Source: Gordonibacter urolithinfaciens (GTDB lineage Bacteria > Actinomycetota > Coriobacteriia > Coriobacteriales > Eggerthellaceae). Taken from it: a stretch of 64,000 nt of DNA. The translations under genes and the position numbers were made by a program. Below are positions 1 through 64,000 of this stretch, in pieces. The first letter of the stretch is position 1; each line of letters begins with the position of its first letter. The notes under the pieces are model-generated. The model saw only the letters and a program-made list of their open reading frames with translations, did no database searches and was not told the origin of the DNA. Location of the stretch: contig NZ_LT900217.1 in assembly GCF_900199375.1 (NCBI RefSeq), positions 682,001 to 746,000 on the forward strand, given 5' to 3'.

Positions 1-176
1 GCGAGCCGAGCCTGTCCGCCTGCCCCGACTGCGGCGCAGCGCTGCCCGCGGGACCGTCGGCACCGGGCGCCCCGGGAGCGGCCGCCCCGGGAGCGCCCGG
101 TGCTCCCGGGGCGCCGGCGGCGCCGGGGGCTCCCAAGCCGCCCGCCGTGCCCGGGAAGGCGCCGGGGCAGAACTAG
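1..176 (+). CDS. C-terminal part of a zinc-ribbon protein with a Gly-Ala-Pro repeat tail (5' truncated by the window)
   Basis: The frame is open from the window edge to a TAG at 174-176. It reads a CPDCG half zinc ribbon followed by about 40 residues built from PGAPGA-type triplets and a final PPAVPGKAPGQN. The full-length paralogue on the minus strand at 53208-53447 has the same plan: CxxCG ... CxxCG, then a collagen-like Gly-Ala-Pro tail. The missing N-terminus therefore probably holds the first CxxC pair. The function is unknown; the zinc ribbon suggests a protein- or nucleic-acid-binding adaptor with a flexible tail. The reading frame and relationship are clear, the role is not. Confidence 0.7.
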   Translation, partial: EPSLSACPDCGAALPAGPSAPGAPGAAAPGAPGAPGAPAAPGAPKPPAVPGKAPGQN

Positions 177-270
177 CCTGCGGGCGCCCCGGCCAGCCGG
201 GGAGGCGCGAGCTAGCGCAGGGTGCGGCCGCAAGCGGCCGCACGGGGAATCGACCAGCAAGGAGAGGAAC

Positions 271-1509
271 ATGGGAGAGAAAAGCAAGACCGGCAACGCC
301 TGGGTGAACTTCATCCTCATCTTCGTCATGGGGGCCATCTTCGCCATCGGGTTCTTCAAGGTGCCGCCCGCCATGGGCAGCCTCATGGAGTACTTCCAGT
401 GCGGCCTGGGCGAGGCGGGCTGGTTCATGTCGGCGTGCTCCGTGGCCGGCACCGTCATCGCGTTCGCAACCGGCGCCATCCAGACGAAGATCGGGCCGAA
501 GGGCATGCTCATCGCCGCGCTGGTGTGCATGGCGCTCGACTCGCTCGTGGGCGTGCTCGCCCCGAACGTCGAGGTGTTCATCGCATCGCGCTTCATCGGC
601 GGCCTGGGCAACGGCTTTCTGGCCACGGCCGGCCCCACGCTCATCGCGCTCTTGTTCAAGGATCCCGCCAAGCGCGGCCTGCCGAACTCCATCTGGGCCT
701 GCTGGACGGCGGCCGGATCGCTCATCATGCTGAACTCCTATGCGTTCATCTTGGGCGCCACCGGCAGCTGGCAGGGCGTGTGGTGGGTGTGCCTGGCCAT
801 CGTGGTGGTTGGCCTCGTGCTCACCGTGTTCGGCATCCACGTCGACCATGCCGAGGAGATGCAGATGGTGGCCGCCGGCGGCGACGTCAAGCCGTGGGCC
901 GGCCTCACGTCCCTGAACTCGTGGCTGCTCGTGATCGTGTTCGCCTGCTTCGCGTTCATCTTCTCGGTATGGTCGGCCATGGCGCCCACCTACCTGCAGA
1001 CGCCGCTCGTGGGCATGGACATGGCCGCTGCGAACTCCGTGTCGTCCATCACCACCGTCACCGGCATCGTGGGCTCGCTCATCATCGGCGTGGTGCTCAC
1101 GAAGGTGAGGAACCAGCCGCTCGTGCTCGTGGGCACCATGGTGCTCTGCACCGTGGCCGGCGTGATCCAGTTCGTGTTCACCGGCCAGGCGGCGATCATC
1201 GTGGTGGCCGTGCTCGTGGGCCTGTTCACGAACATCGTGCCGCCCGCGCTGTTCTCGAACGCGCAGTGGGCCGCGAAGACCCCGGCCGGCGTGGCGCTGG
1301 TCATGGCCGCGCTGCCCATCGGCTCGAACTTCGGCGGCATCCCCGCCGCCCCCATCGCCGGCGCCATCGTGGAGTCCACGGGCAGCTGGGCCATGGTGGC
1401 CGTGCCGCTGGGCATCGTGGGCGCCGTCGGACTGGTGTGCGCCGTCGTGTTCATGGCACGCTGCGGCAAGTACGCGGTGGGCGCCGCGAAGGCCGAGGAC
1501 GCGCAGTAG
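271..1509 (+). CDS. MFS transporter
   Basis: A 412-residue integral membrane protein with about twelve hydrophobic segments. It has the MFS loop 2-3 region (QTKIGPKG) and a second half beginning near the hydrophilic stretch around DHAEEMQM. The ATG at 271 is preceded by AAGGAGAGG at the right distance; an in-frame ATG at 100 lies inside GC-rich sequence without a ribosome site and was not used. No substrate-specific motif is recognised. Like the other MFS genes here it is likely an importer or exporter of an organic acid or aromatic compound. It stands alone, followed by a strong terminator, upstream of a PucR-type regulator on the same strand. Confidence 0.85.
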   Translation: MGEKSKTGNAWVNFILIFVMGAIFAIGFFKVPPAMGSLMEYFQCGLGEAGWFMSACSVAGTVIAFATGAIQTKIGPKGMLIAALVCMALDSLVGVLAPNVEVFIASRFIGGLGNGFLATAGPTLIALLFKDPAKRGLPNSIWACWTAAGSLIMLNSYAFILGATGSWQGVWWVCLAIVVVGLVLTVFGIHVDHAEEMQMVAAGGDVKPWAGLTSLNSWLLVIVFACFAFIFSVWSAMAPTYLQTPLVGMDMAAANSVSSITTVTGIVGSLIIGVVLTKVRNQPLVLVGTMVLCTVAGVIQFVFTGQAAIIVVAVLVGLFTNIVPPALFSNAQWAAKTPAGVALVMAALPIGSNFGGIPAAPIAGAIVESTGSWAMVAVPLGIVGAVGLVCAVVFMARCGKYAVGAAKAEDAQ

Positions 1510-1606
1510 GGCGACGGGCACCGGGGAGGCGCGAGACGCCCCTTCCATCCCCGACGTTTCGCGGGCCCCGGCGCCTCCCCTGGACGCCGCAACCGCCGAA
1601 ACCAGA

Positions 1607-1635
1607 GCGGGCCGCAGGTTCAACCTGCGGCCCGC
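1607..1635 (+). terminator. Strong hairpin after the first MFS gene
   Basis: Near-perfect inverted repeat: GCGGGCCGCAGG pairs with CCTGCGGCCCGC around a TTCAA loop, about 100 bases after the MFS stop. The 3' side is only moderately T-rich (TTGCGTTGGG), so termination efficiency is uncertain. Confidence 0.65.
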
Positions 1636-1727
1636 TTGCGTTGGGGGGGGGCTCGCGCGCCGGGACACTCCTTCGCTCGGCGGCACGCTCCGGGTAGCAT
1701 CGCTGTCGGCAGGCTTGGACTCCTTGG

Positions 1728-1733
1728 TATAAT
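1728..1733 (+). promoter_or_regulatory. -10 box of the PucR-type regulator gene
   Basis: A perfect TATAAT follows CTTGG, about 34 bases before the chosen ATG at 1767. No good -35 is seen at 17 bases (around TGTCGG), so the promoter may be weak or activator-dependent. Its position argues against the in-frame ATG at 1734, which would overlap the -10 element. Confidence 0.5.
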
Positions 1734-1766
1734 ATGGCAAACACGTTTTCCCGCGAAAGGCCGTCC

Positions 1767-3371
1767 ATGAAGCTAAGCCTTCACACCATCGAGCACGAGC
1801 TGGGAGCTGCGGTCGCAGGTTCGAGCATCGCGTCGGACGCCTGCGAGCCAGCACTCGAGTACCCGGCCCTCTTCAACGAGAGCGAGCACCGACTCTTCGA
1901 GCACATCGCGTACGTGGCCTCGTCGGACGATATCGACGCGTCGAAGGAGAAGATCAGGCGCCAGCTGAGTCGCAACCCCCATCTCACCCTTGCGTTCATA
2001 TGCCTGGGCGAACCGCCGGCGTTCTGCCTCGAGGCGAAAAACTGCGATGTCCTCTGGGTCGACGACAGGCAAAACGAGAGCAGGGCGTTCAACGCCGTCC
2101 AAGAGGCGTTCCAGAGGTTCAATGCCTGGGAGCGCGAGCTCGGCATGATCGTGGAGCAGGGCGGCGAGCTGCCTGGGCTCGTGAACGCGAGCCTGAAGGT
2201 ATTCAAGAACGACATTTGCATCACCGACCCGTTCAGCCGTGTGCTCGCGCATCGCGTGTTCCGAAATGTCCGTTTCCCTCGCGAGCAGACCGACCTCATA
2301 AAGGAGGGAGCGTACCTTCCGAAGGGCATGCTCTTCGACGGCGTACGCGACGAGCAGGACGGCGAGAACTTCACCTCCCCGCTTCCCACCTTCTCCACCA
2401 TGCAGGCGTTCGACTGCACGGTGCTCCGGTCGACCATCGGGCTGTCGCCCGAGTACGCCATCGTGTTGTCCATCCATCCCAACTTCCAACCGGTCGGCAA
2501 GAAGGACTGCGCCCCGGCGCTCACGCTGGCGTCCGCCATAGAGAGGCTCTACCGGGCGAGCAGCGCAACCGGTGGAAGCCGGCCGTTCATCAACGCGCAT
2601 TCCTCGCTGAAGTCGCTCATCTTGGGCCGCCAAGTCTCCGACGCCGACCTCGTACAGAGCGCGATAGCGCAGGGATGGAGCCAGGATGCCGACGAGTACC
2701 AGTGCCTCTGCATCGATTTCGCCTCTTCCCTGCAGGTTCAGGACTGCTGCTTCATGCGACCCTACGCCGCGGTGTGCAGCCGGCTGCAAGCCACGTTCGA
2801 CTGCGTCGCCTTCGTCGTGGAGAACCGCATAGTCGCTGCGCTGAACCGTTCGCGCATGGGGATGGAGGACGATCGGCTCGCCAACGACCTCGGACGCTTC
2901 GCCGAGGACCATCACCTTATCATCGGCTCGAGCGCTCCTTACCTTGGTCTGCGCAACCTGCGCGACAGCTACCGCCAGGCATTCGCCGCCCTGCGCATGG
3001 GCTACGTGGGCGGCAGCGAAGAACTCGTGCCCTTCCCTGCCCATGCACTGGAAATAGGCATGAACTTCATCATGAAGGAGATGGCGCCCGAGCGCTTCTG
3101 CCCGAAGGAGCTGCTCGAGCTCGCCCAGCAAGACCATGACCTGTTCGTCGCGCTCAAAACGTACCTGCTGTCGAACTGCAATTCAAGCGAGGCAGGCAAG
3201 CGCCTCTCCCTGCAGCGCAACAGCTTCGTCTACCGCTTGGAGAAAGCCCGCAGGCTGCTGGGACTCGACTTGGATGATCCCGACACACGACTCTTGCTGC
3301 TTATATCGTTCAAGCTCATCGACCTGTATGGCCTGTCCAACATCGAGCCCCTCGCGCAACCGAGGAGCTGA
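1767..3371 (+). CDS. PucR/CdaR-type transcriptional regulator
   Basis: A 534-residue cytoplasmic regulator. The C-terminal 60 or so residues carry the PucR helix-turn-helix: NCNSSEAGKRLSLQRNSFVYR followed by LEKARRLLGLDLDDPDTR, the signature of PucR and CdaR proteins. The long N-terminal part has no transmembrane segments and should be the ligand-sensing region. The start at 1767 is chosen because GAAAGG lies just upstream and a TATAAT at 1728 would overlap the alternative ATG at 1734. It may control the MFS gene upstream or convergent operon A; PucR-family proteins usually activate catabolic genes. It meets the isomerase gene of operon A tail to tail with a 12-base gap. Confidence 0.8.
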   Translation: MKLSLHTIEHELGAAVAGSSIASDACEPALEYPALFNESEHRLFEHIAYVASSDDIDASKEKIRRQLSRNPHLTLAFICLGEPPAFCLEAKNCDVLWVDDRQNESRAFNAVQEAFQRFNAWERELGMIVEQGGELPGLVNASLKVFKNDICITDPFSRVLAHRVFRNVRFPREQTDLIKEGAYLPKGMLFDGVRDEQDGENFTSPLPTFSTMQAFDCTVLRSTIGLSPEYAIVLSIHPNFQPVGKKDCAPALTLASAIERLYRASSATGGSRPFINAHSSLKSLILGRQVSDADLVQSAIAQGWSQDADEYQCLCIDFASSLQVQDCCFMRPYAAVCSRLQATFDCVAFVVENRIVAALNRSRMGMEDDRLANDLGRFAEDHHLIIGSSAPYLGLRNLRDSYRQAFAALRMGYVGGSEELVPFPAHALEIGMNFIMKEMAPERFCPKELLELAQQDHDLFVALKTYLLSNCNSSEAGKRLSLQRNSFVYRLEKARRLLGLDLDDPDTRLLLLISFKLIDLYGLSNIEPLAQPRS

Positions 3372-3383
3372 GCGCACCGCACC

Positions 3384-3812
3384 TCATTCCCGCTCGCCCA
3401 CAAGCTCGATGTCGAACGCCAGCTCCTTGCCGGCCAGCGGATGGTTGAAGTCGACGCGCGCCATGCCCTCGCGCACCTCGAGCACTTTGGCCGGAAAGCG
3501 CAGCCCCTCTTCGGTGACGAAATAGAAGAGCCTGCCCACCTCGATGTCCTTCGCGTTGGGAATGGCGTACATAGGCGCCAGCTCCACTTTCTCCTCGATG
3601 CGCTCCCCGAAGGCATCGCATGCGGGCATGACGACGTGCCGGGACTCGCCCACCTCCATGGACGCCACAGCCTCGTCGAACCCATGGATGACCTCACCCG
3701 AGCCCACGACGAACTCCAGTGGTTCCTTGCCCTCGGTGCTGTCGAACACCGTCCCGTCCGCCAGCGTGCCGCGGTAGCGGACCCGAGCGGTCTTGCCATA
3801 GCTCGTCATCAT
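3384..3812 (-). CDS. FKBP-type peptidyl-prolyl isomerase, SlyD-like (operon A)
   Basis: A 142-residue FKBP-fold protein with VRYRGTLADGTVFDST at the N-terminus, GSGEVIHGFDEAVASM in the middle and the SlyD hallmark DFNHPLAGKELAFDIEL at the C-terminus. The middle of the domain holds an insert-in-flap region, as in SlyD. The His-rich metal-binding tail of enterobacterial SlyD is absent. The start is ATG at 3812 (a second ATG follows at 3809), preceded by AAGGAG. It is the last gene of operon A, 89 bases after the Fe-S subunit, which suggests it folds or matures the Mo/Fe-S pair; that role is inferred from position only. Confidence 0.8.
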   Translation of the reverse strand: MMTSYGKTARVRYRGTLADGTVFDSTEGKEPLEFVVGSGEVIHGFDEAVASMEVGESRHVVMPACDAFGERIEEKVELAPMYAIPNAKDIEVGRLFYFVTEEGLRFPAKVLEVREGMARVDFNHPLAGKELAFDIELVGERE

Positions 3813-3901
3813 GCGCTCCTTATCGCGAGGAGGGACCGGCCTTCGCACGTCTCGCTGCTTCCGGTCCCTCGGCTTTCCTTCCTTGCGCCCTTCGAAAGAC
3901 G

Positions 3902-4261
3902 CTAGCAGACCGTGCCCGCCTTCGGCACGAAGACGGCGAACTTGGTCGAACCATCGAAGTTGCGCACGAGCTCGTCGACGGGGCCATAGCGCATGGCAAG
4001 GCTCTGACAGTGCTTCACGCACAACGGCTTCTTGCCCTTGGCGGTGCGCTCGGCGCACAGGTTGCACTGGTCGGTGGGCACCGGGACGAAATCGTACTGG
4101 TACGCATCACCGTCGATCTGCCAAGGTCCGATCTTCTGTATCTTGATTCCCCAGCGGTCGACCGGCAAGCCGTGCTCCATCTGGCACGAAACCTCGCACG
4201 AATGGCAGCCCGTGCAGAACTCGTAGTTGATCAGCAGGCCGTATGCCTTGTCGTCAGCCAT
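3902..4261 (-). CDS. Two-cluster 4Fe-4S electron-transfer subunit (operon A)
   Basis: A 119-residue ferredoxin-like subunit. Cysteines at 16, 19, 22 and 26 (CTGCHSCEVSC) and at 66, 69, 81 and 85 (CNLC ... CVKHC) match motifs I and IV of the DmsB/NrfC family, so two [4Fe-4S] clusters are expected. The middle motifs II and III found in larger family members are missing. The start codon directly abuts the stop of the large Mo subunit (4262), so translation is probably coupled. It would pass electrons to the Mo subunit in the cytoplasm. No signal peptide is present. Confidence 0.88.
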   Translation of the reverse strand: MADDKAYGLLINYEFCTGCHSCEVSCQMEHGLPVDRWGIKIQKIGPWQIDGDAYQYDFVPVPTDQCNLCAERTAKGKKPLCVKHCQSLAMRYGPVDELVRNFDGSTKFAVFVPKAGTVC

Positions 4262-6670
4262 TTACACCAGCTCCTCGTTCATCGCGAAACGCTTCGCGAT
4301 CTCGTCCATGTCGGTATCGCCAATAGCCTCGTCCGGCGCGCATTTGCGCACGCGGCACATATGCGACTTGCAGTTGTTTCCAAACCCGCTCTCCCCGCAA
4401 CCCGCCTCCACGATGACGTTCGGGTTGGAGAGGTACGTGCCGTAGCAACCGCCGCCCTCGTCCTCGGGGTTCTTCTCGGGGAACCACCATGCGTGGTCGA
4501 GCGAGATGGTAGACGGGTCGAGCACGGGCGAGACGTTGGCCTTGAGCTGCACGCGCCCTAGATGGTTCTCGATCCAGCACCAGTCGCCCTGCCCGATGCC
4601 GTACTCCTCGGCAGTCTCGGGCGCTATCTCGAACTCAGGGTTCGGATGCAGTGCGCGCAGATGCGGGATCTGGCGGTGCTCCGAATGGAACGAGGCCCAT
4701 TGGCGCGCGCCCGTGGTCATGATGAGCGGATAACGGGAAAGGTAGTCGTCCTTGTCGAAACGCTCGGGCACCTGGTTGGGACTGTAGGGTGGCTCGGCGT
4801 AGTGCGGGACCGGACGCTGCCCCCATTGCCCGAAGAGCGTCGAGTACAGCTCAATGCGGCCGGTGGGCGTGTTGAACCCGGGCTTTCCATCGGGGCGCTG
4901 CTCGCCCGTGCGGAACTTCTCGTAATGGTACTCGGGATAGATCCAGTTCTCGGCACGCGCCTCCTCGAATGTCATGCCCGTTTCCTTCATGGTGAAGGTG
5001 AAGAACTCCTCGAGCGTCTCGCCCGGCCACATCTCGGCATTCCATTGGCGTCCGAGCTCCCAGCAAATCTCCATGTCGGACTTGCTCTCACCAAGCGCCT
5101 CGCAGGCCTTGTTCGTGGTCTGCACGTGGTAGTAGATCGAGCGTATGCCGTTGCGCTCGGGATACATGCATACGGGCAGGAACACGTCGCAGCACGCCTG
5201 GGCAGTCGGGGTCATGAACGGATCGACCATGACATTGAACTCTGCGTTCTTGTAAGCCTGCTCCATGCGCGTGTTCGGCTCCTGCGCCGTGCAGGAGAGC
5301 GGATTCGTGGATTGTATCCAGTTGGCGCGGATCTTGTAGGGACGGCTCGTGAGCATCTGGTCGACCGTCATGTCAGCTTGCGTGAGCACCACGCCGGAAT
5401 ACTTCAGCGCGGGGAAATCCTCGCCTCCGATACGCTGCCGCTGCTCTTCGGGTGTCAGGCACTCGGCCGGATCGGGAGGGTTCCACGTTTGGATATTGAA
5501 GGGCTGGTGCACCGTCACCATGCCGCCGGGGATGTCGATCTGCCCGGTGATGGACCACAGGTCGATGACGGCGGCCGACCCGGCAAGGCACTCCATGGTC
5601 ATGTCGAGCGCAAGGCCCCACTGCACGGCCGTGGGCTTCTCGGCCATCATGCGCGCGGCTTGGGCGATCTTATCCTCGGGCAGCCACGTGACCTCCGCCG
5701 CGCGCTCGAGCGTCCATCCGCGCGTCGCCTCGTAGTACTCCTCGAAGCCGTAGCACCACCGCTCCACGAACTCGTGGTCGTAGAGGTCCTCCTCCACGAT
5801 GAACTTCCCCATGGCGAGCGCGAGCGCGGCATCGGTGCCGCATCGGATCTGCAGCCAGAGGTCGGCGCGTGCGGCGAGCCACGTGAGCTTGGGATCGATG
5901 ACCACGAGCTTGCTGCCGCGCTTCATGCAGTCCACGATCCAATGGCCCAGGTTGCCGTCGGCGTTTGACACGAGCGGGTTGTTGCCCCAGATGAATATGT
6001 TCTTGGGCGGCACCCAGCCTTCGTGGTCGTAACGGTCGTAGTGGTTCTGCGAGCAGTCGGGAACCGTATAGGTCCCCATGAGCACGTTGGAAGCGCCCAC
6101 GCGCGGCACGTAGCAGCTGTTGCCCGACAGCATGTAGGCGTACTGAACGGAGCCGAACGCGTACTGCAGGCGCGTCATGTAGGGCGCGGTTCCGCGGCCG
6201 GTGCCCAAATGGAACACGACGGCCTTTGCGCCAGACTCGGCCTTGATGGCATCGAACTTCTCCTTGATGAGGGCGTAGGCCTCGTCCCAGGTGATGCGCT
6301 CCCACTTGTCGGCCTTTCCGCGGTCCCGCGGGTCGCGTCGCATGGGGTAGAGCACGCGATCCGGGTGGTACACGGCCTCCTTGAGCGCGATGCAGCGAGC
6401 GCAGAGGCGGCCTTGGTAATAGGGGCTCTCCTCGTCGCCTTCCACCTTGACGAACGCGCCGGTCTCCTTGTCGGTATAGACGATGACGCCGCAGCCATCA
6501 TGGCAACCGGGTGCCGCCCACGCCCCCGTGCGCGTGGCTACCAGGCCGTCCTCCTCCCACTGCCAAGGCAGGTCGCCCCCGGTGTACTTGACCGGAGGCT
6601 CGCGGAAGAAGTCAGGGCGCACCTCGTTGGTCCCACCCTGCTCGACTTCCATGTCGATGCGTTTTACCAT
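4262..6670 (-). CDS. Molybdopterin-dependent oxidoreductase large subunit A (bis-MGD, acetylene hydratase/catechol dehydroxylase-like)
   Basis: An 802-residue member of the DMSO-reductase superfamily. The N-terminal cluster region has C56 and C60 (PGCHDGCG) and C90/C93 (GRLCARC). The molybdopterin domain begins at KWERITWDEA (about 122-131). The predicted Mo-ligand cysteine is C186 in LSGNSCYVPR, the position of Cys141 in acetylene hydratase. The C-terminal cofactor-binding domain includes YPLIMTTGAR and SFHSEHRQIPHLR. No Tat signal is visible, so it should be cytoplasmic. The start at 6670 follows GAGGAGCGAGGA. It heads operon A, divergent from operon B. The substrate is unknown; reductive dehydroxylation or hydration of an aromatic or organic compound is the family precedent. 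Confidence 0.85.
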   Translation of the reverse strand: MVKRIDMEVEQGGTNEVRPDFFREPPVKYTGGDLPWQWEEDGLVATRTGAWAAPGCHDGCGVIVYTDKETGAFVKVEGDEESPYYQGRLCARCIALKEAVYHPDRVLYPMRRDPRDRGKADKWERITWDEAYALIKEKFDAIKAESGAKAVVFHLGTGRGTAPYMTRLQYAFGSVQYAYMLSGNSCYVPRVGASNVLMGTYTVPDCSQNHYDRYDHEGWVPPKNIFIWGNNPLVSNADGNLGHWIVDCMKRGSKLVVIDPKLTWLAARADLWLQIRCGTDAALALAMGKFIVEEDLYDHEFVERWCYGFEEYYEATRGWTLERAAEVTWLPEDKIAQAARMMAEKPTAVQWGLALDMTMECLAGSAAVIDLWSITGQIDIPGGMVTVHQPFNIQTWNPPDPAECLTPEEQRQRIGGEDFPALKYSGVVLTQADMTVDQMLTSRPYKIRANWIQSTNPLSCTAQEPNTRMEQAYKNAEFNVMVDPFMTPTAQACCDVFLPVCMYPERNGIRSIYYHVQTTNKACEALGESKSDMEICWELGRQWNAEMWPGETLEEFFTFTMKETGMTFEEARAENWIYPEYHYEKFRTGEQRPDGKPGFNTPTGRIELYSTLFGQWGQRPVPHYAEPPYSPNQVPERFDKDDYLSRYPLIMTTGARQWASFHSEHRQIPHLRALHPNPEFEIAPETAEEYGIGQGDWCWIENHLGRVQLKANVSPVLDPSTISLDHAWWFPEKNPEDEGGGCYGTYLSNPNVIVEAGCGESGFGNNCKSHMCRVRKCAPDEAIGDTDMDEIAKRFAMNEELV

Positions 6671-6756
6671 TCCTCGCTCCTCTCGATGAGCCCGTCCTGC
6701 CAAGGGCGCGCCCCCAACGCCCGAAGGCGCGAAGAGGGCTTGCCCTTCCGCTGCGG

Positions 6757-6780
6757 AGAATACGGGTAAAAAAGTAAGTT
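6757..6780 (-). promoter_or_regulatory. Operon A promoter with AACTTACTT box
   Basis: On the minus strand AACTTACTT (6780-6772), nine bases, then TATTCT (6762-6757) as -10. The same box, spacing and -10 form occur upstream of operon B, the MFS gene at 9718 and the transhydroxylase operon. There is no TTGACA-like -35, so control by a shared regulator is likely. Confidence 0.65.
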
Positions 6781-6847
6781 CTGAAGGGACGAGAGGCTGT
6801 TTCGGAGTGCTGTTTCACTGTCACGCCCCGAGTCGCAGGCTCTGGGA

Positions 6848-6871
6848 AACTTACTTGCCCCTCCGTACTAT
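6848..6871 (+). promoter_or_regulatory. Operon B promoter with AACTTACTT box
   Basis: AACTTACTT at 6848-6856, a nine-base gap, then TACTAT at 6866-6871, 35 bases before the ATG of large subunit B. It lies in the 236-base divergent region together with the oppositely oriented copy that serves operon A. Confidence 0.7.
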
Positions 6872-6906
6872 GGCCTGATCGTCCCCCAACAAGAGAGGAG
6901 CATGAA

Positions 6907-9195
6907 ATGGCATTCCATTTCAAGGACAATCCCGCGCCCAAGAAAACCGTCCTCGAGGACGGTACGGAGGTCATCCGCACCTGCGCCTGGTCGCCGCCGG
7001 GCTGCCATGCGGTGGGCTGCGGCATTCGCCTGTTCGTGAAGGACGGCGAGCTGGTAAAGGTGGAGGGAGATCCCGACCACCAGCTGACACAGGGGCGGCT
7101 CTGTCCCCGCTGCCTGGCGCTCAAGGAGGCCGTGTACCACCCCGACCGTATCCGCTATCCCATGAAGCGAGCCCGCGAGGACCGAGGCCTTGACAAATGG
7201 GAGCGCATCTCGTGGGACGAGGCCACCGACCTTATCGTCTCCAAGACGGAGGACATCCGCGCCCGTTACGGCTCGGAGGCTATCTGCGTGTACATGGGTA
7301 CGGGTCGCGAGGCCGTGCGCTACGGCTTCACGCTCTCGTCGAAGGTGCTGCGCACGCCCAACAACTGCTACGCCCAGTCCGGCTGGTCCTGCATGGGCCC
7401 GCGCCAAACGGCCATGACCATGATGCTGGGAAGCGCCTACATCGAGCTCGACTACGGAGGCGGGTACGTCGATGTGTGGAACGACCCCGCATTCGTGGTT
7501 CCCGACTACGTTTTCTGCCTGGGCAAGGAGCCGCTCAAGTCGAACCCGGACGGCCTGTGGGGCCATGCCCTCATCGAGCTCATGAAGCGCGGCAGCAAGC
7601 TTATCATGGCAGACCCGCGCGTGAACTGGCTGGCCACACGCGCCGACCAGGTGCTGCAGGTGCTGCCCGGCACCGATGCGGCGCTGTGCCTGGCCATTCT
7701 CAACGTGCTAGTCGACGAGGACCTCGTGGACCACGACTTCATCGAGAAGTGGTGCTACGGCTATGACGAGCTGGTCGAGCGCGTGCAGGGGTATACACCC
7801 GAGTTCGCTGCCGCAACCTGCGGCATCTCGGCAGACGACATTCGCACGTGCGCCCGAAAGCTCGGATACGACGGCGTGCATCATTGGAGCCTACTCATGG
7901 GCGTGGCAGTCGACCAGAACCCGAACGGCTGCCAGGTCACGCAGTGCCTCATCGCCATGGCCGCCATCACCGGCAATCTCGATGTGCCGGGCGGAACCGT
8001 GGTGGGCGTGCAGATGCAGTTCGAGATGACCGGAGCCACGGACTTCATGAGCGAAGAGCTCAAGAACAAGTGCATCGGCTGGGACGTCTACCCCATCGTC
8101 AAGGTCCTGCTGAACACCACCCATCCCGACATCACGCTCGAGGCGCTGGAGACAGGCCGACCCTACGAGTTGAAGATGGCCTGGCTCGACTCGACGAACC
8201 TGCTCTCCCCCACCTGCTCGGCCCAGCCCAAGCGGTGGCACGACGCGCTTATGAGAATGGAATTCACCGTGGCCAAGGAAATGTTCATGACCCCGACGGT
8301 CATGGCCTTGGCCGATGTGGTGCTGCCCCTGGCCACCTGGGCCGAGCACGACGGCATCGTCATGACGAACCAAGGCTGCCAGATGGGCATAGCCGGAGCC
8401 ATCAACAAGGGCCTGCAGGTGGGCGAGTGCAAATCCGACCTGGAAATGCTCATCCACTTCGGCAACGCTTTCTACGAGCGCGCCTATCACGAGGAGTACC
8501 CGTTCAGGACAGTGGAGGAGTACCTGGCCGACGACGTGGGCAAGATGGACACCACCTGGGAGGAGCTGTCCGAGAAGGTGGTGGCAACCAACGACATCGG
8601 CGGGTACCGGAAGCACGAACGCGGGCTCATCCGCGCCGACGGCCTGCCCGGCTTCCAGACCGCTACCGGCCGCGTTGAACTGTGGTCGACCGGCTATCAG
8701 TCGCTCGGCGACGACCCGCTGCCCTACTACTTCCCGCCCAAGCTGGGAGCCGAGGAACGTCCGGACCTGGCACGTGAGTACCCGCTCATGTGCACGACCG
8801 GCGCCCGTTACTTCGCCTCGTTCCACTCGGAGCATCGCCAGATACCCAGCTTGCGCCAGCTCACCCCCGAACCTTACCTGGAGATACATCCGGAGACGGC
8901 AGCGGCCCTCGGCATCAAGTCGGGTGACGAGGTGACGATCGAGAACCCCTGGGGCAGCGCGCACGAGAAAGCCAAGGTAACGCCCACCGTACGCAAGGAC
9001 GTGGTGGCGGCCGCCCACGGCTGGTGGTACCCCGAGGAAGACGGCGAGGAGCCGCACCTGTTCGGGGTGTGGAAGTCTAACGTGAACAGCCTTGTCCCCC
9101 ACCGCGTGCTCGGGAAAATGGGGTTCGGCGCCCCCTACAAGCAGGTGCCGGTGAAGGTGTACAAGACCCCGCACGAAGAATGCGTGCTCGGATAA
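6907..9195 (+). CDS. Molybdopterin-dependent oxidoreductase large subunit B
   Basis: A 762-residue bis-MGD enzyme. C26, C33 and C38 (CAWSPPGCHAVGCG) with C66/C69 (GRLCPRC) form the Fe-S region. KWERISWDEA (about 97-106) opens the molybdopterin domain. The predicted Mo-ligand cysteine is C162 in QSGWSCMGPR. TTGARYFASFHSEHRQIPSLR marks the C-terminal domain. No export signal is present. The ATG at 6907 is preceded by AGAGGAGC; an out-of-frame ATG lies at 6902. It forms a two-gene operon with its Fe-S partner, 10 bases downstream, ended by a strong hairpin. Same length as large subunit C, its likely closest relative in the window. Substrate unknown. Confidence 0.85.
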   Translation: MAFHFKDNPAPKKTVLEDGTEVIRTCAWSPPGCHAVGCGIRLFVKDGELVKVEGDPDHQLTQGRLCPRCLALKEAVYHPDRIRYPMKRAREDRGLDKWERISWDEATDLIVSKTEDIRARYGSEAICVYMGTGREAVRYGFTLSSKVLRTPNNCYAQSGWSCMGPRQTAMTMMLGSAYIELDYGGGYVDVWNDPAFVVPDYVFCLGKEPLKSNPDGLWGHALIELMKRGSKLIMADPRVNWLATRADQVLQVLPGTDAALCLAILNVLVDEDLVDHDFIEKWCYGYDELVERVQGYTPEFAAATCGISADDIRTCARKLGYDGVHHWSLLMGVAVDQNPNGCQVTQCLIAMAAITGNLDVPGGTVVGVQMQFEMTGATDFMSEELKNKCIGWDVYPIVKVLLNTTHPDITLEALETGRPYELKMAWLDSTNLLSPTCSAQPKRWHDALMRMEFTVAKEMFMTPTVMALADVVLPLATWAEHDGIVMTNQGCQMGIAGAINKGLQVGECKSDLEMLIHFGNAFYERAYHEEYPFRTVEEYLADDVGKMDTTWEELSEKVVATNDIGGYRKHERGLIRADGLPGFQTATGRVELWSTGYQSLGDDPLPYYFPPKLGAEERPDLAREYPLMCTTGARYFASFHSEHRQIPSLRQLTPEPYLEIHPETAAALGIKSGDEVTIENPWGSAHEKAKVTPTVRKDVVAAAHGWWYPEEDGEEPHLFGVWKSNVNSLVPHRVLGKMGFGAPYKQVPVKVYKTPHEECVLG

Positions 9196-9205
9196 GGAGG
9201 ACCCC

Positions 9206-9541
9206 ATGGGCAAGATCGGACTGATGATCGATTACGAATACTGCACCGGCTGCCAGAGCTGCGAGCTGGCCTGCAAGAACGAGCACGGCTTTCCCTTGGA
9301 CAAGTGGGGCATCAAGATGATGGAATTCGGCCCGTTCGAGATGGAGGAAGGCAAGCTCGAGTGGAACTACCTCCCCTTCCCCACCAGCTACTGCGACCTC
9401 TGCGCCGAGCGCGTGGAGTCGGGCGGCATCCCGACCTGTGCGTTGCACTGCCTCGCGAACGTCATAGAATGGGGGCCTGTGGACGAGCTCTCGAAGAAGC
9501 TCGAGGATAAGGGCTCGAAGGCGGTGATATTCCTGCCTTGA
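9206..9541 (+). CDS. Two-cluster 4Fe-4S electron-transfer subunit (operon B)
   Basis: A 111-residue ferredoxin-like protein. Motif I CTGCQSCELAC has cysteines at 13, 16, 19 and 23, and motif IV is CDLC ... CALHC, giving two [4Fe-4S] clusters. AAGGAGGA lies just before the ATG. It follows large subunit B by 10 bases and is its obvious electron-transfer partner. It is the shortest of the partners here, with no C-terminal extension. Confidence 0.88.
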   Translation: MGKIGLMIDYEYCTGCQSCELACKNEHGFPLDKWGIKMMEFGPFEMEEGKLEWNYLPFPTSYCDLCAERVESGGIPTCALHCLANVIEWGPVDELSKKLEDKGSKAVIFLP

Positions 9542-9561
9542 TCCGACGCACGGCACCCTAG

Positions 9562-9596
9562 CACGAAGAAGGCCCCTTGACGGGGCCTTCTTCGTG
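9562..9596 (+). terminator. Terminator of operon B
   Basis: A perfect 15-base-pair stem, CACGAAGAAGGCCCC against GGGGCCTTCTTCGTG, with a five-base loop, 20 bases after the Fe-S stop codon. The descending arm itself is T-rich. Confidence 0.8.
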
Positions 9597-9674
9597 TCCC
9601 GCTCCGTGACGCTCGTCTAGCTTCGCAGAGGCGGGAGACCGGCACAAAGCGGGCAAGCCACCCGCCCGACTACC

Positions 9675-9699
9675 GAAAAAAGGGCCCCGAAGGGCCCCG
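9675..9699 (-). terminator. Terminator of the MFS gene at 9718-10947
   Basis: On the minus strand GGGGCCC-TTC-GGGGCCC is followed by TTTTTT, a classic intrinsic terminator about 20 bases past the MFS stop codon. It is back to back with the operon B terminator. Confidence 0.8.
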
Positions 9700-9717
9700 T
9701 CGTACCGGGCAGAACGA

Positions 9718-10947
9718 TTACTCGTCGGTTGCAGGAGCCTCCGCCTTCATGGCGCTCGCCTTCTTGGCTACGTAGACGAGGCCCACGAGCACCAGGATGC
9801 CGACGACTATATCGAAGATCCACACGGAGCTCATGATGGCGTCGGCACCCGCCACCAGGGAAACCACCTGGTCGATGGGAGAGGCCAGGAAGCCGCCGCC
9901 GTTCTGGAACACGTAGCTGAAGCCCATGACTGTGCCAACGATGGCAGGGGCGACAAAGGTGGACAACAGCATGGGGACGCCAACCGTCATGGTGTTGGTG
10001 CCGAAGCCCGCCAAGACGATGGCGACGTAGAACAGCGGAACGTTGCCCGTCACATGCGCCGCGTACCACAGCACATAGCCCACGATGCCGACCACCCAGA
10101 ACGCCGGGATGGCATACGCCTTGAGGAACTTGTAGGCAGGCCCGAACAGCAGGGCCGAGGCAATGGCACCGACCGAGAACAACGAGAAGATGGTGCCGAT
10201 CACGGCAGGGTTGTCCACGACTGCACCGATGGTGGCGCCGCCAAGGTTGAACAGCGACTGGCTCATGATGATGCCGCCTAGGAACAGCACGAGCAGCACC
10301 CAGCCGGAAACCGGGAGCTTGATCTTCACCTTCTCGCCCGACGCATCGGTTGCGGGCACGGCCGGAACGTTCTTCGGCGTGAGCAGGAAGATGCACAGCA
10401 CGAACGGCACGAGCGAGAACAGATAGATCCCCCAGGCCAGGTTCCAAGAGATGGCACCCAGGATGCCGGCCACGTTCGTGGTGACGATCATACCGACGTT
10501 GAACACCACGGATGCCACGCTCATCATGGTCGCGCGGACGGACTCCTTCTGGAACATGAGCGAGATCACGCCGAGCACGACCGGCATGAAGCAGCCGAGG
10601 CCTAAACCGAGTATCGCGCGCGTCACCAGGATGCCCTCCCACGGCAGCGCGGCGCCCAGGAAGGTGGGCACACCGCCCACGAACACGAGGGCCGTGGCGA
10701 GCAGAGCGCACGCGCGGTAACTGAGCTTGCGCCCCGCCACCAGGCCGATGACGAACGCCGCCGGGATCTCGAGCAGGTTGGTGATGGACACCATATAGGA
10801 GATGGCGTTCGCATCGACCCCGTACGTGCTCATGAGGCCCGTAGAGGCCACGTTCACGGCGCTGTGCGTGGGCGCGATGAAGTACATGCACATGAGCGCG
10901 GCGAACACTCCAATCTGGCCGCTTGAGATCTTCGTTTTCTCGGACAT
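9718..10947 (-). CDS. MFS transporter
   Basis: A 409-residue carrier with about twelve hydrophobic segments, starting MSEKTKISSGQIGVFAALM. The ATG at 10947 follows AAAGGGGA; the upstream ATG at 10977 has no ribosome site. Its own promoter has the AACTTACTT box shared with operons A and B and the transhydroxylase operon, so it is probably the uptake (or efflux) system for the compound those enzymes handle. This is inference from shared control and location between them. The C-terminus is short and acidic (APATDE). Ended by an intrinsic terminator. Confidence 0.85.
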   Translation of the reverse strand: MSEKTKISSGQIGVFAALMCMYFIAPTHSAVNVASTGLMSTYGVDANAISYMVSITNLLEIPAAFVIGLVAGRKLSYRACALLATALVFVGGVPTFLGAALPWEGILVTRAILGLGLGCFMPVVLGVISLMFQKESVRATMMSVASVVFNVGMIVTTNVAGILGAISWNLAWGIYLFSLVPFVLCIFLLTPKNVPAVPATDASGEKVKIKLPVSGWVLLVLFLGGIIMSQSLFNLGGATIGAVVDNPAVIGTIFSLFSVGAIASALLFGPAYKFLKAYAIPAFWVVGIVGYVLWYAAHVTGNVPLFYVAIVLAGFGTNTMTVGVPMLLSTFVAPAIVGTVMGFSYVFQNGGGFLASPIDQVVSLVAGADAIMSSVWIFDIVVGILVLVGLVYVAKKASAMKAEAPATDE

Positions 10948-10993
10948 GGTTTCCCCTTTCGATAGGTCTGCCTGCACGTTACCGTGCAGCTTG

Positions 10994-11017
10994 AGTGTAA
11001 GAACTAAAAAGTAAGTT
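10994..11017 (-). promoter_or_regulatory. MFS promoter with AACTTACTT box
   Basis: On the minus strand AACTTACTT (11017-11009), nine bases, TACACT (10999-10994) as -10. The start codon is 47 bases further on. It lies just after the stop codon of Fe-S subunit C, so the MFS gene is transcribed separately from that operon. Confidence 0.65.
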
Positions 11018-11049
11018 TTGAACGTCCAACGAAGCCGATCAGGAAGCGA

Positions 11050-11388
11050 TCAAGGAACGAAGATGGAGGCCATCTTGCCCTTGCCCCCCAGCTTCACGGC
11101 AAGCTCCTCCAGCGTGCCGTACTCCATGGCGCTCGCCAGGCAGTGGTGCACGCAGCTGGGCCGCTCGCCCGCCTCCACCCGATCGGCGCAGAGATCGCAG
11201 TACGACGTGGGCACGGGGACGTAGCGGTACTCCCAGTGCTTGCCGTCCATGAGCTTCCAAGGGCCCAACTCCAGCACCTTGATGCCCCACTGCCCCAGCG
11301 GCAGGTCGTGCTCGTTCTTGCACGCCACTTCGCAGGAGTGGCACCCGGTGCAGTACTCGTTGTCTATCAGAAGACCGTAGTGCGTCAT
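11050..11388 (-). CDS. Two-cluster 4Fe-4S electron-transfer subunit (pair C)
   Basis: A 112-residue ferredoxin-like protein with CTGCHSCEVAC (C13, C16, C19, C23) and CDLC ... CVHHC, predicting two [4Fe-4S] clusters. It starts 11 bases after the stop of large subunit C and is the last gene of the operon that begins with the transhydroxylase homologue at 17219. AAGGAGG-type sequence lies just before its ATG. Role: electron transfer to subunit C in the cytoplasm. Confidence 0.88.
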   Translation of the reverse strand: MTHYGLLIDNEYCTGCHSCEVACKNEHDLPLGQWGIKVLELGPWKLMDGKHWEYRYVPVPTSYCDLCADRVEAGERPSCVHHCLASAMEYGTLEELAVKLGGKGKMASIFVP

Positions 11389-11399
11389 GTTGCGCCTCC

Positions 11400-13688
11400 T
11401 TATTCAGCCCGGTAGACCTTGCAGGGCATGCTCTTGTAATGCGTGCCGAACCCGAGCGGCCCGTTCTCCTCGTGGGGAACGAGCTGGTTGACGTTCACCT
11501 CGAACACGTCGAACAGGTTCTCGGGGTCGGATTCGGGTAGCCACCAGCCGTGGTCGCAGCTCACCACGCCCTCCTTCACGATGGGCGTGAGGTGGGCAGC
11601 CAGCTTCGCCCGGCCCAGATGGTTCTCCACGTACACCCGGGCGCCCTCGGTTATGCCGAGCCTTCGCGCGGTCTCGGGATGCAGTTCCACGGTAGGCCAG
11701 GGATGGATCTCGCGCAGCGTCTCTATCTGACGGTTCTCGGAGTGGAACGAGGTGAAGCGGCGGGCACCCGTCGTGAGCGTCAGCGGGTAGGCTTTCGCGA
11801 GGTCAGGTCGCGACAAGGCGCTGAACTTTGGTTCGAGGTAGTACGGCAGCGGGTCGTCGCTTAGGTTCTCGAGCACGGTCGAGTACAGCTCGATGCGGCC
11901 CGTGGGCGTGTTGAAGCCCGGCTGGCCGTCCGAGCGCAGCAGCCCCTTCTCGTACTTGCGGTACTCGATCTCGTACTGGCCGATGATCTGCTCGCTCAGT
12001 TCGCCGTACGTGGCATCCACGCCGCGCATCTTCGCCAGCTGGCCGTCGATGAAGTCCGACGGCGAGGCCCAACCGGGCTTCACGCTCGCCGGGTACAGGC
12101 GGCGGTGCAGCTCGAGCATGATCTCCAGATCGGCTCGGCATTCGCCCATCGGCTCCAGCACGGGCACGATGGCGCCCAGCTGCCCGGGCTGCGAGGCGTT
12201 GTTGTTCGACACATAGCCCTGCTTCTCGAAGAACGTTGACGCCGGAAGCACTATGTCGGCGAGGCCCATGATGGTAGGGGTCATGAACAGGTCCGCAACG
12301 GCGATGAAGTCGATATCGCGCATGGCCTCGTACCACCGCTGGGGCTGCGGCACCATGCAGGCGAGGGTGTTGTGCCCGAATGCGTAGGCGAAGCGTATCT
12401 TGCAGGGCGCACCCGTCTCCAGCGCGTCGAGCGTGGCATCGGGATGGGTCGTGTTGACGATAGCGCTCATGGCGGGGTAGCGATCGTGCCCGAGCGGCTC
12501 GACGCCCACGTTGCCGAACTTGGCAAGGCCCTCAGGCTCGCCTGCCGCTTCGGCGGCCGGCGCGTTCTCGGCCATACCGGCGAAGATGGGGGGCAGGCCC
12601 ATGAAGCAGCCGCCGGGCACGTCCATGTTGCCGGTTATGGCGAAGAGCGACAGCAGCGCATGGCCGATCTGGAGGGTGTTGGGGTTTTGGTCGACCGCGA
12701 GCCCCATGGAAAGCGACGAGGGGCTTTGGGCCACGCAGCGGGCCGCCGCCCTGATGTCGGCGGCATCCACCTCCGTGATCTCGGCGACCCGCTCGACCGG
12801 GTACGCGCGCACCCGGTCGGCAAGCTGCTCGAACCCGTAGCACCAGCGCTCGACGAAGTCGTGGTCGTAGAGGTCCTCGCCTATGACCACGTTCAGAAGC
12901 CCCAGCGCAAGCGCGCCATCGGTGCCGGGCCGCAGCTGCAGGTGCACCTCGGCGCGCGTGGCAAGCCAGTTCACCCGCGGATCGGCCACCACGAGACGCG
13001 CGCCGCGCTTCATCATCTCCACGAGCGAGTGGCCGAACAGGCCGTCGGGGTTCGAGCGCAGCGGGTCGCGGCCCCATACCAGCACGTACTTCGGGCATTC
13101 CCAGCGAGGGTCGTCGTAGCGCTCGGGGAATCCAACGGCGTTGTCGGCCTCGATATAGGAGCTTCCCATGGTCCAGAGCATGGCGGCCATGCGCGGGACG
13201 ATGCACGACCAGCCGCTGTTGGGATGCACGGCGTTGACCGTGCCGAACACGTCGTTGGCCATCTGGAAGTGTATCTGGCTCGCCTCTCGGCCCGTTCCGC
13301 ACCACACGCTCACGGCGTCGATGCCGTGCTCGTCGACGGTCCTGCGATATGCCTCCACGATGGTCTCAAGTGCTTCGTCCCAGCTTATGCGCTCCCAGAC
13401 GTCGCGGCCCCGGTCCTCGCGGGCACGCTTGAGCGGATGGAGGAGCCGGTCCTTGTGGTAGTAGTATTCCTTAGCCGTCAGGCAGCGCACGCACAGCCGG
13501 CCCTTGCTGATGGGGTTCTCCTCGTCGCCCTCCACCTTGACCAGCCTGCCGTCCCTCACGTGCACTTTGAGGCCGCAGCCCAGGTTATGGCAACCGATGC
13601 CGGCCGAGCACGTTCGGTACACCCGCGTGCCGTCCCCGAGCTCCGTGCACGCCGGCGAGGCGTGCTCGTTGAAATGCAATGTTGGCAT
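11400..13688 (-). CDS. Molybdopterin-dependent oxidoreductase large subunit C
   Basis: A 762-residue bis-MGD enzyme. Cysteines 27, 33 and 38 (CSAGIGCHNLGCG) and 66/69 (GRLCVRC) form the Fe-S region. VWERISWDEA follows at about 97-106. The predicted Mo-ligand cysteine is C162 in NSGWSCIVPR. The spacing C27-x5-C33 differs by one residue from the C-x6-C of B, E and F. The start at 13688 follows GAGGAGG. It lies 44 bases after the transhydroxylase small-subunit gene on the same strand, so the two enzymes are probably co-transcribed and may act on successive intermediates; that is inference. Confidence 0.85.
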   Translation of the reverse strand: MPTLHFNEHASPACTELGDGTRVYRTCSAGIGCHNLGCGLKVHVRDGRLVKVEGDEENPISKGRLCVRCLTAKEYYYHKDRLLHPLKRAREDRGRDVWERISWDEALETIVEAYRRTVDEHGIDAVSVWCGTGREASQIHFQMANDVFGTVNAVHPNSGWSCIVPRMAAMLWTMGSSYIEADNAVGFPERYDDPRWECPKYVLVWGRDPLRSNPDGLFGHSLVEMMKRGARLVVADPRVNWLATRAEVHLQLRPGTDGALALGLLNVVIGEDLYDHDFVERWCYGFEQLADRVRAYPVERVAEITEVDAADIRAAARCVAQSPSSLSMGLAVDQNPNTLQIGHALLSLFAITGNMDVPGGCFMGLPPIFAGMAENAPAAEAAGEPEGLAKFGNVGVEPLGHDRYPAMSAIVNTTHPDATLDALETGAPCKIRFAYAFGHNTLACMVPQPQRWYEAMRDIDFIAVADLFMTPTIMGLADIVLPASTFFEKQGYVSNNNASQPGQLGAIVPVLEPMGECRADLEIMLELHRRLYPASVKPGWASPSDFIDGQLAKMRGVDATYGELSEQIIGQYEIEYRKYEKGLLRSDGQPGFNTPTGRIELYSTVLENLSDDPLPYYLEPKFSALSRPDLAKAYPLTLTTGARRFTSFHSENRQIETLREIHPWPTVELHPETARRLGITEGARVYVENHLGRAKLAAHLTPIVKEGVVSCDHGWWLPESDPENLFDVFEVNVNQLVPHEENGPLGFGTHYKSMPCKVYRAE

Positions 13689-13732
13689 GATATCCTCCTC
13701 GTCCCTTCGTTATTCCCCTGCCTCTCGCCCTC

Positions 13733-14539
13733 TTAAGCGCGTACGAGCGCGAAATCGCCCAGATTCAGGCTCTTCTTCAGCTCGATGCCCCTCCTTTCAA
13801 CCGGCCGGTATCCGTCTGCCTCCACGGCAACGTCGTAGACGCCCTCGTCGAGCTTGCGAAAGTAAAAGTCACCAAAATCATCGGTGACGGTCTTACGCAC
13901 GGTGCCGTCGGGCATTGCAAGCGTCACGCGGGCACCCTCCACGATCTCGTCGCAGGCTGGATCCCACACATCGCCGGCAAGGAACAGATGGGGCCGGTTG
14001 AGGTAGAAGACCCGCGGCCTGCACCCCTCTTCGAGCAGATAGGTTTCCGCATGGGGTAACTCGTCGGCGAACTCCTCCTCGTCACCGAAGCGCAACGCGC
14101 CCGTGGCGCACAAATCGACGCAGTGCGGCAGTTTTCCCTCATCAACCAGGTGGGCGCAGCCCGTGCATTTCTGCGGTACATCGAGCTCCTCGTTATAGAA
14201 CACGGCCCCGTACGGGCAGGCATCCACCAACTCCCGACGGCCCACAGCGCGTTCGGGATCGATGATGACAAGACCGTCGTCGCGTACGTCCACGGCGTCC
14301 GGAGCCACCCGCCCGCACTTCGGATCCTCGCAGTGCATGCAGGGCCAGGGCGTGTACTCCACCCGTACCTTGGGCACCTGTCCGTGCTCTTCCTGCTTCA
14401 CTCGCATCCAGAAGTGTCCGGTCTCCGGTTGCGGTTTCGCGTACGGCGGCCAATCGTTCCCGCAGTGTTCGTCCTTGCAGGCTATCTGGCAGTTGTAGCA
14501 GCCGCTGCACTTGGCCACGTCTATCACGAATACCTTCAT
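13733..14539 (-). CDS. athS-like: Pyrogallol hydroxytransferase-like small subunit: three-cluster ferredoxin plus C-terminal beta domain
   Basis: A 268-residue Fe-S subunit with exactly twelve cluster cysteines: 11, 14, 17, 21; 67, 70, 75; 108; 125, 128, 140, 144. Compared with four-cluster DmsB-type subunits, motif III has lost its first three cysteines and motif II its fourth, which removes exactly one cluster and leaves three. Residues from about 198 form a carboxypeptidase-regulatory/Cna-B-like beta domain (GARVTLAMPDG ... DDFGDFYFRKLDEGVYDV). Three clusters plus a C-terminal beta barrel is the architecture of the Pelobacter acidigallici transhydroxylase beta subunit. The start at 14539 follows AAGGAGTGAGG; it begins 10 bases after its large subunit ends. 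Confidence 0.85.
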   Translation of the reverse strand: MKVFVIDVAKCSGCYNCQIACKDEHCGNDWPPYAKPQPETGHFWMRVKQEEHGQVPKVRVEYTPWPCMHCEDPKCGRVAPDAVDVRDDGLVIIDPERAVGRRELVDACPYGAVFYNEELDVPQKCTGCAHLVDEGKLPHCVDLCATGALRFGDEEEFADELPHAETYLLEEGCRPRVFYLNRPHLFLAGDVWDPACDEIVEGARVTLAMPDGTVRKTVTDDFGDFYFRKLDEGVYDVAVEADGYRPVERRGIELKKSLNLGDFALVRA

Positions 14540-14549
14540 CCTCACTCCT

Positions 14550-17219
14550 TCAGTCAAGGTCGAACCAAGCATCCTGCAGGACACCGTAGTCCGGATCGTA
14601 GGGTCTCCCGAACGCCTCGGGATACCGCGCAGCCAGCTCGAACACATCCACCTTCTCAACGCCGACCAGATACCCCGAGGTCACCTCGCCCGCACAGTTC
14701 TTTGACGCAACCGCCTTCGGGGCTATCAGGTTGTTCGTGCCGCCTCGATCGCTCTCGCCCACCACGATAGGGTCTATGCGCGCCCCATGATCTTGGAGAA
14801 CAGCGTGGCGCATGACGCGCTCACTCACGTAGGCGCCTCCCAAAGTCCAGCCGCGCTCGTTGTAAACCCGCACGATGTCGCCGTGTCCGATACCCAGCTC
14901 AGCCGCGTCGGCAGGATTGATCCACAGAGGCTCGTAGCGGTATCCGTCCGGCCCCATCACCTTGCAGGTCTCGATCTCCCGCAACCAGGCGCAGTCGTCC
15001 ATCTGGGAATGCAGGCGCCAGTGCGGATGATTGGACACGAGCAGGAAGGGATAGCGCTGTGCCCGAGGCGTGCTCAAACGCTCGTCGGGATGGGTCTCGC
15101 CCTTCTCAATCCAATGCGGGTAAGGGGGACGCTCGCCATCGTCTGGGAAATGCTTGGCAAGGCGCGGAGAGTAGTACTCTATCTTGCCCGAGGGCGTGGA
15201 TAGCGGGTAGCGCTCGGGATCCTCGTAGAAGCGCTGGAACCCCGCCTTGTCGCCCTCCCAATCTTTGGCGGTGGGCACGACATAACATCCCCGCTCCAAG
15301 AACTCTTCGAACGACAGGCGATCCTGGATACCCGACCCTGCGAAGCCGCGCCTGATCTTATCCTCGACGGTCTCGCCTCCCGTCACCGCCTCGTACAGTC
15401 CCAGCTTCCGCGCCACCTCGAGCGTGCTCTCGTAGTCCGATTTCGATTCACCCAAGGGTTCGATCGAACGATCCTCGACCATCAGCACATTGTAGTTGCC
15501 CGACGAGATGTCGCAGTTGATGTCGCGCTCCTCGAACTTCGTGTTGATGGGTAGGATGAGGTCGGCCAGCAGGCAGTCGTCCTCCATCCAGATGTGCTGG
15601 GCCACCACGAACTCGATGTGCTCCGAGCGAATGGCATCCATAAACGCGAAGCCGCCGTTCCACGAGCTCGTCCATTTGGGAGCGTCGGTCCATACCATAT
15701 GTATGCGCTCGCTGCCCTCCACGGGATACCGGTACTCCGTGAACTGGTCCTCGGTGGGTAGGCCGGCGCAGGTCACACCGTACCAGGTAAGCGGACGCTC
15801 GTGGTCGAAGTCGCCTGCGAGCGCCTCGGGGACCAGCGTCTCGGGGACGAACGATTCGCGCTGGTCGGCGGCATAGGGCCACAGGATGTCGTTCAGCGTA
15901 GGGATGACCTCCGAGCGCGGGGCGGGCATCTGGCTCGCCAAGCCGAACAGCTGCCATTCCATCATTTTGACCTGGTTGCGCCCCGGCGCACCAAGTGCCT
16001 GCATGCCGAGCAAGGCTACCTCGAGGCGGGCCGGCTCGTGGCTATAGGCCGAGCGGATCATCGAGCCGCCGTTGCAATGGGCTATGGACACGTTGCGCTT
16101 TGCCCAGTGCCGCGCGAGCGCCTTGATGATGCGCGAGGGAACGCCGCATACATCCTCGGCCCACTTCGGGGTTTTCGGGATGCCGTCGTCACCGCCTTTC
16201 ACATGGTAGACGAACCAATCGAACCCGATGGCGTGCGTCTCAAGGTACTGCTCGTCGTAGAGGCCCTCGTCTATCCAAACGTAGGCTATGGCGAGCTGCA
16301 GAGCCGAATCGGTATTGGGCAGCACAGGAATCCATTTGTCGGCGTGGACGACAGCGCCGTAATTCGCATCGGGGCAGATATAGATCTGCTTGACGCCGAT
16401 GTCGGTAAGAAAGAAGCAGTAGCGACTCGGAAAGCACCCGCCCCAGCCCCAAGGCGTGGTCTCCACATCGCAGCCCCAGAACAGCACCGACTCTGCATGG
16501 TTCGCCACATCTTTGAACAGGTTGTACTGGTCGCCCTCGCCCACCGGGTCCTGGCCCCACATGTGCTTGGCGCCCCAGTACCAGCCTTCCCAAGAATCGG
16601 GGTTGCGCGCCTGCATGGTGTAGCCGCCTCCCTTGGCGCGGCCGGTTCGGACGGCCCCCTCACCGTCACCGTGCATCCAGAAGTCGTTCGCCAGCTCGAC
16701 TCCGGTCTCCTTGAGTGCTATCTGGTCGAGCAGGTAGCCCTCGGTGCCGCGGGGACCGTGGATGGTCTTGATCAGATGGTGCCCGTCCGACTGCACGAGG
16801 ATAGAGTTCAGGCCATACGATTCCTTAATGCGCAGCACCTCGGCCGCGACGATATCGGTCGCCTCGTCCCAGCTGATCCGTTCGTACTTGCTCTTGCCCC
16901 GGTTTTGCGGGTTGCGCTCGCCCTGCGGATCCCAGTCCACGCGCTTCATGGGATAGAGGATGCGGTTCGGCGAGTAAACGCGCTGCTTGTATGCCAAGGC
17001 GAAAGGCGAGAGTTCCGTCTTCTCCTTGGCTTTGAACTCTCGGCCACGGGCCTTGATGCTCCATGGGTTCAGTCCGTCCTCGCTTTGATGCGCCACGTAG
17101 CTGAACGGACGCGTGCGCAGGATGCGTCCATCACGCACGTCGATCTCCGCCGTATCCGACGCCGTGCAAGGCCCGCAGAACCCCATCGTCTTGAACGTTG
17201 TCTTAATGTCGTTTGGCAT
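14550..17219 (-). CDS. athL-like: Pyrogallol-phloroglucinol transhydroxylase-like large Mo subunit
   Basis: An 889-residue bis-MGD enzyme close in length and layout to the transhydroxylase large subunit (about 875). It lacks the N-terminal Cys cluster motif of the other eight large subunits. It has YERISWDEATDIV (about 112-124), a His pair at 147-148 (SDGHHLI), and NPDSWEGWYWGAKHMWG with D208-S209. In transhydroxylase a serine in the equivalent position ligates Mo, and neighbouring His and Asp take part in catalysis. The known enzyme moves a hydroxyl between trihydroxybenzenes without net redox change. The start at 17219 follows AAGGAGGAG. It is the first gene of an operon that also holds pair C and lies divergent from a TetR gene. 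Family assignment is strong; the substrate is unproven. Confidence 0.85.
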   Translation of the reverse strand: MPNDIKTTFKTMGFCGPCTASDTAEIDVRDGRILRTRPFSYVAHQSEDGLNPWSIKARGREFKAKEKTELSPFALAYKQRVYSPNRILYPMKRVDWDPQGERNPQNRGKSKYERISWDEATDIVAAEVLRIKESYGLNSILVQSDGHHLIKTIHGPRGTEGYLLDQIALKETGVELANDFWMHGDGEGAVRTGRAKGGGYTMQARNPDSWEGWYWGAKHMWGQDPVGEGDQYNLFKDVANHAESVLFWGCDVETTPWGWGGCFPSRYCFFLTDIGVKQIYICPDANYGAVVHADKWIPVLPNTDSALQLAIAYVWIDEGLYDEQYLETHAIGFDWFVYHVKGGDDGIPKTPKWAEDVCGVPSRIIKALARHWAKRNVSIAHCNGGSMIRSAYSHEPARLEVALLGMQALGAPGRNQVKMMEWQLFGLASQMPAPRSEVIPTLNDILWPYAADQRESFVPETLVPEALAGDFDHERPLTWYGVTCAGLPTEDQFTEYRYPVEGSERIHMVWTDAPKWTSSWNGGFAFMDAIRSEHIEFVVAQHIWMEDDCLLADLILPINTKFEERDINCDISSGNYNVLMVEDRSIEPLGESKSDYESTLEVARKLGLYEAVTGGETVEDKIRRGFAGSGIQDRLSFEEFLERGCYVVPTAKDWEGDKAGFQRFYEDPERYPLSTPSGKIEYYSPRLAKHFPDDGERPPYPHWIEKGETHPDERLSTPRAQRYPFLLVSNHPHWRLHSQMDDCAWLREIETCKVMGPDGYRYEPLWINPADAAELGIGHGDIVRVYNERGWTLGGAYVSERVMRHAVLQDHGARIDPIVVGESDRGGTNNLIAPKAVASKNCAGEVTSGYLVGVEKVDVFELAARYPEAFGRPYDPDYGVLQDAWFDLD

Positions 17220-17249
17220 ATGCTCCTCCTTGATTGCGTCCGCTGTTGG

Positions 17250-17273
17250 AGCCTAGCAAGAAAAAAGTAAGTT
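17250..17273 (-). promoter_or_regulatory. Transhydroxylase operon promoter with AACTTACTT box
   Basis: On the minus strand AACTTACTT (17273-17265), nine bases, TAGGCT (17255-17250) as -10, 31 bases before the start codon. It shares the intergenic region with the divergent TetR gene, whose product is a natural candidate to bind here. Confidence 0.65.
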
Positions 17274-17318
17274 TTCGCGCCCGATGCGTCATACTTTCCC
17301 GGCGACAGGCGGGTCCGC

Positions 17319-17347
17319 TTGGCAGAATCGGCAAGGGCCTATAGAAT
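17319..17347 (+). promoter_or_regulatory. Promoter of the TetR gene
   Basis: TTGGCA (17319-17324), a 17-base spacer, TAGAAT (17342-17347); a good sigma-70-type promoter, 35 bases upstream of the chosen ATG. It has no AACTTACTT box of its own. Confidence 0.65.
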
Positions 17348-17382
17348 GGGCCTACACGGGCGTCCGGGGAAACGGGGTGGGC

Positions 17383-18063
17383 ATGTCGAGCCGCAAAGAG
17401 AACAAAATGGCGATGGAGCAGCGTCTCTACGATGCCGCCATCGAGCTGTTCTGCGAGCTCGGATACCAGAAGACCACGCTGAACGACATCGCAGCCGAAG
17501 CCGAGGTGTCCACGCGCACGCTCTACAAGTACTTCCCCACCAAGGAGTCCATCCTAAGGAAGTTCGGGAAGGAGAACATCCTGGCCTTGAAAGCCTTCTC
17601 TGGCAAGCTCCCACTCGACATGCCCTTGCAGGACAAGGTGATCGAAACCATGGTGCAGGATTTCAAGTTGATGTTCGGGCTGTTCGATGTCAGCTACATC
17701 CTGCATTCCGCGCGCGATGAGAGCGGCATGTTCGCGCGGTTCGAGCTGGAGAACATCCTTGCGAGCGAATCCATCTACTGCAATCTCTTCAAACAGGAGC
17801 AGTTGAAGGAGGGTATGGAACCCAACGAGATGGTGGCCTTGTGCGCCTCCATCGTCATGGGGCTCTACCGCCATTGCAACGACCTCTACCGCTTCAGGAA
17901 GAAGGGGACGTTCGACGAGAAAGACCTGCGCGCGTTCTACCGCACGCACATCGATGCCGTTTGGGGCTCCCTACACCGATCGCTGCTCTCGGTACCCGCA
18001 AGGAACGCCCCCCTGCTGAACATCGACAAGCACCTGTTCGGCTCCCTGGAGCCGAACAGGTAG
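17383..18063 (+). CDS. TetR/AcrR family transcriptional regulator
   Basis: A 226-residue regulator. The N-terminal TetR helix-turn-helix is clear: RLYDAAIELFCELGYQKTTL followed by NDIAAEAEVSTRTLYKYFPTKE. The rest is an alpha-helical ligand and dimer domain without transmembrane segments. ATG 17383 is chosen because it lies just downstream of a good promoter; the ribosome site is weak, and ATG 17407 (MAMEQR) is also possible. It is divergent from the transhydroxylase operon. The same AACTTACTT promoter box occurs at four operons, so this protein may control all of them; the link is positional inference. Confidence 0.85.
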   Translation: MSSRKENKMAMEQRLYDAAIELFCELGYQKTTLNDIAAEAEVSTRTLYKYFPTKESILRKFGKENILALKAFSGKLPLDMPLQDKVIETMVQDFKLMFGLFDVSYILHSARDESGMFARFELENILASESIYCNLFKQEQLKEGMEPNEMVALCASIVMGLYRHCNDLYRFRKKGTFDEKDLRAFYRTHIDAVWGSLHRSLLSVPARNAPLLNIDKHLFGSLEPNR

Positions 18064-18077
18064 CCAAGCAGGCATCG

Positions 18078-18434
18078 CTAGCGCCTGTCAGAGCTCTTCG
18101 GCGAGAACAGCAGCATCTTCGACTTGCCCTTGAACAAGGCAGCCAACTCGTCCACCGTGCCGTACGTGATGGCACCGTACCGGCAACGGCGCGCGCAGGC
18201 CGGACGGCTTCCCCGATCCGTGCGCTCCTCGCACAGGTCGCACCAATCGGTGGGTATGGGCACGAAGTCGTACTGCCATGAGCCGTCACGCGTCTTCCAC
18301 GGGCCCAGTTTCGTCACCTTGATCCCCAGCGCCTCGGGACCGCTCCCATGGGCCGCAAGGCACGCCGTCTCGCATTCTGAACAGCCGAGGCAGTATTCGT
18401 AATCGATCAGAAGAGCCTTCTCCACGCCCATCAT
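18078..18434 (-). CDS. Orphan two-cluster 4Fe-4S electron-transfer subunit
   Basis: A 118-residue ferredoxin-like protein with CLGCSECETAC and CDLC ... CARRC, the same two-cluster plan as the Mo-enzyme partners. No large Mo subunit is adjacent: it follows the tiny zinc-ribbon gene and an MFS gene on the same strand. The start is ATG 18434, 5 bases after AAAGGGGG; a second ATG follows immediately. It could serve a large subunit elsewhere (for example G, which has no partner next to it), or be a remnant of a lost pair. It meets the TetR gene tail to tail. Confidence 0.85.
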   Translation of the reverse strand: MMGVEKALLIDYEYCLGCSECETACLAAHGSGPEALGIKVTKLGPWKTRDGSWQYDFVPIPTDWCDLCEERTDRGSRPACARRCRYGAITYGTVDELAALFKGKSKMLLFSPKSSDRR

Positions 18435-18468
18435 GCAACCCCCTTTGCATCGCAGCGTCCCCGTGCCC

Positions 18469-18639
18469 TCACTTCTTCCGAATGCCCCCGACAGGCAGCC
18501 TCGTTCCCGGCGGCGGCGGTTGCTCGGCACCGCATAACGGGCAGCGCCTCGCAAATGGCTCGGGCAGCTTCTCACGGCAGGCCACGCAGCGTCCCATGCG
18601 ATCGGCGCACTTGCCGCAATGGATGCACGGACAGCACAT
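18469..18639 (-). CDS. Tiny Cys-rich zinc-ribbon protein (MCCPC type)
   Basis: A 56-residue protein. It begins MCCPCIHCGKCADRMGRC, continues CVACREKLPEPFARRCPLCG, and ends in a short Pro-rich basic tail. Ten cysteines in five CxxC-like pairs suggest two zinc ribbons. The ATG is 4 bases after the stop of the MFS gene, so it is co-transcribed. It belongs with the proteins at 21900-22100 and 43578-43808, which share the MCxPC ... CGKC opening. The function is unknown; association with Fe-S and Mo genes suggests metal or cluster handling, or a redox adaptor. Confidence 0.7.
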   Translation of the reverse strand: MCCPCIHCGKCADRMGRCVACREKLPEPFARRCPLCGAEQPPPPGTRLPVGGIRKK

Positions 18640-18642
18640 GGC

Positions 18643-19854
18643 CTACTCCGTCACGTCGCCATAAGGGTACGCCGCCTGTCGGCGCGTGGCGACCAGATAC
18701 ACGAGGACGATAACGAACAGCACGGCAAACATGGCTGCCATCAGCTCGAACAGCGCGGCAGTGCTACCGCCCGCTATCCCCTCGGCAAGGGATACGTAAA
18801 CCGACGAGCACGCCTGCCCGGCGAACATGGCCATGGACAGCAGCGACAGCGCATAGGTCCGGCGATACGGGTGCACGAGCCCCGAGAGGGCAGTCTGCAG
18901 GTACGGGATGATGGTCCCGAGGTACACGCCGTAGACGATGGCGCCGGCGAACACGCCAACGGGCGATGTGGCGAAGGCGAGCAAGGTGAACGACAGCGCG
19001 ATCGCCGCCATGGGAACCAGCACGGTGGAACGTCGCAGATGCTTGAACAGCTGGGCGAAAGCCAACGAGACGACGAGGGCCGTGAGCGTGGTTGAAGACG
19101 AGGCCAAGCCCGCCATGACCGAGTCGCCGATACCCGCCTCCTGGATGAAGATGGCCATCTTCAGAAGGTACACCATGCCTATCGTCATCGACACGAACAT
19201 GAGAAGGATGCCCGCCCATGCACGGGCACCGATCTTCTTCTGCTGCGGAGAGAGCTCGCTCGCCTTACGGGAGAACTCCAGATCCTTCTCGGGCGGCACT
19301 TTGGGCAGAAACACCAGCTGCATGATAAGAACGAAGACGAAGAAGATGTTCACGAAGAACGGTACATGCCATCCGATGACCGCGAGCGTGCCCGATAGCG
19401 TCGAGAACACCATGGCGATGACCGACCCCACGGCATTCGCAGCGCCCATCATGCCGACGCGTTCCTGGCCCGCGAAGAAATGCGATATGAGCGTGGGCAC
19501 GATAGGATACACCAAGCCGCAGCCTAACCCGAAGAACACGCGTGTGGCCAGCAGGAACTCGAAGTTGGGAGCGAAGGCGCCGCCTATACCGCCGATGATG
19601 AACAGTATCTGGCCGATGGTGAGGATGGTCTTTCGGCTGATATGGTACGACAGCTTGGCGGCAATGAGCGAGGCCGGAATGATGCACAGGGGCGGCAGCG
19701 CCACCAGCAAGTTCACGTTCTCGCCAGGGAAAGCGAGCGCAATGACCGCCAGGATAGGCGTCATCTCCGAGCCAAGCGCGTTGCTGTCGCAAGCGCACAG
19801 CAAGAGCGTCGCCTTCGTGCCGAGTTTCGACCGATGTTGCGTTTTCGAATCCAT
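18643..19854 (-). CDS. MFS transporter
   Basis: A 403-residue carrier with about twelve hydrophobic segments. The first loop includes KLSYHISRKT, resembling the MFS GxLaDrxGRk motif in position. The central hydrophilic linker is around EKDLEFSRKASELSPQQKK. The start ATG 19854 follows AAGGGGGG. It lies 135 bases downstream of a LuxR-type membrane regulator on the same strand and is followed by the tiny zinc ribbon and the orphan Fe-S gene, making a likely three-gene transcript. Substrate not recognisable. Confidence 0.85.
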   Translation of the reverse strand: MDSKTQHRSKLGTKATLLLCACDSNALGSEMTPILAVIALAFPGENVNLLVALPPLCIIPASLIAAKLSYHISRKTILTIGQILFIIGGIGGAFAPNFEFLLATRVFFGLGCGLVYPIVPTLISHFFAGQERVGMMGAANAVGSVIAMVFSTLSGTLAVIGWHVPFFVNIFFVFVLIMQLVFLPKVPPEKDLEFSRKASELSPQQKKIGARAWAGILLMFVSMTIGMVYLLKMAIFIQEAGIGDSVMAGLASSSTTLTALVVSLAFAQLFKHLRRSTVLVPMAAIALSFTLLAFATSPVGVFAGAIVYGVYLGTIIPYLQTALSGLVHPYRRTYALSLLSMAMFAGQACSSVYVSLAEGIAGGSTAALFELMAAMFAVLFVIVLVYLVATRRQAAYPYGDVTE

Positions 19855-19873
19855 GCGCCCCCCTTATGTCCCT

Positions 19874-19899
19874 GATGCGGGTCCCTCGTGCCCCGCATC
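19874..19899. repeat. Inverted repeat between the LuxR and MFS genes
   Basis: GATGCGGG and CCCGCATC with a ten-base loop, 20 bases before the MFS start codon. No T-tract follows on either strand, so it may be an mRNA hairpin or an operator rather than a terminator. Confidence 0.4.
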
Positions 19900-19989
19900 C
19901 CACGTGAGGCAGGTTAGTGCCGTCGAAACGGCCGGCCAAGGCACGCAAAACCTGACGCAGGGAAATCAGACTCTGGGTACTAAGCGTAG

Positions 19990-21627
19990 TCAGTGCACGT
20001 CAAGGACAGTTTGCGGACCTTCCGGCACGCCCTCGGACTCCACGATGTCCAGCAGTTCCTGCTGGGAGTGGACGCCCAGCTTGTTGTAGATGTTGTAGAT
20101 ATGGCTCTTGGCGGTGTGGGCTGATATGGTGAACTTCTCGGCAATATAACCGGCGTTGCGCCCTTGCGCCAGGCAGTACAGAACCTCCGCCTGGCGCGGC
20201 GTCAAATCGTATCGACCGGCGACGATCCTCGTGCTCAGCTCGAGCGCCCTTCCCGCCCCCGCCTCGAGGGCGATGCTGCGTGCCGACCGCTCAGCCTCGA
20301 GCCTCACCTCCCTCACGTAGGAAAGAGGACCGGGATGGAACACGGCGAAGCTCGTCGCAACCACCAGGAGCACCACCAAGGCGAAGCAGATGAACATGCG
20401 CCCGAGCGGATCACCCGGAAAGGCGAAGCACATAACCGTGCCCACGATCCAGCCGAGCGTGCAGCCCAAGCCGTTCAACGTTCGCCCGACCGCAAACGTC
20501 TTCACATAGTTCTCGTCGAACAACCGGAAGCTCTTCGAGACGCTGGCGATGTCCACGATATCGTGGCATGCCAAGAGCGCGAACATGGCGAAGAGGCACG
20601 CTAGCTGGCCGACGTAGCTTGCGAACGAGAACACGAAGATGCAGACGAGCATGATGGGGAGGAACACCTCGGTCAGGATGAGCGCGATATCCCTCGATTT
20701 GCGCACGAGGAAGAGCACCGTGAAAACCGCGGCAAGCGCGTTGGCGGCGGCTATGACGTACACTGCATAGGGATAGTAAGCATGCACGGTAGCGCTCGAT
20801 CCCACGAAGCCAATGCCCACGCTATAGGCGAACGCCAACAAGACCGTGCGCATGAAGGAGAACCGATCGGTCCCGTCCGCTTCATTTCCGTCAGCCGGGC
20901 CGCTCGGCTCAGGAGGCGCTTCGTCAAGGCCCGCACAGGCGATGGGATCCTCTCTCCCCGATAGAGTGAAACCCGCACCGTCCTCGTCGGGTGGCGCGAA
21001 GGTAACGGAAGGCGACAGGACAAGCCACGCGAGCAGCACCGACACGACCGGCAGCGACGACACGAGCAGTGCAGCCACGCCCGTCGGCAAGAACGACATC
21101 GTGAGGAGCAGGAGCGACCCTCCGAGAAATGCGCCCGAAGCCGAGAAGATGATCTGCTTGCGATTGAGGATGACGAGCTTTTTCGACCAGACGAGCAGCA
21201 GGGCCGAGCTGCCCACGCCGCTTGCGCACCAAAGCAGGGCAGGCAACGCGAGGTCGCCTGCAGGCGGCAGAACCGCAACAGCGCAGCCGAAAGGGCAGCA
21301 CAGAAGCGACGTCAAGCGCAGCAGCAGCTCGCCTCTCCGTGACGCAAAGAACCGCGCGAACAACCCGAACGCCACGTAGGCGACGAACATGGCGACCGTC
21401 ATCACCGTGCGGATCGCATGGGCCTCGAAATCGCCCACCGCAGCGGATGGAAGCAGAACCGGGCTCCAGAACAGGCAGAATATCCAACCGAAGTAGAACG
21501 CGAGCCCGAGCACGCAGAGCAGCGGTATCCTTAGCGTGAACTCCCTCGATGCCTCATGCTCGTCGTCCCGCTGAAGGAACCTCATATCGATGGAAATATC
21601 GGACTGTCCGGCTTGCTCATGATGCAT
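19990..21627 (-). CDS. LuxR-family regulator with a polytopic membrane N-terminus
   Basis: A 545-residue protein. About twelve hydrophobic segments fill the first 430 residues. The last 65 form a LuxR helix-turn-helix: LTPRQAEVLYCLAQGRNAGYI followed by FTISAHTAKSHIYNIYNKLGV. Such membrane LuxR proteins sit beside catechol-dehydroxylase genes in Eggerthellaceae and are thought to sense the substrate at the membrane. ATG 21627 is chosen (AGGGGGGA upstream); the open frame extends further 5' but is low-complexity and overlaps a gene remnant. The likely targets are the MFS/zinc-ribbon/Fe-S genes downstream or operon F-E upstream. Confidence 0.85.
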   Translation of the reverse strand: MHHEQAGQSDISIDMRFLQRDDEHEASREFTLRIPLLCVLGLAFYFGWIFCLFWSPVLLPSAAVGDFEAHAIRTVMTVAMFVAYVAFGLFARFFASRRGELLLRLTSLLCCPFGCAVAVLPPAGDLALPALLWCASGVGSSALLLVWSKKLVILNRKQIIFSASGAFLGGSLLLLTMSFLPTGVAALLVSSLPVVSVLLAWLVLSPSVTFAPPDEDGAGFTLSGREDPIACAGLDEAPPEPSGPADGNEADGTDRFSFMRTVLLAFAYSVGIGFVGSSATVHAYYPYAVYVIAAANALAAVFTVLFLVRKSRDIALILTEVFLPIMLVCIFVFSFASYVGQLACLFAMFALLACHDIVDIASVSKSFRLFDENYVKTFAVGRTLNGLGCTLGWIVGTVMCFAFPGDPLGRMFICFALVVLLVVATSFAVFHPGPLSYVREVRLEAERSARSIALEAGAGRALELSTRIVAGRYDLTPRQAEVLYCLAQGRNAGYIAEKFTISAHTAKSHIYNIYNKLGVHSQQELLDIVESEGVPEGPQTVLDVH

Positions 21628-21797
21628 GAAAGTCTTCCCCCCTGGCCGACTTCGCCTACGGCACGGCCAGTGTAGCATAGGGCTCGATGACCGATTCCAG
21701 CGCCTCTTCCGTCGTTTTCGGCAATTTGGCACCGGCTTTTCGTGACTTTCACAAGAGCCCGGAAGCGATTCTCGCAGAGACCGGAACGGCGGCGGCA

Positions 21798-21866
21798 AAG
21801 CATCGTAGCGCACCATCCTCTGCGCGATCAAGTCAGGTTCGCAGAAGACCCTCCCCCAAGCCCTCT
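21798..21866 (-). pseudogene. Degenerate C-terminal gene fragment (copy 1)
   Basis: Read on the minus strand this stretch encodes RAWGRVF-x3-DLIAQ-x3-RY. It matches RSLGEAF-x3-DLIAQ-x3-RY in the fragment at 50553-50687. Seventeen bases (21819-21835 and 50603-50619) are identical. The rest of the 272-base gap to the zinc-ribbon gene shows nothing else. The parent family is not recognised. Confidence 0.4.
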
Positions 21867-21899
21867 CTCAGCGAAGCCAGCCGCTTGCATGGGGGGCTT

Positions 21900-22100
21900 T
21901 CAGTTCCGACCTTCGGAGTCAGCCTCCGCCTTGGTTCCCACCGGGGCGAAGGCGGAGGCGCCGCAGTCGCGGCAGATGCCGGTGGCGGGGTCGACGTCGC
22001 CGCCGCAGGCAAGGCAGGGTATGGTCGGGGGCGGAGTGTAGAGCGGGCTGTCCGGGTCGAACTTGCCGCAGCGGCCGCACATCGTACAGGGGTAGCACAT
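21900..22100 (-). CDS. Cys-rich double zinc-ribbon protein (MCYPC type, operon F-E)
   Basis: A 66-residue protein opening MCYPCTMCGRCGKF, with CLACGG and CRDCGA further on, then a short hydrophilic tail. The ten cysteines suggest two zinc ribbons. It is the last gene of operon F-E, 10 bases after the isomerase gene. Its twin at 43578-43808 holds the same place in operon I. The function is unknown; the fixed position beside an FKBP and a Mo/Fe-S pair suggests a role in assembling the enzyme. Confidence 0.75.
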   Translation of the reverse strand: MCYPCTMCGRCGKFDPDSPLYTPPPTIPCLACGGDVDPATGICRDCGASAFAPVGTKAEADSEGRN

Positions 22101-22110
22101 GGAGCGCCGC

Positions 22111-22545
22111 CTATTCCAAACCCACGAGCTCGACCCAGTATTCAAGCGTTTTGCCCGCGTATGGATGGTTGAGGTCGATCTTCACGGCGTCCTCGGTCGC
22201 ATCGACGATCGAGGCCGGCTTGGCCGCAAGGCCGTCGGCGCTTTGCCACATGACCATCGAGCCCTCCTTTAGGTCGTAACCATGGTCGAGCACCGAGCGC
22301 GGGTACCATTGCACGAGCTTCGGATCCGCCGCACCGTAGCCCTCCTCCGGAGGAATCACGAGCGTGCAGCTCTCGCCCACTTCCAGCATGAGCAATGCCC
22401 GCTCGACCCCCTTCGGAACCCGGTGCCCGCCGATGCGCACGGCGAGCGGCTCCCCGTCGGATCGGTCGTCGCAAGGGCGATCCCCTCGCACGCCGCCCCG
22501 GTAGCGGATGTAAGCCGTCCTGCCCAAACGATCAGTATCCTCCAT
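22111..22545 (-). CDS. FKBP-type peptidyl-prolyl isomerase, SlyD-like (operon F-E)
   Basis: A 144-residue FKBP-fold protein with AYIRYRGGV near the start, a PPEEGYGAADPKLVQWYPR insert region and the SlyD-like end DLNHPYAGKTLEYWVELVG. It lacks a His-rich tail. The start 22545 follows GAAAGGCGGGA. It is located between the Fe-S subunit of pair E and the zinc ribbon. It is very like the protein at 43819-44253, which occupies the same slot in operon I. Probable chaperone for subunit E or its Fe-S partner, inferred from the repeated linkage. Confidence 0.8.
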   Translation of the reverse strand: MEDTDRLGRTAYIRYRGGVRGDRPCDDRSDGEPLAVRIGGHRVPKGVERALLMLEVGESCTLVIPPEEGYGAADPKLVQWYPRSVLDHGYDLKEGSMVMWQSADGLAAKPASIVDATEDAVKIDLNHPYAGKTLEYWVELVGLE

Positions 22546-22674
22546 GGTATCCCGCCTTTCTCATGCGTTGCCCCGTCAGCACCCCCTCCTCATGCAGCAA
22601 GGGCCGACACAGCCCAGCCCGTGGCCGCCGGCCCGGAGGAACCCGGGCCGGCGGCGGGGATGCGTCGCCCTGAC

Positions 22675-23178
22675 CTACAAGATATCCTCGATCACATCCG
22701 ACTCGTCTATCTCGCCCACCTTGGCATCGTGGCGGTGTGCGCCGAACGCGGCCACGCCGGTGGCCTTCACCTCCACATGCGCCGCCTGGTGCGCATCGCC
22801 CTTGTCCACGTGCACGAACTCCCCGCGCGCCTCACGCGGGAGGTACTGCGGCACGATCAGCAGCTGCTTGGGCTTGTCGGCCAACCGTTTCGCCAGCTCC
22901 TCCACCTCGCCGTAGCACATAACATTAGCCAGGCAGTGGTGCACGCAGATCGGCTCGCGGCCTCGCTCCGTGCGGTCGGCGCACAGGTCGCACAGATCGG
23001 TGGGCAGCGGGAAGTAGTTGAAGTTCCAGTTGTCCTCGTCAATGGCCCACGGCCCGTCCGCATGGACCGCGATGCCGGTCTTTCCCACCGGGTAGCCGTG
23101 CTCCTCTTTGCACGACACTTGGCACGAGCCGCAGTTCGTGCAGTACTCGTAGTCGATCAGAAGTCCGTACGTTGCCAT
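22675..23178 (-). CDS. 4Fe-4S electron-transfer subunit E with C-terminal His-containing extension
   Basis: A 167-residue protein. The first 115 residues are the usual two-cluster ferredoxin (CTNCGSCQVSC; CDLC ... CVHHC). About 50 further residues follow, rich in His and Ala, with HQAAHVEV and HRHDAKVGEIDE. The same extension, as HRHDTKVGEIDE, is in the operon I partner (44268-44786) and in no other small subunit here. It starts 1 base after the stop of large subunit E. The extension could bind a metal or dock the isomerase or zinc-ribbon protein encoded next; this is a guess. Confidence 0.85.
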   Translation of the reverse strand: MATYGLLIDYEYCTNCGSCQVSCKEEHGYPVGKTGIAVHADGPWAIDEDNWNFNYFPLPTDLCDLCADRTERGREPICVHHCLANVMCYGEVEELAKRLADKPKQLLIVPQYLPREARGEFVHVDKGDAHQAAHVEVKATGVAAFGAHRHDAKVGEIDESDVIEDIL

Positions 23179-23179
23179 A

Positions 23180-25546
23180 TCACACCAGCTTTCCGAATTT
23201 TTCCCAGACGACGGCCATATCGGTGTCGTAGCTCTCAGAGACGGGCTCGATGTTGCATATCAGGCACTTGTTGGGCGCGCCGAATCCCAGCTTGCCCATA
23301 TGCCCGTTGGGAAGCAGGTTGTTGATGTTGCAGCGGAAGTTGCCGTACAGGTTGGGCTCGCTGCCGTCCTCTTCGGGGAACCACCAGCCATGCTGCGCGT
23401 GCACGGTCTTCTCGTCGACGATCTCGGACACCCGCGCCTTCATGAAGCACTCGCCGAACATGTTCCACATGCGCACCCATTGCCCGTCGCTCACGCCGTA
23501 GCGCTGGGCTGTCACCGGGTTGATCTCCATGATGGGGTCGGGGTTCAACTCGCGCAGATAGGGGATCTGGCGATGCTCGGAATGGAAGAAGGCCGTGGTG
23601 CGGGCACCCGTCGTCAGGACGAGCGGGTACTCCTCGGCCAGCTCGGGCTTACTCACCGGGCTGAACTCCGGTTCGATGTAGAACGGCAGCGGGTCCTCGC
23701 CGAACTGGTTGTACGCGGTCGACCACAGCTCCACGCGCCCGGTGGGTGTGGCGAAGCCGGGCTGGCCGTCGGGACGCAGCAACCCCTTCTCGTACTTGTA
23801 GTAGTCGATGGGCACCTGCGCCACCACGCACTGCGATACGCGGTCGAAGTACTCCCCGTGCTCTTCGACGCCCAAGCGGAACGCCTCCACCAGCTCGTGC
23901 TCGTTCGCCCACTTCTCGAAGCGCTCGGGATGCAGGTACTTGCCCAGACGGTACGCCAGTTCCATGTCGGAGGGCAGGTTGCCGCAGTCGATGGCCTTGT
24001 GCATGAACCCGGCCGTGACCGTGCAGGGCGCATAGTGCGTGAACACCGTGCCCTCGCGCTCGGCCACCGTGGCGATAGGCAGGAACAGGTCGCAGGTCGC
24101 CTGGATCGACGCGTTCATGAACGTGTCGATGCCGATGCAGAACTCCAGCGACCGCAGCAGCGCGGCGCGCCAGCGCTTCGGCTCCATGGAGCAGTTCGTC
24201 AGCGCGTTGTCGCCCATGTAGAAGCCCATGCGGATAGGATACGGCTCGTCGGTCTCGAGCGTCTCGAGCATGCGGTCAACCTGCGAGTTCAAGATCATGT
24301 TGCAGTAGGCCGGGTACTCGGCCATGCCGATCATCTTCTGGAACAGCTCGTCGGGTATGCACTCCTTGTACCCGAAGCCCAGCTCGTTGTGGCCCGCATC
24401 CGAACCGGGCAGCAGCTGGCCGCCGGGGCGGTCCAGGTTGCCGGTGATGGCCTGCAACGAGATGATGCACTGGCTGTTCTGCATGCCGTCGGTCTTCTGA
24501 TCGACGGCAAGGCCCCATAGGATGGCGGCCGGCTTGGCCGTGGCGTACATGCGGGCGGCGGCGTAGATCTTCTCCACCGGCACCTGGCAGATCTCGGCGG
24601 CCTTCTCGGGCGGCATCGTGCGCACGCGCTCGGCCAGCTGGTCGAAGCCGTAGCACCAGTACTCTACGAAGTCGTGGTCGTAGAGGTCCTCCTCGATGAT
24701 GATGTCCAGCATGGCCATGGCGAGCGCGGTGTCGGTGCCGCTGCGCAGCTGCAGGAGGATGTCGGCGCGGGCGGACAGCCAGTTCACGCGCGGGTCGATC
24801 TGGATGATGCGCATGCCGCGACGCATGGCGTCGACCACCGCATGGCCGAAGAAGCCGTCGGGGTTCGACTCGAGCGGCGCCTTGCCCCATATGACCAGGC
24901 ATTCCGTTAGCTCGTAGCGCTCGTCGTCCCAGCGCCCGGGCAGCGCGCCGGAATAATCCCATTCGGCGTACGTCGTTCCCGTGATGTAGGCCGCCGCTGC
25001 CAAGCGCGGGGTGTAGCAGGCGTAGCCCGACTGCATGTAGCAGTAGTTCGGGGTGCCGAACACCATGGTGGGGTACAGCGACATCGTGCCGCCCTCGCGA
25101 CCGGTGCCCGACATGCCGATGATGGATTCGGGACCGTACTCGGCGCAGATGCGCTCGTAGTTCTCCTTCACGATGCCGAAGGCCTCGTCCCACGAGCACT
25201 CTTCCCAGGCATCGGCCTTGCCGCGGTCGGCGCGGTCGCGCTTGAGCGGCACGAGGATGCGCGCCGGATTGTACACGTAGTCCTTCAGCGCGATGCACCG
25301 CGGGCACAAACGTCCCTGCGTGACCGGATGGTTCTCGTCTCCCTCGACCTTGACCAAGCGGCCCTCGTCGTTCACATAAAGCTTGAGGCCGCATCCCACG
25401 GGATGGCACCCGGGGGGCGACCACGGGCAGGTGCGCGTCACGGTGAGCCCGTCTTCCTCGTAGCGCCAGGGCTTGCCCAGGTCGTTCACGTCCGCGAGCG
25501 TTTCGAGCCTCACCGCTTCGGCGGCCTTGTAGTCTTCTTCCCGCAT
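23180..25546 (-). CDS. Molybdopterin-dependent oxidoreductase large subunit E
   Basis: A 788-residue bis-MGD enzyme. C40, C47 and C52 (CPWSPPGCHPVGCG) with C81/C84 (GRLCPRC) form the Fe-S region. The molybdopterin domain starts at AWEECSWDEA (about 113-122), where the usual WERISWDEA is altered. The predicted Mo-ligand cysteine is C177 in QSGYACYTPR. TTGARTTAFFHSEHRQIPYLR marks the C-terminal domain. No signal peptide. The start 25546 follows AAGGAGAGTGAG. It has the same length as large subunit I and shares its downstream genes, indicating a duplicated module. A GC hairpin without T-tract (25596-25618) separates it from pair F upstream. Confidence 0.85.
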   Translation of the reverse strand: MREEDYKAAEAVRLETLADVNDLGKPWRYEEDGLTVTRTCPWSPPGCHPVGCGLKLYVNDEGRLVKVEGDENHPVTQGRLCPRCIALKDYVYNPARILVPLKRDRADRGKADAWEECSWDEAFGIVKENYERICAEYGPESIIGMSGTGREGGTMSLYPTMVFGTPNYCYMQSGYACYTPRLAAAAYITGTTYAEWDYSGALPGRWDDERYELTECLVIWGKAPLESNPDGFFGHAVVDAMRRGMRIIQIDPRVNWLSARADILLQLRSGTDTALAMAMLDIIIEEDLYDHDFVEYWCYGFDQLAERVRTMPPEKAAEICQVPVEKIYAAARMYATAKPAAILWGLAVDQKTDGMQNSQCIISLQAITGNLDRPGGQLLPGSDAGHNELGFGYKECIPDELFQKMIGMAEYPAYCNMILNSQVDRMLETLETDEPYPIRMGFYMGDNALTNCSMEPKRWRAALLRSLEFCIGIDTFMNASIQATCDLFLPIATVAEREGTVFTHYAPCTVTAGFMHKAIDCGNLPSDMELAYRLGKYLHPERFEKWANEHELVEAFRLGVEEHGEYFDRVSQCVVAQVPIDYYKYEKGLLRPDGQPGFATPTGRVELWSTAYNQFGEDPLPFYIEPEFSPVSKPELAEEYPLVLTTGARTTAFFHSEHRQIPYLRELNPDPIMEINPVTAQRYGVSDGQWVRMWNMFGECFMKARVSEIVDEKTVHAQHGWWFPEEDGSEPNLYGNFRCNINNLLPNGHMGKLGFGAPNKCLICNIEPVSESYDTDMAVVWEKFGKLV

Positions 25547-25646
25547 CTCACTCTCCTTCTCGTTTGCCTTGCTGCCTTTGCCGGCCTGCAGGACGGGGGA
25601 CGGCCCAAGCCGTGCCCCGCCGCCTTCCGCAGGCTGCGCGCAAGCC

Positions 25647-25994
25647 CTAGTACCGGTAGGGCTTCGGGGCGAACAGCACCTGGTTGGGCTTCTCCGCAAG
25701 CTCCCGCGCCAGCTCCTCCACCGGCCCGTACTGCATGACGCCGGCCAGGCAGTGGTGCACGCAGCTGGGCTGCTTGCCCTTGGCCGTGCGTTCGGCGCAC
25801 AGGTCGCACAGGCGGGTGGGAACGGGGATCTTGTTCCAGTTGAACTTCCCGTCCGAGCACTCCCACGGGCCGTCGTCGAGCAGGTGGATGCCCCACTGCC
25901 CCACGGGGATGCGGTGCTCTTCCTTGCAGGCGACCTCGCACGACTGGCATCCCGTGCAGAACTCGTAGTCGATCAGCAAACCGTAGGCGCCCAT
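25647..25994 (-). CDS. Two-cluster 4Fe-4S electron-transfer subunit F
   Basis: A 115-residue ferredoxin-like protein with CTGCQSCEVAC and CDLC ... CVHHC, predicting two [4Fe-4S] clusters. Its start codon abuts the stop of large subunit F. It has the short form, without the His-containing extension of the E and I partners, although E is encoded just downstream. It ends in the aromatic tail FAPKPYRY. Electron donor to subunit F. Confidence 0.88.
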   Translation of the reverse strand: MGAYGLLIDYEFCTGCQSCEVACKEEHRIPVGQWGIHLLDDGPWECSDGKFNWNKIPVPTRLCDLCAERTAKGKQPSCVHHCLAGVMQYGPVEELARELAEKPNQVLFAPKPYRY

Positions 25995-28325
25995 TTATTT
26001 CACCAACTTCCCGAATCGATCCCACACCTCTTGCAGGTCGGTGTCGTAGTTCCTCTCTGCCGGCTTCACGCTGCACAGCAGGCACTTGAACGGCGAGCCG
26101 AAACCCAGCTTGCCAATGTACTTGTGCGGCACGAGCTCGTTGATGTTAGAGCGCCACACCTCGTAGAGGCTCGGCTCCTCGCCGTCCTTCTCGGGAAACC
26201 AGAAGCCATGCTGGGCATGCACCACGCCGGGCTTCACGATCTGCGAAACCTTGGCCTTGAGCACGCACTTCCCGAAGGGGTTCTCCACCTCGACCCACTG
26301 ACCGTCGGCCACGCCGAAGCGCAGGGCGTCGTCGGGGTTGATCTCGATGAGGGGATCCGGGTTCATCTCGCGCAGGTAGGGAATCTGCTTGCCCTCGGAG
26401 TGGAAGTAGCAGTACGTGCGCGCACCGGTGGTCAGCACGAGCGGGAATTGCTCGGCGAGCTTGGGCGTGGACACGGGACTTAGCTGGGGCTCCTCGTAAT
26501 AGGGCAGCGGGTCCTCGCCGAACTGGCGGAACATCGTCGAGTACAGCTCCACGCGGCCCGTCGGCGTGTTGAAGCCCGGCTTGCCGTCGGGGCGCAGCTT
26601 GCCCGACTCGTACTTGCGGTAGGACAGCGTCTCCACTTTCTGGTGCACCACTTCCTCGCGCAGCTCCGCGAACGTCTGCTTGTTGTTCAGGCGGTAGTAC
26701 TCGAGGAAGTCGTAGTAGTCTTCGAAGCGCTCGTAGTTCTCGGGCATGCAGCGCTTGCCGATCTCGTACATGATCTCGCAGTCGCCCTTGCCCTCGCCCA
26801 CCGTGATCGACTTGTTCACGGCACCGGCCATGATGGGCGACGCGCCGTAGTGCGTGTACACCACGGTGTCGTGCTCGACCGTGGTCGAAAGCGGAAGGAA
26901 CAGCTCGCAGCACGCCTGGATGGTGGGCGTCATCCACACGTCGATGCCGAAGCACCACTCCAGGTTCTTCACCATGGCGTCGTGCCAGCGCTTGGGCTGC
27001 GCGGCGCAGGTGCCGGCGAGGAAGTTCGTGTCCTCGAAGCCGCCCATCTTGAACGCGTACGGCTCGCCTGTCTCCAGCGCATCGAGCACCATGTCGCATT
27101 GGGCGTTCAGCACGAGCCCCACGTAGGCCGGGTACTCCTTGATGCCCATGATCTTGCCCTGCAGCTCCGGGCCCAGGTTGTTCCAGCCGAAGCCGAGCTC
27201 CAGCCCGTCGTTCACATCGCCGATGAGCTGCCCGCCCGGCACGTCGATGTTGCCGGTGATAGCCTCGAGCGCCAACACGCAGTGGCCGGCCTGCACGCCG
27301 TTGGACTTCTGGTCGATGGCCAGGCCCCAGGCGATCTGCGCGGGCTTCGACGTGGCGTACACGCGCGCCGCCTCGCGGATGAGGTCGGCATCGATGCCGC
27401 AGATCCCGGCGGCCTTCTCCACCGGCATGTCCCGCACGCGCTCGGCCAGCTGGTCGAAGCCGTAGCACCACTTGTCCACGAAGTCGTGGTCGTAGAGGTC
27501 CTCGGAGATGATGACGTTCAGCATGGCCATGCCGAGCGCGGCATCGGTGCCGGGACGTAGGCGCAGGTGCCAATCGGCGCGCGTGGCCACCCAGTTCACA
27601 CGCGGATCGATGCTCATGAGCTTCGCGCCGCGGCGCATCATGTCAATGGCCGCATGGCCGAACAGGCCGTCGCCGTTGGACGGCAGCGGCTCCTTGCCCC
27701 AGAACACGATGAGCTCCGGCAACGTGAACGCCGGATCGTCGTAGCGGCCGGGCAGTCCGCCGGCGTAGTCCATCTCGGGGTAGGTCGCGCCCAGCACGTA
27801 GGTGGTGCCGGCCACGCGCGGAATGTAGCACGAGTAGCCCGATTGCGTGTAGCATGCGTTCGGCGTGCCGAGCGCCGAATGAGCGTATGCCGGCAGCATG
27901 GGGCCGCCCTCGCGGCCAGTGCCGCCCATGAGCAGGATGGACTCGGCGCCATAGGTCTCCTTGTAGTAAGCAACCTTCTCCGCAATCAGGTCGAATGCCT
28001 CGTCCCACGAGATGCGCTCCCATTTGTCCTTGCCGCGGTCCTCGCGGGCGCGCTTCATCGGGTAGCGCATGCGGTCGGGGTTGTACACGTAGTCGGGGAT
28101 CGTCAGGCACCGTACGCACAGGCGTCCGTTCGTGATCGGATGGTTCTCGTCGCCTTCCACCTTCACCAGCTCGCCCGCATCGTTCACGTAGGTTTTGATG
28201 CCGCAGCCGGTAGGATGGCAGCCCGGTGGCGACCAGGCACAGCCGCGTATGACGGTGAGGCCGTCCTCCTCGTAGCGCCACGGCTTGCCGAGGTCGGACG
28301 TTCCCTGGCCTTTGAAAATCTTCAT
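25995..28325 (-). CDS. Molybdopterin-dependent oxidoreductase large subunit F
   Basis: A 776-residue bis-MGD enzyme. C29, C36 and C41 (CAWSPPGCHPTGCG) with C70/C73 (GRLCVRC) form the Fe-S region. KWERISWDEA is at about 101-110. The predicted Mo-ligand cysteine is C166 in QSGYSCYIPR. TTGARTYCYFHSEGKQIPYLR occupies the C-terminal domain, where the usual HSEHRQ is changed to HSEGKQ. No export signal. The start 28325 follows GAGGAGAGGG. It is the first gene of operon F-E, with about 400 bases of gene-free leader upstream. Substrate unknown. Confidence 0.85.
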   Translation of the reverse strand: MKIFKGQGTSDLGKPWRYEEDGLTVIRGCAWSPPGCHPTGCGIKTYVNDAGELVKVEGDENHPITNGRLCVRCLTIPDYVYNPDRMRYPMKRAREDRGKDKWERISWDEAFDLIAEKVAYYKETYGAESILLMGGTGREGGPMLPAYAHSALGTPNACYTQSGYSCYIPRVAGTTYVLGATYPEMDYAGGLPGRYDDPAFTLPELIVFWGKEPLPSNGDGLFGHAAIDMMRRGAKLMSIDPRVNWVATRADWHLRLRPGTDAALGMAMLNVIISEDLYDHDFVDKWCYGFDQLAERVRDMPVEKAAGICGIDADLIREAARVYATSKPAQIAWGLAIDQKSNGVQAGHCVLALEAITGNIDVPGGQLIGDVNDGLELGFGWNNLGPELQGKIMGIKEYPAYVGLVLNAQCDMVLDALETGEPYAFKMGGFEDTNFLAGTCAAQPKRWHDAMVKNLEWCFGIDVWMTPTIQACCELFLPLSTTVEHDTVVYTHYGASPIMAGAVNKSITVGEGKGDCEIMYEIGKRCMPENYERFEDYYDFLEYYRLNNKQTFAELREEVVHQKVETLSYRKYESGKLRPDGKPGFNTPTGRVELYSTMFRQFGEDPLPYYEEPQLSPVSTPKLAEQFPLVLTTGARTYCYFHSEGKQIPYLREMNPDPLIEINPDDALRFGVADGQWVEVENPFGKCVLKAKVSQIVKPGVVHAQHGFWFPEKDGEEPSLYEVWRSNINELVPHKYIGKLGFGSPFKCLLCSVKPAERNYDTDLQEVWDRFGKLVK

Positions 28326-28727
28326 GCCCTCTCCTCTTCTCGTCTTTGCATGTCGGCCGTCGGCCGACGCTCCGGCCTACGGGCCGGGCGCGGCGCGAAG
28401 CGGCCACGCGCGCCTTCCGGCAGGGGGAGCCCCGGCCGAGCCGCAGCCGGGCATGCCGTCAAGGCTTCGATGATGCTCCTTTCCTTGTCTCGAGCGCCGA
28501 CGGGCGCGACGCCCCGCTCGGCACAGCGCGCCCCCGCACGATCCGGCTCGCGGCAACGCTGCCTGCATGGCCCCTGCGATGGGGAACATGGCACTGACTG
28601 CAATCTAGGCCGCAAACACCCGGCTGGGAATCGTACGCGAATTGCGAAAAACGCCGATACGGCGGGAAACCCCTCGTACTCCACGTCCGAATGACGGTAT
28701 GGCGACAACGTCTTACCTGATCAGATC
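28326..28727. other. Gene-free leader of operon F-E
   Basis: About 400 bases between large subunit F and the MFS terminator. No convincing reading frame or RNA gene is seen. It contains the TCGTACGCGAA motif (28631) described separately and should hold the operon F-E promoter, but no clear -35/-10 pair stands out. Confidence 0.5.
28631..28653 (+). promoter_or_regulatory. Shared TCGTAyGyGAA motif, copy 1
   Basis: TCGTACGCGAATTGCGAAAA lies about 306 bases upstream of large subunit F. It matches copies at 31948-31970 and (minus strand) 33320-33342, consensus TCGTAyGyGAAkTryGAra. Candidate binding site of a LuxR-type regulator. Confidence 0.4.
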
Positions 28728-28731
28728 GCTG

Positions 28732-28763
28732 AAAAAGAAACGGTCCCTCGAAAGGGACCGTTT
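28732..28763 (-). terminator. Terminator of the MFS gene at 28788-29993
   Basis: A perfect 10-base-pair stem, AAACGGTCCC with GGGACCGTTT and loop TCGAAA. On the minus strand it is followed by CTTTTTC. It starts 24 bases past the MFS stop. Confidence 0.8.
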
Positions 28764-28787
28764 CCGCCGTGCAGCGCCTCGATGCGG

Positions 28788-29993
28788 CTAGCGCAGCTTG
28801 CGCAGGCCGATGAAGAAGATGACGATGCAGATGAGGTAGCATGGCACGAGCACGGCATACGATGCCGTCGCCCATCCGAACGCCGCAACGGCGTTGCCCA
28901 TGAACATGGCGCCCACGAACATGCCGAGGTTCTGCGTGGTGGCCACGAGCCCGTTCGCCACGGGGACGTCGTCGGGGTCTACCGTGTCGGGCGTGGCCGC
29001 CCAGATGATCGAGGGCACGAAGCCGCCCGCGATGCCGGCGAGGATCATGATGCCCCAGTACAGCTCAGGCACCTGGCAGGTGAACACCACGGCGGTGTAG
29101 GCCACGCCGCCGATGAGAGCGAACAGCAGCACCCACTTGCGCGTCTTCAGCCAGTCGGAGATCTTGCCGCACAGCGGCGCGCAGATAGCGCCCGCCACGC
29201 CGAACGCCGAGGCGATGCCCGTGGCCCACACCAGCGTCGTCGCCAGCTGCTCGGTCAGGTACGTGGTCAAGAAGCCGTTGATGGCCATGAACGCAGCCTC
29301 GTCGAAGAAGAAGATCATACCGAGCGCCCAGAGCATCGGGTTCTTGAGGGCGCGCTTGAAGTCGGCCTTGCCGGCTACCTGGTCCTCCTCGGTCTGATAA
29401 GGCCTTTCCGGCTCGCGGTAGAAGACGACGAACACGATGCCCACCACGATGTCGAACACGAACGTGCCCCACCACACGGTCTGCCAGGGCAGGGCGAGCG
29501 TGTCCACCACGTACCCGTAGAGCACCGGGCAGATGCACATGGCAAGCGCCACCCACATGGCCCAGATGCCCAGCGGGAAGCCGCGTTTCTCGGGGGCGAA
29601 CCATGGGGCGATGGCCGAGGCGCCCGCCACGCCCATGACGCCCATGCCGGCGCCCTCGAGGAACCGGCTGACCATGAACACGGTCACGTTTTCGGTGAGC
29701 GCACCCATCACCGAACCTACTGCGGCGCAGCCGATGGCTATGAGCACGACGTTGCGTATGCCCAGCTTGTTGATGAGACCCGCCGTGGGGAACGCCATGA
29801 CGAAGCCGAGCACGTAGAACAGGGCGATTACCCATCCCAAGGTGTCGGGACCGAACCCGAACGTCTGCATGACGACCGGCGCGAGCGCGGTCACCTTGGC
29901 CATGTTGGCCGGGGCGGTGAAGCCGGCCAAAAACGTCACGGCCAGCACGACCCAGCCGTAACTTGAGTCCGTACTCTTGGTTTTTACTGCCAT
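28788..29993 (-). CDS. MFS transporter
   Basis: A 401-residue carrier with about twelve hydrophobic segments. It starts MAVKTKSTDSSYGWVVLAV and ends in a short basic tail (GLRKLR). A KLGIRN loop follows helix 2, and PERPYQTEEDQVAG lies in the central linker. The ATG at 29993 follows GAAGGAGGG. It is preceded, 220 bases upstream on the same strand, by a LuxR-type membrane regulator, with an eight-base palindrome in between that may be the operator. Followed by an intrinsic terminator. Substrate unknown; an organic-acid or aromatic carrier is plausible. Confidence 0.85.
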   Translation of the reverse strand: MAVKTKSTDSSYGWVVLAVTFLAGFTAPANMAKVTALAPVVMQTFGFGPDTLGWVIALFYVLGFVMAFPTAGLINKLGIRNVVLIAIGCAAVGSVMGALTENVTVFMVSRFLEGAGMGVMGVAGASAIAPWFAPEKRGFPLGIWAMWVALAMCICPVLYGYVVDTLALPWQTVWWGTFVFDIVVGIVFVVFYREPERPYQTEEDQVAGKADFKRALKNPMLWALGMIFFFDEAAFMAINGFLTTYLTEQLATTLVWATGIASAFGVAGAICAPLCGKISDWLKTRKWVLLFALIGGVAYTAVVFTCQVPELYWGIMILAGIAGGFVPSIIWAATPDTVDPDDVPVANGLVATTQNLGMFVGAMFMGNAVAAFGWATASYAVLVPCYLICIVIFFIGLRKLR

Positions 29994-30035
29994 AAGAGCC
30001 CTCCTTCGAGAATGACCGCCATGTCTCCCCTTCGT

Positions 30036-30056
30036 TTATGGCTCCCCCATAAACAA
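30036..30056. promoter_or_regulatory. Palindromic operator candidate upstream of MFS
   Basis: GTTTATGG-CTCCC-CCATAAAC, a perfect eight-base inverted repeat with a five-base centre, 43 bases before the MFS start codon and after the LuxR gene. The AT-rich arms stand out in this GC-rich DNA. Confidence 0.5.
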
Positions 30057-30214
30057 GATCGCCGCCAGGGCCGCAGAGCCCGGAGCACAGCGCGATTATT
30101 CCGCGCAGGAAGGTCGCCTGTGAATTGGCCGCAAATGAGGAAAAGACGCTCGCCGCGGGTAATGAGGCGGCACTACGCGGTCTCATGCCGCCCGTACGAG
30201 GCCTCGCACCAACG

Positions 30215-31735
30215 TCACAACGCGCTTGAGGCGGAGACCTGCTCGGACAGACCGCCCGAGGCCTCCTCGTCGACAGGCACCTCGATATCCTCGATGAAGT
30301 CGAGCAGCTCTTGGCGCGAGTGGATGCCGAACTTGCGGTAGATGTTGTAGATGTGCGTCTTGGCGGTGGACTGCGAGATGTAGAACGTGTCCGTGATGTA
30401 CTTGGCGTCACGTCCCTTGAGCAAGATCTGCAGTATCTCCCGCTCGCGCGGGGAAAGTCCGTAGCGCTCGCAGGCGATCGCCCTCTTCTGCTGCCACAGC
30501 GTCTTACGCTGGCCCTCGTACTCGAGGTGCGCGCGCGTCTCGTCGTCGAGCCCTGTCTCGATGACCGGCTCGAACGGGTATATCTGGTAGTTCACGCGTA
30601 TCTGCATCCAGGCGCACACCACGGCTGCCGCCACGCAGGTGGCGTACAGCGCCGAGGGGCTGCCTTCCGACGCCAGGCCGCCAACTGAGAAGAGGACGCC
30701 CCCGGCGAAGATGCCCGCGAAGAACACCGAGCCCTCCTGCCCGAACAGCCATACCGGCGAGATCATGTCGAAGCGCGACGTCTCCACCACCGCATTCAAG
30801 AGGACGATGACGTTGAGGCTGACGAAACAGGTGTAGAGGCAGACGAGCCCGAGCTGCACCTCGCTGGGAACGGCGGGCAGCGGAAGCAGCAGCAGGGCAG
30901 CCGCGAACGCAGGGCTCTTCTTCAGCGCCTCCTTGTAGGTGCGCTCGTCGGTCTGCTCCAAGAGCAGCGAGAAGATGCCCGCGAGCCCAACCGAGGCGCC
31001 AAGCGCCACGAGGGCGACATCGGGGGGATAGCCGAGGAAGAACGCGAGCAGCGAGCCGCCGAGCATGAACCCCAGCATGAGCAGCGTGTGGTTGTTGCCC
31101 TTCACCTTGATGCTGCGCCGTTTGGAGTCCTCCGCGCCCACCAAATCGCTGTAGCGGTAGGGCTTGCGGGAGAACAGGAGCGAGAGGGCGGCGCAGAGCG
31201 CCACGGCCACGAACAGCATGGCATAGGCGTACCAGAAACCCATCTGCGAGAGCACCAGCAACATGACGCCCACGTACATGAACGCAAGGTCGAACACGAG
31301 CATGAGCGCCCGCCGTGCCAACCGCTCGAGGAAGCGCCCGTACAAGAAGGCCGTCGCCACGACCCCGACCCCGGCGAGCGAGGCCGCGGCAAGCGGGAGC
31401 CCGAAACCGAGCGCGCCCATGGCCGCGAGCGAGGCGATCGTCTGGACGGCGAGGGTCGCGCGCCTCCCCGCCCCGGACTGCAGCGCATCGCAGGCAAGCT
31501 GGCCCGCGCGGAGGGCCACGGCTGCAACGAGCGCCATGGACACGGCGACGACGCTGCCGTGTACGAGGCCAGGTGATGCGCACAGCGCCGCAACGAGGAT
31601 CAGCGCGGCGTTGCCCACGCCCACGCCGAAGCCAAGGCAGCCGTCCACGAGCACGGCCTCGAAATCCCCGCCGTTCTCCCCGATGGGCTTGGCGGGCGCC
31701 TCGCAGACATCCTCGCAAGAATACGAAGTATCCAT
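30215..31735 (-). CDS. LuxR-family regulator with a polytopic membrane N-terminus
   Basis: A 506-residue protein. About twelve hydrophobic segments occupy roughly the first 390 residues. A LuxR helix-turn-helix is at the C-terminus: LSPREREILQILLKGRDAKYI followed by FYISQSTAKTHIYNIYRKFGI. ATG 31735 is used (GTAGGGGG upstream); the ATG 14 codons earlier lacks a ribosome site. The design matches the regulators at 19990, 47398 and 48836. It lies between two MFS genes, and candidate palindromes sit both upstream (31778-31798) and downstream (30036-30056) of it. Probably a membrane sensor for an aromatic substrate. Confidence 0.85.
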   Translation of the reverse strand: MDTSYSCEDVCEAPAKPIGENGGDFEAVLVDGCLGFGVGVGNAALILVAALCASPGLVHGSVVAVSMALVAAVALRAGQLACDALQSGAGRRATLAVQTIASLAAMGALGFGLPLAAASLAGVGVVATAFLYGRFLERLARRALMLVFDLAFMYVGVMLLVLSQMGFWYAYAMLFVAVALCAALSLLFSRKPYRYSDLVGAEDSKRRSIKVKGNNHTLLMLGFMLGGSLLAFFLGYPPDVALVALGASVGLAGIFSLLLEQTDERTYKEALKKSPAFAAALLLLPLPAVPSEVQLGLVCLYTCFVSLNVIVLLNAVVETSRFDMISPVWLFGQEGSVFFAGIFAGGVLFSVGGLASEGSPSALYATCVAAAVVCAWMQIRVNYQIYPFEPVIETGLDDETRAHLEYEGQRKTLWQQKRAIACERYGLSPREREILQILLKGRDAKYITDTFYISQSTAKTHIYNIYRKFGIHSRQELLDFIEDIEVPVDEEASGGLSEQVSASSAL

Positions 31736-31777
31736 AGCGGTCCCCCTACCTGCGCGAAACTTATATACCAGCGGCAA

Positions 31778-31798
31778 GATCAGGTTAAAAGCCTGATC
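31778..31798. promoter_or_regulatory. Palindrome upstream of the LuxR gene
   Basis: GATCAGG-TTAAAAG-CCTGATC, a perfect seven-base inverted repeat, 43 bases before the LuxR start codon, the same distance as the palindrome before the MFS gene at 29993. Possible autoregulatory site. Confidence 0.45.
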
Positions 31799-31947
31799 AT
31801 TTGCCCTTTCACCTTACGGCATCGAACGTTTCAGCCACCGGAGAACAACGCGGTTTTTCGGCGGCGGCGCCCTCGAGGCACGCTCATTACACTCACGCGG
31901 GCCTCATCCCCGCCTTCGACTTTACTATCCTGCGCCTGGTCAAACCA

Positions 31948-31970
31948 TCGTACGCGAAGTATGAAACGAT
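31948..31970 (+). promoter_or_regulatory. Shared TCGTAyGyGAA motif, copy 2
   Basis: TCGTACGCGAAGTATGAAAC, between the MFS gene at 31994 and the LuxR gene. It matches the inverted copy at 33320-33342 in 19 of 23 positions, all differences being transitions. Confidence 0.45.
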
Positions 31971-31993
31971 TTGCCCGCCTCCTAAGCGAGGTG

Positions 31994-33235
31994 CTAGCGC
32001 ATGCGGCAGAGGGCAAGGAGGATCGTGCCCGCAAGCCCGAGCCCCATGAGCACGCCGCCCGCAAGGAACCAATGATCCAAGGACGGGCCGAGGAGCATCT
32101 GGACGAGGAACGTTCCCAGGAACTGGCCGACCCCTTGGACCGTGACCATGAGGCCCATGCCGACCGAGGCGAGCTCGGGACGCGGGACGAGCCCTACGAA
32201 CCCCGATAAGAACAGCCCCACGCCGCCCATGCCGACCAAGCCCATCACCGCCACGGCAATCAACATGAGAGCGCCCGTATCGGTATACAGGAGGAAGGTG
32301 CACGGCCCCATCACGGCCGATGCCGCGACCAGCAGGGCCTTACGCCGTCCCCTGCGATCCGAGATCGCCCCGAACAAGGGCGAGGACGCCACCGATAGCA
32401 GCATGGGAGCCGTGCTGACGAGCCCCGACCAGGTAGGGTCGACACCCTGCATCTGCAGGATCGTCGGAACGAAGGAGAGCACGGCCAGGAGGCAGACGTT
32501 GAACATCGCGAAGCCTCCGAGAAAAAGCAGGATGTCGCGCGTCAGCAGCATCCGCCAAAGCCCCCACGCGGCGCAACCGCGGGATCGTCCGGACGCGGCA
32601 CCGCTTTTTGCAGCCTTCGCCTCCTCGGCCGCCGTCCGGGCGCGCGGCATCCTGATGGCCGCCAGAACGAGCACGGCGGCCAGGACGGCGCCGACGGCGA
32701 ACACCGTCCACACTCCCGCGAACCCCATCGCCTCGAACACGGTAGGCGTCACCACGGCCGCCGCCGTGGAGCCCACGCAACCCCAAACGCCCCAGATGCC
32801 CATGGCCGTGCCCACCTTGTCCGAATCCACGCACGCCCTGACTACCAAGGGCCCGCACGTGGTCAGAATCGTCAGGGCGACCCCTTCCACCGCACGCGAG
32901 GCGACGAGCGCCGCGCTCGAGCCCGCAGCCAGCCCGATACACGATCCGGTCACGGCGATGCCCAACGCCGCAACCATCATGTTCTTCGCGCCGAACCGCT
33001 GCGCCAGCAACCCGGACGGCAATGCCGCGAACACGCTCGCCAGCGTGAATATCGACATGAGCCAGGAAGCCGCCTCGGCATCCATGGCGAAAAGCGCCAT
33101 GAGAGAGCTTAGGATGGTGGGGACCTTGTATTGGATCATGGCAACCGCTACGCCGGCAGCCAGCAGCACCGTCCCAACCCGAACGGGACTTCGATAGGCG
33201 CCCTTCTTCTCCGAACGGCCTGCTTCCCTGTCCAC
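31994..33235 (-). CDS. MFS transporter (GTG start)
   Basis: A 413-residue carrier with about twelve hydrophobic segments. Typical MFS loop sequences are present (AQRFGAKN after helix 2; SDRRGRRK after helix 8). The start is GTG at 33235, preceded by GAGAGGAG. It begins MDREAGRSEKKGAYRSPVRVG. Copies of one 23-base motif lie on both sides of the gene in inverted orientation (31948 and 33320). The LuxR gene downstream on the same strand may regulate it. Substrate unknown. Confidence 0.85.
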   Translation of the reverse strand: MDREAGRSEKKGAYRSPVRVGTVLLAAGVAVAMIQYKVPTILSSLMALFAMDAEAASWLMSIFTLASVFAALPSGLLAQRFGAKNMMVAALGIAVTGSCIGLAAGSSAALVASRAVEGVALTILTTCGPLVVRACVDSDKVGTAMGIWGVWGCVGSTAAAVVTPTVFEAMGFAGVWTVFAVGAVLAAVLVLAAIRMPRARTAAEEAKAAKSGAASGRSRGCAAWGLWRMLLTRDILLFLGGFAMFNVCLLAVLSFVPTILQMQGVDPTWSGLVSTAPMLLSVASSPLFGAISDRRGRRKALLVAASAVMGPCTFLLYTDTGALMLIAVAVMGLVGMGGVGLFLSGFVGLVPRPELASVGMGLMVTVQGVGQFLGTFLVQMLLGPSLDHWFLAGGVLMGLGLAGTILLALCRMR

Positions 33236-33319
33236 GCAGACTCCTCTCTCGATGGTTCGAGAACACGATAGGCGATCGCTCGGCCGCCCGCTATCGAAAA
33301 GGAAGTCCGATATCGGCCG

Positions 33320-33342
33320 GTCGTCTCATACTTCACATACGA
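33320..33342 (-). promoter_or_regulatory. Shared TCGTAyGyGAA motif, copy 3
   Basis: On the minus strand TCGTATGTGAAGTATGAGAC, 85 bases upstream of the MFS start codon at 33235, in the orientation of the gene. Candidate operator or activator site. Confidence 0.45.
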
Positions 33343-33462
33343 TAGGCATGCCGTGCGCTTACGTTTACCATCTGATCCAAGCGGAACCGGGATACCAACC
33401 GTTGTCGTTCGGGACGGCCGCCCGGCTTCCCCGTGCAACCCCCGCGACAAGGAGGAGAAAAC

Positions 33463-33639
33463 ATGGCAGACGAGAAGAAGCCCGTTCAAGACGAGACGGC
33501 CGAAAAGAACAAGGAGGCGAAGGCTCCCGTCAGCGAGATCTGCGGGAATGCGGAAGAGGGCGCAGCGGCGCTCGTGGACGACGACAGCGAGATCAGGCCC
33601 GTCGAGGGATTCTTCCTCACGTCGCAGCGCTGGCATTAG
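33463..33639 (+). CDS. Small acidic protein of unknown function (58 residues)
   Basis: It starts MADEKKPVQDETAEKNKEAK and ends in the hydrophobic and aromatic PVEGFFLTSQRWH. One cysteine (C27), no transmembrane segment, no zinc motif. AAGGAGGAG lies six bases before the ATG, a very strong ribosome site, which supports real expression. It is followed 64 bases later by a SlyD-like isomerase on the same strand. The charged leader and distinct C-terminus resemble a peptide precursor, but no modifying enzyme is nearby. It could instead be a small partner or client of the isomerase. Family not recognised. Confidence 0.6.
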   Translation: MADEKKPVQDETAEKNKEAKAPVSEICGNAEEGAAALVDDDSEIRPVEGFFLTSQRWH

Positions 33640-33703
33640 ACGCAGGGCAGCGGATGGCCGCGAGTCGAGAAGGGCCACGTGTCCGGAACAAGGAGGCTTC
33701 ACC

Positions 33704-34150
33704 ATGCCGAGCAAAGGGCAACGCGTCCGATTCCTGTACCGGGGGAGCTTCCCCGACGGGAGGACGTTCGACGACTGCAAGGGCGTGCCGCACGAGATCG
33801 TGCTCGGGCGCAGGCAGGTCATGAAGGCGCTCGAGGAGACGCTTTCCGCCATGGAGCCGGGCGAGGAGCGCATCTTGGAGCTCTCCCCCGCCGAGGCGTA
33901 CGGCGCCTACGACGAATCGGCGCTGCAGCGCGTGCCCACCTACCGTATTCCGAACGGGGAGAACCTGCCCGTGGGGCAGATGATCGCCTGGAAGACGCCG
34001 CGCAGCGCCGAGCCGGTGCCCGCCACCGTCGTGAGTGTAGAGAACCAAGTGGCGACGCTCGACTTCAATCATCCCCTCGCCGGGAAGGACCTCGTCTACT
34101 GGGTCAAGCTCATCGACGTTGTGCCGGCGGCGGGCGATCCGACCGCCTGA
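33704..34150 (+). CDS. FKBP-type peptidyl-prolyl isomerase, SlyD-like
   Basis: A 148-residue FKBP-fold protein: VRFLYRGSFPDGRTFDDC, GRRQVMKALEETLSAMEPGE, an insert-in-flap region around ALQRVPTYRIPNGENLPVG, and the SlyD-like LDFNHPLAGKDLVYWVKL. The start 33704 follows AAGGAGG. No His-rich tail. It forms a two-gene unit with the 58-residue acidic peptide and is the only isomerase in the window not directly in an operon with a Mo enzyme. Closest in length and sequence style to the operon A isomerase. Followed by a long bidirectional hairpin. Confidence 0.8.
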   Translation: MPSKGQRVRFLYRGSFPDGRTFDDCKGVPHEIVLGRRQVMKALEETLSAMEPGEERILELSPAEAYGAYDESALQRVPTYRIPNGENLPVGQMIAWKTPRSAEPVPATVVSVENQVATLDFNHPLAGKDLVYWVKLIDVVPAAGDPTA

Positions 34151-34235
34151 CGATGCACAAGGGCGGTAGCCCGCACTCCGAGGGCCGAGCGGCATCTCGT
34201 ACGCAAGGGCCAAACGGCCCTCCACCGGCCCTTCC

Positions 34236-34277
34236 ACGCAACGGGGCCCGCTGCTTTCGCGGCGGGCCCCGTTGCGT
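34236..34277. terminator. Bidirectional terminator
   Basis: A perfect 16-base-pair stem, ACGCAACGGGGCCCGC with GCGGGCCCCGTTGCGT, loop of ten bases. It lies between the convergent isomerase (+) and ATPase (-) genes and probably serves both. Confidence 0.8.
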
Positions 34278-34298
34278 GCGCGCGGGCGGCGGTCGGCG

Positions 34299-34991
34299 CT
34301 ACGCCAGCGCCTGCTCCACGAAGGCGCGGGAGAGCTCGGCGCCTGGCTCGCCCTCGTACTGCGTCATGAGGAAGTGCGTGGCCTTGCGGATCATCGTGGG
34401 CGTCTGGCCCAGGTCGTGCGCGATGTAGGCGATGGCCTCCGGGGAGAGCACGGGGCTCTTCCCCTCCTCGGTGTAGTCCTCTACGAGGCCGCGCACGTAC
34501 TCCTCGAGGCCGGCGTCGTCGAGGGCCTCCATGGTCACTTCCTCGAAGTCGCCCAGCATGCCGCCGAAATCAGACAGGTCGTACTCGGACAGCGGCTTGG
34601 TGGAGGTGATGACGGTGTCCAGGCGCCGCTTCAGGCGCTCGCCCAGCAGCAGCTTGCACATCATAGGCCCCATCTCGGGATCGTCGAAGAAGCCCTCGAA
34701 GTCATCCAGGAACAGCACCTCGTAGGTGCCCAGATCCTCGAAGTAGCCGTCGTAGACCTCGGCGCGCATGGCCTCGGGCAGCTCCGAGCAGGGGCGGTAG
34801 AGCACCTTCTTCGTGGACAGCAGGTCCTTGTCCAGCTGGCGCCCGCGCACGAGCGTCGTCTTGCCGGACTCCTTCGGGCCCACGAGGAATATCTTCTCGG
34901 GCTTGTCGTGCGGCTGGGTGATGTTCGCGATGCGCTCGAACGCCTCGCGGTTGCCGTCGGTCTTGACGAACTCGTCCAGTGGCATTCTCAT
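34299..34991 (-). CDS. DnaA/Hda-like AAA+ ATPase
   Basis: A 230-residue P-loop ATPase. Walker A is GPKESGKTTLV (38-48), Walker B LFLDDFE (93-99), and the C-terminal lid-like helix region is SPEAIAYIAHDLGQTPTMIR. The DnaA DNA-binding domain is absent, as in Hda and DnaC-like proteins. The start 34991 follows AGGGGAG; ATG 34985 is also possible. It might act in replication control or as an ATP-driven remodeller. It lies between an isomerase gene and operon H-G, with terminators on both sides, so it is a single-gene unit. Any link to the Mo enzymes is unproven. Confidence 0.7.
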   Translation of the reverse strand: MRMPLDEFVKTDGNREAFERIANITQPHDKPEKIFLVGPKESGKTTLVRGRQLDKDLLSTKKVLYRPCSELPEAMRAEVYDGYFEDLGTYEVLFLDDFEGFFDDPEMGPMMCKLLLGERLKRRLDTVITSTKPLSEYDLSDFGGMLGDFEEVTMEALDDAGLEEYVRGLVEDYTEEGKSPVLSPEAIAYIAHDLGQTPTMIRKATHFLMTQYEGEPGAELSRAFVEQALA

Positions 34992-35207
34992 GGTGATGAC
35001 TCCCCTTTCGCCTTCTTTGCCTGACCGGCCGCGAAGCCGCGCCGCCGGGGCGCGCTCCGCTGCGATGTACCGCCATTCATAGTAGCAAGGCCGCCGACCC
35101 AAGGCGAGTATGAAGGCCGCAACTCATACCAGAAGGGGTATGCCGCTGCGTATGAGATCGGCAATGCCCAGGCCGGCTGCGGCTGGCAGGGAGCCCTGGC
35201 AAAGGAA

Positions 35208-35236
35208 GGCAGACAGCCGTTTGAGAGCCGTCTGCC
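35208..35236 (-). terminator. Terminator of operon H-G
   Basis: On the minus strand GGCAGACGGC and GCTGTCTGCC pair (one G-T) around TCTCAAACG, followed by TTCCTTT. It starts 37 bases after the stop of large subunit G. Confidence 0.65.
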
Positions 35237-35272
35237 TCCTAGTAAGATTGCCCGCGTTCGCATCTGCCGGCT

Positions 35273-37834
35273 TTACGCCTCGACCGGCTCGCCGGTTTTC
35301 AAGTCGGTGCGCTCGCCCGTTGCGGGGTCAACCAGCTGGTTGGCCATGACGTCGTAGTCCATGCCCGCCTCCCGCGCCCTGCGGAAACGCTCGATCTCCC
35401 CTTGTCGCGGCGACTCGACCTTTCGGTACCAAGGAAAGTTTCCCGTCGCGGCGATCTGCTCATAGGGCATCGTATCGCCCTCCCTCACCGGATAGACCTT
35501 GCAGATCATTCCCTTGATAGGCGACCCCACGCCTCCCTGGCCGGTCACGAACGCCCGCGTGCAGTTGTTCGGATTGGACTCGAACGTGCCGAACAGATAG
35601 GGAGCGGACGGATCGGACTCGGGGAACCACCAGCCGTGCTCGGCATGAACGGTTTTCTCGTTGACCACCGGCGAGACCTTCGCCTGCTGTTTGAAGCGGC
35701 CATGGTCGTTCTCTATCCACACCCACTGGCCGTCCTGGATGCCGTACCTTTCGGCCGTGGCCGGGTTGATGAGCACCCGCGGCTGGGGATGCAGCTCGCG
35801 CATGGTGGGCAACTGCCGATGCTCGCTATGGAAGAACTCGAACGACCTGCCACCGCAGGTCAAGATCAGCGGGTACTCATCCATGAGCTCTGGCGTGGAC
35901 AAGGGGCCCTCCGGCGGCTCGGTATGGAACGGCGTGGTATCCAAGCCCCAGTATCGATACAGAAGGGGTGCGAGCTCCAAGCGACCCGACGGCGTCCCGT
36001 AGCCCACCGAGCCGTCTTCGCGGAACATGCCCTTCTCGGCCTTGTGGTACGTCGCGTTGAACTCGTCGTAAGCGTGCCCCACCATGGAAGGATCGCGTAC
36101 GAGCTCTTCCCACGAAGCCGTGAACAGCGTCTTGCCCGTGTTCTTGGCCCCGCCTTGGTCGGTGGCCTCCGTCGTAGCGGAGAAGGAGCCGGTGCCGTCG
36201 TGCAGATACCAGTTGAGCCAGTCGATATCGGTCTCCCACTGGCCGAACACCTCGGGGTTCAGGCGCTTGCCCAAATCGAGAATAATTTGCTCGTCCGACT
36301 TCGCCTCGTAAAAATCAACCACCTTAACCATGGCGCGGCAAGGCGACCACCACGTACGCGCCGAATTGCGCTCGGCGCTCATGGCAACCGGCAAGACGAT
36401 GTCGGCCAGAGCCACCGACGTCGGCGTAAGGTAGGGATCGGCATTCACGATAAACGGTATGTTCTGCATGGCTTTCATGACACGAGGAGCATCCTGGCTC
36501 GGACACGACAGCGTGTTGGACGACTGTATCCACATCATCTTGATGGGATACGGGAACCCGTCCTCGATGGCCTGGAGCAGCCCGTCCGAGCTCGCATGGG
36601 CCACGAAGTCGCCGCCTTCGATGGACAGGGCGAAGTTGTTGTTGAGCTTCTTGGCGCGCCATTCGGGCGGCGTGAGGTGCTCGCCCGACGCGTAACCGGC
36701 GTTGATCTCGAACGCGTTGTGCACGAGGATGTTGCCGCCCGGAACGTCCACGTTGCCGCACAAGGCCATGAGGTCGCAGCCTGCAAGGCACAAGGCCATT
36801 GCCGAAACTTGCTGGTCGAACGCGAGGCCCCACTGGATGGCACCCGGCTCGGCCCGCGCGTACAAACGCGCCGAATCACGGATGTCGTCGGGATTCAAAT
36901 CGCAAATCGCCGCCGCCCATTCGGGCGTCGTCTCGCGCACCGACTCGACAAGCTCGTCGAAGCCGGAGCACCAGGCTTCGACATGCTCCTTGTCGTACAG
37001 CTCCTCCCCGATGATGACGTTCAGCCAAGCGCAGGCAAGAGCGGCATCGGTTCCAGGTCGTATCTGCAGCCAATGCTCGGCGCGCACGCCCCACCACGTC
37101 AGCCTCGGGTCGATGGAGATGATCTTCGTCCCCATCTGCACGCACTGCACCAGCCAGTGGCCCACGTAGCCGTCAGCGTTCGACGCAAGCGGCTCGTTGC
37201 CCCACACCACCAGCACCTCCGGCGGTACCCACTCGGCGTTGCCGTAGCGGTCCGCATGCGTCTCGGACGCGTCCACGATGGGGAAGTCGCCGAAAGGCGC
37301 GATGCTGCCGCAGATGCGCGGCATGTAGCAGGAAAAGCCGGTAAAGCCGAAGGTCGAGATGTTGGGCGTCTTCAGGCCTGCTTGGCCGAAGAACGGCACT
37401 TGCCAGTTGATGTTGCGCCCGGTTCCGTGCACGCAGATGATGGCGTTGCCGCCGTCCGTCTCCCAAATGCCCCTCACCCGTTCCTCGATCTCGTCGTATG
37501 CCTCGTCCCACGAGATGCGCTCCCACTTGTTCTCGCCGCGCTCTCCGGCGCGCCTCATGGGGTACTTCAGGCGGTCGGGATGGTTCAGGGACTCGTCGAG
37601 CGTCAGGCATTTGATGCAGAGCTTGCCGTTCGTGCACGGATCCAGCGGATCGCCCTCCACGCGCCTTACCTTGCCATCTTTTTCGTAAAGCAGGATCCCG
37701 CACGAGGTATGGCAGCCCGGAGGCGAGTAGTGGTACGTGCGCGTGACGGTGTAGCCGTCCTCCTCCCAGCGCCATTCCCCCTCATGATAGGCAGCGCGAT
37801 CAACACCATCAAGAAATTCCTGGTAATCAGCCAA
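35273..37834 (-). CDS. Molybdopterin-dependent oxidoreductase large subunit G (TTG start)
   Basis: An 853-residue bis-MGD enzyme, the last gene of operon H-G. The start is TTG at 37834, directly after AAAGGAGAG; the resulting MADYQEFLDGVDRAAYHEGE aligns with MIDYEEFLDGIDRKAYHEGE of large subunit H, while the ATG at 37861 has no ribosome site. Cysteines 41 and 45 (PGCHTSCG) and 73/76 (GKLCIKC) form the Fe-S region. GTGRNINWQVPF is shared with H only. The predicted Mo-ligand cysteine is C169 in FTGFSCYMPR. There is no Fe-S partner gene next to it, so it may use the Fe-S protein of H or the orphan at 18078. No signal peptide. Confidence 0.85.
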   Translation of the reverse strand: MADYQEFLDGVDRAAYHEGEWRWEEDGYTVTRTYHYSPPGCHTSCGILLYEKDGKVRRVEGDPLDPCTNGKLCIKCLTLDESLNHPDRLKYPMRRAGERGENKWERISWDEAYDEIEERVRGIWETDGGNAIICVHGTGRNINWQVPFFGQAGLKTPNISTFGFTGFSCYMPRICGSIAPFGDFPIVDASETHADRYGNAEWVPPEVLVVWGNEPLASNADGYVGHWLVQCVQMGTKIISIDPRLTWWGVRAEHWLQIRPGTDAALACAWLNVIIGEELYDKEHVEAWCSGFDELVESVRETTPEWAAAICDLNPDDIRDSARLYARAEPGAIQWGLAFDQQVSAMALCLAGCDLMALCGNVDVPGGNILVHNAFEINAGYASGEHLTPPEWRAKKLNNNFALSIEGGDFVAHASSDGLLQAIEDGFPYPIKMMWIQSSNTLSCPSQDAPRVMKAMQNIPFIVNADPYLTPTSVALADIVLPVAMSAERNSARTWWSPCRAMVKVVDFYEAKSDEQIILDLGKRLNPEVFGQWETDIDWLNWYLHDGTGSFSATTEATDQGGAKNTGKTLFTASWEELVRDPSMVGHAYDEFNATYHKAEKGMFREDGSVGYGTPSGRLELAPLLYRYWGLDTTPFHTEPPEGPLSTPELMDEYPLILTCGGRSFEFFHSEHRQLPTMRELHPQPRVLINPATAERYGIQDGQWVWIENDHGRFKQQAKVSPVVNEKTVHAEHGWWFPESDPSAPYLFGTFESNPNNCTRAFVTGQGGVGSPIKGMICKVYPVREGDTMPYEQIAATGNFPWYRKVESPRQGEIERFRRAREAGMDYDVMANQLVDPATGERTDLKTGEPVEA

Positions 37835-37888
37835 TGTTCTCTCCTTTCCTTGTAGCCGCATCGCAATCGAAGCTTTGAGGCGCGCCCG

Positions 37889-39133
37889 TTACTCCCACTG
37901 CGCCCGCAGCTTCTTCTTTTGGGTGAGGGCTATGCCCACCAGCACCGCGCAAGCGGCCAGAATGGCAATCCCCGCGAAGAACGAGCCGATGTAGCTGCCT
38001 GTGAGATCGAAGCAGGCCCCCACTGCGGCAGCTCCGAAGCAGCCGATGATCCCCGACATGCGCGAGTACGACAGTATCTGCGCGAAGTACTTTTTCCCGA
38101 ACAACTCCGATATGAGCGTCGGAACCGAGATGGTGATGATGACCGAGTTCATGCCGAACACGAAAGCGCATGCCATGAGCGGCACCTCGGCCTGCAAGAA
38201 CGAGAAGCCGAGCAACGAGGCAGCCGTCACCCCCAAGGTGATGTACGTGGATGCGGCAACGCCTATCTTGTCGGTAACCCACCCCATGACCAGCGTGGCC
38301 ACGCTGTAGCCGAGCTGGGCCATCGACAGTATGCCGGCACCGAACGCAGCCGAGTACCCGATGGACTCGGCGAATCCCGGCAGGTGATTGTTGTATCCGC
38401 TGAACAGAGCCTCGATGCCTGCATACAGGAACACGCAGACGAAGGCCAGCGTGACGATCGCCTTACGGGCGGGCATGCCCTTCTCCGATGCCCGGGTCTC
38501 GGCCATCGCCTCGCCCTGTTCCGCGCCGTAAGGCCGCAGGCCCATATCGGAGGGATGGAGGCGGAATACGAACAACGTGAACGGGAGGACGATGACGCAC
38601 ATGGCCAACGCGATGCTGGGGTAGGCCATGCGCCAGCCTACGGTCTCTATCAGGAAATTGCCGAATATCGGGAAGAAGAACCCGCCGATGCCCGACCCGC
38701 ACATGGCGATGCCGAGCGCGGTACCGCGCTTGGCCACGAACCAGTTCTCGATGAGAACCGTCGAGGCCACAACGAACACGAGGGCGCCCGCGACGCCGAG
38801 GACGACGCCTGCCGCATACCACTGCCAAAGCTCGTTCATAATACCCATCGCAGCCTCGGTGGCCGCCAGCACCAGAAAGCACGTTGTCAGGAACACGCGA
38901 AAATCCCATTTCGGAAGGTATTTCGCAACCAGCGGATACGTGGCCGTCGTGGCAATGAAGTAGAACGTGAGGTACAGCGCAAGCGCACCGCGATCGAACC
39001 CCAGCTCGTTGCAGACGGGCACGATGAAAATCCCGCCCGCGTTCATGATGGCCCCCAAAGCCCCGGCCTGAAGAAAGAAGCACCCGATCATCACCCACCA
39101 TGCATAATGGACGCCCTGCGATTTCTCCGACAC
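37889..39133 (-). CDS. MFS transporter, oxalate/formate antiporter-like (GTG start)
   Basis: A 414-residue carrier with about twelve hydrophobic segments; HYAWWVMIGCFFLQAG and an ENWFVAKRGTALGIAMCGSG loop are typical of the monocarboxylate/OFA-like branch. GTG at 39133 is chosen because AGGAGG lies eight bases upstream; the GTG at 39142 overlaps that ribosome site. It is the fourth gene of operon H-G, between a second MFS gene and large subunit G. Probably carries an organic-acid substrate or exchanges substrate for product. A perfect 34-base palindrome lies just before its ribosome site. Confidence 0.85.
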   Translation of the reverse strand: MSEKSQGVHYAWWVMIGCFFLQAGALGAIMNAGGIFIVPVCNELGFDRGALALYLTFYFIATTATYPLVAKYLPKWDFRVFLTTCFLVLAATEAAMGIMNELWQWYAAGVVLGVAGALVFVVASTVLIENWFVAKRGTALGIAMCGSGIGGFFFPIFGNFLIETVGWRMAYPSIALAMCVIVLPFTLFVFRLHPSDMGLRPYGAEQGEAMAETRASEKGMPARKAIVTLAFVCVFLYAGIEALFSGYNNHLPGFAESIGYSAAFGAGILSMAQLGYSVATLVMGWVTDKIGVAASTYITLGVTAASLLGFSFLQAEVPLMACAFVFGMNSVIITISVPTLISELFGKKYFAQILSYSRMSGIIGCFGAAAVGACFDLTGSYIGSFFAGIAILAACAVLVGIALTQKKKLRAQWE

Positions 39134-39152
39134 GGAAAACACCTCCTAGAAG

Positions 39153-39186
39153 GCAGCCTTTCCGCCTAGCTAGGCGGAAAGGCTGC
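39153..39186. repeat. Perfect 34-base palindrome between two MFS genes
   Basis: GCAGCCTTTCCGCCTAG followed directly by its exact reverse complement. It forms a long hairpin five to ten bases upstream of the AGGAGG of the next gene. No T-tract follows, so transcript stabilisation, partial attenuation or translational control are more likely than full termination. Confidence 0.6.
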
Positions 39187-39201
39187 TGAATCGATTGTCC
39201 G

Positions 39202-40467
39202 TCACGCCTCCCAGTGCGCCTCCCTGACCTTCTTGGCAGGGACGAACGACAACAGGATGATGGCAATGGCAACGACTGCGATTACCGCTCCGACCAGGAA
39301 CGAGCCGCTATAGGTTTTCGTCATGTCGAAGATGATGCCGATGACCGGGGCGCCCATGGACCCGCACAGCCCCACGCCCATCATGCAGTAGGACAAGATC
39401 TTATCGTAGGCCTTCATGCCGAAGTGCTCGCGTGCCAGCATCGGCACCGAGATGGTGACGATGGCGTTGTTCATGCCGAAGAAGAATGCCGTGACCATGA
39501 GGGCGAGCTCGGTAGAGGCCATGGAGAAGCTCACATAGCAGACGATCAGGATGGCGTAAAGAATGACCGTGAGCCAGCGCACGCCGATCTTGTCGACCAG
39601 GATGCCGCCGACGAGCGAGGCGATGATATAGCCGACCTGCAACGCGATCATGAGCGTCGATGAGAAGATGAGCGCCTCGGGGCCGAGCACCTCCACGGCG
39701 TTGGCCTGCACGAAGGAGTTGAAGCTGCCCGGGAAGGCCGACAGCATGCAACCTAGGAACAGCAGGACGAAGGCGAGCGTCGGCAGCGCGAACTTCAAGG
39801 GCACGCCCGGCAGGCTCTTGGACTCGCCCATCTCGTCTTCTTCGGCACCGAACGCATGGAGCCCAATCTTCGCCGGATCCTCGCAGAACACCGTGAGCGA
39901 GAAGAAGAGGATGCACAGCAGCAGGATGGCGTTCAGGTAATAGGCGCTCTGCCACCCCATGACCGTGGACAGCGACGTGAACACCAACGGGAAGAGGGCG
40001 CCTCCGACGCCGGACATCAGCTGCGCGATGCCCAGGTAGCGCCCGAGCACCTTCTTGCCGAACCAGGCCCCCATGAGCAGCGGCGTGGCGTACAGGAAGT
40101 ACATGCCGCCCGTCAAGCCCATAACCGCGCCTATGGCCATGAACTGCCATGTCCAGCTTGCGTCGGCGAACGTGAACGCGACGACGCACAGGGCGGTGAC
40201 GACGACGTCGAGGGAGATGACTATCCTCGCCCCGAACTTGGGGATGAGTATCCCCGCGAAGAACGTGCCGAACAGCGCGGCTATGCCGTAGCAGGTGATC
40301 CACATGGCGAACACGCCCATATCCACGCCTACGGCAGCGGGGACGATGGCAAAGAACGCTGATGACGAGTTGAGCACGGTCCCCAAGCCGCACGCCTGCA
40401 TGACGCAGCAGCCCACGAACACGAGCATGGCCCTTTTCTTGCTGCGCGCATCTATATCGGTAGACAT
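39202..40467 (-). CDS. MFS transporter, oxalate/formate antiporter-like
   Basis: A 421-residue carrier with about twelve hydrophobic segments, MSTDIDARSKKRAMLVFVGC at the start and GAWFGKKVLGRYLGIAQLMS in the middle loop, related to its neighbour at 37889. ATG 40467 follows AAGGAGGATA. Third gene of operon H-G. Two related carriers in one operon with two Mo enzymes suggests each enzyme has its own substrate carrier, or one imports and one exports; this is inference. Confidence 0.85.
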   Translation of the reverse strand: MSTDIDARSKKRAMLVFVGCCVMQACGLGTVLNSSSAFFAIVPAAVGVDMGVFAMWITCYGIAALFGTFFAGILIPKFGARIVISLDVVVTALCVVAFTFADASWTWQFMAIGAVMGLTGGMYFLYATPLLMGAWFGKKVLGRYLGIAQLMSGVGGALFPLVFTSLSTVMGWQSAYYLNAILLLCILFFSLTVFCEDPAKIGLHAFGAEEDEMGESKSLPGVPLKFALPTLAFVLLFLGCMLSAFPGSFNSFVQANAVEVLGPEALIFSSTLMIALQVGYIIASLVGGILVDKIGVRWLTVILYAILIVCYVSFSMASTELALMVTAFFFGMNNAIVTISVPMLAREHFGMKAYDKILSYCMMGVGLCGSMGAPVIGIIFDMTKTYSGSFLVGAVIAVVAIAIILLSFVPAKKVREAHWEA

Positions 40468-40510
40468 AACGATATCCTCCTTAAAGCTTGACATTCCCCT
40501 GTTTCGGTAG

Positions 40511-40555
40511 GCCCGGCACGGCACCTCCTGCCCCAAGACGGGGAACCGGCCGGGC
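40511..40555. repeat. Intercistronic hairpin between Fe-S H and MFS
   Basis: GCCCGGC and GCCGGGC enclose a smaller CCCC/GGGG stem. No T-tract. Like the palindrome at 39153 it may set relative expression inside operon H-G. Confidence 0.4.
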
Positions 40556-40563
40556 TCGGCCTG

Positions 40564-40905
40564 CTACTTCGTGTAGAGCGCCCAGCGGGTCTCGCCGCCC
40601 ATCTTCTTCACCAGATCCTCGGCCTCGCCGTAGTACATGCACCATGCCTGGCAGTGCTGCACGCACATGGGCATCTTCCCGGCTTCCGTGCGAGAAGCGC
40701 ACATATCGCAAGCCTTGGTGAGAACGGGGAGCCAGGTCCACTCCCAACGCTCGGGTCCTTCCTTGCCCTCGTAGGCGTAGGGCCCGGTCTCGGTGAGCTT
40801 GATGCCGAACTCGCCCTTGGGCAGCCCGAGCTCCTTCTTGCAAGCCACCTCGCACGAATGGCAGCCGGTGCAGTACTCGTAGTTGATCAGAATCGCCTTG
40901 GTCAT
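40564..40905 (-). CDS. Two-cluster 4Fe-4S electron-transfer subunit H
   Basis: A 113-residue ferredoxin-like protein with CTGCHSCEVAC and CDMC ... CVQHC, predicting two [4Fe-4S] clusters. It starts 13 bases after large subunit H, with AAGGAGGAGG before the ATG (40905). It is the only small subunit in an operon with two large subunits (H and G), so it may serve both. It ends WALYTK, without an extension. Confidence 0.87.
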   Translation of the reverse strand: MTKAILINYEYCTGCHSCEVACKKELGLPKGEFGIKLTETGPYAYEGKEGPERWEWTWLPVLTKACDMCASRTEAGKMPMCVQHCQAWCMYYGEAEDLVKKMGGETRWALYTK

Positions 40906-40918
40906 GATAGCCTCCTCC

Positions 40919-43411
40919 TTATGCTTGCATGGGCTGGTAGTCGTCGCGCCAGCCACCGAGTTGCGTGATCTGCTCTCCGGGCATGACGTCGCCGTCCTTT
41001 ACCTTGTAGATACGGCAGCGCGTGCACTTGATGGGCGACCCGATGCCGCCGGGACCGGATTGGAAGTTGCGCGTGAGGTTGTTCACGTTGTAGTCGAAGC
41101 ACCCGTGCAGGTGCGGCACGGCCCCCTCCTCCTCGGGCTTCCACCAACCGTGCTCGGCCGATAGGCAGTCGTCGGGAATGCCGGCGAACACCTCGGCCAT
41201 CTGCTTGCAGCGCCCCTCGTCGTTCTCCATCCAGATCCAATCGCCGTCCTGCAGGCCGTATTCGGCGGCCGTTCCGGGCGACACCTTCACGCGCGGCTCG
41301 GGGTGGAACTCGCGCATCGTGGGCGCCTGGCGGTGCTCCGTATGGAAGAACTCGTAGGAGCGAGCGCCGTTTATCAGATAGAACGGGAACTTCTCCATGA
41401 TCTCCGGGGTGGTCTCCCAGGTCTCGGGAGCAGGCGTGTACACCGGGTACGGCGGTATCCCCCACGATTGGAAGATGGTCGGCACCAGCTCGATGCGGCC
41501 GGAGGGCGTGTTGAACCCGACCTGGCCGTCGGGGCGCAGCATTCCCTTCTCGTGCTTGAAATAGGTTGCGTTCCATTCGTCGTAGGCATGGCCGCCCGCT
41601 TCGACCAGCTGGTCGAAGGTGTAAGGACACTTCGTGGTGACGGACGGGCCCCCGTCCTCGGTCACGGAGGTGTGGCCCCAGTTGTCGTCCGTGGCGGCCG
41701 AGAAGTTCGCCTTCTGCACTTTGCCGTCGGGCCCCACGACCGCGAGGTCGGTCAGCAGGTAGTCGTTGATGAGGTCCTCGGCAGACTCCCAGCGCACGAA
41801 CAGGTCGGGGTTCAGACGGCGGCCCAGCCAAAGCGCTATCTCCTCGTCGGATTTCGCCTCGTAGAAACTCGTGACCTTCTTCATGGCGCGCAACGGCGTC
41901 CACCAGGTACGAGCCGAATCGCGCTCCACCGACATGGATACCGGCAGGACAAGGTCGGCGATGGCGACCATCGTCGGCGTGACGAACGGGTCGGCATACA
42001 CGATGAAGGGTATCTCCTTCATGTACTTGTAGGCACGCGGCACCTGCCCCTCGTGGCCAGCGAACGCATTGCAGCTCTGCGCCCACAGCATCTTGATGGG
42101 GTACGGCTCGCCCGTTGCGGGGACCTCGCCCGCCTCGAGCACCGAGGCCATCGCATCGCAGTTCGACATGCCCACGAAATCGAGCCCTTGGTCGCCAACC
42201 ATCCACTTGCGGAACTTGCGTTCGAGGGCCTGCGGGTCGGCGTAGAGGTCCACCGAAGAGTAGCCGGCGTTGATGTCGAACGAGTTGTGCACGAGCACGT
42301 GCGTGCCGGGCTTCTCGATGTTGCCGCAGATGGCCATGAGATCGCACACGGCCTCCACCCAATGCATGGACGACCTCGTGCCGGCATCGAATACGAGGCC
42401 CCATTGTATGGCCCCGCGGTCGGCGCTCGCGTAGAGGCGCGCCGCTGCGACGATCTCGTCCTCGGGAACGCCGGTAATCGATGCCGCCCAGGCGGGCGAG
42501 AACTGCTGCACATGCTCCTTGAGCTCGTCGTAGTAGGCGCACCAGTTGTCGACGAACTCATGATCGATCAGATCCTCGCCCATGATCACGTTGAGCCACG
42601 CGAGCGCGATACAGCAGTCCGTGCCGGGTCGCGGCCTCAGCCAGTGCTCGGCACGCGCCCCCCACCAGGTGAGAACGGGATCGATGGAGACTACCTTGGT
42701 GCCCATCTGCACGCACACGTTCAGCCAATGGCCCAGGTAGCCGTCACCGTTCGATTTCAAAGGCTCGTTGCCCCAGACCACCAGCACATCAGGGCGCACC
42801 CACTCGCTATGGGCGTAGCGCTCGGGCAACGTCTCCGACGCGTCGACGATAGGATAGTCTCCCAAGGGGCCGGCGGCACCGCACACGCGGGGCATGTAGC
42901 ACCACCATCCCGAAAAGTAGATACCGCCCACGTTCGCAGTCCGGAAGCACGCCCCGGCTATGAACGGGACCTGCCAGTTGATGTTGCGACCCGTGCCATG
43001 GCCCACCAGAATGGATTCGCGGCCCAGGCCCTTGCCGTCGATCTCCTCTTTGATGTAGGTATCGATCATGTCGAGCGCCTCGTCCCACGAGATGCGCTCC
43101 CACTTGTTCTCTCCGCGCTCGCCCGCGCGTCTCATGGGGTACTTCAGACGTTGGGGATGGTTCACCATCTCGTCCAGGTCCAGGCAGCGCATGCACAGCT
43201 TCCCGTTCGCATACGGGTCGAGCGGATCACCCTCCACCTTCTCCAGCTTGCCGTCCTTGGTATACAGCAGGACACCGCAGGAGTCGTGGCAGCCGGGAGC
43301 GCTGTAGTTGTAGGTGCGCGTGACGGTGCAGCCGTCCTCCTCCCATTCCACCTCCCCTTCGTGGTACGCCTTGCGATCGATGCCGTCCAAGAACTCCTCG
43401 TAGTCAATCAT
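40919..43411 (-). CDS. Molybdopterin-dependent oxidoreductase large subunit H
   Basis: An 830-residue bis-MGD enzyme. Cysteines 41 and 45 (PGCHDSCG) and 73/76 (GKLCMRC) form the Fe-S region. KWERISWDEA is at about 103-112. GTGRNINWQVPF follows. The predicted Mo-ligand cysteine is C171 in FSGWWCYMPR. It has no signal peptide. The start 43411 follows AAAGGAGGAG. It leads operon H-G and shares with operon I an 83-base upstream block. It is most similar to subunit G; together they form a separate subgroup from A, B, C, E, F and I. Family precedent is reductive dehydroxylation of catechols or related reactions. Confidence 0.85.
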   Translation of the reverse strand: MIDYEEFLDGIDRKAYHEGEVEWEEDGCTVTRTYNYSAPGCHDSCGVLLYTKDGKLEKVEGDPLDPYANGKLCMRCLDLDEMVNHPQRLKYPMRRAGERGENKWERISWDEALDMIDTYIKEEIDGKGLGRESILVGHGTGRNINWQVPFIAGACFRTANVGGIYFSGWWCYMPRVCGAAGPLGDYPIVDASETLPERYAHSEWVRPDVLVVWGNEPLKSNGDGYLGHWLNVCVQMGTKVVSIDPVLTWWGARAEHWLRPRPGTDCCIALAWLNVIMGEDLIDHEFVDNWCAYYDELKEHVQQFSPAWAASITGVPEDEIVAAARLYASADRGAIQWGLVFDAGTRSSMHWVEAVCDLMAICGNIEKPGTHVLVHNSFDINAGYSSVDLYADPQALERKFRKWMVGDQGLDFVGMSNCDAMASVLEAGEVPATGEPYPIKMLWAQSCNAFAGHEGQVPRAYKYMKEIPFIVYADPFVTPTMVAIADLVLPVSMSVERDSARTWWTPLRAMKKVTSFYEAKSDEEIALWLGRRLNPDLFVRWESAEDLINDYLLTDLAVVGPDGKVQKANFSAATDDNWGHTSVTEDGGPSVTTKCPYTFDQLVEAGGHAYDEWNATYFKHEKGMLRPDGQVGFNTPSGRIELVPTIFQSWGIPPYPVYTPAPETWETTPEIMEKFPFYLINGARSYEFFHTEHRQAPTMREFHPEPRVKVSPGTAAEYGLQDGDWIWMENDEGRCKQMAEVFAGIPDDCLSAEHGWWKPEEEGAVPHLHGCFDYNVNNLTRNFQSGPGGIGSPIKCTRCRIYKVKDGDVMPGEQITQLGGWRDDYQPMQA

Positions 43412-43480
43412 GGACTCTCCTCCTTTATCATCCCGGGCCGATGCCGCCAATGGCGCGAAGGATACGTAGCCGGAAATCGC

Positions 43481-43563
43481 CTGTCATCGTGGCGTTCTCG
43501 GTGTTTTGGCCCGTACCCTGAACTTGACGATGCCCGACCTCGGGAAACACGGATAAATAAGCC
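43481..43563 (-). promoter_or_regulatory. Conserved 83-base promoter block of operon H-G
   Basis: On the minus strand it runs from GGCTTATTT through CATCGTCAA and CAGGGTA to AACGCCACGATGACAG. It aligns without gaps to 47234-47316 upstream of operon I and ends 69 bases before the start of H. It probably holds the promoter and binding sites for a shared activator; the LuxR pair next to operon I is the prime candidate. No textbook -35/-10 pair is evident. Confidence 0.6.
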
Positions 43564-43577
43564 TCTTCGTCTCTTCG

Positions 43578-43808
43578 TTAAGGCAGGTGCGGCTCCTGCC
43601 CGCACTCAACGTCGCCGCGGCTTTCGCCCGCGGCTCGTCGGGTCCCGCTCGGTGCGAACGCAAGCGCACCGCATGCCGGGCAGCGCCCCGACACGGGGTC
43701 GACCGTGCCGCCGCACGCAAGGCACGGTATCGTGGCGGGGGAAACGTAGAAGGGGCTGCCTTCGCGGTACTTGCCGCACCTGCCGCATCGCGTGCACGGA
43801 TAGCACAA
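43578..43808 (-). CDS. Cys-rich double zinc-ribbon protein (MCYPC type, operon I; TTG start)
   Basis: A 76-residue protein opening MCYPCTRCGRCGKYREG, then CLACGG and CPACGA, with a hydrophilic tail. The only sensible start is TTG at 43808, as the first residues match the ATG-started twin at 21900-22100. It is the last gene of operon I, 10 bases after the isomerase. Predicted to bind two zinc ions. Function unknown. Confidence 0.7.
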   Translation of the reverse strand: MCYPCTRCGRCGKYREGSPFYVSPATIPCLACGGTVDPVSGRCPACGALAFAPSGTRRAAGESRGDVECGQEPHLP

Positions 43809-43818
43809 CGCCCTCGCC

Positions 43819-44253
43819 CTACCTCAGGTCAACCAGCTCGACCCAGTACGCGAGCGTCTTGCCGGCGAAGGGATGGTTGAAATCGAGCTTCACCATGTCG
43901 GCGGTTTCCTCCGTCACCCAAGCGGGCATGCGTCTTCCGTCGTCGGGGTTGGTCCAGAAGACCACGTCCCCCGCTTTGAGGTCGTAGCCGTGCTCCACCA
44001 TGCCTTTGAGGTGCCACGACGCGAGCTTGTCCTGGTACGCGCCGTAGCCGAGCTCGGGCGGCACCTCGATGGACCGCGCCTCGCCCACCTCCATGCCCAC
44101 CACAGCCTCCTCCACTCCCCGCGGAAGCTGCATGGTCCCGATCACGACGGCCAAAGGATCGCCTGTGGAACGGTCGTCGAGCGGCTCCTCGCCGAGCACA
44201 CCTCCCTTGTACCTGAGGTAAGCGGTTCTCCCCGCCTTGTTCGCGCGATCCAT
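43819..44253 (-). CDS. FKBP-type peptidyl-prolyl isomerase, SlyD-like (operon I)
   Basis: A 144-residue FKBP-fold protein with AYLRYKGGVLGEEPLDD, PPELGYGAYQDKLASWHLKG and LDFNHPFAGKTLAYWVELVD. It has the same length as the operon F-E isomerase and the same place between Fe-S subunit and zinc ribbon. ATG 44253 follows GGGGGAGG. No His-rich tail. Probable folding helper for the Mo/Fe-S pair, inferred from repeated linkage. Confidence 0.8.
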   Translation of the reverse strand: MDRANKAGRTAYLRYKGGVLGEEPLDDRSTGDPLAVVIGTMQLPRGVEEAVVGMEVGEARSIEVPPELGYGAYQDKLASWHLKGMVEHGYDLKAGDVVFWTNPDDGRRMPAWVTEETADMVKLDFNHPFAGKTLAYWVELVDLR

Positions 44254-44267
44254 TGCCTCCCCCGCTC

Positions 44268-44786
44268 TCATTCGCAAGCCGAGGTCGGCTGCTCCCCCTC
44301 GAGCACCGCGGTCTCGTCGATCTCGCCGACCTTGGTGTCGTGGCGATGTACGGCATAGGAGGCCTTCCCGGTCCCCTGGACCTCGATATGGGCCGCCCGG
44401 TGCGCGCTCTTGCGGGAGGGCACGAAAGCGCCTTTCGCCTCGAGGGGGTTGTACTGGGGCACCATGAGGAACTGCTTCGGCTTGCGATCGAGCTTCTTGG
44501 AGAGCTCCTCGACCGTGCCGTACGAGATGACGTTCGCCAGGCAATGGTGCACGCACGAAGGCTCGCGTCCCCGCCCCGTGCGCTCGGCGCAAAGGTCGCA
44601 CAGGTCGGTGAGCACCGGGAAGTGGTTCCAGTTCCACCGCTTCCCGTCAATCTTCCAGGGTCCGTCGGAAAGCACCTTGATACCCGTCTTCCCCACCGGG
44701 TAGCCGTGCTCCTCCTTGCACGTCACCTGGCAGGATCCGCAGTTCGTGCAGTACTCGTAATCGATCAGAAGTCCATATGCGGCCAT
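44268..44786 (-). CDS. 4Fe-4S electron-transfer subunit I with C-terminal His-containing extension
   Basis: A 172-residue protein. The ferredoxin part has CTNCGSCQVTC and CDLC ... CVHHC for two [4Fe-4S] clusters. An extension of about 55 residues contains HRAAHIEV and HRHDTKVGEIDE, shared only with subunit E. It starts 3 bases after large subunit I. The two extended small subunits are exactly those followed by an isomerase and a zinc ribbon, so the extension may be their docking site or a metal site; this is inference. Confidence 0.86.
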   Translation of the reverse strand: MAAYGLLIDYEYCTNCGSCQVTCKEEHGYPVGKTGIKVLSDGPWKIDGKRWNWNHFPVLTDLCDLCAERTGRGREPSCVHHCLANVISYGTVEELSKKLDRKPKQFLMVPQYNPLEAKGAFVPSRKSAHRAAHIEVQGTGKASYAVHRHDTKVGEIDETAVLEGEQPTSACE

Positions 44787-44789
44787 AAG

Positions 44790-47156
44790 TCACACCAGCT
44801 TTCCGAATTTTTCCCAGATGAGGTTCATGTCGGTGTCGTAGTTCTCGACAAGGGGATCGATGCTGCAGACGAGGCACTTGTTCGGCGCCCCGAAGCCGAG
44901 CTTGCCGTAGTGGTCGTTGGGAAGCAGGTTGTTGATATTCGAGCGGAAGTTGCCGTAGAGGTTCGGCTCGCTGCCGTCCTCCTCGGGGAACCACCACGCG
45001 TGCTGCGCGTGGACGGTCTTCTCGTCGACGGTCTCCGTGACCCGCGCCTTCTCCACGCATTCGCCGAAGGGGCTTCGCAAGCGCACCCACTGCCCATCGG
45101 CTATGCCCAGGTCCAGGGCGACCTGCGGGTTAATCTCCACGATGGGGTCGGGGTTCAGCTCGCGCAGGTAGGCTATCTGGCGGTGCTCTGAATGGAAGAA
45201 CGCGGTCGTGCGCGCGCCCGTGGTGAGGATGAACGGGTACTCCTTCATGAGCTCCGGGTCGGCGGGGCCGAACTCCGGCTCCAGATAGTACGGCAGCGGA
45301 TCGTCCCCGAACTGGTTGAACGCCGTCGACCACAGCTCCACGCGCCCGGTGGGAGTGGCGAAGCCGGGCTGGCCGTCTTGGCGCATCTGGCCGCGCTCGT
45401 ACTTGTAGTACTCGACGGGGATCTGGCAGACCACGTTCTGCGAAACCTTGTCGAAGTACGCGCCGCCCTCCTTCTTGCCCAGGCGCAGCGCCTCCATGAA
45501 CTCCTTCGCACTCGCGAAGTCTTCCCACACCTCCGGGCGCAGACGCCGTCCCAGCTCATAGCACAGCTCGAAGTCGGTCATGGTCTCGCCCACCTCGATG
45601 GCCTTGTGCATGAAACCGGCCGTGACCGTGCAGGGCGCGTAATGCGTGAACACGGTTCCCTCGCGCTCCGCCACGGTGGACAACGGCAGGAAGATATCGC
45701 AGGACGCCTCGATGGATGGGTTCATGAACGTGTCGAAGCCGATGCAGAACTCCAGAGACTTCACGATTGCGTCATGCCAGCGCTGCGGCTCCATGGACGT
45801 GCAGCTCATGAGGTTGTTCCCGGCATAGAATCCCATCTTGATGGGATAGGGGTCGCCCGTCTCCAATGCATGCAGCATGAGGTCGGCATGGGCGTTGAGG
45901 ATAATCATGCAGTAGGCGGGATACTGCTCCAGGCCGATCATCTTCTTCTGCAGCTCGTCGCCCACCCCCTTCTCGAAACCGAAGCCCGATTCGTTGTGCC
46001 CCGCTCCCGCACCCGGCAGGATCTGCCCGCCGGGAACGTCCAGATTGCCCGTGATGGCCATGAGGTCCACCGTCACCTGACCGTTCTGCATGCCGTCGGT
46101 CTTCTGGTCGGCAGCCAGGCCCCACTGGATGGCGGCAGGCTTGGCCTGGGCGTACATGCGCGCCGCGGCGCAGATGTCCTCGACGGGCACGCCGCAGATC
46201 TCGGCAGCCTTCTCCGGCGGCATCTCCTGCACGCGCTCGGCCAGCTGGTCGAAGCCGTAGCACCAGTACTCCACGAAGTCATGGTCGTAGAGGTCCTCGT
46301 TGATGATGACGTTCAGCCATGCCATCCCTAAGGCCGTGTCCGTTCCGGCGCGCAGCTGCAGGTGGATGTCGGCGCGCGTGGCAAGCCAGTTCACCCGCGG
46401 GTCGATGACGATGAGGCGCGTGCCGCGGCGCATGGCATCGATGACGGCATGGCCGAAGAAGCCGTCTGGGTTCGACTCGAGCGGAGCCTTGCCCCATACC
46501 ACCAGGCATTCGGTGAGCTCGTAGCGCTCGTCCTCCCACCGGCCCGGCAATGCGCCCGCGTAGTCCCATTCGGGGTACGTCGTACCCGCGATGTAGGCGA
46601 TGGCCGCCAAACGCGGGGTGTAGCAGGCGTAACCCGACTGCGTGTAGCAGAAGTTCGGCGTACCGAAGCACATGGTGCCGTACGGCGCGAACGTGCCGCC
46701 CTCGCGTCCGGTGCCGGCGAACACCACGATGGACTCGCGCCCATAGGCGGCGGTGATGCGGTCGTACTCATCCTTGATGATGTCGAACGCCTCGTCCCAG
46801 GTAATCCGCTCCCAAGCATCGGCGTTGCCGCGCTCCTTCGGATCGCGCTTCATGGGATGCAGAAGGCGTGCCGGGTTGTAGATGTAGTCTTTGAGCGCAA
46901 GGCACCGAGGGCACAGGCGACCTTGGGTCACCGGATTGTTCTCGTCGCCCTCGACCCGCACGAGCCTGCCCCCGTCGTCCACGTACAGTTTGAGGCCGCA
47001 TCCCACCGGATGACATCCGGGTGGGGACCACGGACTCGTACGGGTGACGGTCAGGCCGTCCTCCTCGTATCGCCACGGCTTGCCGATGTCGTTGACGTCT
47101 GAAAGCGTATCGAGCTTGACCGCCTCGGCTCTTTGGTAGAACTCGTCTTCGCTCAT
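44790..47156 (-). CDS. Molybdopterin-dependent oxidoreductase large subunit I
   Basis: A 788-residue bis-MGD enzyme, paralogue of E. Cysteines 48 and 53 (PGCHPVGCG) and 82/85 (GRLCPRC) are kept; the extra upstream cysteine of E is serine here (RTSPWSPPGC). AWERITWDEA is at about 114-123. The predicted Mo-ligand cysteine is C178 in QSGYACYTPR. TTGARTTAFFHSEHRQIAYLR lies in the C-terminal domain. ATG 47156 follows AAGGACGAGG; the frame is open further upstream but runs through the conserved promoter block. First gene of operon I. Substrate unknown. Confidence 0.85.
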   Translation of the reverse strand: MSEDEFYQRAEAVKLDTLSDVNDIGKPWRYEEDGLTVTRTSPWSPPGCHPVGCGLKLYVDDGGRLVRVEGDENNPVTQGRLCPRCLALKDYIYNPARLLHPMKRDPKERGNADAWERITWDEAFDIIKDEYDRITAAYGRESIVVFAGTGREGGTFAPYGTMCFGTPNFCYTQSGYACYTPRLAAIAYIAGTTYPEWDYAGALPGRWEDERYELTECLVVWGKAPLESNPDGFFGHAVIDAMRRGTRLIVIDPRVNWLATRADIHLQLRAGTDTALGMAWLNVIINEDLYDHDFVEYWCYGFDQLAERVQEMPPEKAAEICGVPVEDICAAARMYAQAKPAAIQWGLAADQKTDGMQNGQVTVDLMAITGNLDVPGGQILPGAGAGHNESGFGFEKGVGDELQKKMIGLEQYPAYCMIILNAHADLMLHALETGDPYPIKMGFYAGNNLMSCTSMEPQRWHDAIVKSLEFCIGFDTFMNPSIEASCDIFLPLSTVAEREGTVFTHYAPCTVTAGFMHKAIEVGETMTDFELCYELGRRLRPEVWEDFASAKEFMEALRLGKKEGGAYFDKVSQNVVCQIPVEYYKYERGQMRQDGQPGFATPTGRVELWSTAFNQFGDDPLPYYLEPEFGPADPELMKEYPFILTTGARTTAFFHSEHRQIAYLRELNPDPIVEINPQVALDLGIADGQWVRLRSPFGECVEKARVTETVDEKTVHAQHAWWFPEEDGSEPNLYGNFRSNINNLLPNDHYGKLGFGAPNKCLVCSIDPLVENYDTDMNLIWEKFGKLV

Positions 47157-47233
47157 GGCCTCGTCCTTCCTCCTTCTCGTCCAGGGCGCCGGGAGGCGCC
47201 GATGCCGGGGAGAATAACGCGAAGCCGGCACGG

Positions 47234-47316
47234 CTGTCATCGTGGCGTTCTTGGTGTTCGTGCCGCTACCCTGTTTTTGACGATGGTCCATCAGGCGAAA
47301 CGCGGGAAAATAAGCC
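47234..47316 (-). promoter_or_regulatory. Conserved 83-base promoter block of operon I
   Basis: Gap-free counterpart of 43481-43563. Its first 52 bases (47234-47285 on the plus strand) are the best conserved, and AAATAAGCC at the far end is identical. It ends 77 bases before the start of large subunit I. Confidence 0.6.
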
Positions 47317-47397
47317 TCGATGCAAAGCGGATGGGTAGAGAGGGCGCGCCTAAGCCCCCGGTAAGCCCTGCGTAGGGACCGGGATGGAAAAGGCCCC

Positions 47398-48819
47398 CTA
47401 CTCCTCGCCGTAGAGCTTCGTGCCCTCAATGAGATCGAGCAGCTCTTGGCGCGAATGAACGCCCGTCTTGCGGTAGATGTTGCGTATGTGCGTCTGCGCC
47501 GTGCTCAGGGATATGGACAGAGCCTGCTCGATGTACTTGGCGTTTCTTCCTTGGGCCACGAGCATCAGCACTTCGAACTGCCGTTCTGAAAGATTGCACT
47601 GCTCGCCCACCACCCGGCAGCGCTTCTTCCAAAGGCCCTTCGCCTCGTGCCCGCCCAAGCTTCCCTCCATGCCCTCCTCGGGAAAACGCGCTTTATGGCA
47701 GAACGCCGCGATGAAGCCGTAGACGACGGCTATGACGGCGGTCATCTGCGCAGCCAGCACCATGTCGGAAGCGGCCGCCGCGGCGACGACGTACCCGGTC
47801 GCGAAACCGGCGGCCATGCCGAGATAGTCGAGCGCCCGCGCCTTCCCATGAGCCCGGGGCGCCGAGAGATGCGAGAGGCGCACATGCTCGGCCACTGCGG
47901 CGATGCCGAACGAGAGGTACACCGTGCACAGCGCGGAGAGCACGCAGAGCGAGGGCACGCGCAGCGCCTCCCCGAAAAGGTACGCGGACAGAAAGGCCCC
48001 TATCGTCAAGGGCGGGGTCAAAGGGGACAGGCTCCGCTCGTTCACCAGGCCCTTGCGGGCGAAGCTCACCGCCAGCACGAGGGCAGCCATCGCCGCAGAG
48101 GCCAGACATGCCGCGCGCTCGAAATCGCTTGACGTCGCGCTCGCCACGAACCCGAACTCGAAATTGCTGATGGAAAGCATGAGCGCCGATGTCTTGAGAA
48201 TTTTCGACCGTTTGTCCGACTCGCGGTTGCCTACCGCCTCGGGGAGAACGCCCTCGGGCTTCGCCTTCGCCAACACGAGCACGCAGACGACCGAGACCGC
48301 CAGCACGAGCACGACGGCGACGCGTGCCGCCTCGGCCAGCAAGCTGCCTTCCACCAGGCAGATGACGAGCCCCGCGGCAACCGCAGCGGAAACGAACAGG
48401 GGGGTGGACTTGTGCGGGCGCACGCAGACGAAGCAGAACCAGAGGGATGCGAGCGCGGCCGTTCCCATGGCAGTCGCCGCATAGGCGAGGAGCGCGAGCA
48501 TTTCCGTCAGCGCCGGCACAAGCAGCGCAGCGCCTGCGAAGGCAACCCCCGCCAGCGCGGCGACCGCAAGCGCCCGGCACCTGTGCAAGACGATGGCATG
48601 TGCGGCGAGGCCCACGACCAGGCTGGCTGCGGCAAGGGCGAGCGCGCATACCGCCCGTATCGCGAACGGGCTCGCACCGCCCGGCGACACCTCCGGCGCG
48701 ATCGCGAAGAGGGCCACGATTGACGCAACGAGCGAGGCGAACCCCGCGAAGCCTATGAGCATGTCGAGCCCGAGCCTCGTCGACCCCACCGCCAGCATCC
48801 CCTTTGCCTCATGCATCAT
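47398..48819 (-). CDS. LuxR-family regulator with a polytopic membrane N-terminus
   Basis: A 473-residue protein with about twelve hydrophobic segments and a C-terminal LuxR helix-turn-helix: LSERQFEVLMLVAQGRNAKYI followed by LSISLSTAQTHIRNIYRKTGV. Two adjacent ATGs (48819, 48816) follow a GGGGGG tract. It lies 16 bases after another LuxR gene, so they are co-transcribed, and directly upstream of operon I on the same strand. It is the likely sensor-regulator for operons I and H-G, which share a promoter block; inferred from position. Confidence 0.83.
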   Translation of the reverse strand: MMHEAKGMLAVGSTRLGLDMLIGFAGFASLVASIVALFAIAPEVSPGGASPFAIRAVCALALAAASLVVGLAAHAIVLHRCRALAVAALAGVAFAGAALLVPALTEMLALLAYAATAMGTAALASLWFCFVCVRPHKSTPLFVSAAVAAGLVICLVEGSLLAEAARVAVVLVLAVSVVCVLVLAKAKPEGVLPEAVGNRESDKRSKILKTSALMLSISNFEFGFVASATSSDFERAACLASAAMAALVLAVSFARKGLVNERSLSPLTPPLTIGAFLSAYLFGEALRVPSLCVLSALCTVYLSFGIAAVAEHVRLSHLSAPRAHGKARALDYLGMAAGFATGYVVAAAAASDMVLAAQMTAVIAVVYGFIAAFCHKARFPEEGMEGSLGGHEAKGLWKKRCRVVGEQCNLSERQFEVLMLVAQGRNAKYIEQALSISLSTAQTHIRNIYRKTGVHSRQELLDLIEGTKLYGEE

Positions 48820-48835
48820 GCCCCCCGATACCGTA

Positions 48836-50371
48836 TTAAGACAGCCCGACCGGGGCATCTTCATCTACGACGGCCTTCTCCACGAGATCCATCAGATCCT
48901 GCCGGGAATGGGCCCCTGTCTTCCGGTAGATGTTGTAGATATGGGCCTTGGCCGTATGCGGGGAGATGAAGAGCTGCTTCTGCACATACTCGGCGTTGCG
49001 GCCCTTGGCCAGCATATGGAGCACTTCGGTCTGACGTTTCGACAGGCCGCACTGCTTTGCCACCGCGTCGCACTTGAGATGGAAGAACCTCACGCCGGAT
49101 TCGGCATCCTCGCAGCTAGCCTCCAACATCATCTCGCCGCGCGGACCGATGACGATGCGCCGCGCGGGCTCCTGCGACTCGCCGGGGTAATAGCTCTGCT
49201 TGCTTATGGCCTCCGAAACCAAGATGAAGAACATGACCACGACCACCACCATGACCGGCAGCGTGACCGAGCCGAGCACCTCGGTCGAAAACGCCAGCCA
49301 GCCCGCTGAAAGCCCCAGCAGCAGCCCCGCCGACGAGAACAGCCGCGCCCAGCCGAACGTCCTCATGGAGGAAAGGCCGCACCGCACGATGTGCTCGCAG
49401 GTCGCGAACAGGGCGCTGGAATACGGCAGCAGCGAGAACAGGAACGCCAAGACGCACGGCCCTGCCCACAAGGTCTCCGGCAGGAAGAACAACGGCAGGA
49501 TGCAGGCCGCGAGCACCGGGAGGAACATCCTCCTGATAAAGGACTCCTTGAGGAAGAACGACCTGCGCGAATCGACCAGCAGCAGCGCAAGCACTGCCAG
49601 CGATCCCCCCTGGATGGCGGCCGACACCCCGAAGGTGTGCACTTCGGGCGTAAGCAGCCAGTACAGGGCAAAACCCTGGGCCACCGATCCCATCACGGTG
49701 AGCAGGGAGGGCTTCCAGGTTATCTGCAGCCTCTCGTCGGACTCCGCAGCATCGACCGCAGGGAGGTCGTCCATCAACGAGAAGCGCACCTGAAGGAAGA
49801 GGTACGTCGACACGGAGGCAAGGGCGTAGAGCATGATGGCATAGGGCACGAAGCGCCCATCGACGAAAACGGTCCCTGCATACCAGAGGAAGGACAGCGC
49901 CAGCATCGAGGCGACGGCCGCCCTTATCTGCACCTTCATGAGCACGCAGACGAATTCCACCCACAGCGTTGCAAGGACGGCCACGCCGGCACCCGACAGC
50001 GCGGCCGCCGCAAGGCCGAGCACCGGGAAGGCCCCGGAGAAAACGCCGATGAGAGGAGCAGCCCCGCATACGAGCGATATGACGGCCAGGGCGACGCGAT
50101 GGGTCTGAAGCCGGTTCGACAACAGCCAAAGGACGGCGTAGGCGAAAAGGAGGGCGGCCACGAAAACCGGGTGCAGCAAACTGCTGCCGAAGGACGTTCC
50201 TCCCGGACCCGCCACGAAGTCGCTCGTGGTGAGGACCGAGAAGAACCAGGCGAAGCAAAACGACGCCCCCACTACGCCGGCCACGAGATAGGGATTGACG
50301 AACAGCCACTCGTTTCTCTTCTCCCGGCGCTTGGCCTTGGAAGAAGCCCCTTTCAACCCTTCCCGATCCAT
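48836..50371 (-). CDS. LuxR-family regulator with a polytopic membrane N-terminus
   Basis: A 511-residue protein with about twelve hydrophobic segments after a basic N-terminus (SSKAKRREKRNEW), and a C-terminal LuxR helix-turn-helix: LSKRQTEVLHMLAKGRNAEYV followed by LFISPHTAKAHIYNIYRKTGA. ATG 50371 is favoured (GGGGGTGA upstream); ATG 50401 is possible. First of a tandem LuxR pair, possibly acting together or on different ligands. No response-regulator receiver domain is present, so sensing should be through the membrane part. Confidence 0.83.
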   Translation of the reverse strand: MDREGLKGASSKAKRREKRNEWLFVNPYLVAGVVGASFCFAWFFSVLTTSDFVAGPGGTSFGSSLLHPVFVAALLFAYAVLWLLSNRLQTHRVALAVISLVCGAAPLIGVFSGAFPVLGLAAAALSGAGVAVLATLWVEFVCVLMKVQIRAAVASMLALSFLWYAGTVFVDGRFVPYAIMLYALASVSTYLFLQVRFSLMDDLPAVDAAESDERLQITWKPSLLTVMGSVAQGFALYWLLTPEVHTFGVSAAIQGGSLAVLALLLVDSRRSFFLKESFIRRMFLPVLAACILPLFFLPETLWAGPCVLAFLFSLLPYSSALFATCEHIVRCGLSSMRTFGWARLFSSAGLLLGLSAGWLAFSTEVLGSVTLPVMVVVVVMFFILVSEAISKQSYYPGESQEPARRIVIGPRGEMMLEASCEDAESGVRFFHLKCDAVAKQCGLSKRQTEVLHMLAKGRNAEYVQKQLFISPHTAKAHIYNIYRKTGAHSRQDLMDLVEKAVVDEDAPVGLS

Positions 50372-50510
50372 GAAAACAGTCACCCCCGTTGACGGTTTCA
50401 TACACCTGCTTGACGATGCGCCCGACCATCGCCGTACCCCGAATGATAGTACGCCGGAAGAAGGCCGACTCCCCCCGACCGCAGCAGTTCCCCAGTTTCA
50501 GGCATGAAGG

Positions 50511-50534
50511 ATTACGCGCCTCCGGGCGCGTAAT
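50511..50534. terminator. GC-rich hairpin downstream of the gene fragment
   Basis: ATTACGCGCC pairs with GGCGCGTAAT around TCCG. It lies 19 bases past the stop of the fragment at 50553, on the minus strand, but lacks a T-tract, so termination is uncertain. Confidence 0.4.
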
Positions 50535-50552
50535 GCCTTGCTCCTTACGTTT

Positions 50553-50687
50553 TCAAGGCCCCTTCTCCCGAAGCAGCCGCACCACACCGTAACGCGACCC
50601 CTTCTGCGCGATCAAGTCAACGATCCCGAAAGCCTCGCCCAACGAACGGGCTCCCTGCGGTGCTCGGGCGTCCCTTCGGGGCTGCAT
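50553..50687 (-). pseudogene. Gene fragment, C-terminal remnant (copy 2)
   Basis: A 44-codon frame on the minus strand reading RSLGEAFGIVDLIAQKGSRY then GVVRLLREKGP and a TGA. Coding-like but with no ribosome site. It shares protein and DNA similarity with the remnant at 21798-21866. Together they look like decayed tails of one gene family, or a dispersed repeat. The parent family is not recognised. Confidence 0.4.
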
Positions 50688-50748
50688 CCAAATATCTGCG
50701 CTGACCAGTCATCATAATCGGGAATTGTCGATCTTTTTGCCGACTGTT

Positions 50749-50760
50749 CGGATATATCCG
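50749..50760. promoter_or_regulatory. Palindrome upstream of the XRE regulator
   Basis: CGGATATATCCG, a perfect 12-base palindrome, 35 bases before the XRE start codon, overlapping the likely -10 region. Candidate autoregulatory operator. Confidence 0.45.
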
Positions 50761-50795
50761 TCCTTCTGCAGCGCAGCTTAGATAGCCTTCACCAT

Positions 50796-51047
50796 ATGGA
50801 TTATTTCGACAAAAGAAGGCAGTTGGGCCAGCACATCGTGGAGATGCGCAAGGCCCAGCGCATCTCGCAGAAGCAGCTCGCCCTCATGTCGGACATCAAC
50901 AAGGGGTACCTCTCGGAAATAGAGAACGGCATCAGCAACATCAGCGTCAACAAGCTCTTCCGGATAGCCGATGCCCTCGGTGTGCCGCCCATGGACCTGT
51001 TCGCCGGCATCGAGGGCGAGGAAGAGGGAGACTGCGCCACCACCTAG
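50796..51047 (+). CDS. XRE-family helix-turn-helix regulator
   Basis: An 83-residue single-domain DNA-binding protein. The Cro/C1-type helix-turn-helix spans about 9-64: LGQHIVEMRKAQRISQKQLA followed by SDINKGYLSEIENGISNISV. It ends in an acidic tail (GIEGEEEGDC). The ribosome site is weak. It stands alone between LuxR genes and the trigger-factor-like gene. A perfect palindrome lies 35 bases upstream, suggesting autoregulation. The targets are unknown. Confidence 0.85.
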   Translation: MDYFDKRRQLGQHIVEMRKAQRISQKQLALMSDINKGYLSEIENGISNISVNKLFRIADALGVPPMDLFAGIEGEEEGDCATT

Positions 51048-51210
51048 CGCCGACATCGCCCCTATGCGATGAGCGCCGTCCGAAGCACCCCCGGTGACTC
51101 TTGATGCCCGCCGACCTCGCACGCCCTCGGAGCGAGCGCCACGCACCCTCAACCAACGTCGCACGAACCAGCTACGCACGCCCATCCCCAGCCGGACGAG
51201 AAAGCGCGCG

Positions 51211-51245
51211 CGAAAAGCAAAGGAACCGGCCCAAGAGCCGGTTCC
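51211..51245 (-). terminator. Terminator of the trigger-factor-like gene
   Basis: On the minus strand GGAACCGGC-TCTTGG-GCCGGTTCC followed by TTTGCTTTT. It starts 28 bases after the stop codon. Confidence 0.8.
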
Positions 51246-51272
51246 TCCCTCATAAACGATGCTGCCCTGCCG

Positions 51273-52586
51273 CTACTCGGCCGCAGGGGCCTCGTTCGGG
51301 TCCTTCACGGTGATGTCCGCGTGCTCAAGGAGCCACTTGTTCGCCTTGATGCGCTCGGCCGCCTCGCGCAGCGCGAAGCCGCGGCCCGACTCCTCCATCT
51401 GGCGACGCACGCCCTGGGGGTTCTGCGGGTTCATGGCAGCGCAGGCCTCCTGCACGTCCTCGTCGCTCACCACCAGGCCCTCGTGGCGGAACAGGGCGTC
51501 CAGCGCGTAGCCCTGCACGAGCATCTGGCGCGTCTGCATCATCATCATCATGTTGAACTGCTGCTCGCCGCCCTGCTGCTCGACGAACTGGTCCCACGTC
51601 ATGTTCTGCTGCTCCACCTCGGCGCGCATGTTGTTCATGAGGTTGCGGGACATGGACTCGTACACCTCGTCGGCGATGCTGCCCTTGAAGCGCTTCGCCA
51701 GCTCGCCGGCGGCCATGTTGCGCTTGTAGTTCTCGTACTCGCCCGACAGCTGGCGGTTCAGGCCGCGGCGGATGTCGTCGCGCATGGCGGCCACGTCCTT
51801 GTACATGGGCATGAACTTCGCCACCCAGGCGTCGTCGATGACGGGGGCGACCTTCTTCTGGATCTCCTTGACCGTGACGGTGCACTCGATGGTCTCGACG
51901 ATCTCGTTGCCCTCGTCGTCGATGCCGGGGCCCTCGAACGTGAAGGTCTTCGTCTCGCCCACGTCCATGCCGATGATGTTCTCGTCGAAGCCGTCGGGCA
52001 TGAGGCCGGCGCCGGCGGAGTACGTGCGCGCGTCGGTGGTCAGGCCGGGCAGCTTCTCGCCGTTCTCGTAGGACTCCATGGCCAAAAGGCAGCTGTCGCC
52101 CTTGCGCACGGGGTGCGGGTCGTCGGCCACGAACTCGGCGTAGCGCTCGGCAACCTGGTTGATCTGCTCGTCCACCTGGCGCTCGTCGATCGACACCTCC
52201 TGGATGGTGATGGAGACCGGCTCGTAGGACGTCAGCTCGTAGTCCGGCTTCGGCGTGAGGTGCAGGCCGAACTGGAACGTCTGGCCGCGCTTGAGCGCCG
52301 TCTTGGGCTCGGGCTGCGGCGGGAACGCGGGGATGACGCCGACCTTGTCGATGGCGAACGGCACGAGGGCCTCGACCGCCTGGTTCATGACGACCGAGTC
52401 CAAGTCCTTGATGCCCATGCGCTCCTCGGCCGCCTGGGCGACCGTCTTGTCCTTCTCGGGGCGCATGCCCATCTGCTGGGCGAACGCGAGGTGCGCGTTG
52501 TTGAGCGCGTTGCTCACCTCGGCCGTCGAGGCAACGGCGTCGATCAGCAGGCGGCCGTCGTCGAGTTTCTTCTGCGTGACTTTCAT
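51273..52586 (-). CDS. Trigger-factor-like chaperone / peptidyl-prolyl isomerase
   Basis: A 437-residue protein with the three-part trigger factor layout. It has an N-terminal domain (MKVTQKKLDDGRLLIDAVAS), a central FKBP domain at about 155-235 (VRKGDSCLLAMESYENGEKL ... PDGFDENIIGMDVGETKTF), and an alpha-helical C-terminal arm (PVIDDAWVAKF ... WLLEHADI). The usual ribosome-docking signature GFRxGKxP is not present; the equivalent stretch reads QQMGMRPEKDKT. It may therefore be a diverged trigger factor or a non-ribosomal relative. Single-gene unit with its own promoter and terminator. The family is clear, ribosome binding is doubtful. Confidence 0.8.
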   Translation of the reverse strand: MKVTQKKLDDGRLLIDAVASTAEVSNALNNAHLAFAQQMGMRPEKDKTVAQAAEERMGIKDLDSVVMNQAVEALVPFAIDKVGVIPAFPPQPEPKTALKRGQTFQFGLHLTPKPDYELTSYEPVSITIQEVSIDERQVDEQINQVAERYAEFVADDPHPVRKGDSCLLAMESYENGEKLPGLTTDARTYSAGAGLMPDGFDENIIGMDVGETKTFTFEGPGIDDEGNEIVETIECTVTVKEIQKKVAPVIDDAWVAKFMPMYKDVAAMRDDIRRGLNRQLSGEYENYKRNMAAGELAKRFKGSIADEVYESMSRNLMNNMRAEVEQQNMTWDQFVEQQGGEQQFNMMMMMQTRQMLVQGYALDALFRHEGLVVSDEDVQEACAAMNPQNPQGVRRQMEESGRGFALREAAERIKANKWLLEHADITVKDPNEAPAAE

Positions 52587-52699
52587 CTTGGTTCCGTCTC
52601 CTTCTTACGAGCACTGCGGCACAGGGTGCCGGGTGGAGGCGGAAACGGCGTGCCGACCGCAATGCGATACGCGCAGAAACCGTGCACGGACGTTCCCCT

Positions 52700-52727
52700 C
52701 CAATACCTTGCTAGCTTGCAATTGTAA
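52700..52727 (-). promoter_or_regulatory. Probable promoter of the trigger-factor-like gene
   Basis: On the minus strand TTACAA (52727-52722), a 16-base spacer, TATTGG (52705-52700). About 114 bases of leader would precede the ATG. Confidence 0.4.
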
Positions 52728-53138
52728 CGCACATCGTCGCCCACCGCGACGAGATGCCCGCAAATATAAGGCGATGTCCAACCGGCTGCCCTCCGGGAAA
52801 AAGAGACTGCACGGCATGCGTTCCGCGAAGCCCAAGAAAGGCGAACGAGGCGCGGGAGGTCTATTCAGGGGGTTCAACCTCCGCGCCCGCGCGGCGCATA
52901 CCGTGCAGCACGCTCCGTACTATACGGAAAGGCCGCTCCAAGTGCATTATACCAAGGGGCCTATTTTGCGCCCCGGCCTCATACCAGACGTACCAGATTC
53001 CTGGCCGCACGCGGGGAAACGCGCGCCATAGGCCCTCTTGGAAGACCCCATCCGGCTCCGTCCCGCGTCCCTGCGACCGCGCTGCCGCCGCACCCCTTCC
53101 CTCCGCACGCCTCCGCTTCCACCGCACCCGATACGACA

Positions 53139-53168
53139 AGACCCCCGGCATAGAGAGGCCGGGGGTCT
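53139..53168 (-). terminator. Terminator of the GAP-tailed zinc-ribbon gene
   Basis: GACCCCCGGC and GCCGGGGGTC form a perfect ten-base-pair stem with an eight-base loop, 40 bases after the stop codon. Minus-strand tail TTGTCGT. Confidence 0.65.
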
Positions 53169-53207
53169 GCGTTCGCCGTTGAAGAGGAGGTCGGCGAAAG
53201 GGGATAG

Positions 53208-53447
53208 CTACTTGCCGGGGGTGCCGGGGGCGGCAGGGGGCTTCGGGGCGCCCGGGGCACCGGGAGCCTTCGGGGCGCCGGGAGCGCCGGGCACGCCGGG
53301 AGCACCCGGGGCGCCGGGCATGCCGGGGGCCTTCGTCGCCTTGGCGCCGCAGCTCGGGCACGCGTCCAGGCTGGGGCCCACTTCCGCGCCGCACTTGGGG
53401 CACTTGATGGGGCCGTTCAGGTCAACCGCTGCTGGTCTGAAGCACAT
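53208..53447 (-). CDS. Zinc-ribbon protein with a collagen-like Gly-Ala-Pro tail
   Basis: A 79-residue protein. It has two CxxC pairs (CPKCG at about 16-20, CPSCG at about 30-34) forming one zinc ribbon, then about 40 residues of PGAPGA/PKAPGAPGAP repeats ending PPAAPGTPGK. It is the paralogue of the truncated protein at the very start of the window, in opposite orientation. No signal peptide. The tail is probably unstructured or polyproline-like rather than a true collagen triple helix. Preceded by a long inverted repeat. Function unknown. Confidence 0.75.
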   Translation of the reverse strand: MCFRPAAVDLNGPIKCPKCGAEVGPSLDACPSCGAKATKAPGMPGAPGAPGVPGAPGAPKAPGAPGAPKPPAAPGTPGK

Positions 53448-53520
53448 GAGGAGATCCTTTCTCTTTTATGGTCCGATCGGTCCGTCGCGAAACCCCGGGC
53501 CCTGCTCGGGCTTGCGTGGT

Positions 53521-53576
53521 CTTCGAGGATCGGCCCGGAGCGTGCAGGGGGGCTTGCGCCGGGCCGATCCTCGAAG
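53521..53576. repeat. 18-base perfect inverted repeat upstream of the zinc-ribbon gene
   Basis: CTTCGAGGATCGGCCCGG and its exact reverse complement are separated by 20 bases. It lies 74 bases before the zinc-ribbon start codon, so it would form a stable hairpin in the 5' leader, or a strong protein-binding site. Confidence 0.6.
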
Positions 53577-53817
53577 CGAACTCGACCTCTCGCAGACTAC
53601 TCTAGCGTTCAGTACCGGGGCCGAGCATCCCCTATAAGCGCTTAAATAGTTGAAAAGCCGTAATACCTATGGTCTGATTCATTTCCACGACCTGCGGTTT
53701 TGCTCCCAAAGTAGTTTTGCGGAAGAAGTTTCCAAGAATGAGTACCGCAGCAAGCACCCCCGCGCAGGTCGCCCCCCTCTCACCTGCCGAACGTCAAGCG
53801 GGTCGCGCTTGCGGAGA

Positions 53818-53923
53818 GCGCCTTGGGGCGGCGCTTGATGCGAGTTCCGCACAAGCCGAACGCCCCAGCGGGGCGTTCGTGCGAGCCAGGACTGCCCGAG
53901 CAGCAAGCGCCGCCCCAAGGCGC
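53818..53923. repeat. Nested inverted repeats downstream of the ABC permease
   Basis: The outer 20-base perfect repeat is 53818-53837 against 53904-53923 (GCGCCTTGGGGCGGCGCTTG and complement). Inside it lies a ten-base perfect hairpin, CGAACGCCCC-AGC-GGGGCGTTCG (53857-53879). It starts 12 bases past the permease stop. It could be a terminator without T-tract, a structured RNA or a mobile repeat. Confidence 0.65.
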
Positions 53924-53934
53924 ACCAGGAAGGA

Positions 53935-56900
53935 TTACTCGTTGGACTTCAGGCTCTCCACCATGTCGACCCGCGCGAGCTTGCGCCTCATGGCCAGCAT
54001 CACCAGCACGGTGAACAGCATGGTGAGCAGAAACGCTATCACGAAGCTCGCCGCATGGATGGTGCGGCCGAACATCACCTGGTCCACTTCCGCCGTCACC
54101 ACCACGAAGCCCTCCATGAACACGCCGAGCACGAGCCCGACCGCGCACCCGATGACCGACAGCAGCATGGTCTCGCGGTAGATGTAGGCGCTCACCTCGC
54201 GCGGCGTGAAGCCCAACACCTTGAGCGTGGCTATCTCGCGCTGCCGCTCGGTGATGTTGATGTTCGTGAGGTTGTACAGCACGATGAACGCGAGCGCCGC
54301 CGCGGCCACCACGAGCACGATCACGATGAGCCCCACGCTCTTGAGCATGGACTTGTACGCGTCGATCACCTCGTCGTTGTAGGCCACGGTTTTCACCCCG
54401 TCGATAGCGCGCACCGCATCGTTGAACTGCGCGCGCTCCCCGGCGTCGGAGCTCGTCACGGCGTAGTACGTGGAGAATGCCGGCTGGCCGCCCTCCATGC
54501 GCGCGTACTCGCCCGGGCCGATGAACACGTAGTTGTAGATGTAGTTCTCCATGACGCCCGTGACCGTGAGGTCGAACGTCTTGTCCGTGGCGTTGCCCAT
54601 CTCGTCCTGCTCGGCCAGGCGCACCGTGTCGCCCACGCCCACCCCCAGCTCGTTCGCCAGCTTCTCGGCCAACACCACGCCGTCATCGCCGATGGACAAC
54701 GGCTCATGCCCCACGCGCGTGCGCACGGTGAGGAAGTCGGCAAGGCCGCCCGGGTCCTCGGGTACCACCACGGACGCATGAACGTCGGCCTTGTCCGGCC
54801 CGCTGGCCACCATGCTCGCGCTCTGCACGCGCGTGGAGGACTCCACGGCGCCGCCTGCGCCCAGCAGGTCGTCCAGCTCCTGCTGCGACGCGGCCGGCAG
54901 GTCGTCCTCCGTGGTCACGACGGCGTTGTAGTGCACGATCTCGCCGTACTGCTTGTCGATGATGTCGTTGATGGCGTCCTGCAGGCCCAGGCCCGTGAGC
55001 AAGAGCGCCGTGCAGCCGGCGATGCCGATGACCGTCATCACGAACCGCTTCTTGTAGCGGAACAGGTTGCGGAACGTGACCTTCCACGAGAACGACAGCC
55101 GCCGCCACAGCGGGGCGATGCGCTCGAGCAGGATGCGCTTGCCGGCTTTCGGCGCGCGCGGCAGCATGAGCGTGGCCGGCCGCTCGCGCAGCGTGGCGAA
55201 CGCGGCCGCCCAGGTGGCGACAAGCGTCACGCCCACGCCGAGACCGGCCGCCAACCCCGCGAGCCCCAGGTCGATGGGCAGCGGCCCCCTCGGCACGAAG
55301 TAGATGATGGCGTAGGCCTCGGAGATCACGGCGGGCAGCACCTGGGAGAGCACCGCGATGCCCAGCACGCTGCCCGTCACGCTGGCCACGGCGGCGTACA
55401 GCAGGTACTTCGAGGCGATGCGCGCGCGGCTGTACCCGAGCGCCTTGAACGTGCCGATGAGCACGCGCTCCTCCTCCACCATGCGCGTCATGGTGGTGAG
55501 CGCCACGAGCGCCGCCACGAGGAAGAAGATGAACGGGAACACCTGCGCGATGGAGTCCACGCGGTTCGCGTCGGACTCGAAGCTCGCCACGCCGTAGTTC
55601 TGGTCGCGGTCCATGACGAGCCACGACGGGTTCTCCAAGTCGTCGATCTTCTGCTGCGCGTCGGCAATCTGACGCTCGGCATCGGCGAACTGCGCGTCGG
55701 CGTCGGCCTTCTGGCGCTCGTACTCGGCCAGGGCGCCCTCGTAGTCGGCCCTGCCCTGCTCGAGCTGCGAGCGCCCGCTCGCTATCTGCGCCGCCGCCTC
55801 GTCGAGCTGCTGCTGCGCCGCCGCGATCTGCGCGTCGGCCCGAGAGCGCGCGGACGCCAGGTCGGCAGTGCCCTGCTCGACCTGCGCGACGGCAGCGTCG
55901 AACTGCGCCTTCTGGGCGTCGAACGCGGCCTGCTGGGTATCGAGCTCCCCACGCGCCGCATTGACCGCCTGCTGCTGCGCCTCGAGCTCGCCGCGAGCTC
56001 CGTCGAGAGCCGCCTGCCCTCGGTCGATCTCGTCCTTGCCCGCATCGAGAACCTGCTTCTGGGCTTCCAGCCTCGCCCTGTTCTCGGCGTAATCGGGATT
56101 TTCGGGGTGGTCCTCGTTCGCATCCCACGCCGCCTGCCAAAGCGCCATGCCCTGCTGCCACTCGGCCGCCTTCGCCGACAGGGCGTCCTGCCGGCCCTGC
56201 CACTCGCCCCACCCCGCCGCCAGCGCGTCGGCTCCCTGCTGCCACTGCGCCCAGGCGTCGGCCAGCTGGGCCTGACCTTGCTCGATGGCGGGGCGGGCGG
56301 CGTCGGTCTGGGCGCGGCCGTCGGCGAGCTGCCGCTCGGCCTCCGCAAGCTGCGCCTCGGCGCTCGCGCGCTGGCTCGCCAGCTCGCCCGCGCTGCGATC
56401 GTAGGCGGCCTGCGCGTCGGCGAGCTTCTGCTCGTTCTCGGCGATGGCCGCAGCGGCCTCGTCCAGCTGGCGCTGCGCGTCGTTGAGCTGCTGCTCGGCA
56501 TCGGCCCGCTCGCGCTCGTAGTCGGCGCGCTTCTCGTCGAGCTCCTTCTGGGCATCGGCGCGCAGCCCGTCTACGCGGGCCTGCTCGCGCGCGGGGGCGA
56601 GGGCCTCTATGCGGTCCTCCACCTCGTGCACGCGCTCGAAGTAGGCGTCGCTTCCCGAGAACTCGCCCGCCGCGCCCGCCACCGTGACGAAGGCCTCCGT
56701 GTAGGGCAGATCCTTCGAGAAATCCGATTCCGGCACGTACATGAACTGCTGCACCGAGCCCGACCCGAGCGAGGTGGTGCCCATGGACGTGGACGACACG
56801 TAGTACGAGGAGTGCACATAGCCCACCACCTGGTACGTGCGCGTGGCCAGCACGTCGTCCACGTCCTGCGAGCCCTCGGTGATCTGCACCGTATCGCCGA

Positions 56901-57387
56901 TCTTCGTGGGCGTGTTCATCACCTTGTCGGCCGACAGCACGCACTCGCCCTCGCGCACCGGCCACGAGCCCTCCACGAGGACGGGCCGGTTCAGGTAGTC
57001 GGCGGCGCCGGAGACCGCGTTCACGCCGTCGCCCGTATCGCTTTCCGCAGCGGCGGCGGGCAGCGAGTGCACGCGGATGGCGTACTGCTCGTCGTTCACC
57101 GTGGCCATGACGTCCGTCTCGTAGGCGCCCATGACCTGTGCGACGCCCTCCACGCCGCGCAGGGCGGCCAGGTCGCCGTCGGTGAGGCCGAGCGTCGACA
57201 CCACGCGGATGTCCATGAGGTTCGCGCCGTCGTAGAACTGGTCGGCCGCGAGCTTCATGTCGGGGGCCGTCATGCGCAGCCCCGCGTAGAATCCCGTGCC
57301 CAGCGCCACGATGCCGGCGATGGCCAGGAAGCGCCCGAGCGAGTGCGTGACGGAGCGGAGGACGTCCTTGTTGAATGCGCCCCTCAA
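53935..57387 (-). CDS. FtsX/MacB-type ABC transporter permease with a large coiled-coil insert
   Basis: An 1150-residue membrane protein. A first transmembrane helix lies near residue 20 (FLAIAGIVALGTGFYAG). An extracytoplasmic domain is followed by about 330 residues (roughly 255-587) of Gln/Ala/Asp-rich heptads forming a long coiled coil. Then comes a first FtsX domain (from about 610), a connecting region and a second FtsX domain near the C-terminus (about 1010-1150). Such proteins work as exporters or mechanotransducers of lipoproteins, peptides or drugs, not importers. The partner ATPase is 10 bases upstream. The substrate is unknown. Confidence 0.85.
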   Translation of the reverse strand: MRGAFNKDVLRSVTHSLGRFLAIAGIVALGTGFYAGLRMTAPDMKLAADQFYDGANLMDIRVVSTLGLTDGDLAALRGVEGVAQVMGAYETDVMATVNDEQYAIRVHSLPAAAAESDTGDGVNAVSGAADYLNRPVLVEGSWPVREGECVLSADKVMNTPTKIGDTVQITEGSQDVDDVLATRTYQVVGYVHSSYYVSSTSMGTTSLGSGSVQQFMYVPESDFSKDLPYTEAFVTVAGAAGEFSGSDAYFERVHEVEDRIEALAPAREQARVDGLRADAQKELDEKRADYERERADAEQQLNDAQRQLDEAAAAIAENEQKLADAQAAYDRSAGELASQRASAEAQLAEAERQLADGRAQTDAARPAIEQGQAQLADAWAQWQQGADALAAGWGEWQGRQDALSAKAAEWQQGMALWQAAWDANEDHPENPDYAENRARLEAQKQVLDAGKDEIDRGQAALDGARGELEAQQQAVNAARGELDTQQAAFDAQKAQFDAAVAQVEQGTADLASARSRADAQIAAAQQQLDEAAAQIASGRSQLEQGRADYEGALAEYERQKADADAQFADAERQIADAQQKIDDLENPSWLVMDRDQNYGVASFESDANRVDSIAQVFPFIFFLVAALVALTTMTRMVEEERVLIGTFKALGYSRARIASKYLLYAAVASVTGSVLGIAVLSQVLPAVISEAYAIIYFVPRGPLPIDLGLAGLAAGLGVGVTLVATWAAAFATLRERPATLMLPRAPKAGKRILLERIAPLWRRLSFSWKVTFRNLFRYKKRFVMTVIGIAGCTALLLTGLGLQDAINDIIDKQYGEIVHYNAVVTTEDDLPAASQQELDDLLGAGGAVESSTRVQSASMVASGPDKADVHASVVVPEDPGGLADFLTVRTRVGHEPLSIGDDGVVLAEKLANELGVGVGDTVRLAEQDEMGNATDKTFDLTVTGVMENYIYNYVFIGPGEYARMEGGQPAFSTYYAVTSSDAGERAQFNDAVRAIDGVKTVAYNDEVIDAYKSMLKSVGLIVIVLVVAAAALAFIVLYNLTNINITERQREIATLKVLGFTPREVSAYIYRETMLLSVIGCAVGLVLGVFMEGFVVVTAEVDQVMFGRTIHAASFVIAFLLTMLFTVLVMLAMRRKLARVDMVESLKSNE

Positions 57388-57397
57388 GCCCGCTCCC

Positions 57398-58099
57398 CTA
57401 CCACTCCAGGACGTCGGCCGACAGCGGCGCCTCGTTGATCTCGACGCCCGCCACGCGCCCCTCGCGGATGTGGATGACGCGGTCGGCTATGGCCGTGAAC
57501 GCCGAGTTGTGCGTGATGAGCACGACGGTCTTGCCGGTGTCGTAGCACGTGTCCTGCAACAACCGCAGGATGGCCTTGCCGGTATGGTAGTCCAGCGCAC
57601 CGGTGGGCTCGTCGCACAGAAGCAGCTTCGGGTTCTTCGCCAGCGCGCGGGCGATGGCCACGCGCTGCTGTTCGCCGCCGGAGAGCTGGGCGGGGAAGTT
57701 GTCCAGCCGATGCCCCAGCCCCACCTGGGCAAGCACCTCGGCCGCATCGAGCGGGTCCTTGCAGATCTGGCTCGCCAGCTCCACGTTCTCCAACGCCGTG
57801 AGGTTCTGCACGAGGTTGTAGAACTGGAACACGAAGCCTATGTCGTAGCGGCGGTAGTAGGTGAGCTTCTTGCTGTTGAACGCGCTGATGTCGCGCCCGT
57901 CCAGCATGATGGTGCCCGACGAGCACCCGTCCATGCCGCCCAGCATGTTCAGGAGCGTGGTCTTGCCGGCGCCCGAGGGCCCCACCACCACCACGAGCTC
58001 GCCGCGCTCGATGTCGAACGTCATCCCGTCGACGGCCGCAACCTCCACCTCGCCCATCGTGTACACCTTGCGCACGTCGCGGAACTCCACGAATGCCAA
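57398..58099 (-). CDS. ABC transporter ATP-binding protein (MacB/LolD type; TTG start)
   Basis: A 233-residue ATPase: Walker [11 protein letters not shown]-loop [11 protein letters not shown], signature [19 protein letters not shown], Walker [14 protein letters not shown]-loop ITHN. TTG at 58099 is chosen: it follows AGAGGGA and gives the usual family length; the upstream ATG at 58243 falls inside the ribosomal operon terminator region. It powers the large FtsX-type permease encoded next. Confidence 0.85.
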
Positions 58100-58211
58100 A
58101 TCGATCCCTCTCTTCACCCTCGCAGCTGCGTTTGCCCCACCATACACCAACCGTCCCGTCCGCGCACGCGAGCATACAAACTCGCCATGCGCCCCGGCCC
58201 TCCCCCAACAC

Positions 58212-58239
58212 GAAAAGCGCCCCGCAGATGCGGGGCGCT
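58212..58239 (-). terminator. Terminator directly after rplW
   Basis: On the minus strand AGCGCCCCGCA-TC-TGCGGGGCGCT followed by TTTCGTGTT, 26 bases past the rplW stop codon. It shows the ribosomal operon ends after rplW in this genome segment. Confidence 0.85.
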
Positions 58240-58264
58240 CCAAAGCTTCGGACGGCTCGATAGC

Positions 58265-58549
58265 CTAGCTGGCGAACAGCTCGATCGTGTCGCCTTCCTT
58301 CAGCGTGACCATGGCCTTCTTCCAAGTGCGGGTCTGGCCCAGCTGGTAGCGGACGCGCTTGGGCTTCGGCTTCACGTTCAGCGTGTTCACCTTCACGACC
58401 TTCACGTTGAAGATGGCCTCGACGGCCTGGGCGATCTCCACCTTGTTGGAGTCCTTCGCCACCTCGAACGTGTACGTGTTCTTCTCCATCATGTCGTAGC
58501 TATGCTCCGTGATGATGGGGCGGATGATAACCTCGCGGGGATCCTTCAT
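58265..58549 (-). CDS. rplW: Ribosomal protein L23
   Basis: 94 residues. It has the L23 pattern VIIRPIITEHSYDMMEKN ... YTFEVAKDSNKVEIAQAVE and KPKRVRYQLGQT. It binds 23S rRNA at the nascent-chain exit and docks trigger factor and SRP. Its ATG overlaps the rplD stop codon (TAATG), so translation is coupled. It is the last gene of the operon here, whereas rplB normally follows. Confidence 0.96.
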   Translation of the reverse strand: MKDPREVIIRPIITEHSYDMMEKNTYTFEVAKDSNKVEIAQAVEAIFNVKVVKVNTLNVKPKPKRVRYQLGQTRTWKKAMVTLKEGDTIELFAS

Positions 58550-59172
58550 TATGCGAGCACCTCCTCGATGTACTTGAGGGCGTCGGCCGTCACCACGAGC
58601 TTCTTGTTGTCGATGAGCTCGTAGGTGTTGATGTCGGACACCGGGATGATGTTCACCTTCGGGATGTTGCGGAACGACAGGTACGTGTTCACCGCGTCGT
58701 CGGCGATGACGAGCGCCACGCGGCCCTCGAGGCCGAGCGCCTTCATCGCGGCCACGGCGGCCTTCGTGGAGGGCTTCTCGAACTCGAAGTCCTTCACCAC
58801 CACCAGCTCGCCGTCGGCCAGCTTGGCGGACAGCGCGGAGCGCATCGCCAGCTTGACCTCCTTGTTGTTCACGCGGAACGCGTAGCTGCGCGGATGCGGG
58901 CCGAACACGGTGCCGCCGCCGGCCCACTGGGGGGCGCGGATGGTGCCCTGGCGGGCACGGCCGGTGCCCTTCTGGCGCCACGGCTTCTTGCCGCCGCCGC
59001 GCACCTGGCCGCGGGTGAGCGTGTTGCTCGTGCCCTGGCGCCAGGCCGCGCGCTGCGAGCGAACGACCGTGTGCATGACGGTCATGTTCGGCTCGATGCC
59101 GAAAACGGTAGCGGCGAGGTCGGCGGAACCGGCCTTCTTCCCGCTCGCGTCTTTGATCTCAATCGTGGTCAT
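58549..59172 (-). CDS. rplD: Ribosomal protein L4
   Basis: 207 residues. The conserved L4 region TRGQVRGGGKKPWRQKGTGR ARQGT-type sequence is present, with APQWAGGGTVFGPHPR next. It is a large-subunit protein with an extension into the exit tunnel. In several bacteria L4 also represses its own operon; nothing here proves that. It lies 29 bases after rplC. Confidence 0.96.
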   Translation of the reverse strand: MTTIEIKDASGKKAGSADLAATVFGIEPNMTVMHTVVRSQRAAWRQGTSNTLTRGQVRGGGKKPWRQKGTGRARQGTIRAPQWAGGGTVFGPHPRSYAFRVNNKEVKLAMRSALSAKLADGELVVVKDFEFEKPSTKAAVAAMKALGLEGRVALVIADDAVNTYLSFRNIPKVNIIPVSDINTYELIDNKKLVVTADALKYIEEVLA

Positions 59173-59201
59173 TTAAACTCCTTATTACTTTCGATCCACG
59201 T

Positions 59202-59822
59202 TTACGCCATGCGGACGCGAACGATGCCATTCTTGCCGCCGGGGACGGCGCCCTTCACGAGGATGAGGTTCTGGTCCTCGTCGATGCGCACGACCTCGAG
59301 GTTCTTCACCGTCACGGTGTCGCAGCCCATGTGGCCCGGGAGCTTGAGCCCCTTGAACACGCGGGACGGCGTGGCGCACTGGCCCACCGAGCCGGGAGCG
59401 CGGTGGAAGTGCGCGCCGTGGCCGCCCGGGCCGCCGCGGAAGCCGTAGCGCTTCATGACGCCGGCGAAGCCCTTGCCCTTGGACGTGCCGGTCACGTCGA
59501 CCTTCTTCGTCTCGGCGAACGCGGCGACCGTCTGCTCGTCGCCCACCTTGTACTCGCCGGCATCCTCTACGCGAACCTCGCGCAGGTAGCGCACGGGAGC
59601 CGCGCCCTGCTTCTCGAAGTGGCCCTTCATGGGCTTGTTGACCTTCTTCTCCTTGATGGCGCCGAAGCCCATCTGCACGGCCTCGTAGCCGTCGGTGGCC
59701 TTCGTCTTCACCTGGCAGACCTTGTTGGGCTCGGCCTGGATGACCGTCACCGGGACGACGCGGTCGTCCTCGCCGAAGATCTGGGTCATGCCGATCTTCT
59801 TACCGTAGATTGCGTTGATCAT
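59202..59822 (-). CDS. rplC: Ribosomal protein L3
   Basis: 206 residues. It begins [20 protein letters not shown] and contains [19 protein letters not shown] and [13 protein letters not shown], all typical of L3. An early-assembly large-subunit protein near the peptidyl transferase centre. It follows rpsJ by 16 bases. Confidence 0.96.
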
Positions 59823-59838
59823 TATCGCCTGACCCCCT

Positions 59839-60147
59839 TTACAGCTTGATTTCGATGTCGACGCCGGCGGGGAGATCGAGACGCATCAGGGAATCCACCG
59901 TGTTCGGGGTGGGCTCCAGGATGTCGATGAGGCGCTTGTGCGTGCGCATCTCGAACTGCTCGCGCGAATCCTTGTCGACGTGCGGGCCCTTGACGACGCA
60001 GTACAGGTTGCGCTCCGTCGGCAGCGGGATGGGACCGGACACCTTGGCACCCGTCTTCTGCGCGGTATCGACGATGAGCTTCGTGGACTGGTCCACGATC
60101 TCATGGTCGTACCCCTTCAAGCGGATGCGAATCTTCTGATTAGCCAC
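59839..60147 (-). CDS. rpsJ: Ribosomal protein S10
   Basis: 102 residues of normal length. [33 protein letters not shown] and the [10 protein letters not shown] segment are diagnostic. It is a small-subunit head protein and transcription antitermination factor (NusE). It lies 35 bases after fusA; no tuf gene intervenes, unlike in many bacteria. Confidence 0.96.
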
Positions 60148-60182
60148 TTACTTACCTCCGTTATGCTTCAGGTCGCGCGCGC

Positions 60183-62300
<2,118 letters not shown>

Positions 62301-62314
62301 AGACTGGGTCCCCC

Positions 62315-62785
62315 TTAGAAGCGGTAGTGCGAGAACGCACGGTTGGACTCGGCCATCTTGTACAGGTCCTCGCGCTTCTTCACCGACGCGCCGGTGTTCT
62401 CGGCGGCGTCCATGATCTCGGCGGCGAGGCGCTCCTTCATCGTGTGCTCCTTGCGCTTGCGCGAGAAGTCCACGATCCAGCGGATGGCGAGCGTCGTCGA
62501 ACGGCGGGAGTTGACCTCCATCGGCACCTGGTAGGTGGCGCCGCCGACGCGCTTGGGCTTGACCTCGAGGGTCGGGCGGACGTTGTCCATGGCCTTCTTG
62601 AACACGGCCAGCGGGTCGCCGCCGGTCTTCTGCTCCACGATGGCGAACGCACCGTAGACGATGCCCTCGGCGGTGGCCTTCTTGCCATCGAGGAGGACCT
62701 TGTTGATCAGCTGCGTGACCAAACGGTTGTTGTACTGTGCGTCCGGCTGAACTTCACGACGGACTGCTGCTGCACGACGCGGCAT
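62315..62785 (-). CDS. rpsG: Ribosomal protein S7
   Basis: 156 residues, [20 protein letters not shown] at the start, then [20 protein letters not shown] and [20 protein letters not shown]. It nucleates assembly of the 30S head. ATG 62785 is chosen over an upstream in-frame ATG because AGGAGAAA lies just before it and the sequence matches the family start. A hairpin lies between it and rpsL. Confidence 0.96.
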
Positions 62786-62840
62786 GTATTTCTCCTTCTG
62801 GTTCCTGCACGCTTCCGGGCGGCTCTTCGTCCCGCCCATT

Positions 62841-62879
62841 AGGCCGCCGCCCCACGCCCCCTTTGGGCGGAAGCGGCCT
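62841..62879. repeat. Hairpin between rpsL and rpsG
   Basis: AGGCCGC and GCGGCCT enclose a second GC-rich stem in the 121-base rpsL-rpsG gap. Possible attenuation or processing site. Confidence 0.35.
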
Positions 62880-62906
62880 TAGCGGCCCGCGCGTCTTATC
62901 GGTTGC

Positions 62907-63278
62907 TTACTTGGGGCGCTTGGCGCCGTAACGGCTGCGGGCCTGCTTGCGGTTGTCCACGGCGGCGCAGTCGAGCGCAGCGCGGATGACCTTGTAGCGG
63001 ACGCCGGGGAGGTCCTTCACGCGGCCGCCGCGCAGCAGCACCATGGAGTGCTCCTGCAGGTTATGGCCGACGCCCGGGATGTAGGCCGTCACTTCCATGC
63101 CGTTGACGAGGCGCACGCGGCAGACCTTGCGGAGAGCCGAGTTCGGCTTCTTCGGCGTGGTCGTGAACACGCGGGTGCACACGCCGCGCTTCTGCGGGTT
63201 GCCCTTCAGGGCCGGTGTCTTGCTCTTGTCGACCGTCTTTTTGCGGCCCTTGCGGACCAGCTGGTTGATAGTAGGCAA
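62907..63278 (-). CDS. rpsL: Ribosomal protein S12
   Basis: 123 residues. [18 protein letters not shown] keeps the lysine whose change gives streptomycin resistance, and [20 protein letters not shown] is intact. It is a decoding-site protein and the first gene of the operon, under a strong promoter about 130 bases upstream. Confidence 0.97.
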
Positions 63279-63351
63279 AGCTTCTCTCCTTTTACCTCTT
63301 GCTTGTTCCGATTACCTTTATATAGATAGGGAATCGCTTCTGCGGTGCCTC

Positions 63352-63378
63352 CCTGTGCGCTCAGCTGATTCGCACAGG
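63352..63378 (-). promoter_or_regulatory. Leader hairpin of the ribosomal operon
   Basis: CCTGTGCG and CGCACAGG pair around an 11-base loop in the rpsL 5' leader, shortly after the predicted transcription start. Possible regulatory or stabilising element. Confidence 0.45.
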
Positions 63379-63410
63379 AAAACATACGCCCACGTGGGAC
63401 GCGAACGAGA

Positions 63411-63439
63411 ACTTTATCATCGCCCCCGCAGCTTGTCAA
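63411..63439 (-). promoter_or_regulatory. Promoter of the rpsL operon
   Basis: On the minus strand a consensus TTGACA (63439-63434), a 17-base spacer and TAAAGT (63416-63411), preceded by TGA. The strongest sigma-70-type promoter in the window, as expected for ribosomal genes. About 130 bases of leader precede rpsL. Confidence 0.85.
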
Positions 63440-63541
63440 ACGCCACGCACCCGGGAGTATCTATAGTCTTGCTCTGCGTTTCGCCTGATGGAACGCCTGA
63501 TAGGCGATTCGATGGGCGGGAGCCTCCACGTAATCTCGAAT

Positions 63542-64000
63542 TTATTCCGCGTCGGCCGCCGCGGCACGGGCGCGCAGGAGCGCGCGCATGTCGACCGGGT
63601 CGAGGCAGGCCACGGGCGCGTGGCGCAGCAGCGCCCGGTCCGACGTGACCACGTAGTCGGCATCGACGCGCGCGGCGGCGGCCAGCAGCAGGTCGTCCTC
63701 GAAGTCGTCGTGGAGGTCGCGGTAGGTCATGGCGCGCAGGGCCTCGTTCTGCCCCACGGGCACGATCAACGAGAGCCCCATGACGTTGCGCACGCTCGAC
63801 CACGCCGATTCGCGCACCGCCGCGGCAAAACGCTCGTCAACAGGCTCGCCGTGCTCCCGCAGATACCGCTTCGTCTCCTGGCAGAGCAGGAAGAAAAGGT
63901 CGGGCATCGTTGCCGACGAGGTGTACAGCGCGGCATCGGCCGCCGTCGCCTCCGCCACGAATCCCATCGCCGCCTCATGCGCCTCGGGCCTGCGCTCAAG
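63542..64000 (-). CDS. PIN-domain protein (N-terminus cut by the window edge)
   Basis: The frame is open to the window edge, adding LERRPEAHEAA before the internal ATG at 63967. This matches the PIN_3-type start, in which a DTNVLLD-like motif precedes RRPEHEAA, so the first catalytic Asp lies outside the window. Downstream are SSATMPDLFFLL, DDFEDDLLLAAAARVDADYVVTSDR (acidic metal-binding residues) and a C-terminal LDP motif. PIN domains are Mg-dependent ribonucleases, often toxins of VapBC pairs. The antitoxin, if any, would lie beyond the edge. Confidence 0.75.
   Translation of the reverse strand, partial: LERRPEAHEAAMGFVAEATAADAALYTSSATMPDLFFLLCQETKRYLREHGEPVDERFAAAVRESAWSSVRNVMGLSLIVPVGQNEALRAMTYRDLHDDFEDDLLLAAAARVDADYVVTSDRALLRHAPVACLDPVDMRALLRARAAAADAE

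Follow-up and report, generated by a model that had tools for sequence, protein, structure and literature searches.

The DNA analysed here, a window of 64,000 nt from a gut bacterium, covers most of a conserved series of ten molybdenum enzymes, the majority of which are of the kind that removes hydroxyl groups from plant polyphenols. In our view this series is probably a modular island composed of Gordonibacter-type catechol dehydroxylases and one transhydroxylase homologue, D, with an FKBP maturation step in units A, E and I. More tentatively, at slightly less than an even chance, we put forward a joint reading with two features absent from the literature examined, one of them being an enzyme sub-class matured by an operon-borne SlyD-like FKBP and a Cys-rich mini-protein, recruited twice, as the soluble-enzyme counterpart of TorD. 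Catechol dehydroxylases determine what the body gains from dietary polyphenols and from some catechol drugs; the active enzymes are difficult to produce, and most lack an assigned substrate. Accessory genes are established for the Eggerthella type, and none is described for the Gordonibacter type in those parts of the literature that we examined. A conserved FKBP adjoining the enzyme genes is a direct and cheap candidate for the missing factor, and an operon-borne folding helper in three units may account for the maturation of these hard-to-make enzymes.

The original prediction placed nine cytoplasmic molybdenum enzymes at positions 3384-47156, and most of its inventory is borne out (Table 1). 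All nine bis-MGD large subunits are complete, with PF00384 and PF01568 above cut-off in 9/9, and all nine small subunits give Fer4-type Pfam matches, those of C, D, F and H alone exceeding the curated cut-off; each small subunit holds 8-9 cysteines, except that of D, which holds 15. The subunits make up eight large-small pairs, one orphan small subunit and one large subunit, G, without a small subunit of its own. Six MFS carriers lie in this range, as stated, and a seventh lies to its left; the TetR regulator is present, and the PucR and four LuxR regulators all exist, although PucR and two of the LuxR genes fall outside the range. The absence of an export signal also holds in 9/9 large subunits, whose first 60 residues contain neither a twin-arginine motif nor a hydrophobic stretch, as judged by simple motif and hydropathy tests rather than by a signal-peptide program. 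The description of the range as almost without unrelated genes overlooked a P-loop ATPase-like gene and two sets that are new here, namely four FKBP genes of the SlyD/SlpA type and a pair of Cys-rich mini-genes. Homologues of this last gene occur in the loci L063, L106 and L120.

The island is also larger than was stated. It continues beyond the range above, and a tenth large-small pair begins immediately left of the window. The host DNA is 98.7-99.2% identical to that of G. pamelaeae, and island content varies among strains, the version in G. pamelaeae 7-10-1-b having thirteen large subunits against the ten pairs here. Genome-wide there are 69 PF00384 matches, hand-merged to about 64 genes, with ten inside about 57 kb; the Poisson p of 2.8e-7 for this density precedes correction for about 58 such stretches, and applies to a stretch picked after being seen and to duplicated genes that are not independent.

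Table 1. Features of the window, with strand and supporting evidence.
Feature	Position	Strand	Evidence
MFS carrier, left edge	271..1509	+	PF07690
PucR-type regulator	1767..3371	+	PF13556, PF17853
FKBP of operon A, SlyD/SlpA type	3384..3812	-	PF00254; best PDB match FKBP12-IF(SlpA) 5i7q; A-type FKBP clade
Fe-S small subunit A	3902..4261	-	9 Cys; Fer4 matches below cut-off
Large subunit A	4262..6670	-	PF00384/PF01568/PF04879; best PDB match acetylene hydratase
Large subunit B	6907..9195	+	PF00384/PF01568
Fe-S small subunit B	9206..9541	+	Cys count; Pfam below cut-off
MFS carrier	9718..10947	-	PF07690
Fe-S small subunit C	11050..11388	-	Cys count, Fer4-type Pfam
Large subunit C	11400..13688	-	PF00384/PF01568
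Small subunit D, transhydroxylase-beta-like, C-terminal beta domain	13733..14539	-	15 Cys; PF13247, PF13620
Large subunit D, pyrogallol transhydroxylase homologue	14550..17219	-	PF21423; 4v4c; tree
TetR regulator	17377..18063	+	PF00440
Orphan Fe-S small subunit	18078..18434	-	Cys count; Pfam below cut-off
MFS carrier	18643..19854	-	PF07690
Membrane LuxR regulator	19990..21627	-	PF00196; many hydrophobic segments
Cys-rich mini-protein of operon E	21900..22100	-	Homologues in related loci
FKBP of operon E	22111..22545	-	PF00254
Fe-S small subunit E	22675..23178	-	Cys count; Pfam below cut-off
Large subunit E, 74% identical to I	23180..25546	-	PF00384/PF01568
Fe-S small subunit F	25647..25994	-	Cys count, Fer4-type Pfam
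Large subunit F	25995..28325	-	PF00384/PF01568
MFS carrier	28788..29993	-	PF07690
Membrane LuxR regulator	30215..31735	-	Pfam; hydropathy
MFS carrier	31994..33235	-	PF07690
Stand-alone FKBP beside MFS-LuxR-MFS	33704..34150	+	PF00254; same setting in L106
P-loop ATPase-like protein	34299..34985	-	Weak AAA_14 match below cut-off
Large subunit G, without own small subunit	35273..37861	-	PF00384/PF01568
MFS carrier	37889..39133	-	PF07690
MFS carrier	39202..40467	-	PF07690
Fe-S small subunit H, perhaps common to G	40564..40905	-	Cys count, Fer4-type Pfam
Large subunit H	40919..43411	-	PF00384/PF01568
Cys-rich mini-protein of operon I, TTG start	43578..43808	-	Weak Zn-ribbon match below cut-off
FKBP of operon I	43819..44253	-	PF00254; model pLDDT 91.1, SlyD/SlpA fold
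Fe-S small subunit I	44268..44786	-	Cys count; Pfam below cut-off
Large subunit I	44790..47156	-	PF00384/PF01568
Membrane LuxR regulator	47398..48819	-	Pfam; hydropathy
Membrane LuxR regulator	48836..50401	-	Pfam; hydropathy

Large subunits A, B, C and E-I fall within a 33-row soluble clade (SH-aLRT 100) of a quick tree without bootstrap, in which the clade is labelled through inferred Eldh and Eadh homologues. There they group with enzymes mapped to Eldh1/2 (lignan) and Eadh (urolithin), and 0/8 join the clades formed by DmsA, TorA, NarG, NapA and FdhF of E. coli; these eight therefore do not fall among the respiratory reductases, the outcome that the original prediction had named as speaking against it. 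Judged by sequence, the eight are putative Gordonibacter-type catechol dehydroxylases, a class already published. The general reading of a polyphenol island is likely by analogy, because both substrate specificity and induction by way of 12-TM LuxR proteins are described for relatives in the portions of the literature that we consulted. The putative Mo-ligand cysteine, in the motif [ST/A]GxxCxxPR, is present in 33/33 soluble rows, and a small 4Fe-4S subunit adjoins A, B, C, E, F, H and I. None adjoins G, which lies in the gene order H-small-MFS-MFS-G, all on one strand; a single small subunit may serve both G and H. Whereas the original prediction had each enzyme handling a different substrate, E and I may act on the same one at two sites, since the published Eldh1/2 pair, also 74% identical, acts in that way. 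The counterparts of Eldh and Eadh were mapped by adjacency, identity and neighbours: own_1918718/1921467 in the soluble clade are adjacent and 74.3% identical, matching the published Eldh1/2 (74.6% for the pair in 7-10-1-b, whose only further neighbouring pair on one strand, among the sequences compared, is 83.4% identical), and own_3005375/3015622, in the same clade, lie beside an amidohydrolase and a LuxR gene, which fits the eam cluster. The likely enzymes for lignans and urolithins in this genome are sited away from the island.

Enzyme D is a transhydroxylase homologue apart from the eight, as its profile and structural matches indicate. It scores 390 bits against the transhydroxylase 4v4c and 219 bits against DMSO reductase, and groups with 4v4c in the tree (SH-aLRT 100), with TorA as the E. 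coli reference closest to that group (95). Its large subunit matches PF21423 (AhtL-like domain 1) and not PF04879, i.e. it is without its own Fe-S domain. The NPDSWEGW motif and the HH pair of 4v4c align in D, in an alignment that left other catalytic residues uncovered; we take these positions to be the Mo-ligand Ser with the neighbouring catalytic Asp, and His. D has three paralogues within this genome, and might reduce another substrate instead of transferring a hydroxyl.

Consideration of the solved relatives raises the question of whether these enzymes are redox-neutral hydratases or transhydroxylases rather than reductive dehydroxylases. Of the eight, A, E, F and G were searched against the PDB, and each has acetylene hydratase as its best match (250, 261, 281 and 251 bits; the next match scores 162 for A, 178 for E and 169 for G, with none among the matches listed for F). 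The cysteine of acetylene hydratase occupies the same position, and D is transhydroxylase-like. However, acetylene hydratase lies outside the soluble clade, which includes enzymes mapped to proven dehydroxylases, and the two cluster motifs retained in typical small subunits would be superfluous in a redox-neutral enzyme, so that we regard this account as improbable. We give still less credence, and indeed very little, to the enzymes being respiratory reductases for S- or N-oxides, thiosulfate or nitrate that have been mistaken for polyphenol enzymes. NCBIfam models of such families match 9/9 large subunits, but the matches listed are all far under their curated cut-offs, and the proximity of TorA to the group of D is set against a tree in which 0/8 of the others group with any of the E. 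coli references. The proteins also have no leader, and no membrane-anchor gene was noticed among the gene calls; together with the lack of a Tat motif in 9/9 large subunits, the hallmarks of the Eggerthella type are likewise missing.

PF00254 is found in all four FKBPs of the window, all of which were aligned. An FKBP domain with an insert-in-flap domain is indicated by a PDB sequence search for that of operon A and by the predicted fold for that of operon I, whose model has SlyD/SlpA structures as its best Foldseek matches. When the best FKBP from each of 30 genomes is taken, a large subunit lies directly upstream at 12 of the 15 highest-ranking loci and at 0 of the next 15 (Fisher p 1.1e-5, relatedness ignored), and mini-protein homologues lie 3' of the FKBP in 12/15 top loci. 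In 40 FKBP-centred stretches, which by their selection give no rate of E/I-type enzymes without FKBP, the large-small-FKBP order holds for 15/15 E/I-type stretches with a visible large subunit and for 4/4 A-type stretches, and it recurs across 7-8 genera. The operon FKBPs form two clades of 22 and 5 rows (SH-aLRT 100 each), the E/I clade including three rows with no operon linkage in the DNA retrieved, of which one lies at the edge of a contig; FKBP was therefore probably recruited twice into the enzyme operons. From this arrangement we infer that the operon FKBPs are dedicated maturation chaperones.

These genes might instead be passengers, general chaperones kept by inherited gene order. Most linked loci are homologous E/I-type operons and therefore not independent, and conservation between Gordonibacter and Raoultibacter is lower for the FKBP (66.7%) than for the enzyme (93.5% aa for large subunit I, in Raoultibacter timonensis). 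Yet two distinct FKBP lineages are found in an equivalent position, each following a different enzyme clade, and the order is retained in 7-8 genera despite otherwise rearranged islands; we therefore hold the passenger account to be unlikely, though a good deal less so than the two considered above. A dedicated role would be confined to some units. B, C, D, F and H are without FKBP, no FKBP gene follows the F-type large subunits of L119, L125, L127 and L128, FKBPs in L119, L123, L131 and L134 are not operon-linked, and the genome has eight FKBP places, with most of its 28 soluble enzymes lacking one. The literature describes Eldh and Eddh as having two subunits, and both were produced in another genus; as many units are FKBP-free as well, FKBP is not generally required. 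The FD pair is kept in aligned A-type FKBPs and missing from the E/I-type, and prolyl-isomerase activity of the latter is therefore doubtful. The genome gives 17 matches to the TorD family, all of them outside the island; Dadh, of the Eggerthella type, is described as requiring a TorD-like chaperone in the parts of that work examined.

We propose that a typical unit would be a cytoplasmic dimer in which the cysteine of the large-subunit motif holds the molybdenum and the small subunit, with two predicted [4Fe-4S] clusters, feeds electrons in, so that an aromatic hydroxyl could be reductively stripped from an imported catechol-like compound. MFS carriers would move substrate or product, and the membrane-bound LuxR proteins, with PucR and TetR, would turn on single units when the matching compound is present. 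D probably shifts a hydroxyl between phenols, as pyrogallol-phloroglucinol transhydroxylase does. In A, E and I the FKBP gene, followed in E and I by that of the mini-protein, would be transcribed with the enzyme, and the products may keep the apo-enzyme ready to fold or to receive its cofactor, replacing the TorD kept elsewhere in the genome. The genes, clade, motifs, gene order and two FKBP lineages in this scheme come from our analysis, and the chemistry, specificity and LuxR induction from literature on relatives.

A related pair adjoins the island outside the window and has lost the Fe-S cysteines in both subunits, with identical losses in the large subunit in 19/19 loci where it was recovered. 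Agreement in length, distribution and regulator makes it very probable that this pair is Gp Hcdh, a hydrocaffeic acid dehydroxylase already published. If so, action of a cytosolic molybdenum reductase free of a cluster relay becomes testable.

Comparison with known systems places D, of 889 residues, beside the 875-residue pyrogallol-phloroglucinol transhydroxylase, with which it has PF21423, NPDSWEGW and HH in common and whose beta subunit likewise combines Fer4_11 with a carboxypeptidase-regulatory-like domain; the two are distant, with end branches of 0.35 and 0.92. The window FKBPs have the two-domain build of SlyD/SlpA, and differ from these chaperones in a gene order tied to molybdoenzymes, in having no C-terminal metal-binding tail in the alignment and in the altered FD motif of the E/I-type; SlyD itself is described, in the part of the source seen, as providing nickel for nickel-enzyme biogenesis and binding Tat signal peptides (PMC11198818). 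The hypervariable Eggerthella catechol dehydroxylase cluster (PMC11887054) also combines several dehydroxylases with accessory genes and varies among strains, but in the sections available to us the Eggerthella type has three subunits with a membrane anchor, whereas the island enzymes are soluble and accompanied by FKBP. The closest systems are the Gordonibacter-type dehydroxylases Dodh, Cldh/(-)-Eddh, (+)-Eldh1/2, Gp Hcdh, Gs Vadh and Eadh1/2 (PMC7028382, PMC11887054, PMC11585353, PMC12771579), which, as far as the portions consulted go, are likewise soluble two-subunit Mo enzymes without signal peptide, with the same small 4Fe-4S partner and MFS and LuxR neighbours. The main texts searched make no mention of FKBP. 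The island differs from these systems in leaving G without its own small subunit, in furnishing three units with an FKBP and in holding ten pairs together.

The nine bis-MGD large subunits that the original prediction placed in the window are real: PF00384 and PF01568 match over their cut-offs in 9/9. PF04879 is also matched in eight of them, while the ninth, the transhydroxylase homologue D, carries the pyrogallol hydroxytransferase domain PF21423; of the NCBIfam models listed for the nine, none was reached at its own cut-off. The accompanying genes named in the prediction (nine small subunits, six carriers within its range, TetR, PucR and four LuxR regulators) all exist, although PucR and two of the LuxR genes lie outside 3384-47156, where they had been placed. 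Genome-wide there are 69 PF00384 matches, or approximately 64 genes once merged by hand.

Large subunits were compared in a 73-row tree (quick IQ-TREE, SH-aLRT support only, rows under 650 residues excluded beforehand). Its rows are 61 sequences of the genome studied, the nine among them, another five belonging to Gordonibacter pamelaeae 7-10-1-b, five references from E. coli, and the acetylene hydratase and transhydroxylase fragments. The eight enzymes A, B, C and E to I fall together in a 33-row clade (support 100), the soluble clade, which takes in 28 of the genome's own large subunits in the tree. D groups with the transhydroxylase, also at 100, and the next reference to that group is TorA (95). 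Three further transhydroxylase-like large subunits of the genome (C1:19058, 2457525 and 2658003) group with D at support 100. Because the eight soluble-clade enzymes belong to four or more different subclades, a single, simple tandem expansion does not account for the island; the closest pairs in the window are E and I (74% identity), G and H (58%), and F with E and I (57-58%). Acetylene hydratase is the best solved relative of A, E, F and G, the four compared with the PDB, and the cysteine aligned with its residue that we take to be the metal ligand is present in 33/33 soluble rows.

A passage of the review PMC11574389 states that Gordonibacter catalytic subunits lack an Fe-S motif found in those of Eggerthella. 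Contrary to this, the match to PF04879 in all eight enzymes, and four Cys columns occupied in 29, 31, 32 and 32 of the 33 soluble rows, with gaps that come from the start codons chosen in our analysis, indicate that the typical large subunits keep a predicted Fe-S cluster with unusual Cys spacing.

Coordinates of features in and around the island (window, C1:682001-746000; the whole genome is one contig, C1, of 3,294,868 bases)
Feature	Position on C1	Position in window or compared stretch	Setting
Tenth pair, small subunit	678850-679197		just left of window
Tenth pair, large subunit	679211-681610		just left of window
Fe-S-free pair	755232-757921	L026:9232-11921	soluble clade; ~9 kb right of window
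Fe-S-free pair, small subunit	755229-755588		
Fe-S-free pair, large subunit	755609-757921	L026:9612-11921	
FKBP (PF00254)	751409-752235	L026:5409-6235	adjoins Cys-rich small protein
Orphan Fe-S small subunit		window 18078-18434	between TetR and MFS genes
58-residue protein, predicted		window 33463-33639	upstream of stand-alone FKBP
P-loop ATPase-like (AAA-like) gene		window 34299-34985	adjoins G
Homologue of P-loop ATPase-like gene		L120:5827-6495	another genus
Trigger-factor-like protein	2763185-2764483	L054:9186-10484	between soluble Mo units 2758526 and 2764758
Extra ~19 kb of 7-10-1-b	3437508-3456251 (7-10-1-b C1)	L062	between trigger factor and island

One more pair starts left of the window, and the island thus comprises ten pairs in this genome. 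In G. pamelaeae 7-10-1-b, which we take to be the same strain as DSM 19378, the island genes stand in the same order with orthologues mostly 99-100% identical, and the trigger factor region shows 98.7-99.2% DNA identity. In the stretches compared from strain 28C, E, F, G, H and I are matched at 91-96% and the tenth large subunit at 97%, with nothing above 50% for A, B and C. With its order kept in one strain and its units differing in another, the locus is conserved within the genus yet modular; the predicted island is real and well conserved, and belongs to an already known enzyme class. That unit I moved horizontally between Raoultibacter and Gordonibacter was considered, since its protein identity is 93.5% against 64% for trigger factor, but DNA identity is only 77.9 against 73.2%, which makes strong purifying selection on the unit as likely as transfer.

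Next to the trigger factor, 7-10-1-b carries three extra large subunits. They lie in a stretch missing from the genome studied here, where the corresponding break is near 51.2 kb of the window, together with a corrinoid set (RACo, B12-binding and URO-D domains) of the kind that O-demethylases use, which would yield catechols from methoxy-aromatics. The window also holds an orphan small subunit without an adjoining large subunit, 100% identical in 7-10-1-b, and a 58-residue predicted protein likewise identical there.

Four FKBP_C proteins within the window had been missed previously. Of eight FKBP matches in the genome, five lie within 67 kb (685.6-752.2 kb). The window FKBPs are of the SlyD/SlpA type with an insert-in-flap domain, judged by sequence for unit A and by predicted fold for unit I (model pLDDT 91.1; best PDB structure matches SlpA/SlyD). 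The FKBP gene directly follows the small subunit in units A, E and I, and in the latter two a gene for a Cys-rich mini-protein comes ten bases after it. Across the family, 109/119 genomes have an FKBP match. Among the best 30 loci, from 30 genomes, a Mo large subunit stands immediately upstream of the FKBP in 12 of the top 15, and the mini-protein is present in 12 of these 15; two of the three loci that lack a large subunit end at a contig edge, and the next 15 loci have neither (0/15 for each).

We then compared 40 wider stretches picked by FKBP score, with roughly twelve housekeeping or lower-scoring FKBPs included as controls. The order large subunit, small subunit, FKBP is found in 15/15 E/I-type loci in which the large subunit can be seen, from seven genera, a count from which, as the stretches were chosen by FKBP, the share of E/I-type enzymes without one is not readable. 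In an eighth genus the small subunit alone is visible, at a contig edge. All four A-type loci, from two genera, have the same order, and none of the stand-alone type (as at window 33704) or the FKBPs of stretches L119, L123, L131, L132, L134 and L136-L143 follows a small subunit. A tree of 65 FKBPs places the 24 that are operon-linked in two clades, each with SH-aLRT of 100: the E/I type, with 19/22 rows operon-linked, and the A type, with 5/5, on the housekeeping side (94). FKBP was thus probably taken up separately by two enzyme clades. The genome has 17 TorD-family matches and the island none; we propose that the operon FKBPs may be maturation factors of their enzymes.

The AAA-like protein beside G had no match in a PDB sequence search and gave a three-sequence model with a mean pLDDT of 63.7; since its 35% identical homologue in another genus comes after the mini-protein of an E/I-type operon, the gene beside G may also have an accessory role. 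The genome's second, divergent trigger-factor-like protein, barely over the cut-offs (PF05697, 27.5 bits; PF05698, 24.0 bits), is perhaps another chaperone recruited by this enzyme family.

The island is adjoined by a pair without Fe-S ligands in either subunit, as judged from their residues. The large subunit has GSHPVGYG and GRVNAMN in place of the Cys kept by other rows, and Pfam finds in it only a PF04879 fragment below threshold; the small subunit contains two Cys altogether and has no Pfam match. Relatives of the small subunit at 77% identity or more occur in 35/119 genomes and 16/48 genera. The large subunit was recovered in 19/21 loci, the other two ending at contig edges, and 19/19 show the same Cys losses with the ligand motif kept, the 18 others being 78-98% identical to the query; three small subunits among these loci carry four or five Cys. 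A further FKBP, again beside a Cys-rich small protein, stands a few kb from the pair, and an FKBP lies inside the fetched stretch in 9/21 loci. Neither operon-bound FKBPs nor a pair free of Fe-S ligands was found in the literature searched: among open-licence articles, the main texts searched on these dehydroxylases do not name FKBP, no peptidyl-prolyl isomerase was found tied to Gordonibacter molybdopterin enzymes or catechol dehydroxylase, and no title among those listed paired FKBP or SlyD with these enzymes.

The Fe-S-free pair is very probably Gp Hcdh, a mapping made from length, distribution and regulator. Its large subunit has 770 residues, the length reported for Gp Hcdh in the paper on that enzyme, which describes a catalytic and an 'accessory' subunit with equimolar Mo; the word iron is absent from the main text. 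Of the 33 soluble queries, five are matched at 75% or more by sequences of both Ellagibacter and 28C in the stretches compared, and only this one has that length. Two other subunits called at 770 residues, own_2758526 and own_16120, were dropped as candidates since their best 28C matches are 50% and 65%. The paper places regulators beside the homologues in 28C and Ellagibacter, and the LuxR neighbour of the pair likewise recurs nearby (28C 81%, Raoultibacter 68%, Ellagibacter 44%). Against the identity, the Ellagibacter regulator is distant at 44% and approximately 7 kb off, and the pair is present in 16 of the genera searched, where the paper names just four.

Published work describes Gordonibacter dehydroxylases that lack a Tat signal and are accompanied by a small 4Fe-4S protein and neighbouring MFS genes (PMC7028382), and 12-TM LuxR regulators each serving single enzymes (PMC9734109). 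PMC11887054 identifies (+)-Eldh1/2 in G. pamelaeae DSM 19378 as GPA_25810 and GPA_25800, which are colocalised and 74% identical. The adjacent pair 1918718/1921467 of our genome has 74.3% identity and its counterpart in 7-10-1-b 74.6%, whereas one other adjacent same-strand pair compared from 7-10-1-b has 83.4%; Eldh1/2 are thus most likely located outside the window. Also outside it, the pair 3005375/3015622 adjoins an amidohydrolase (PF04909) and a LuxR gene, which fits the published eam cluster. By this mapping, none of A to I would be Eldh1/2 or an enzyme of the eam cluster.
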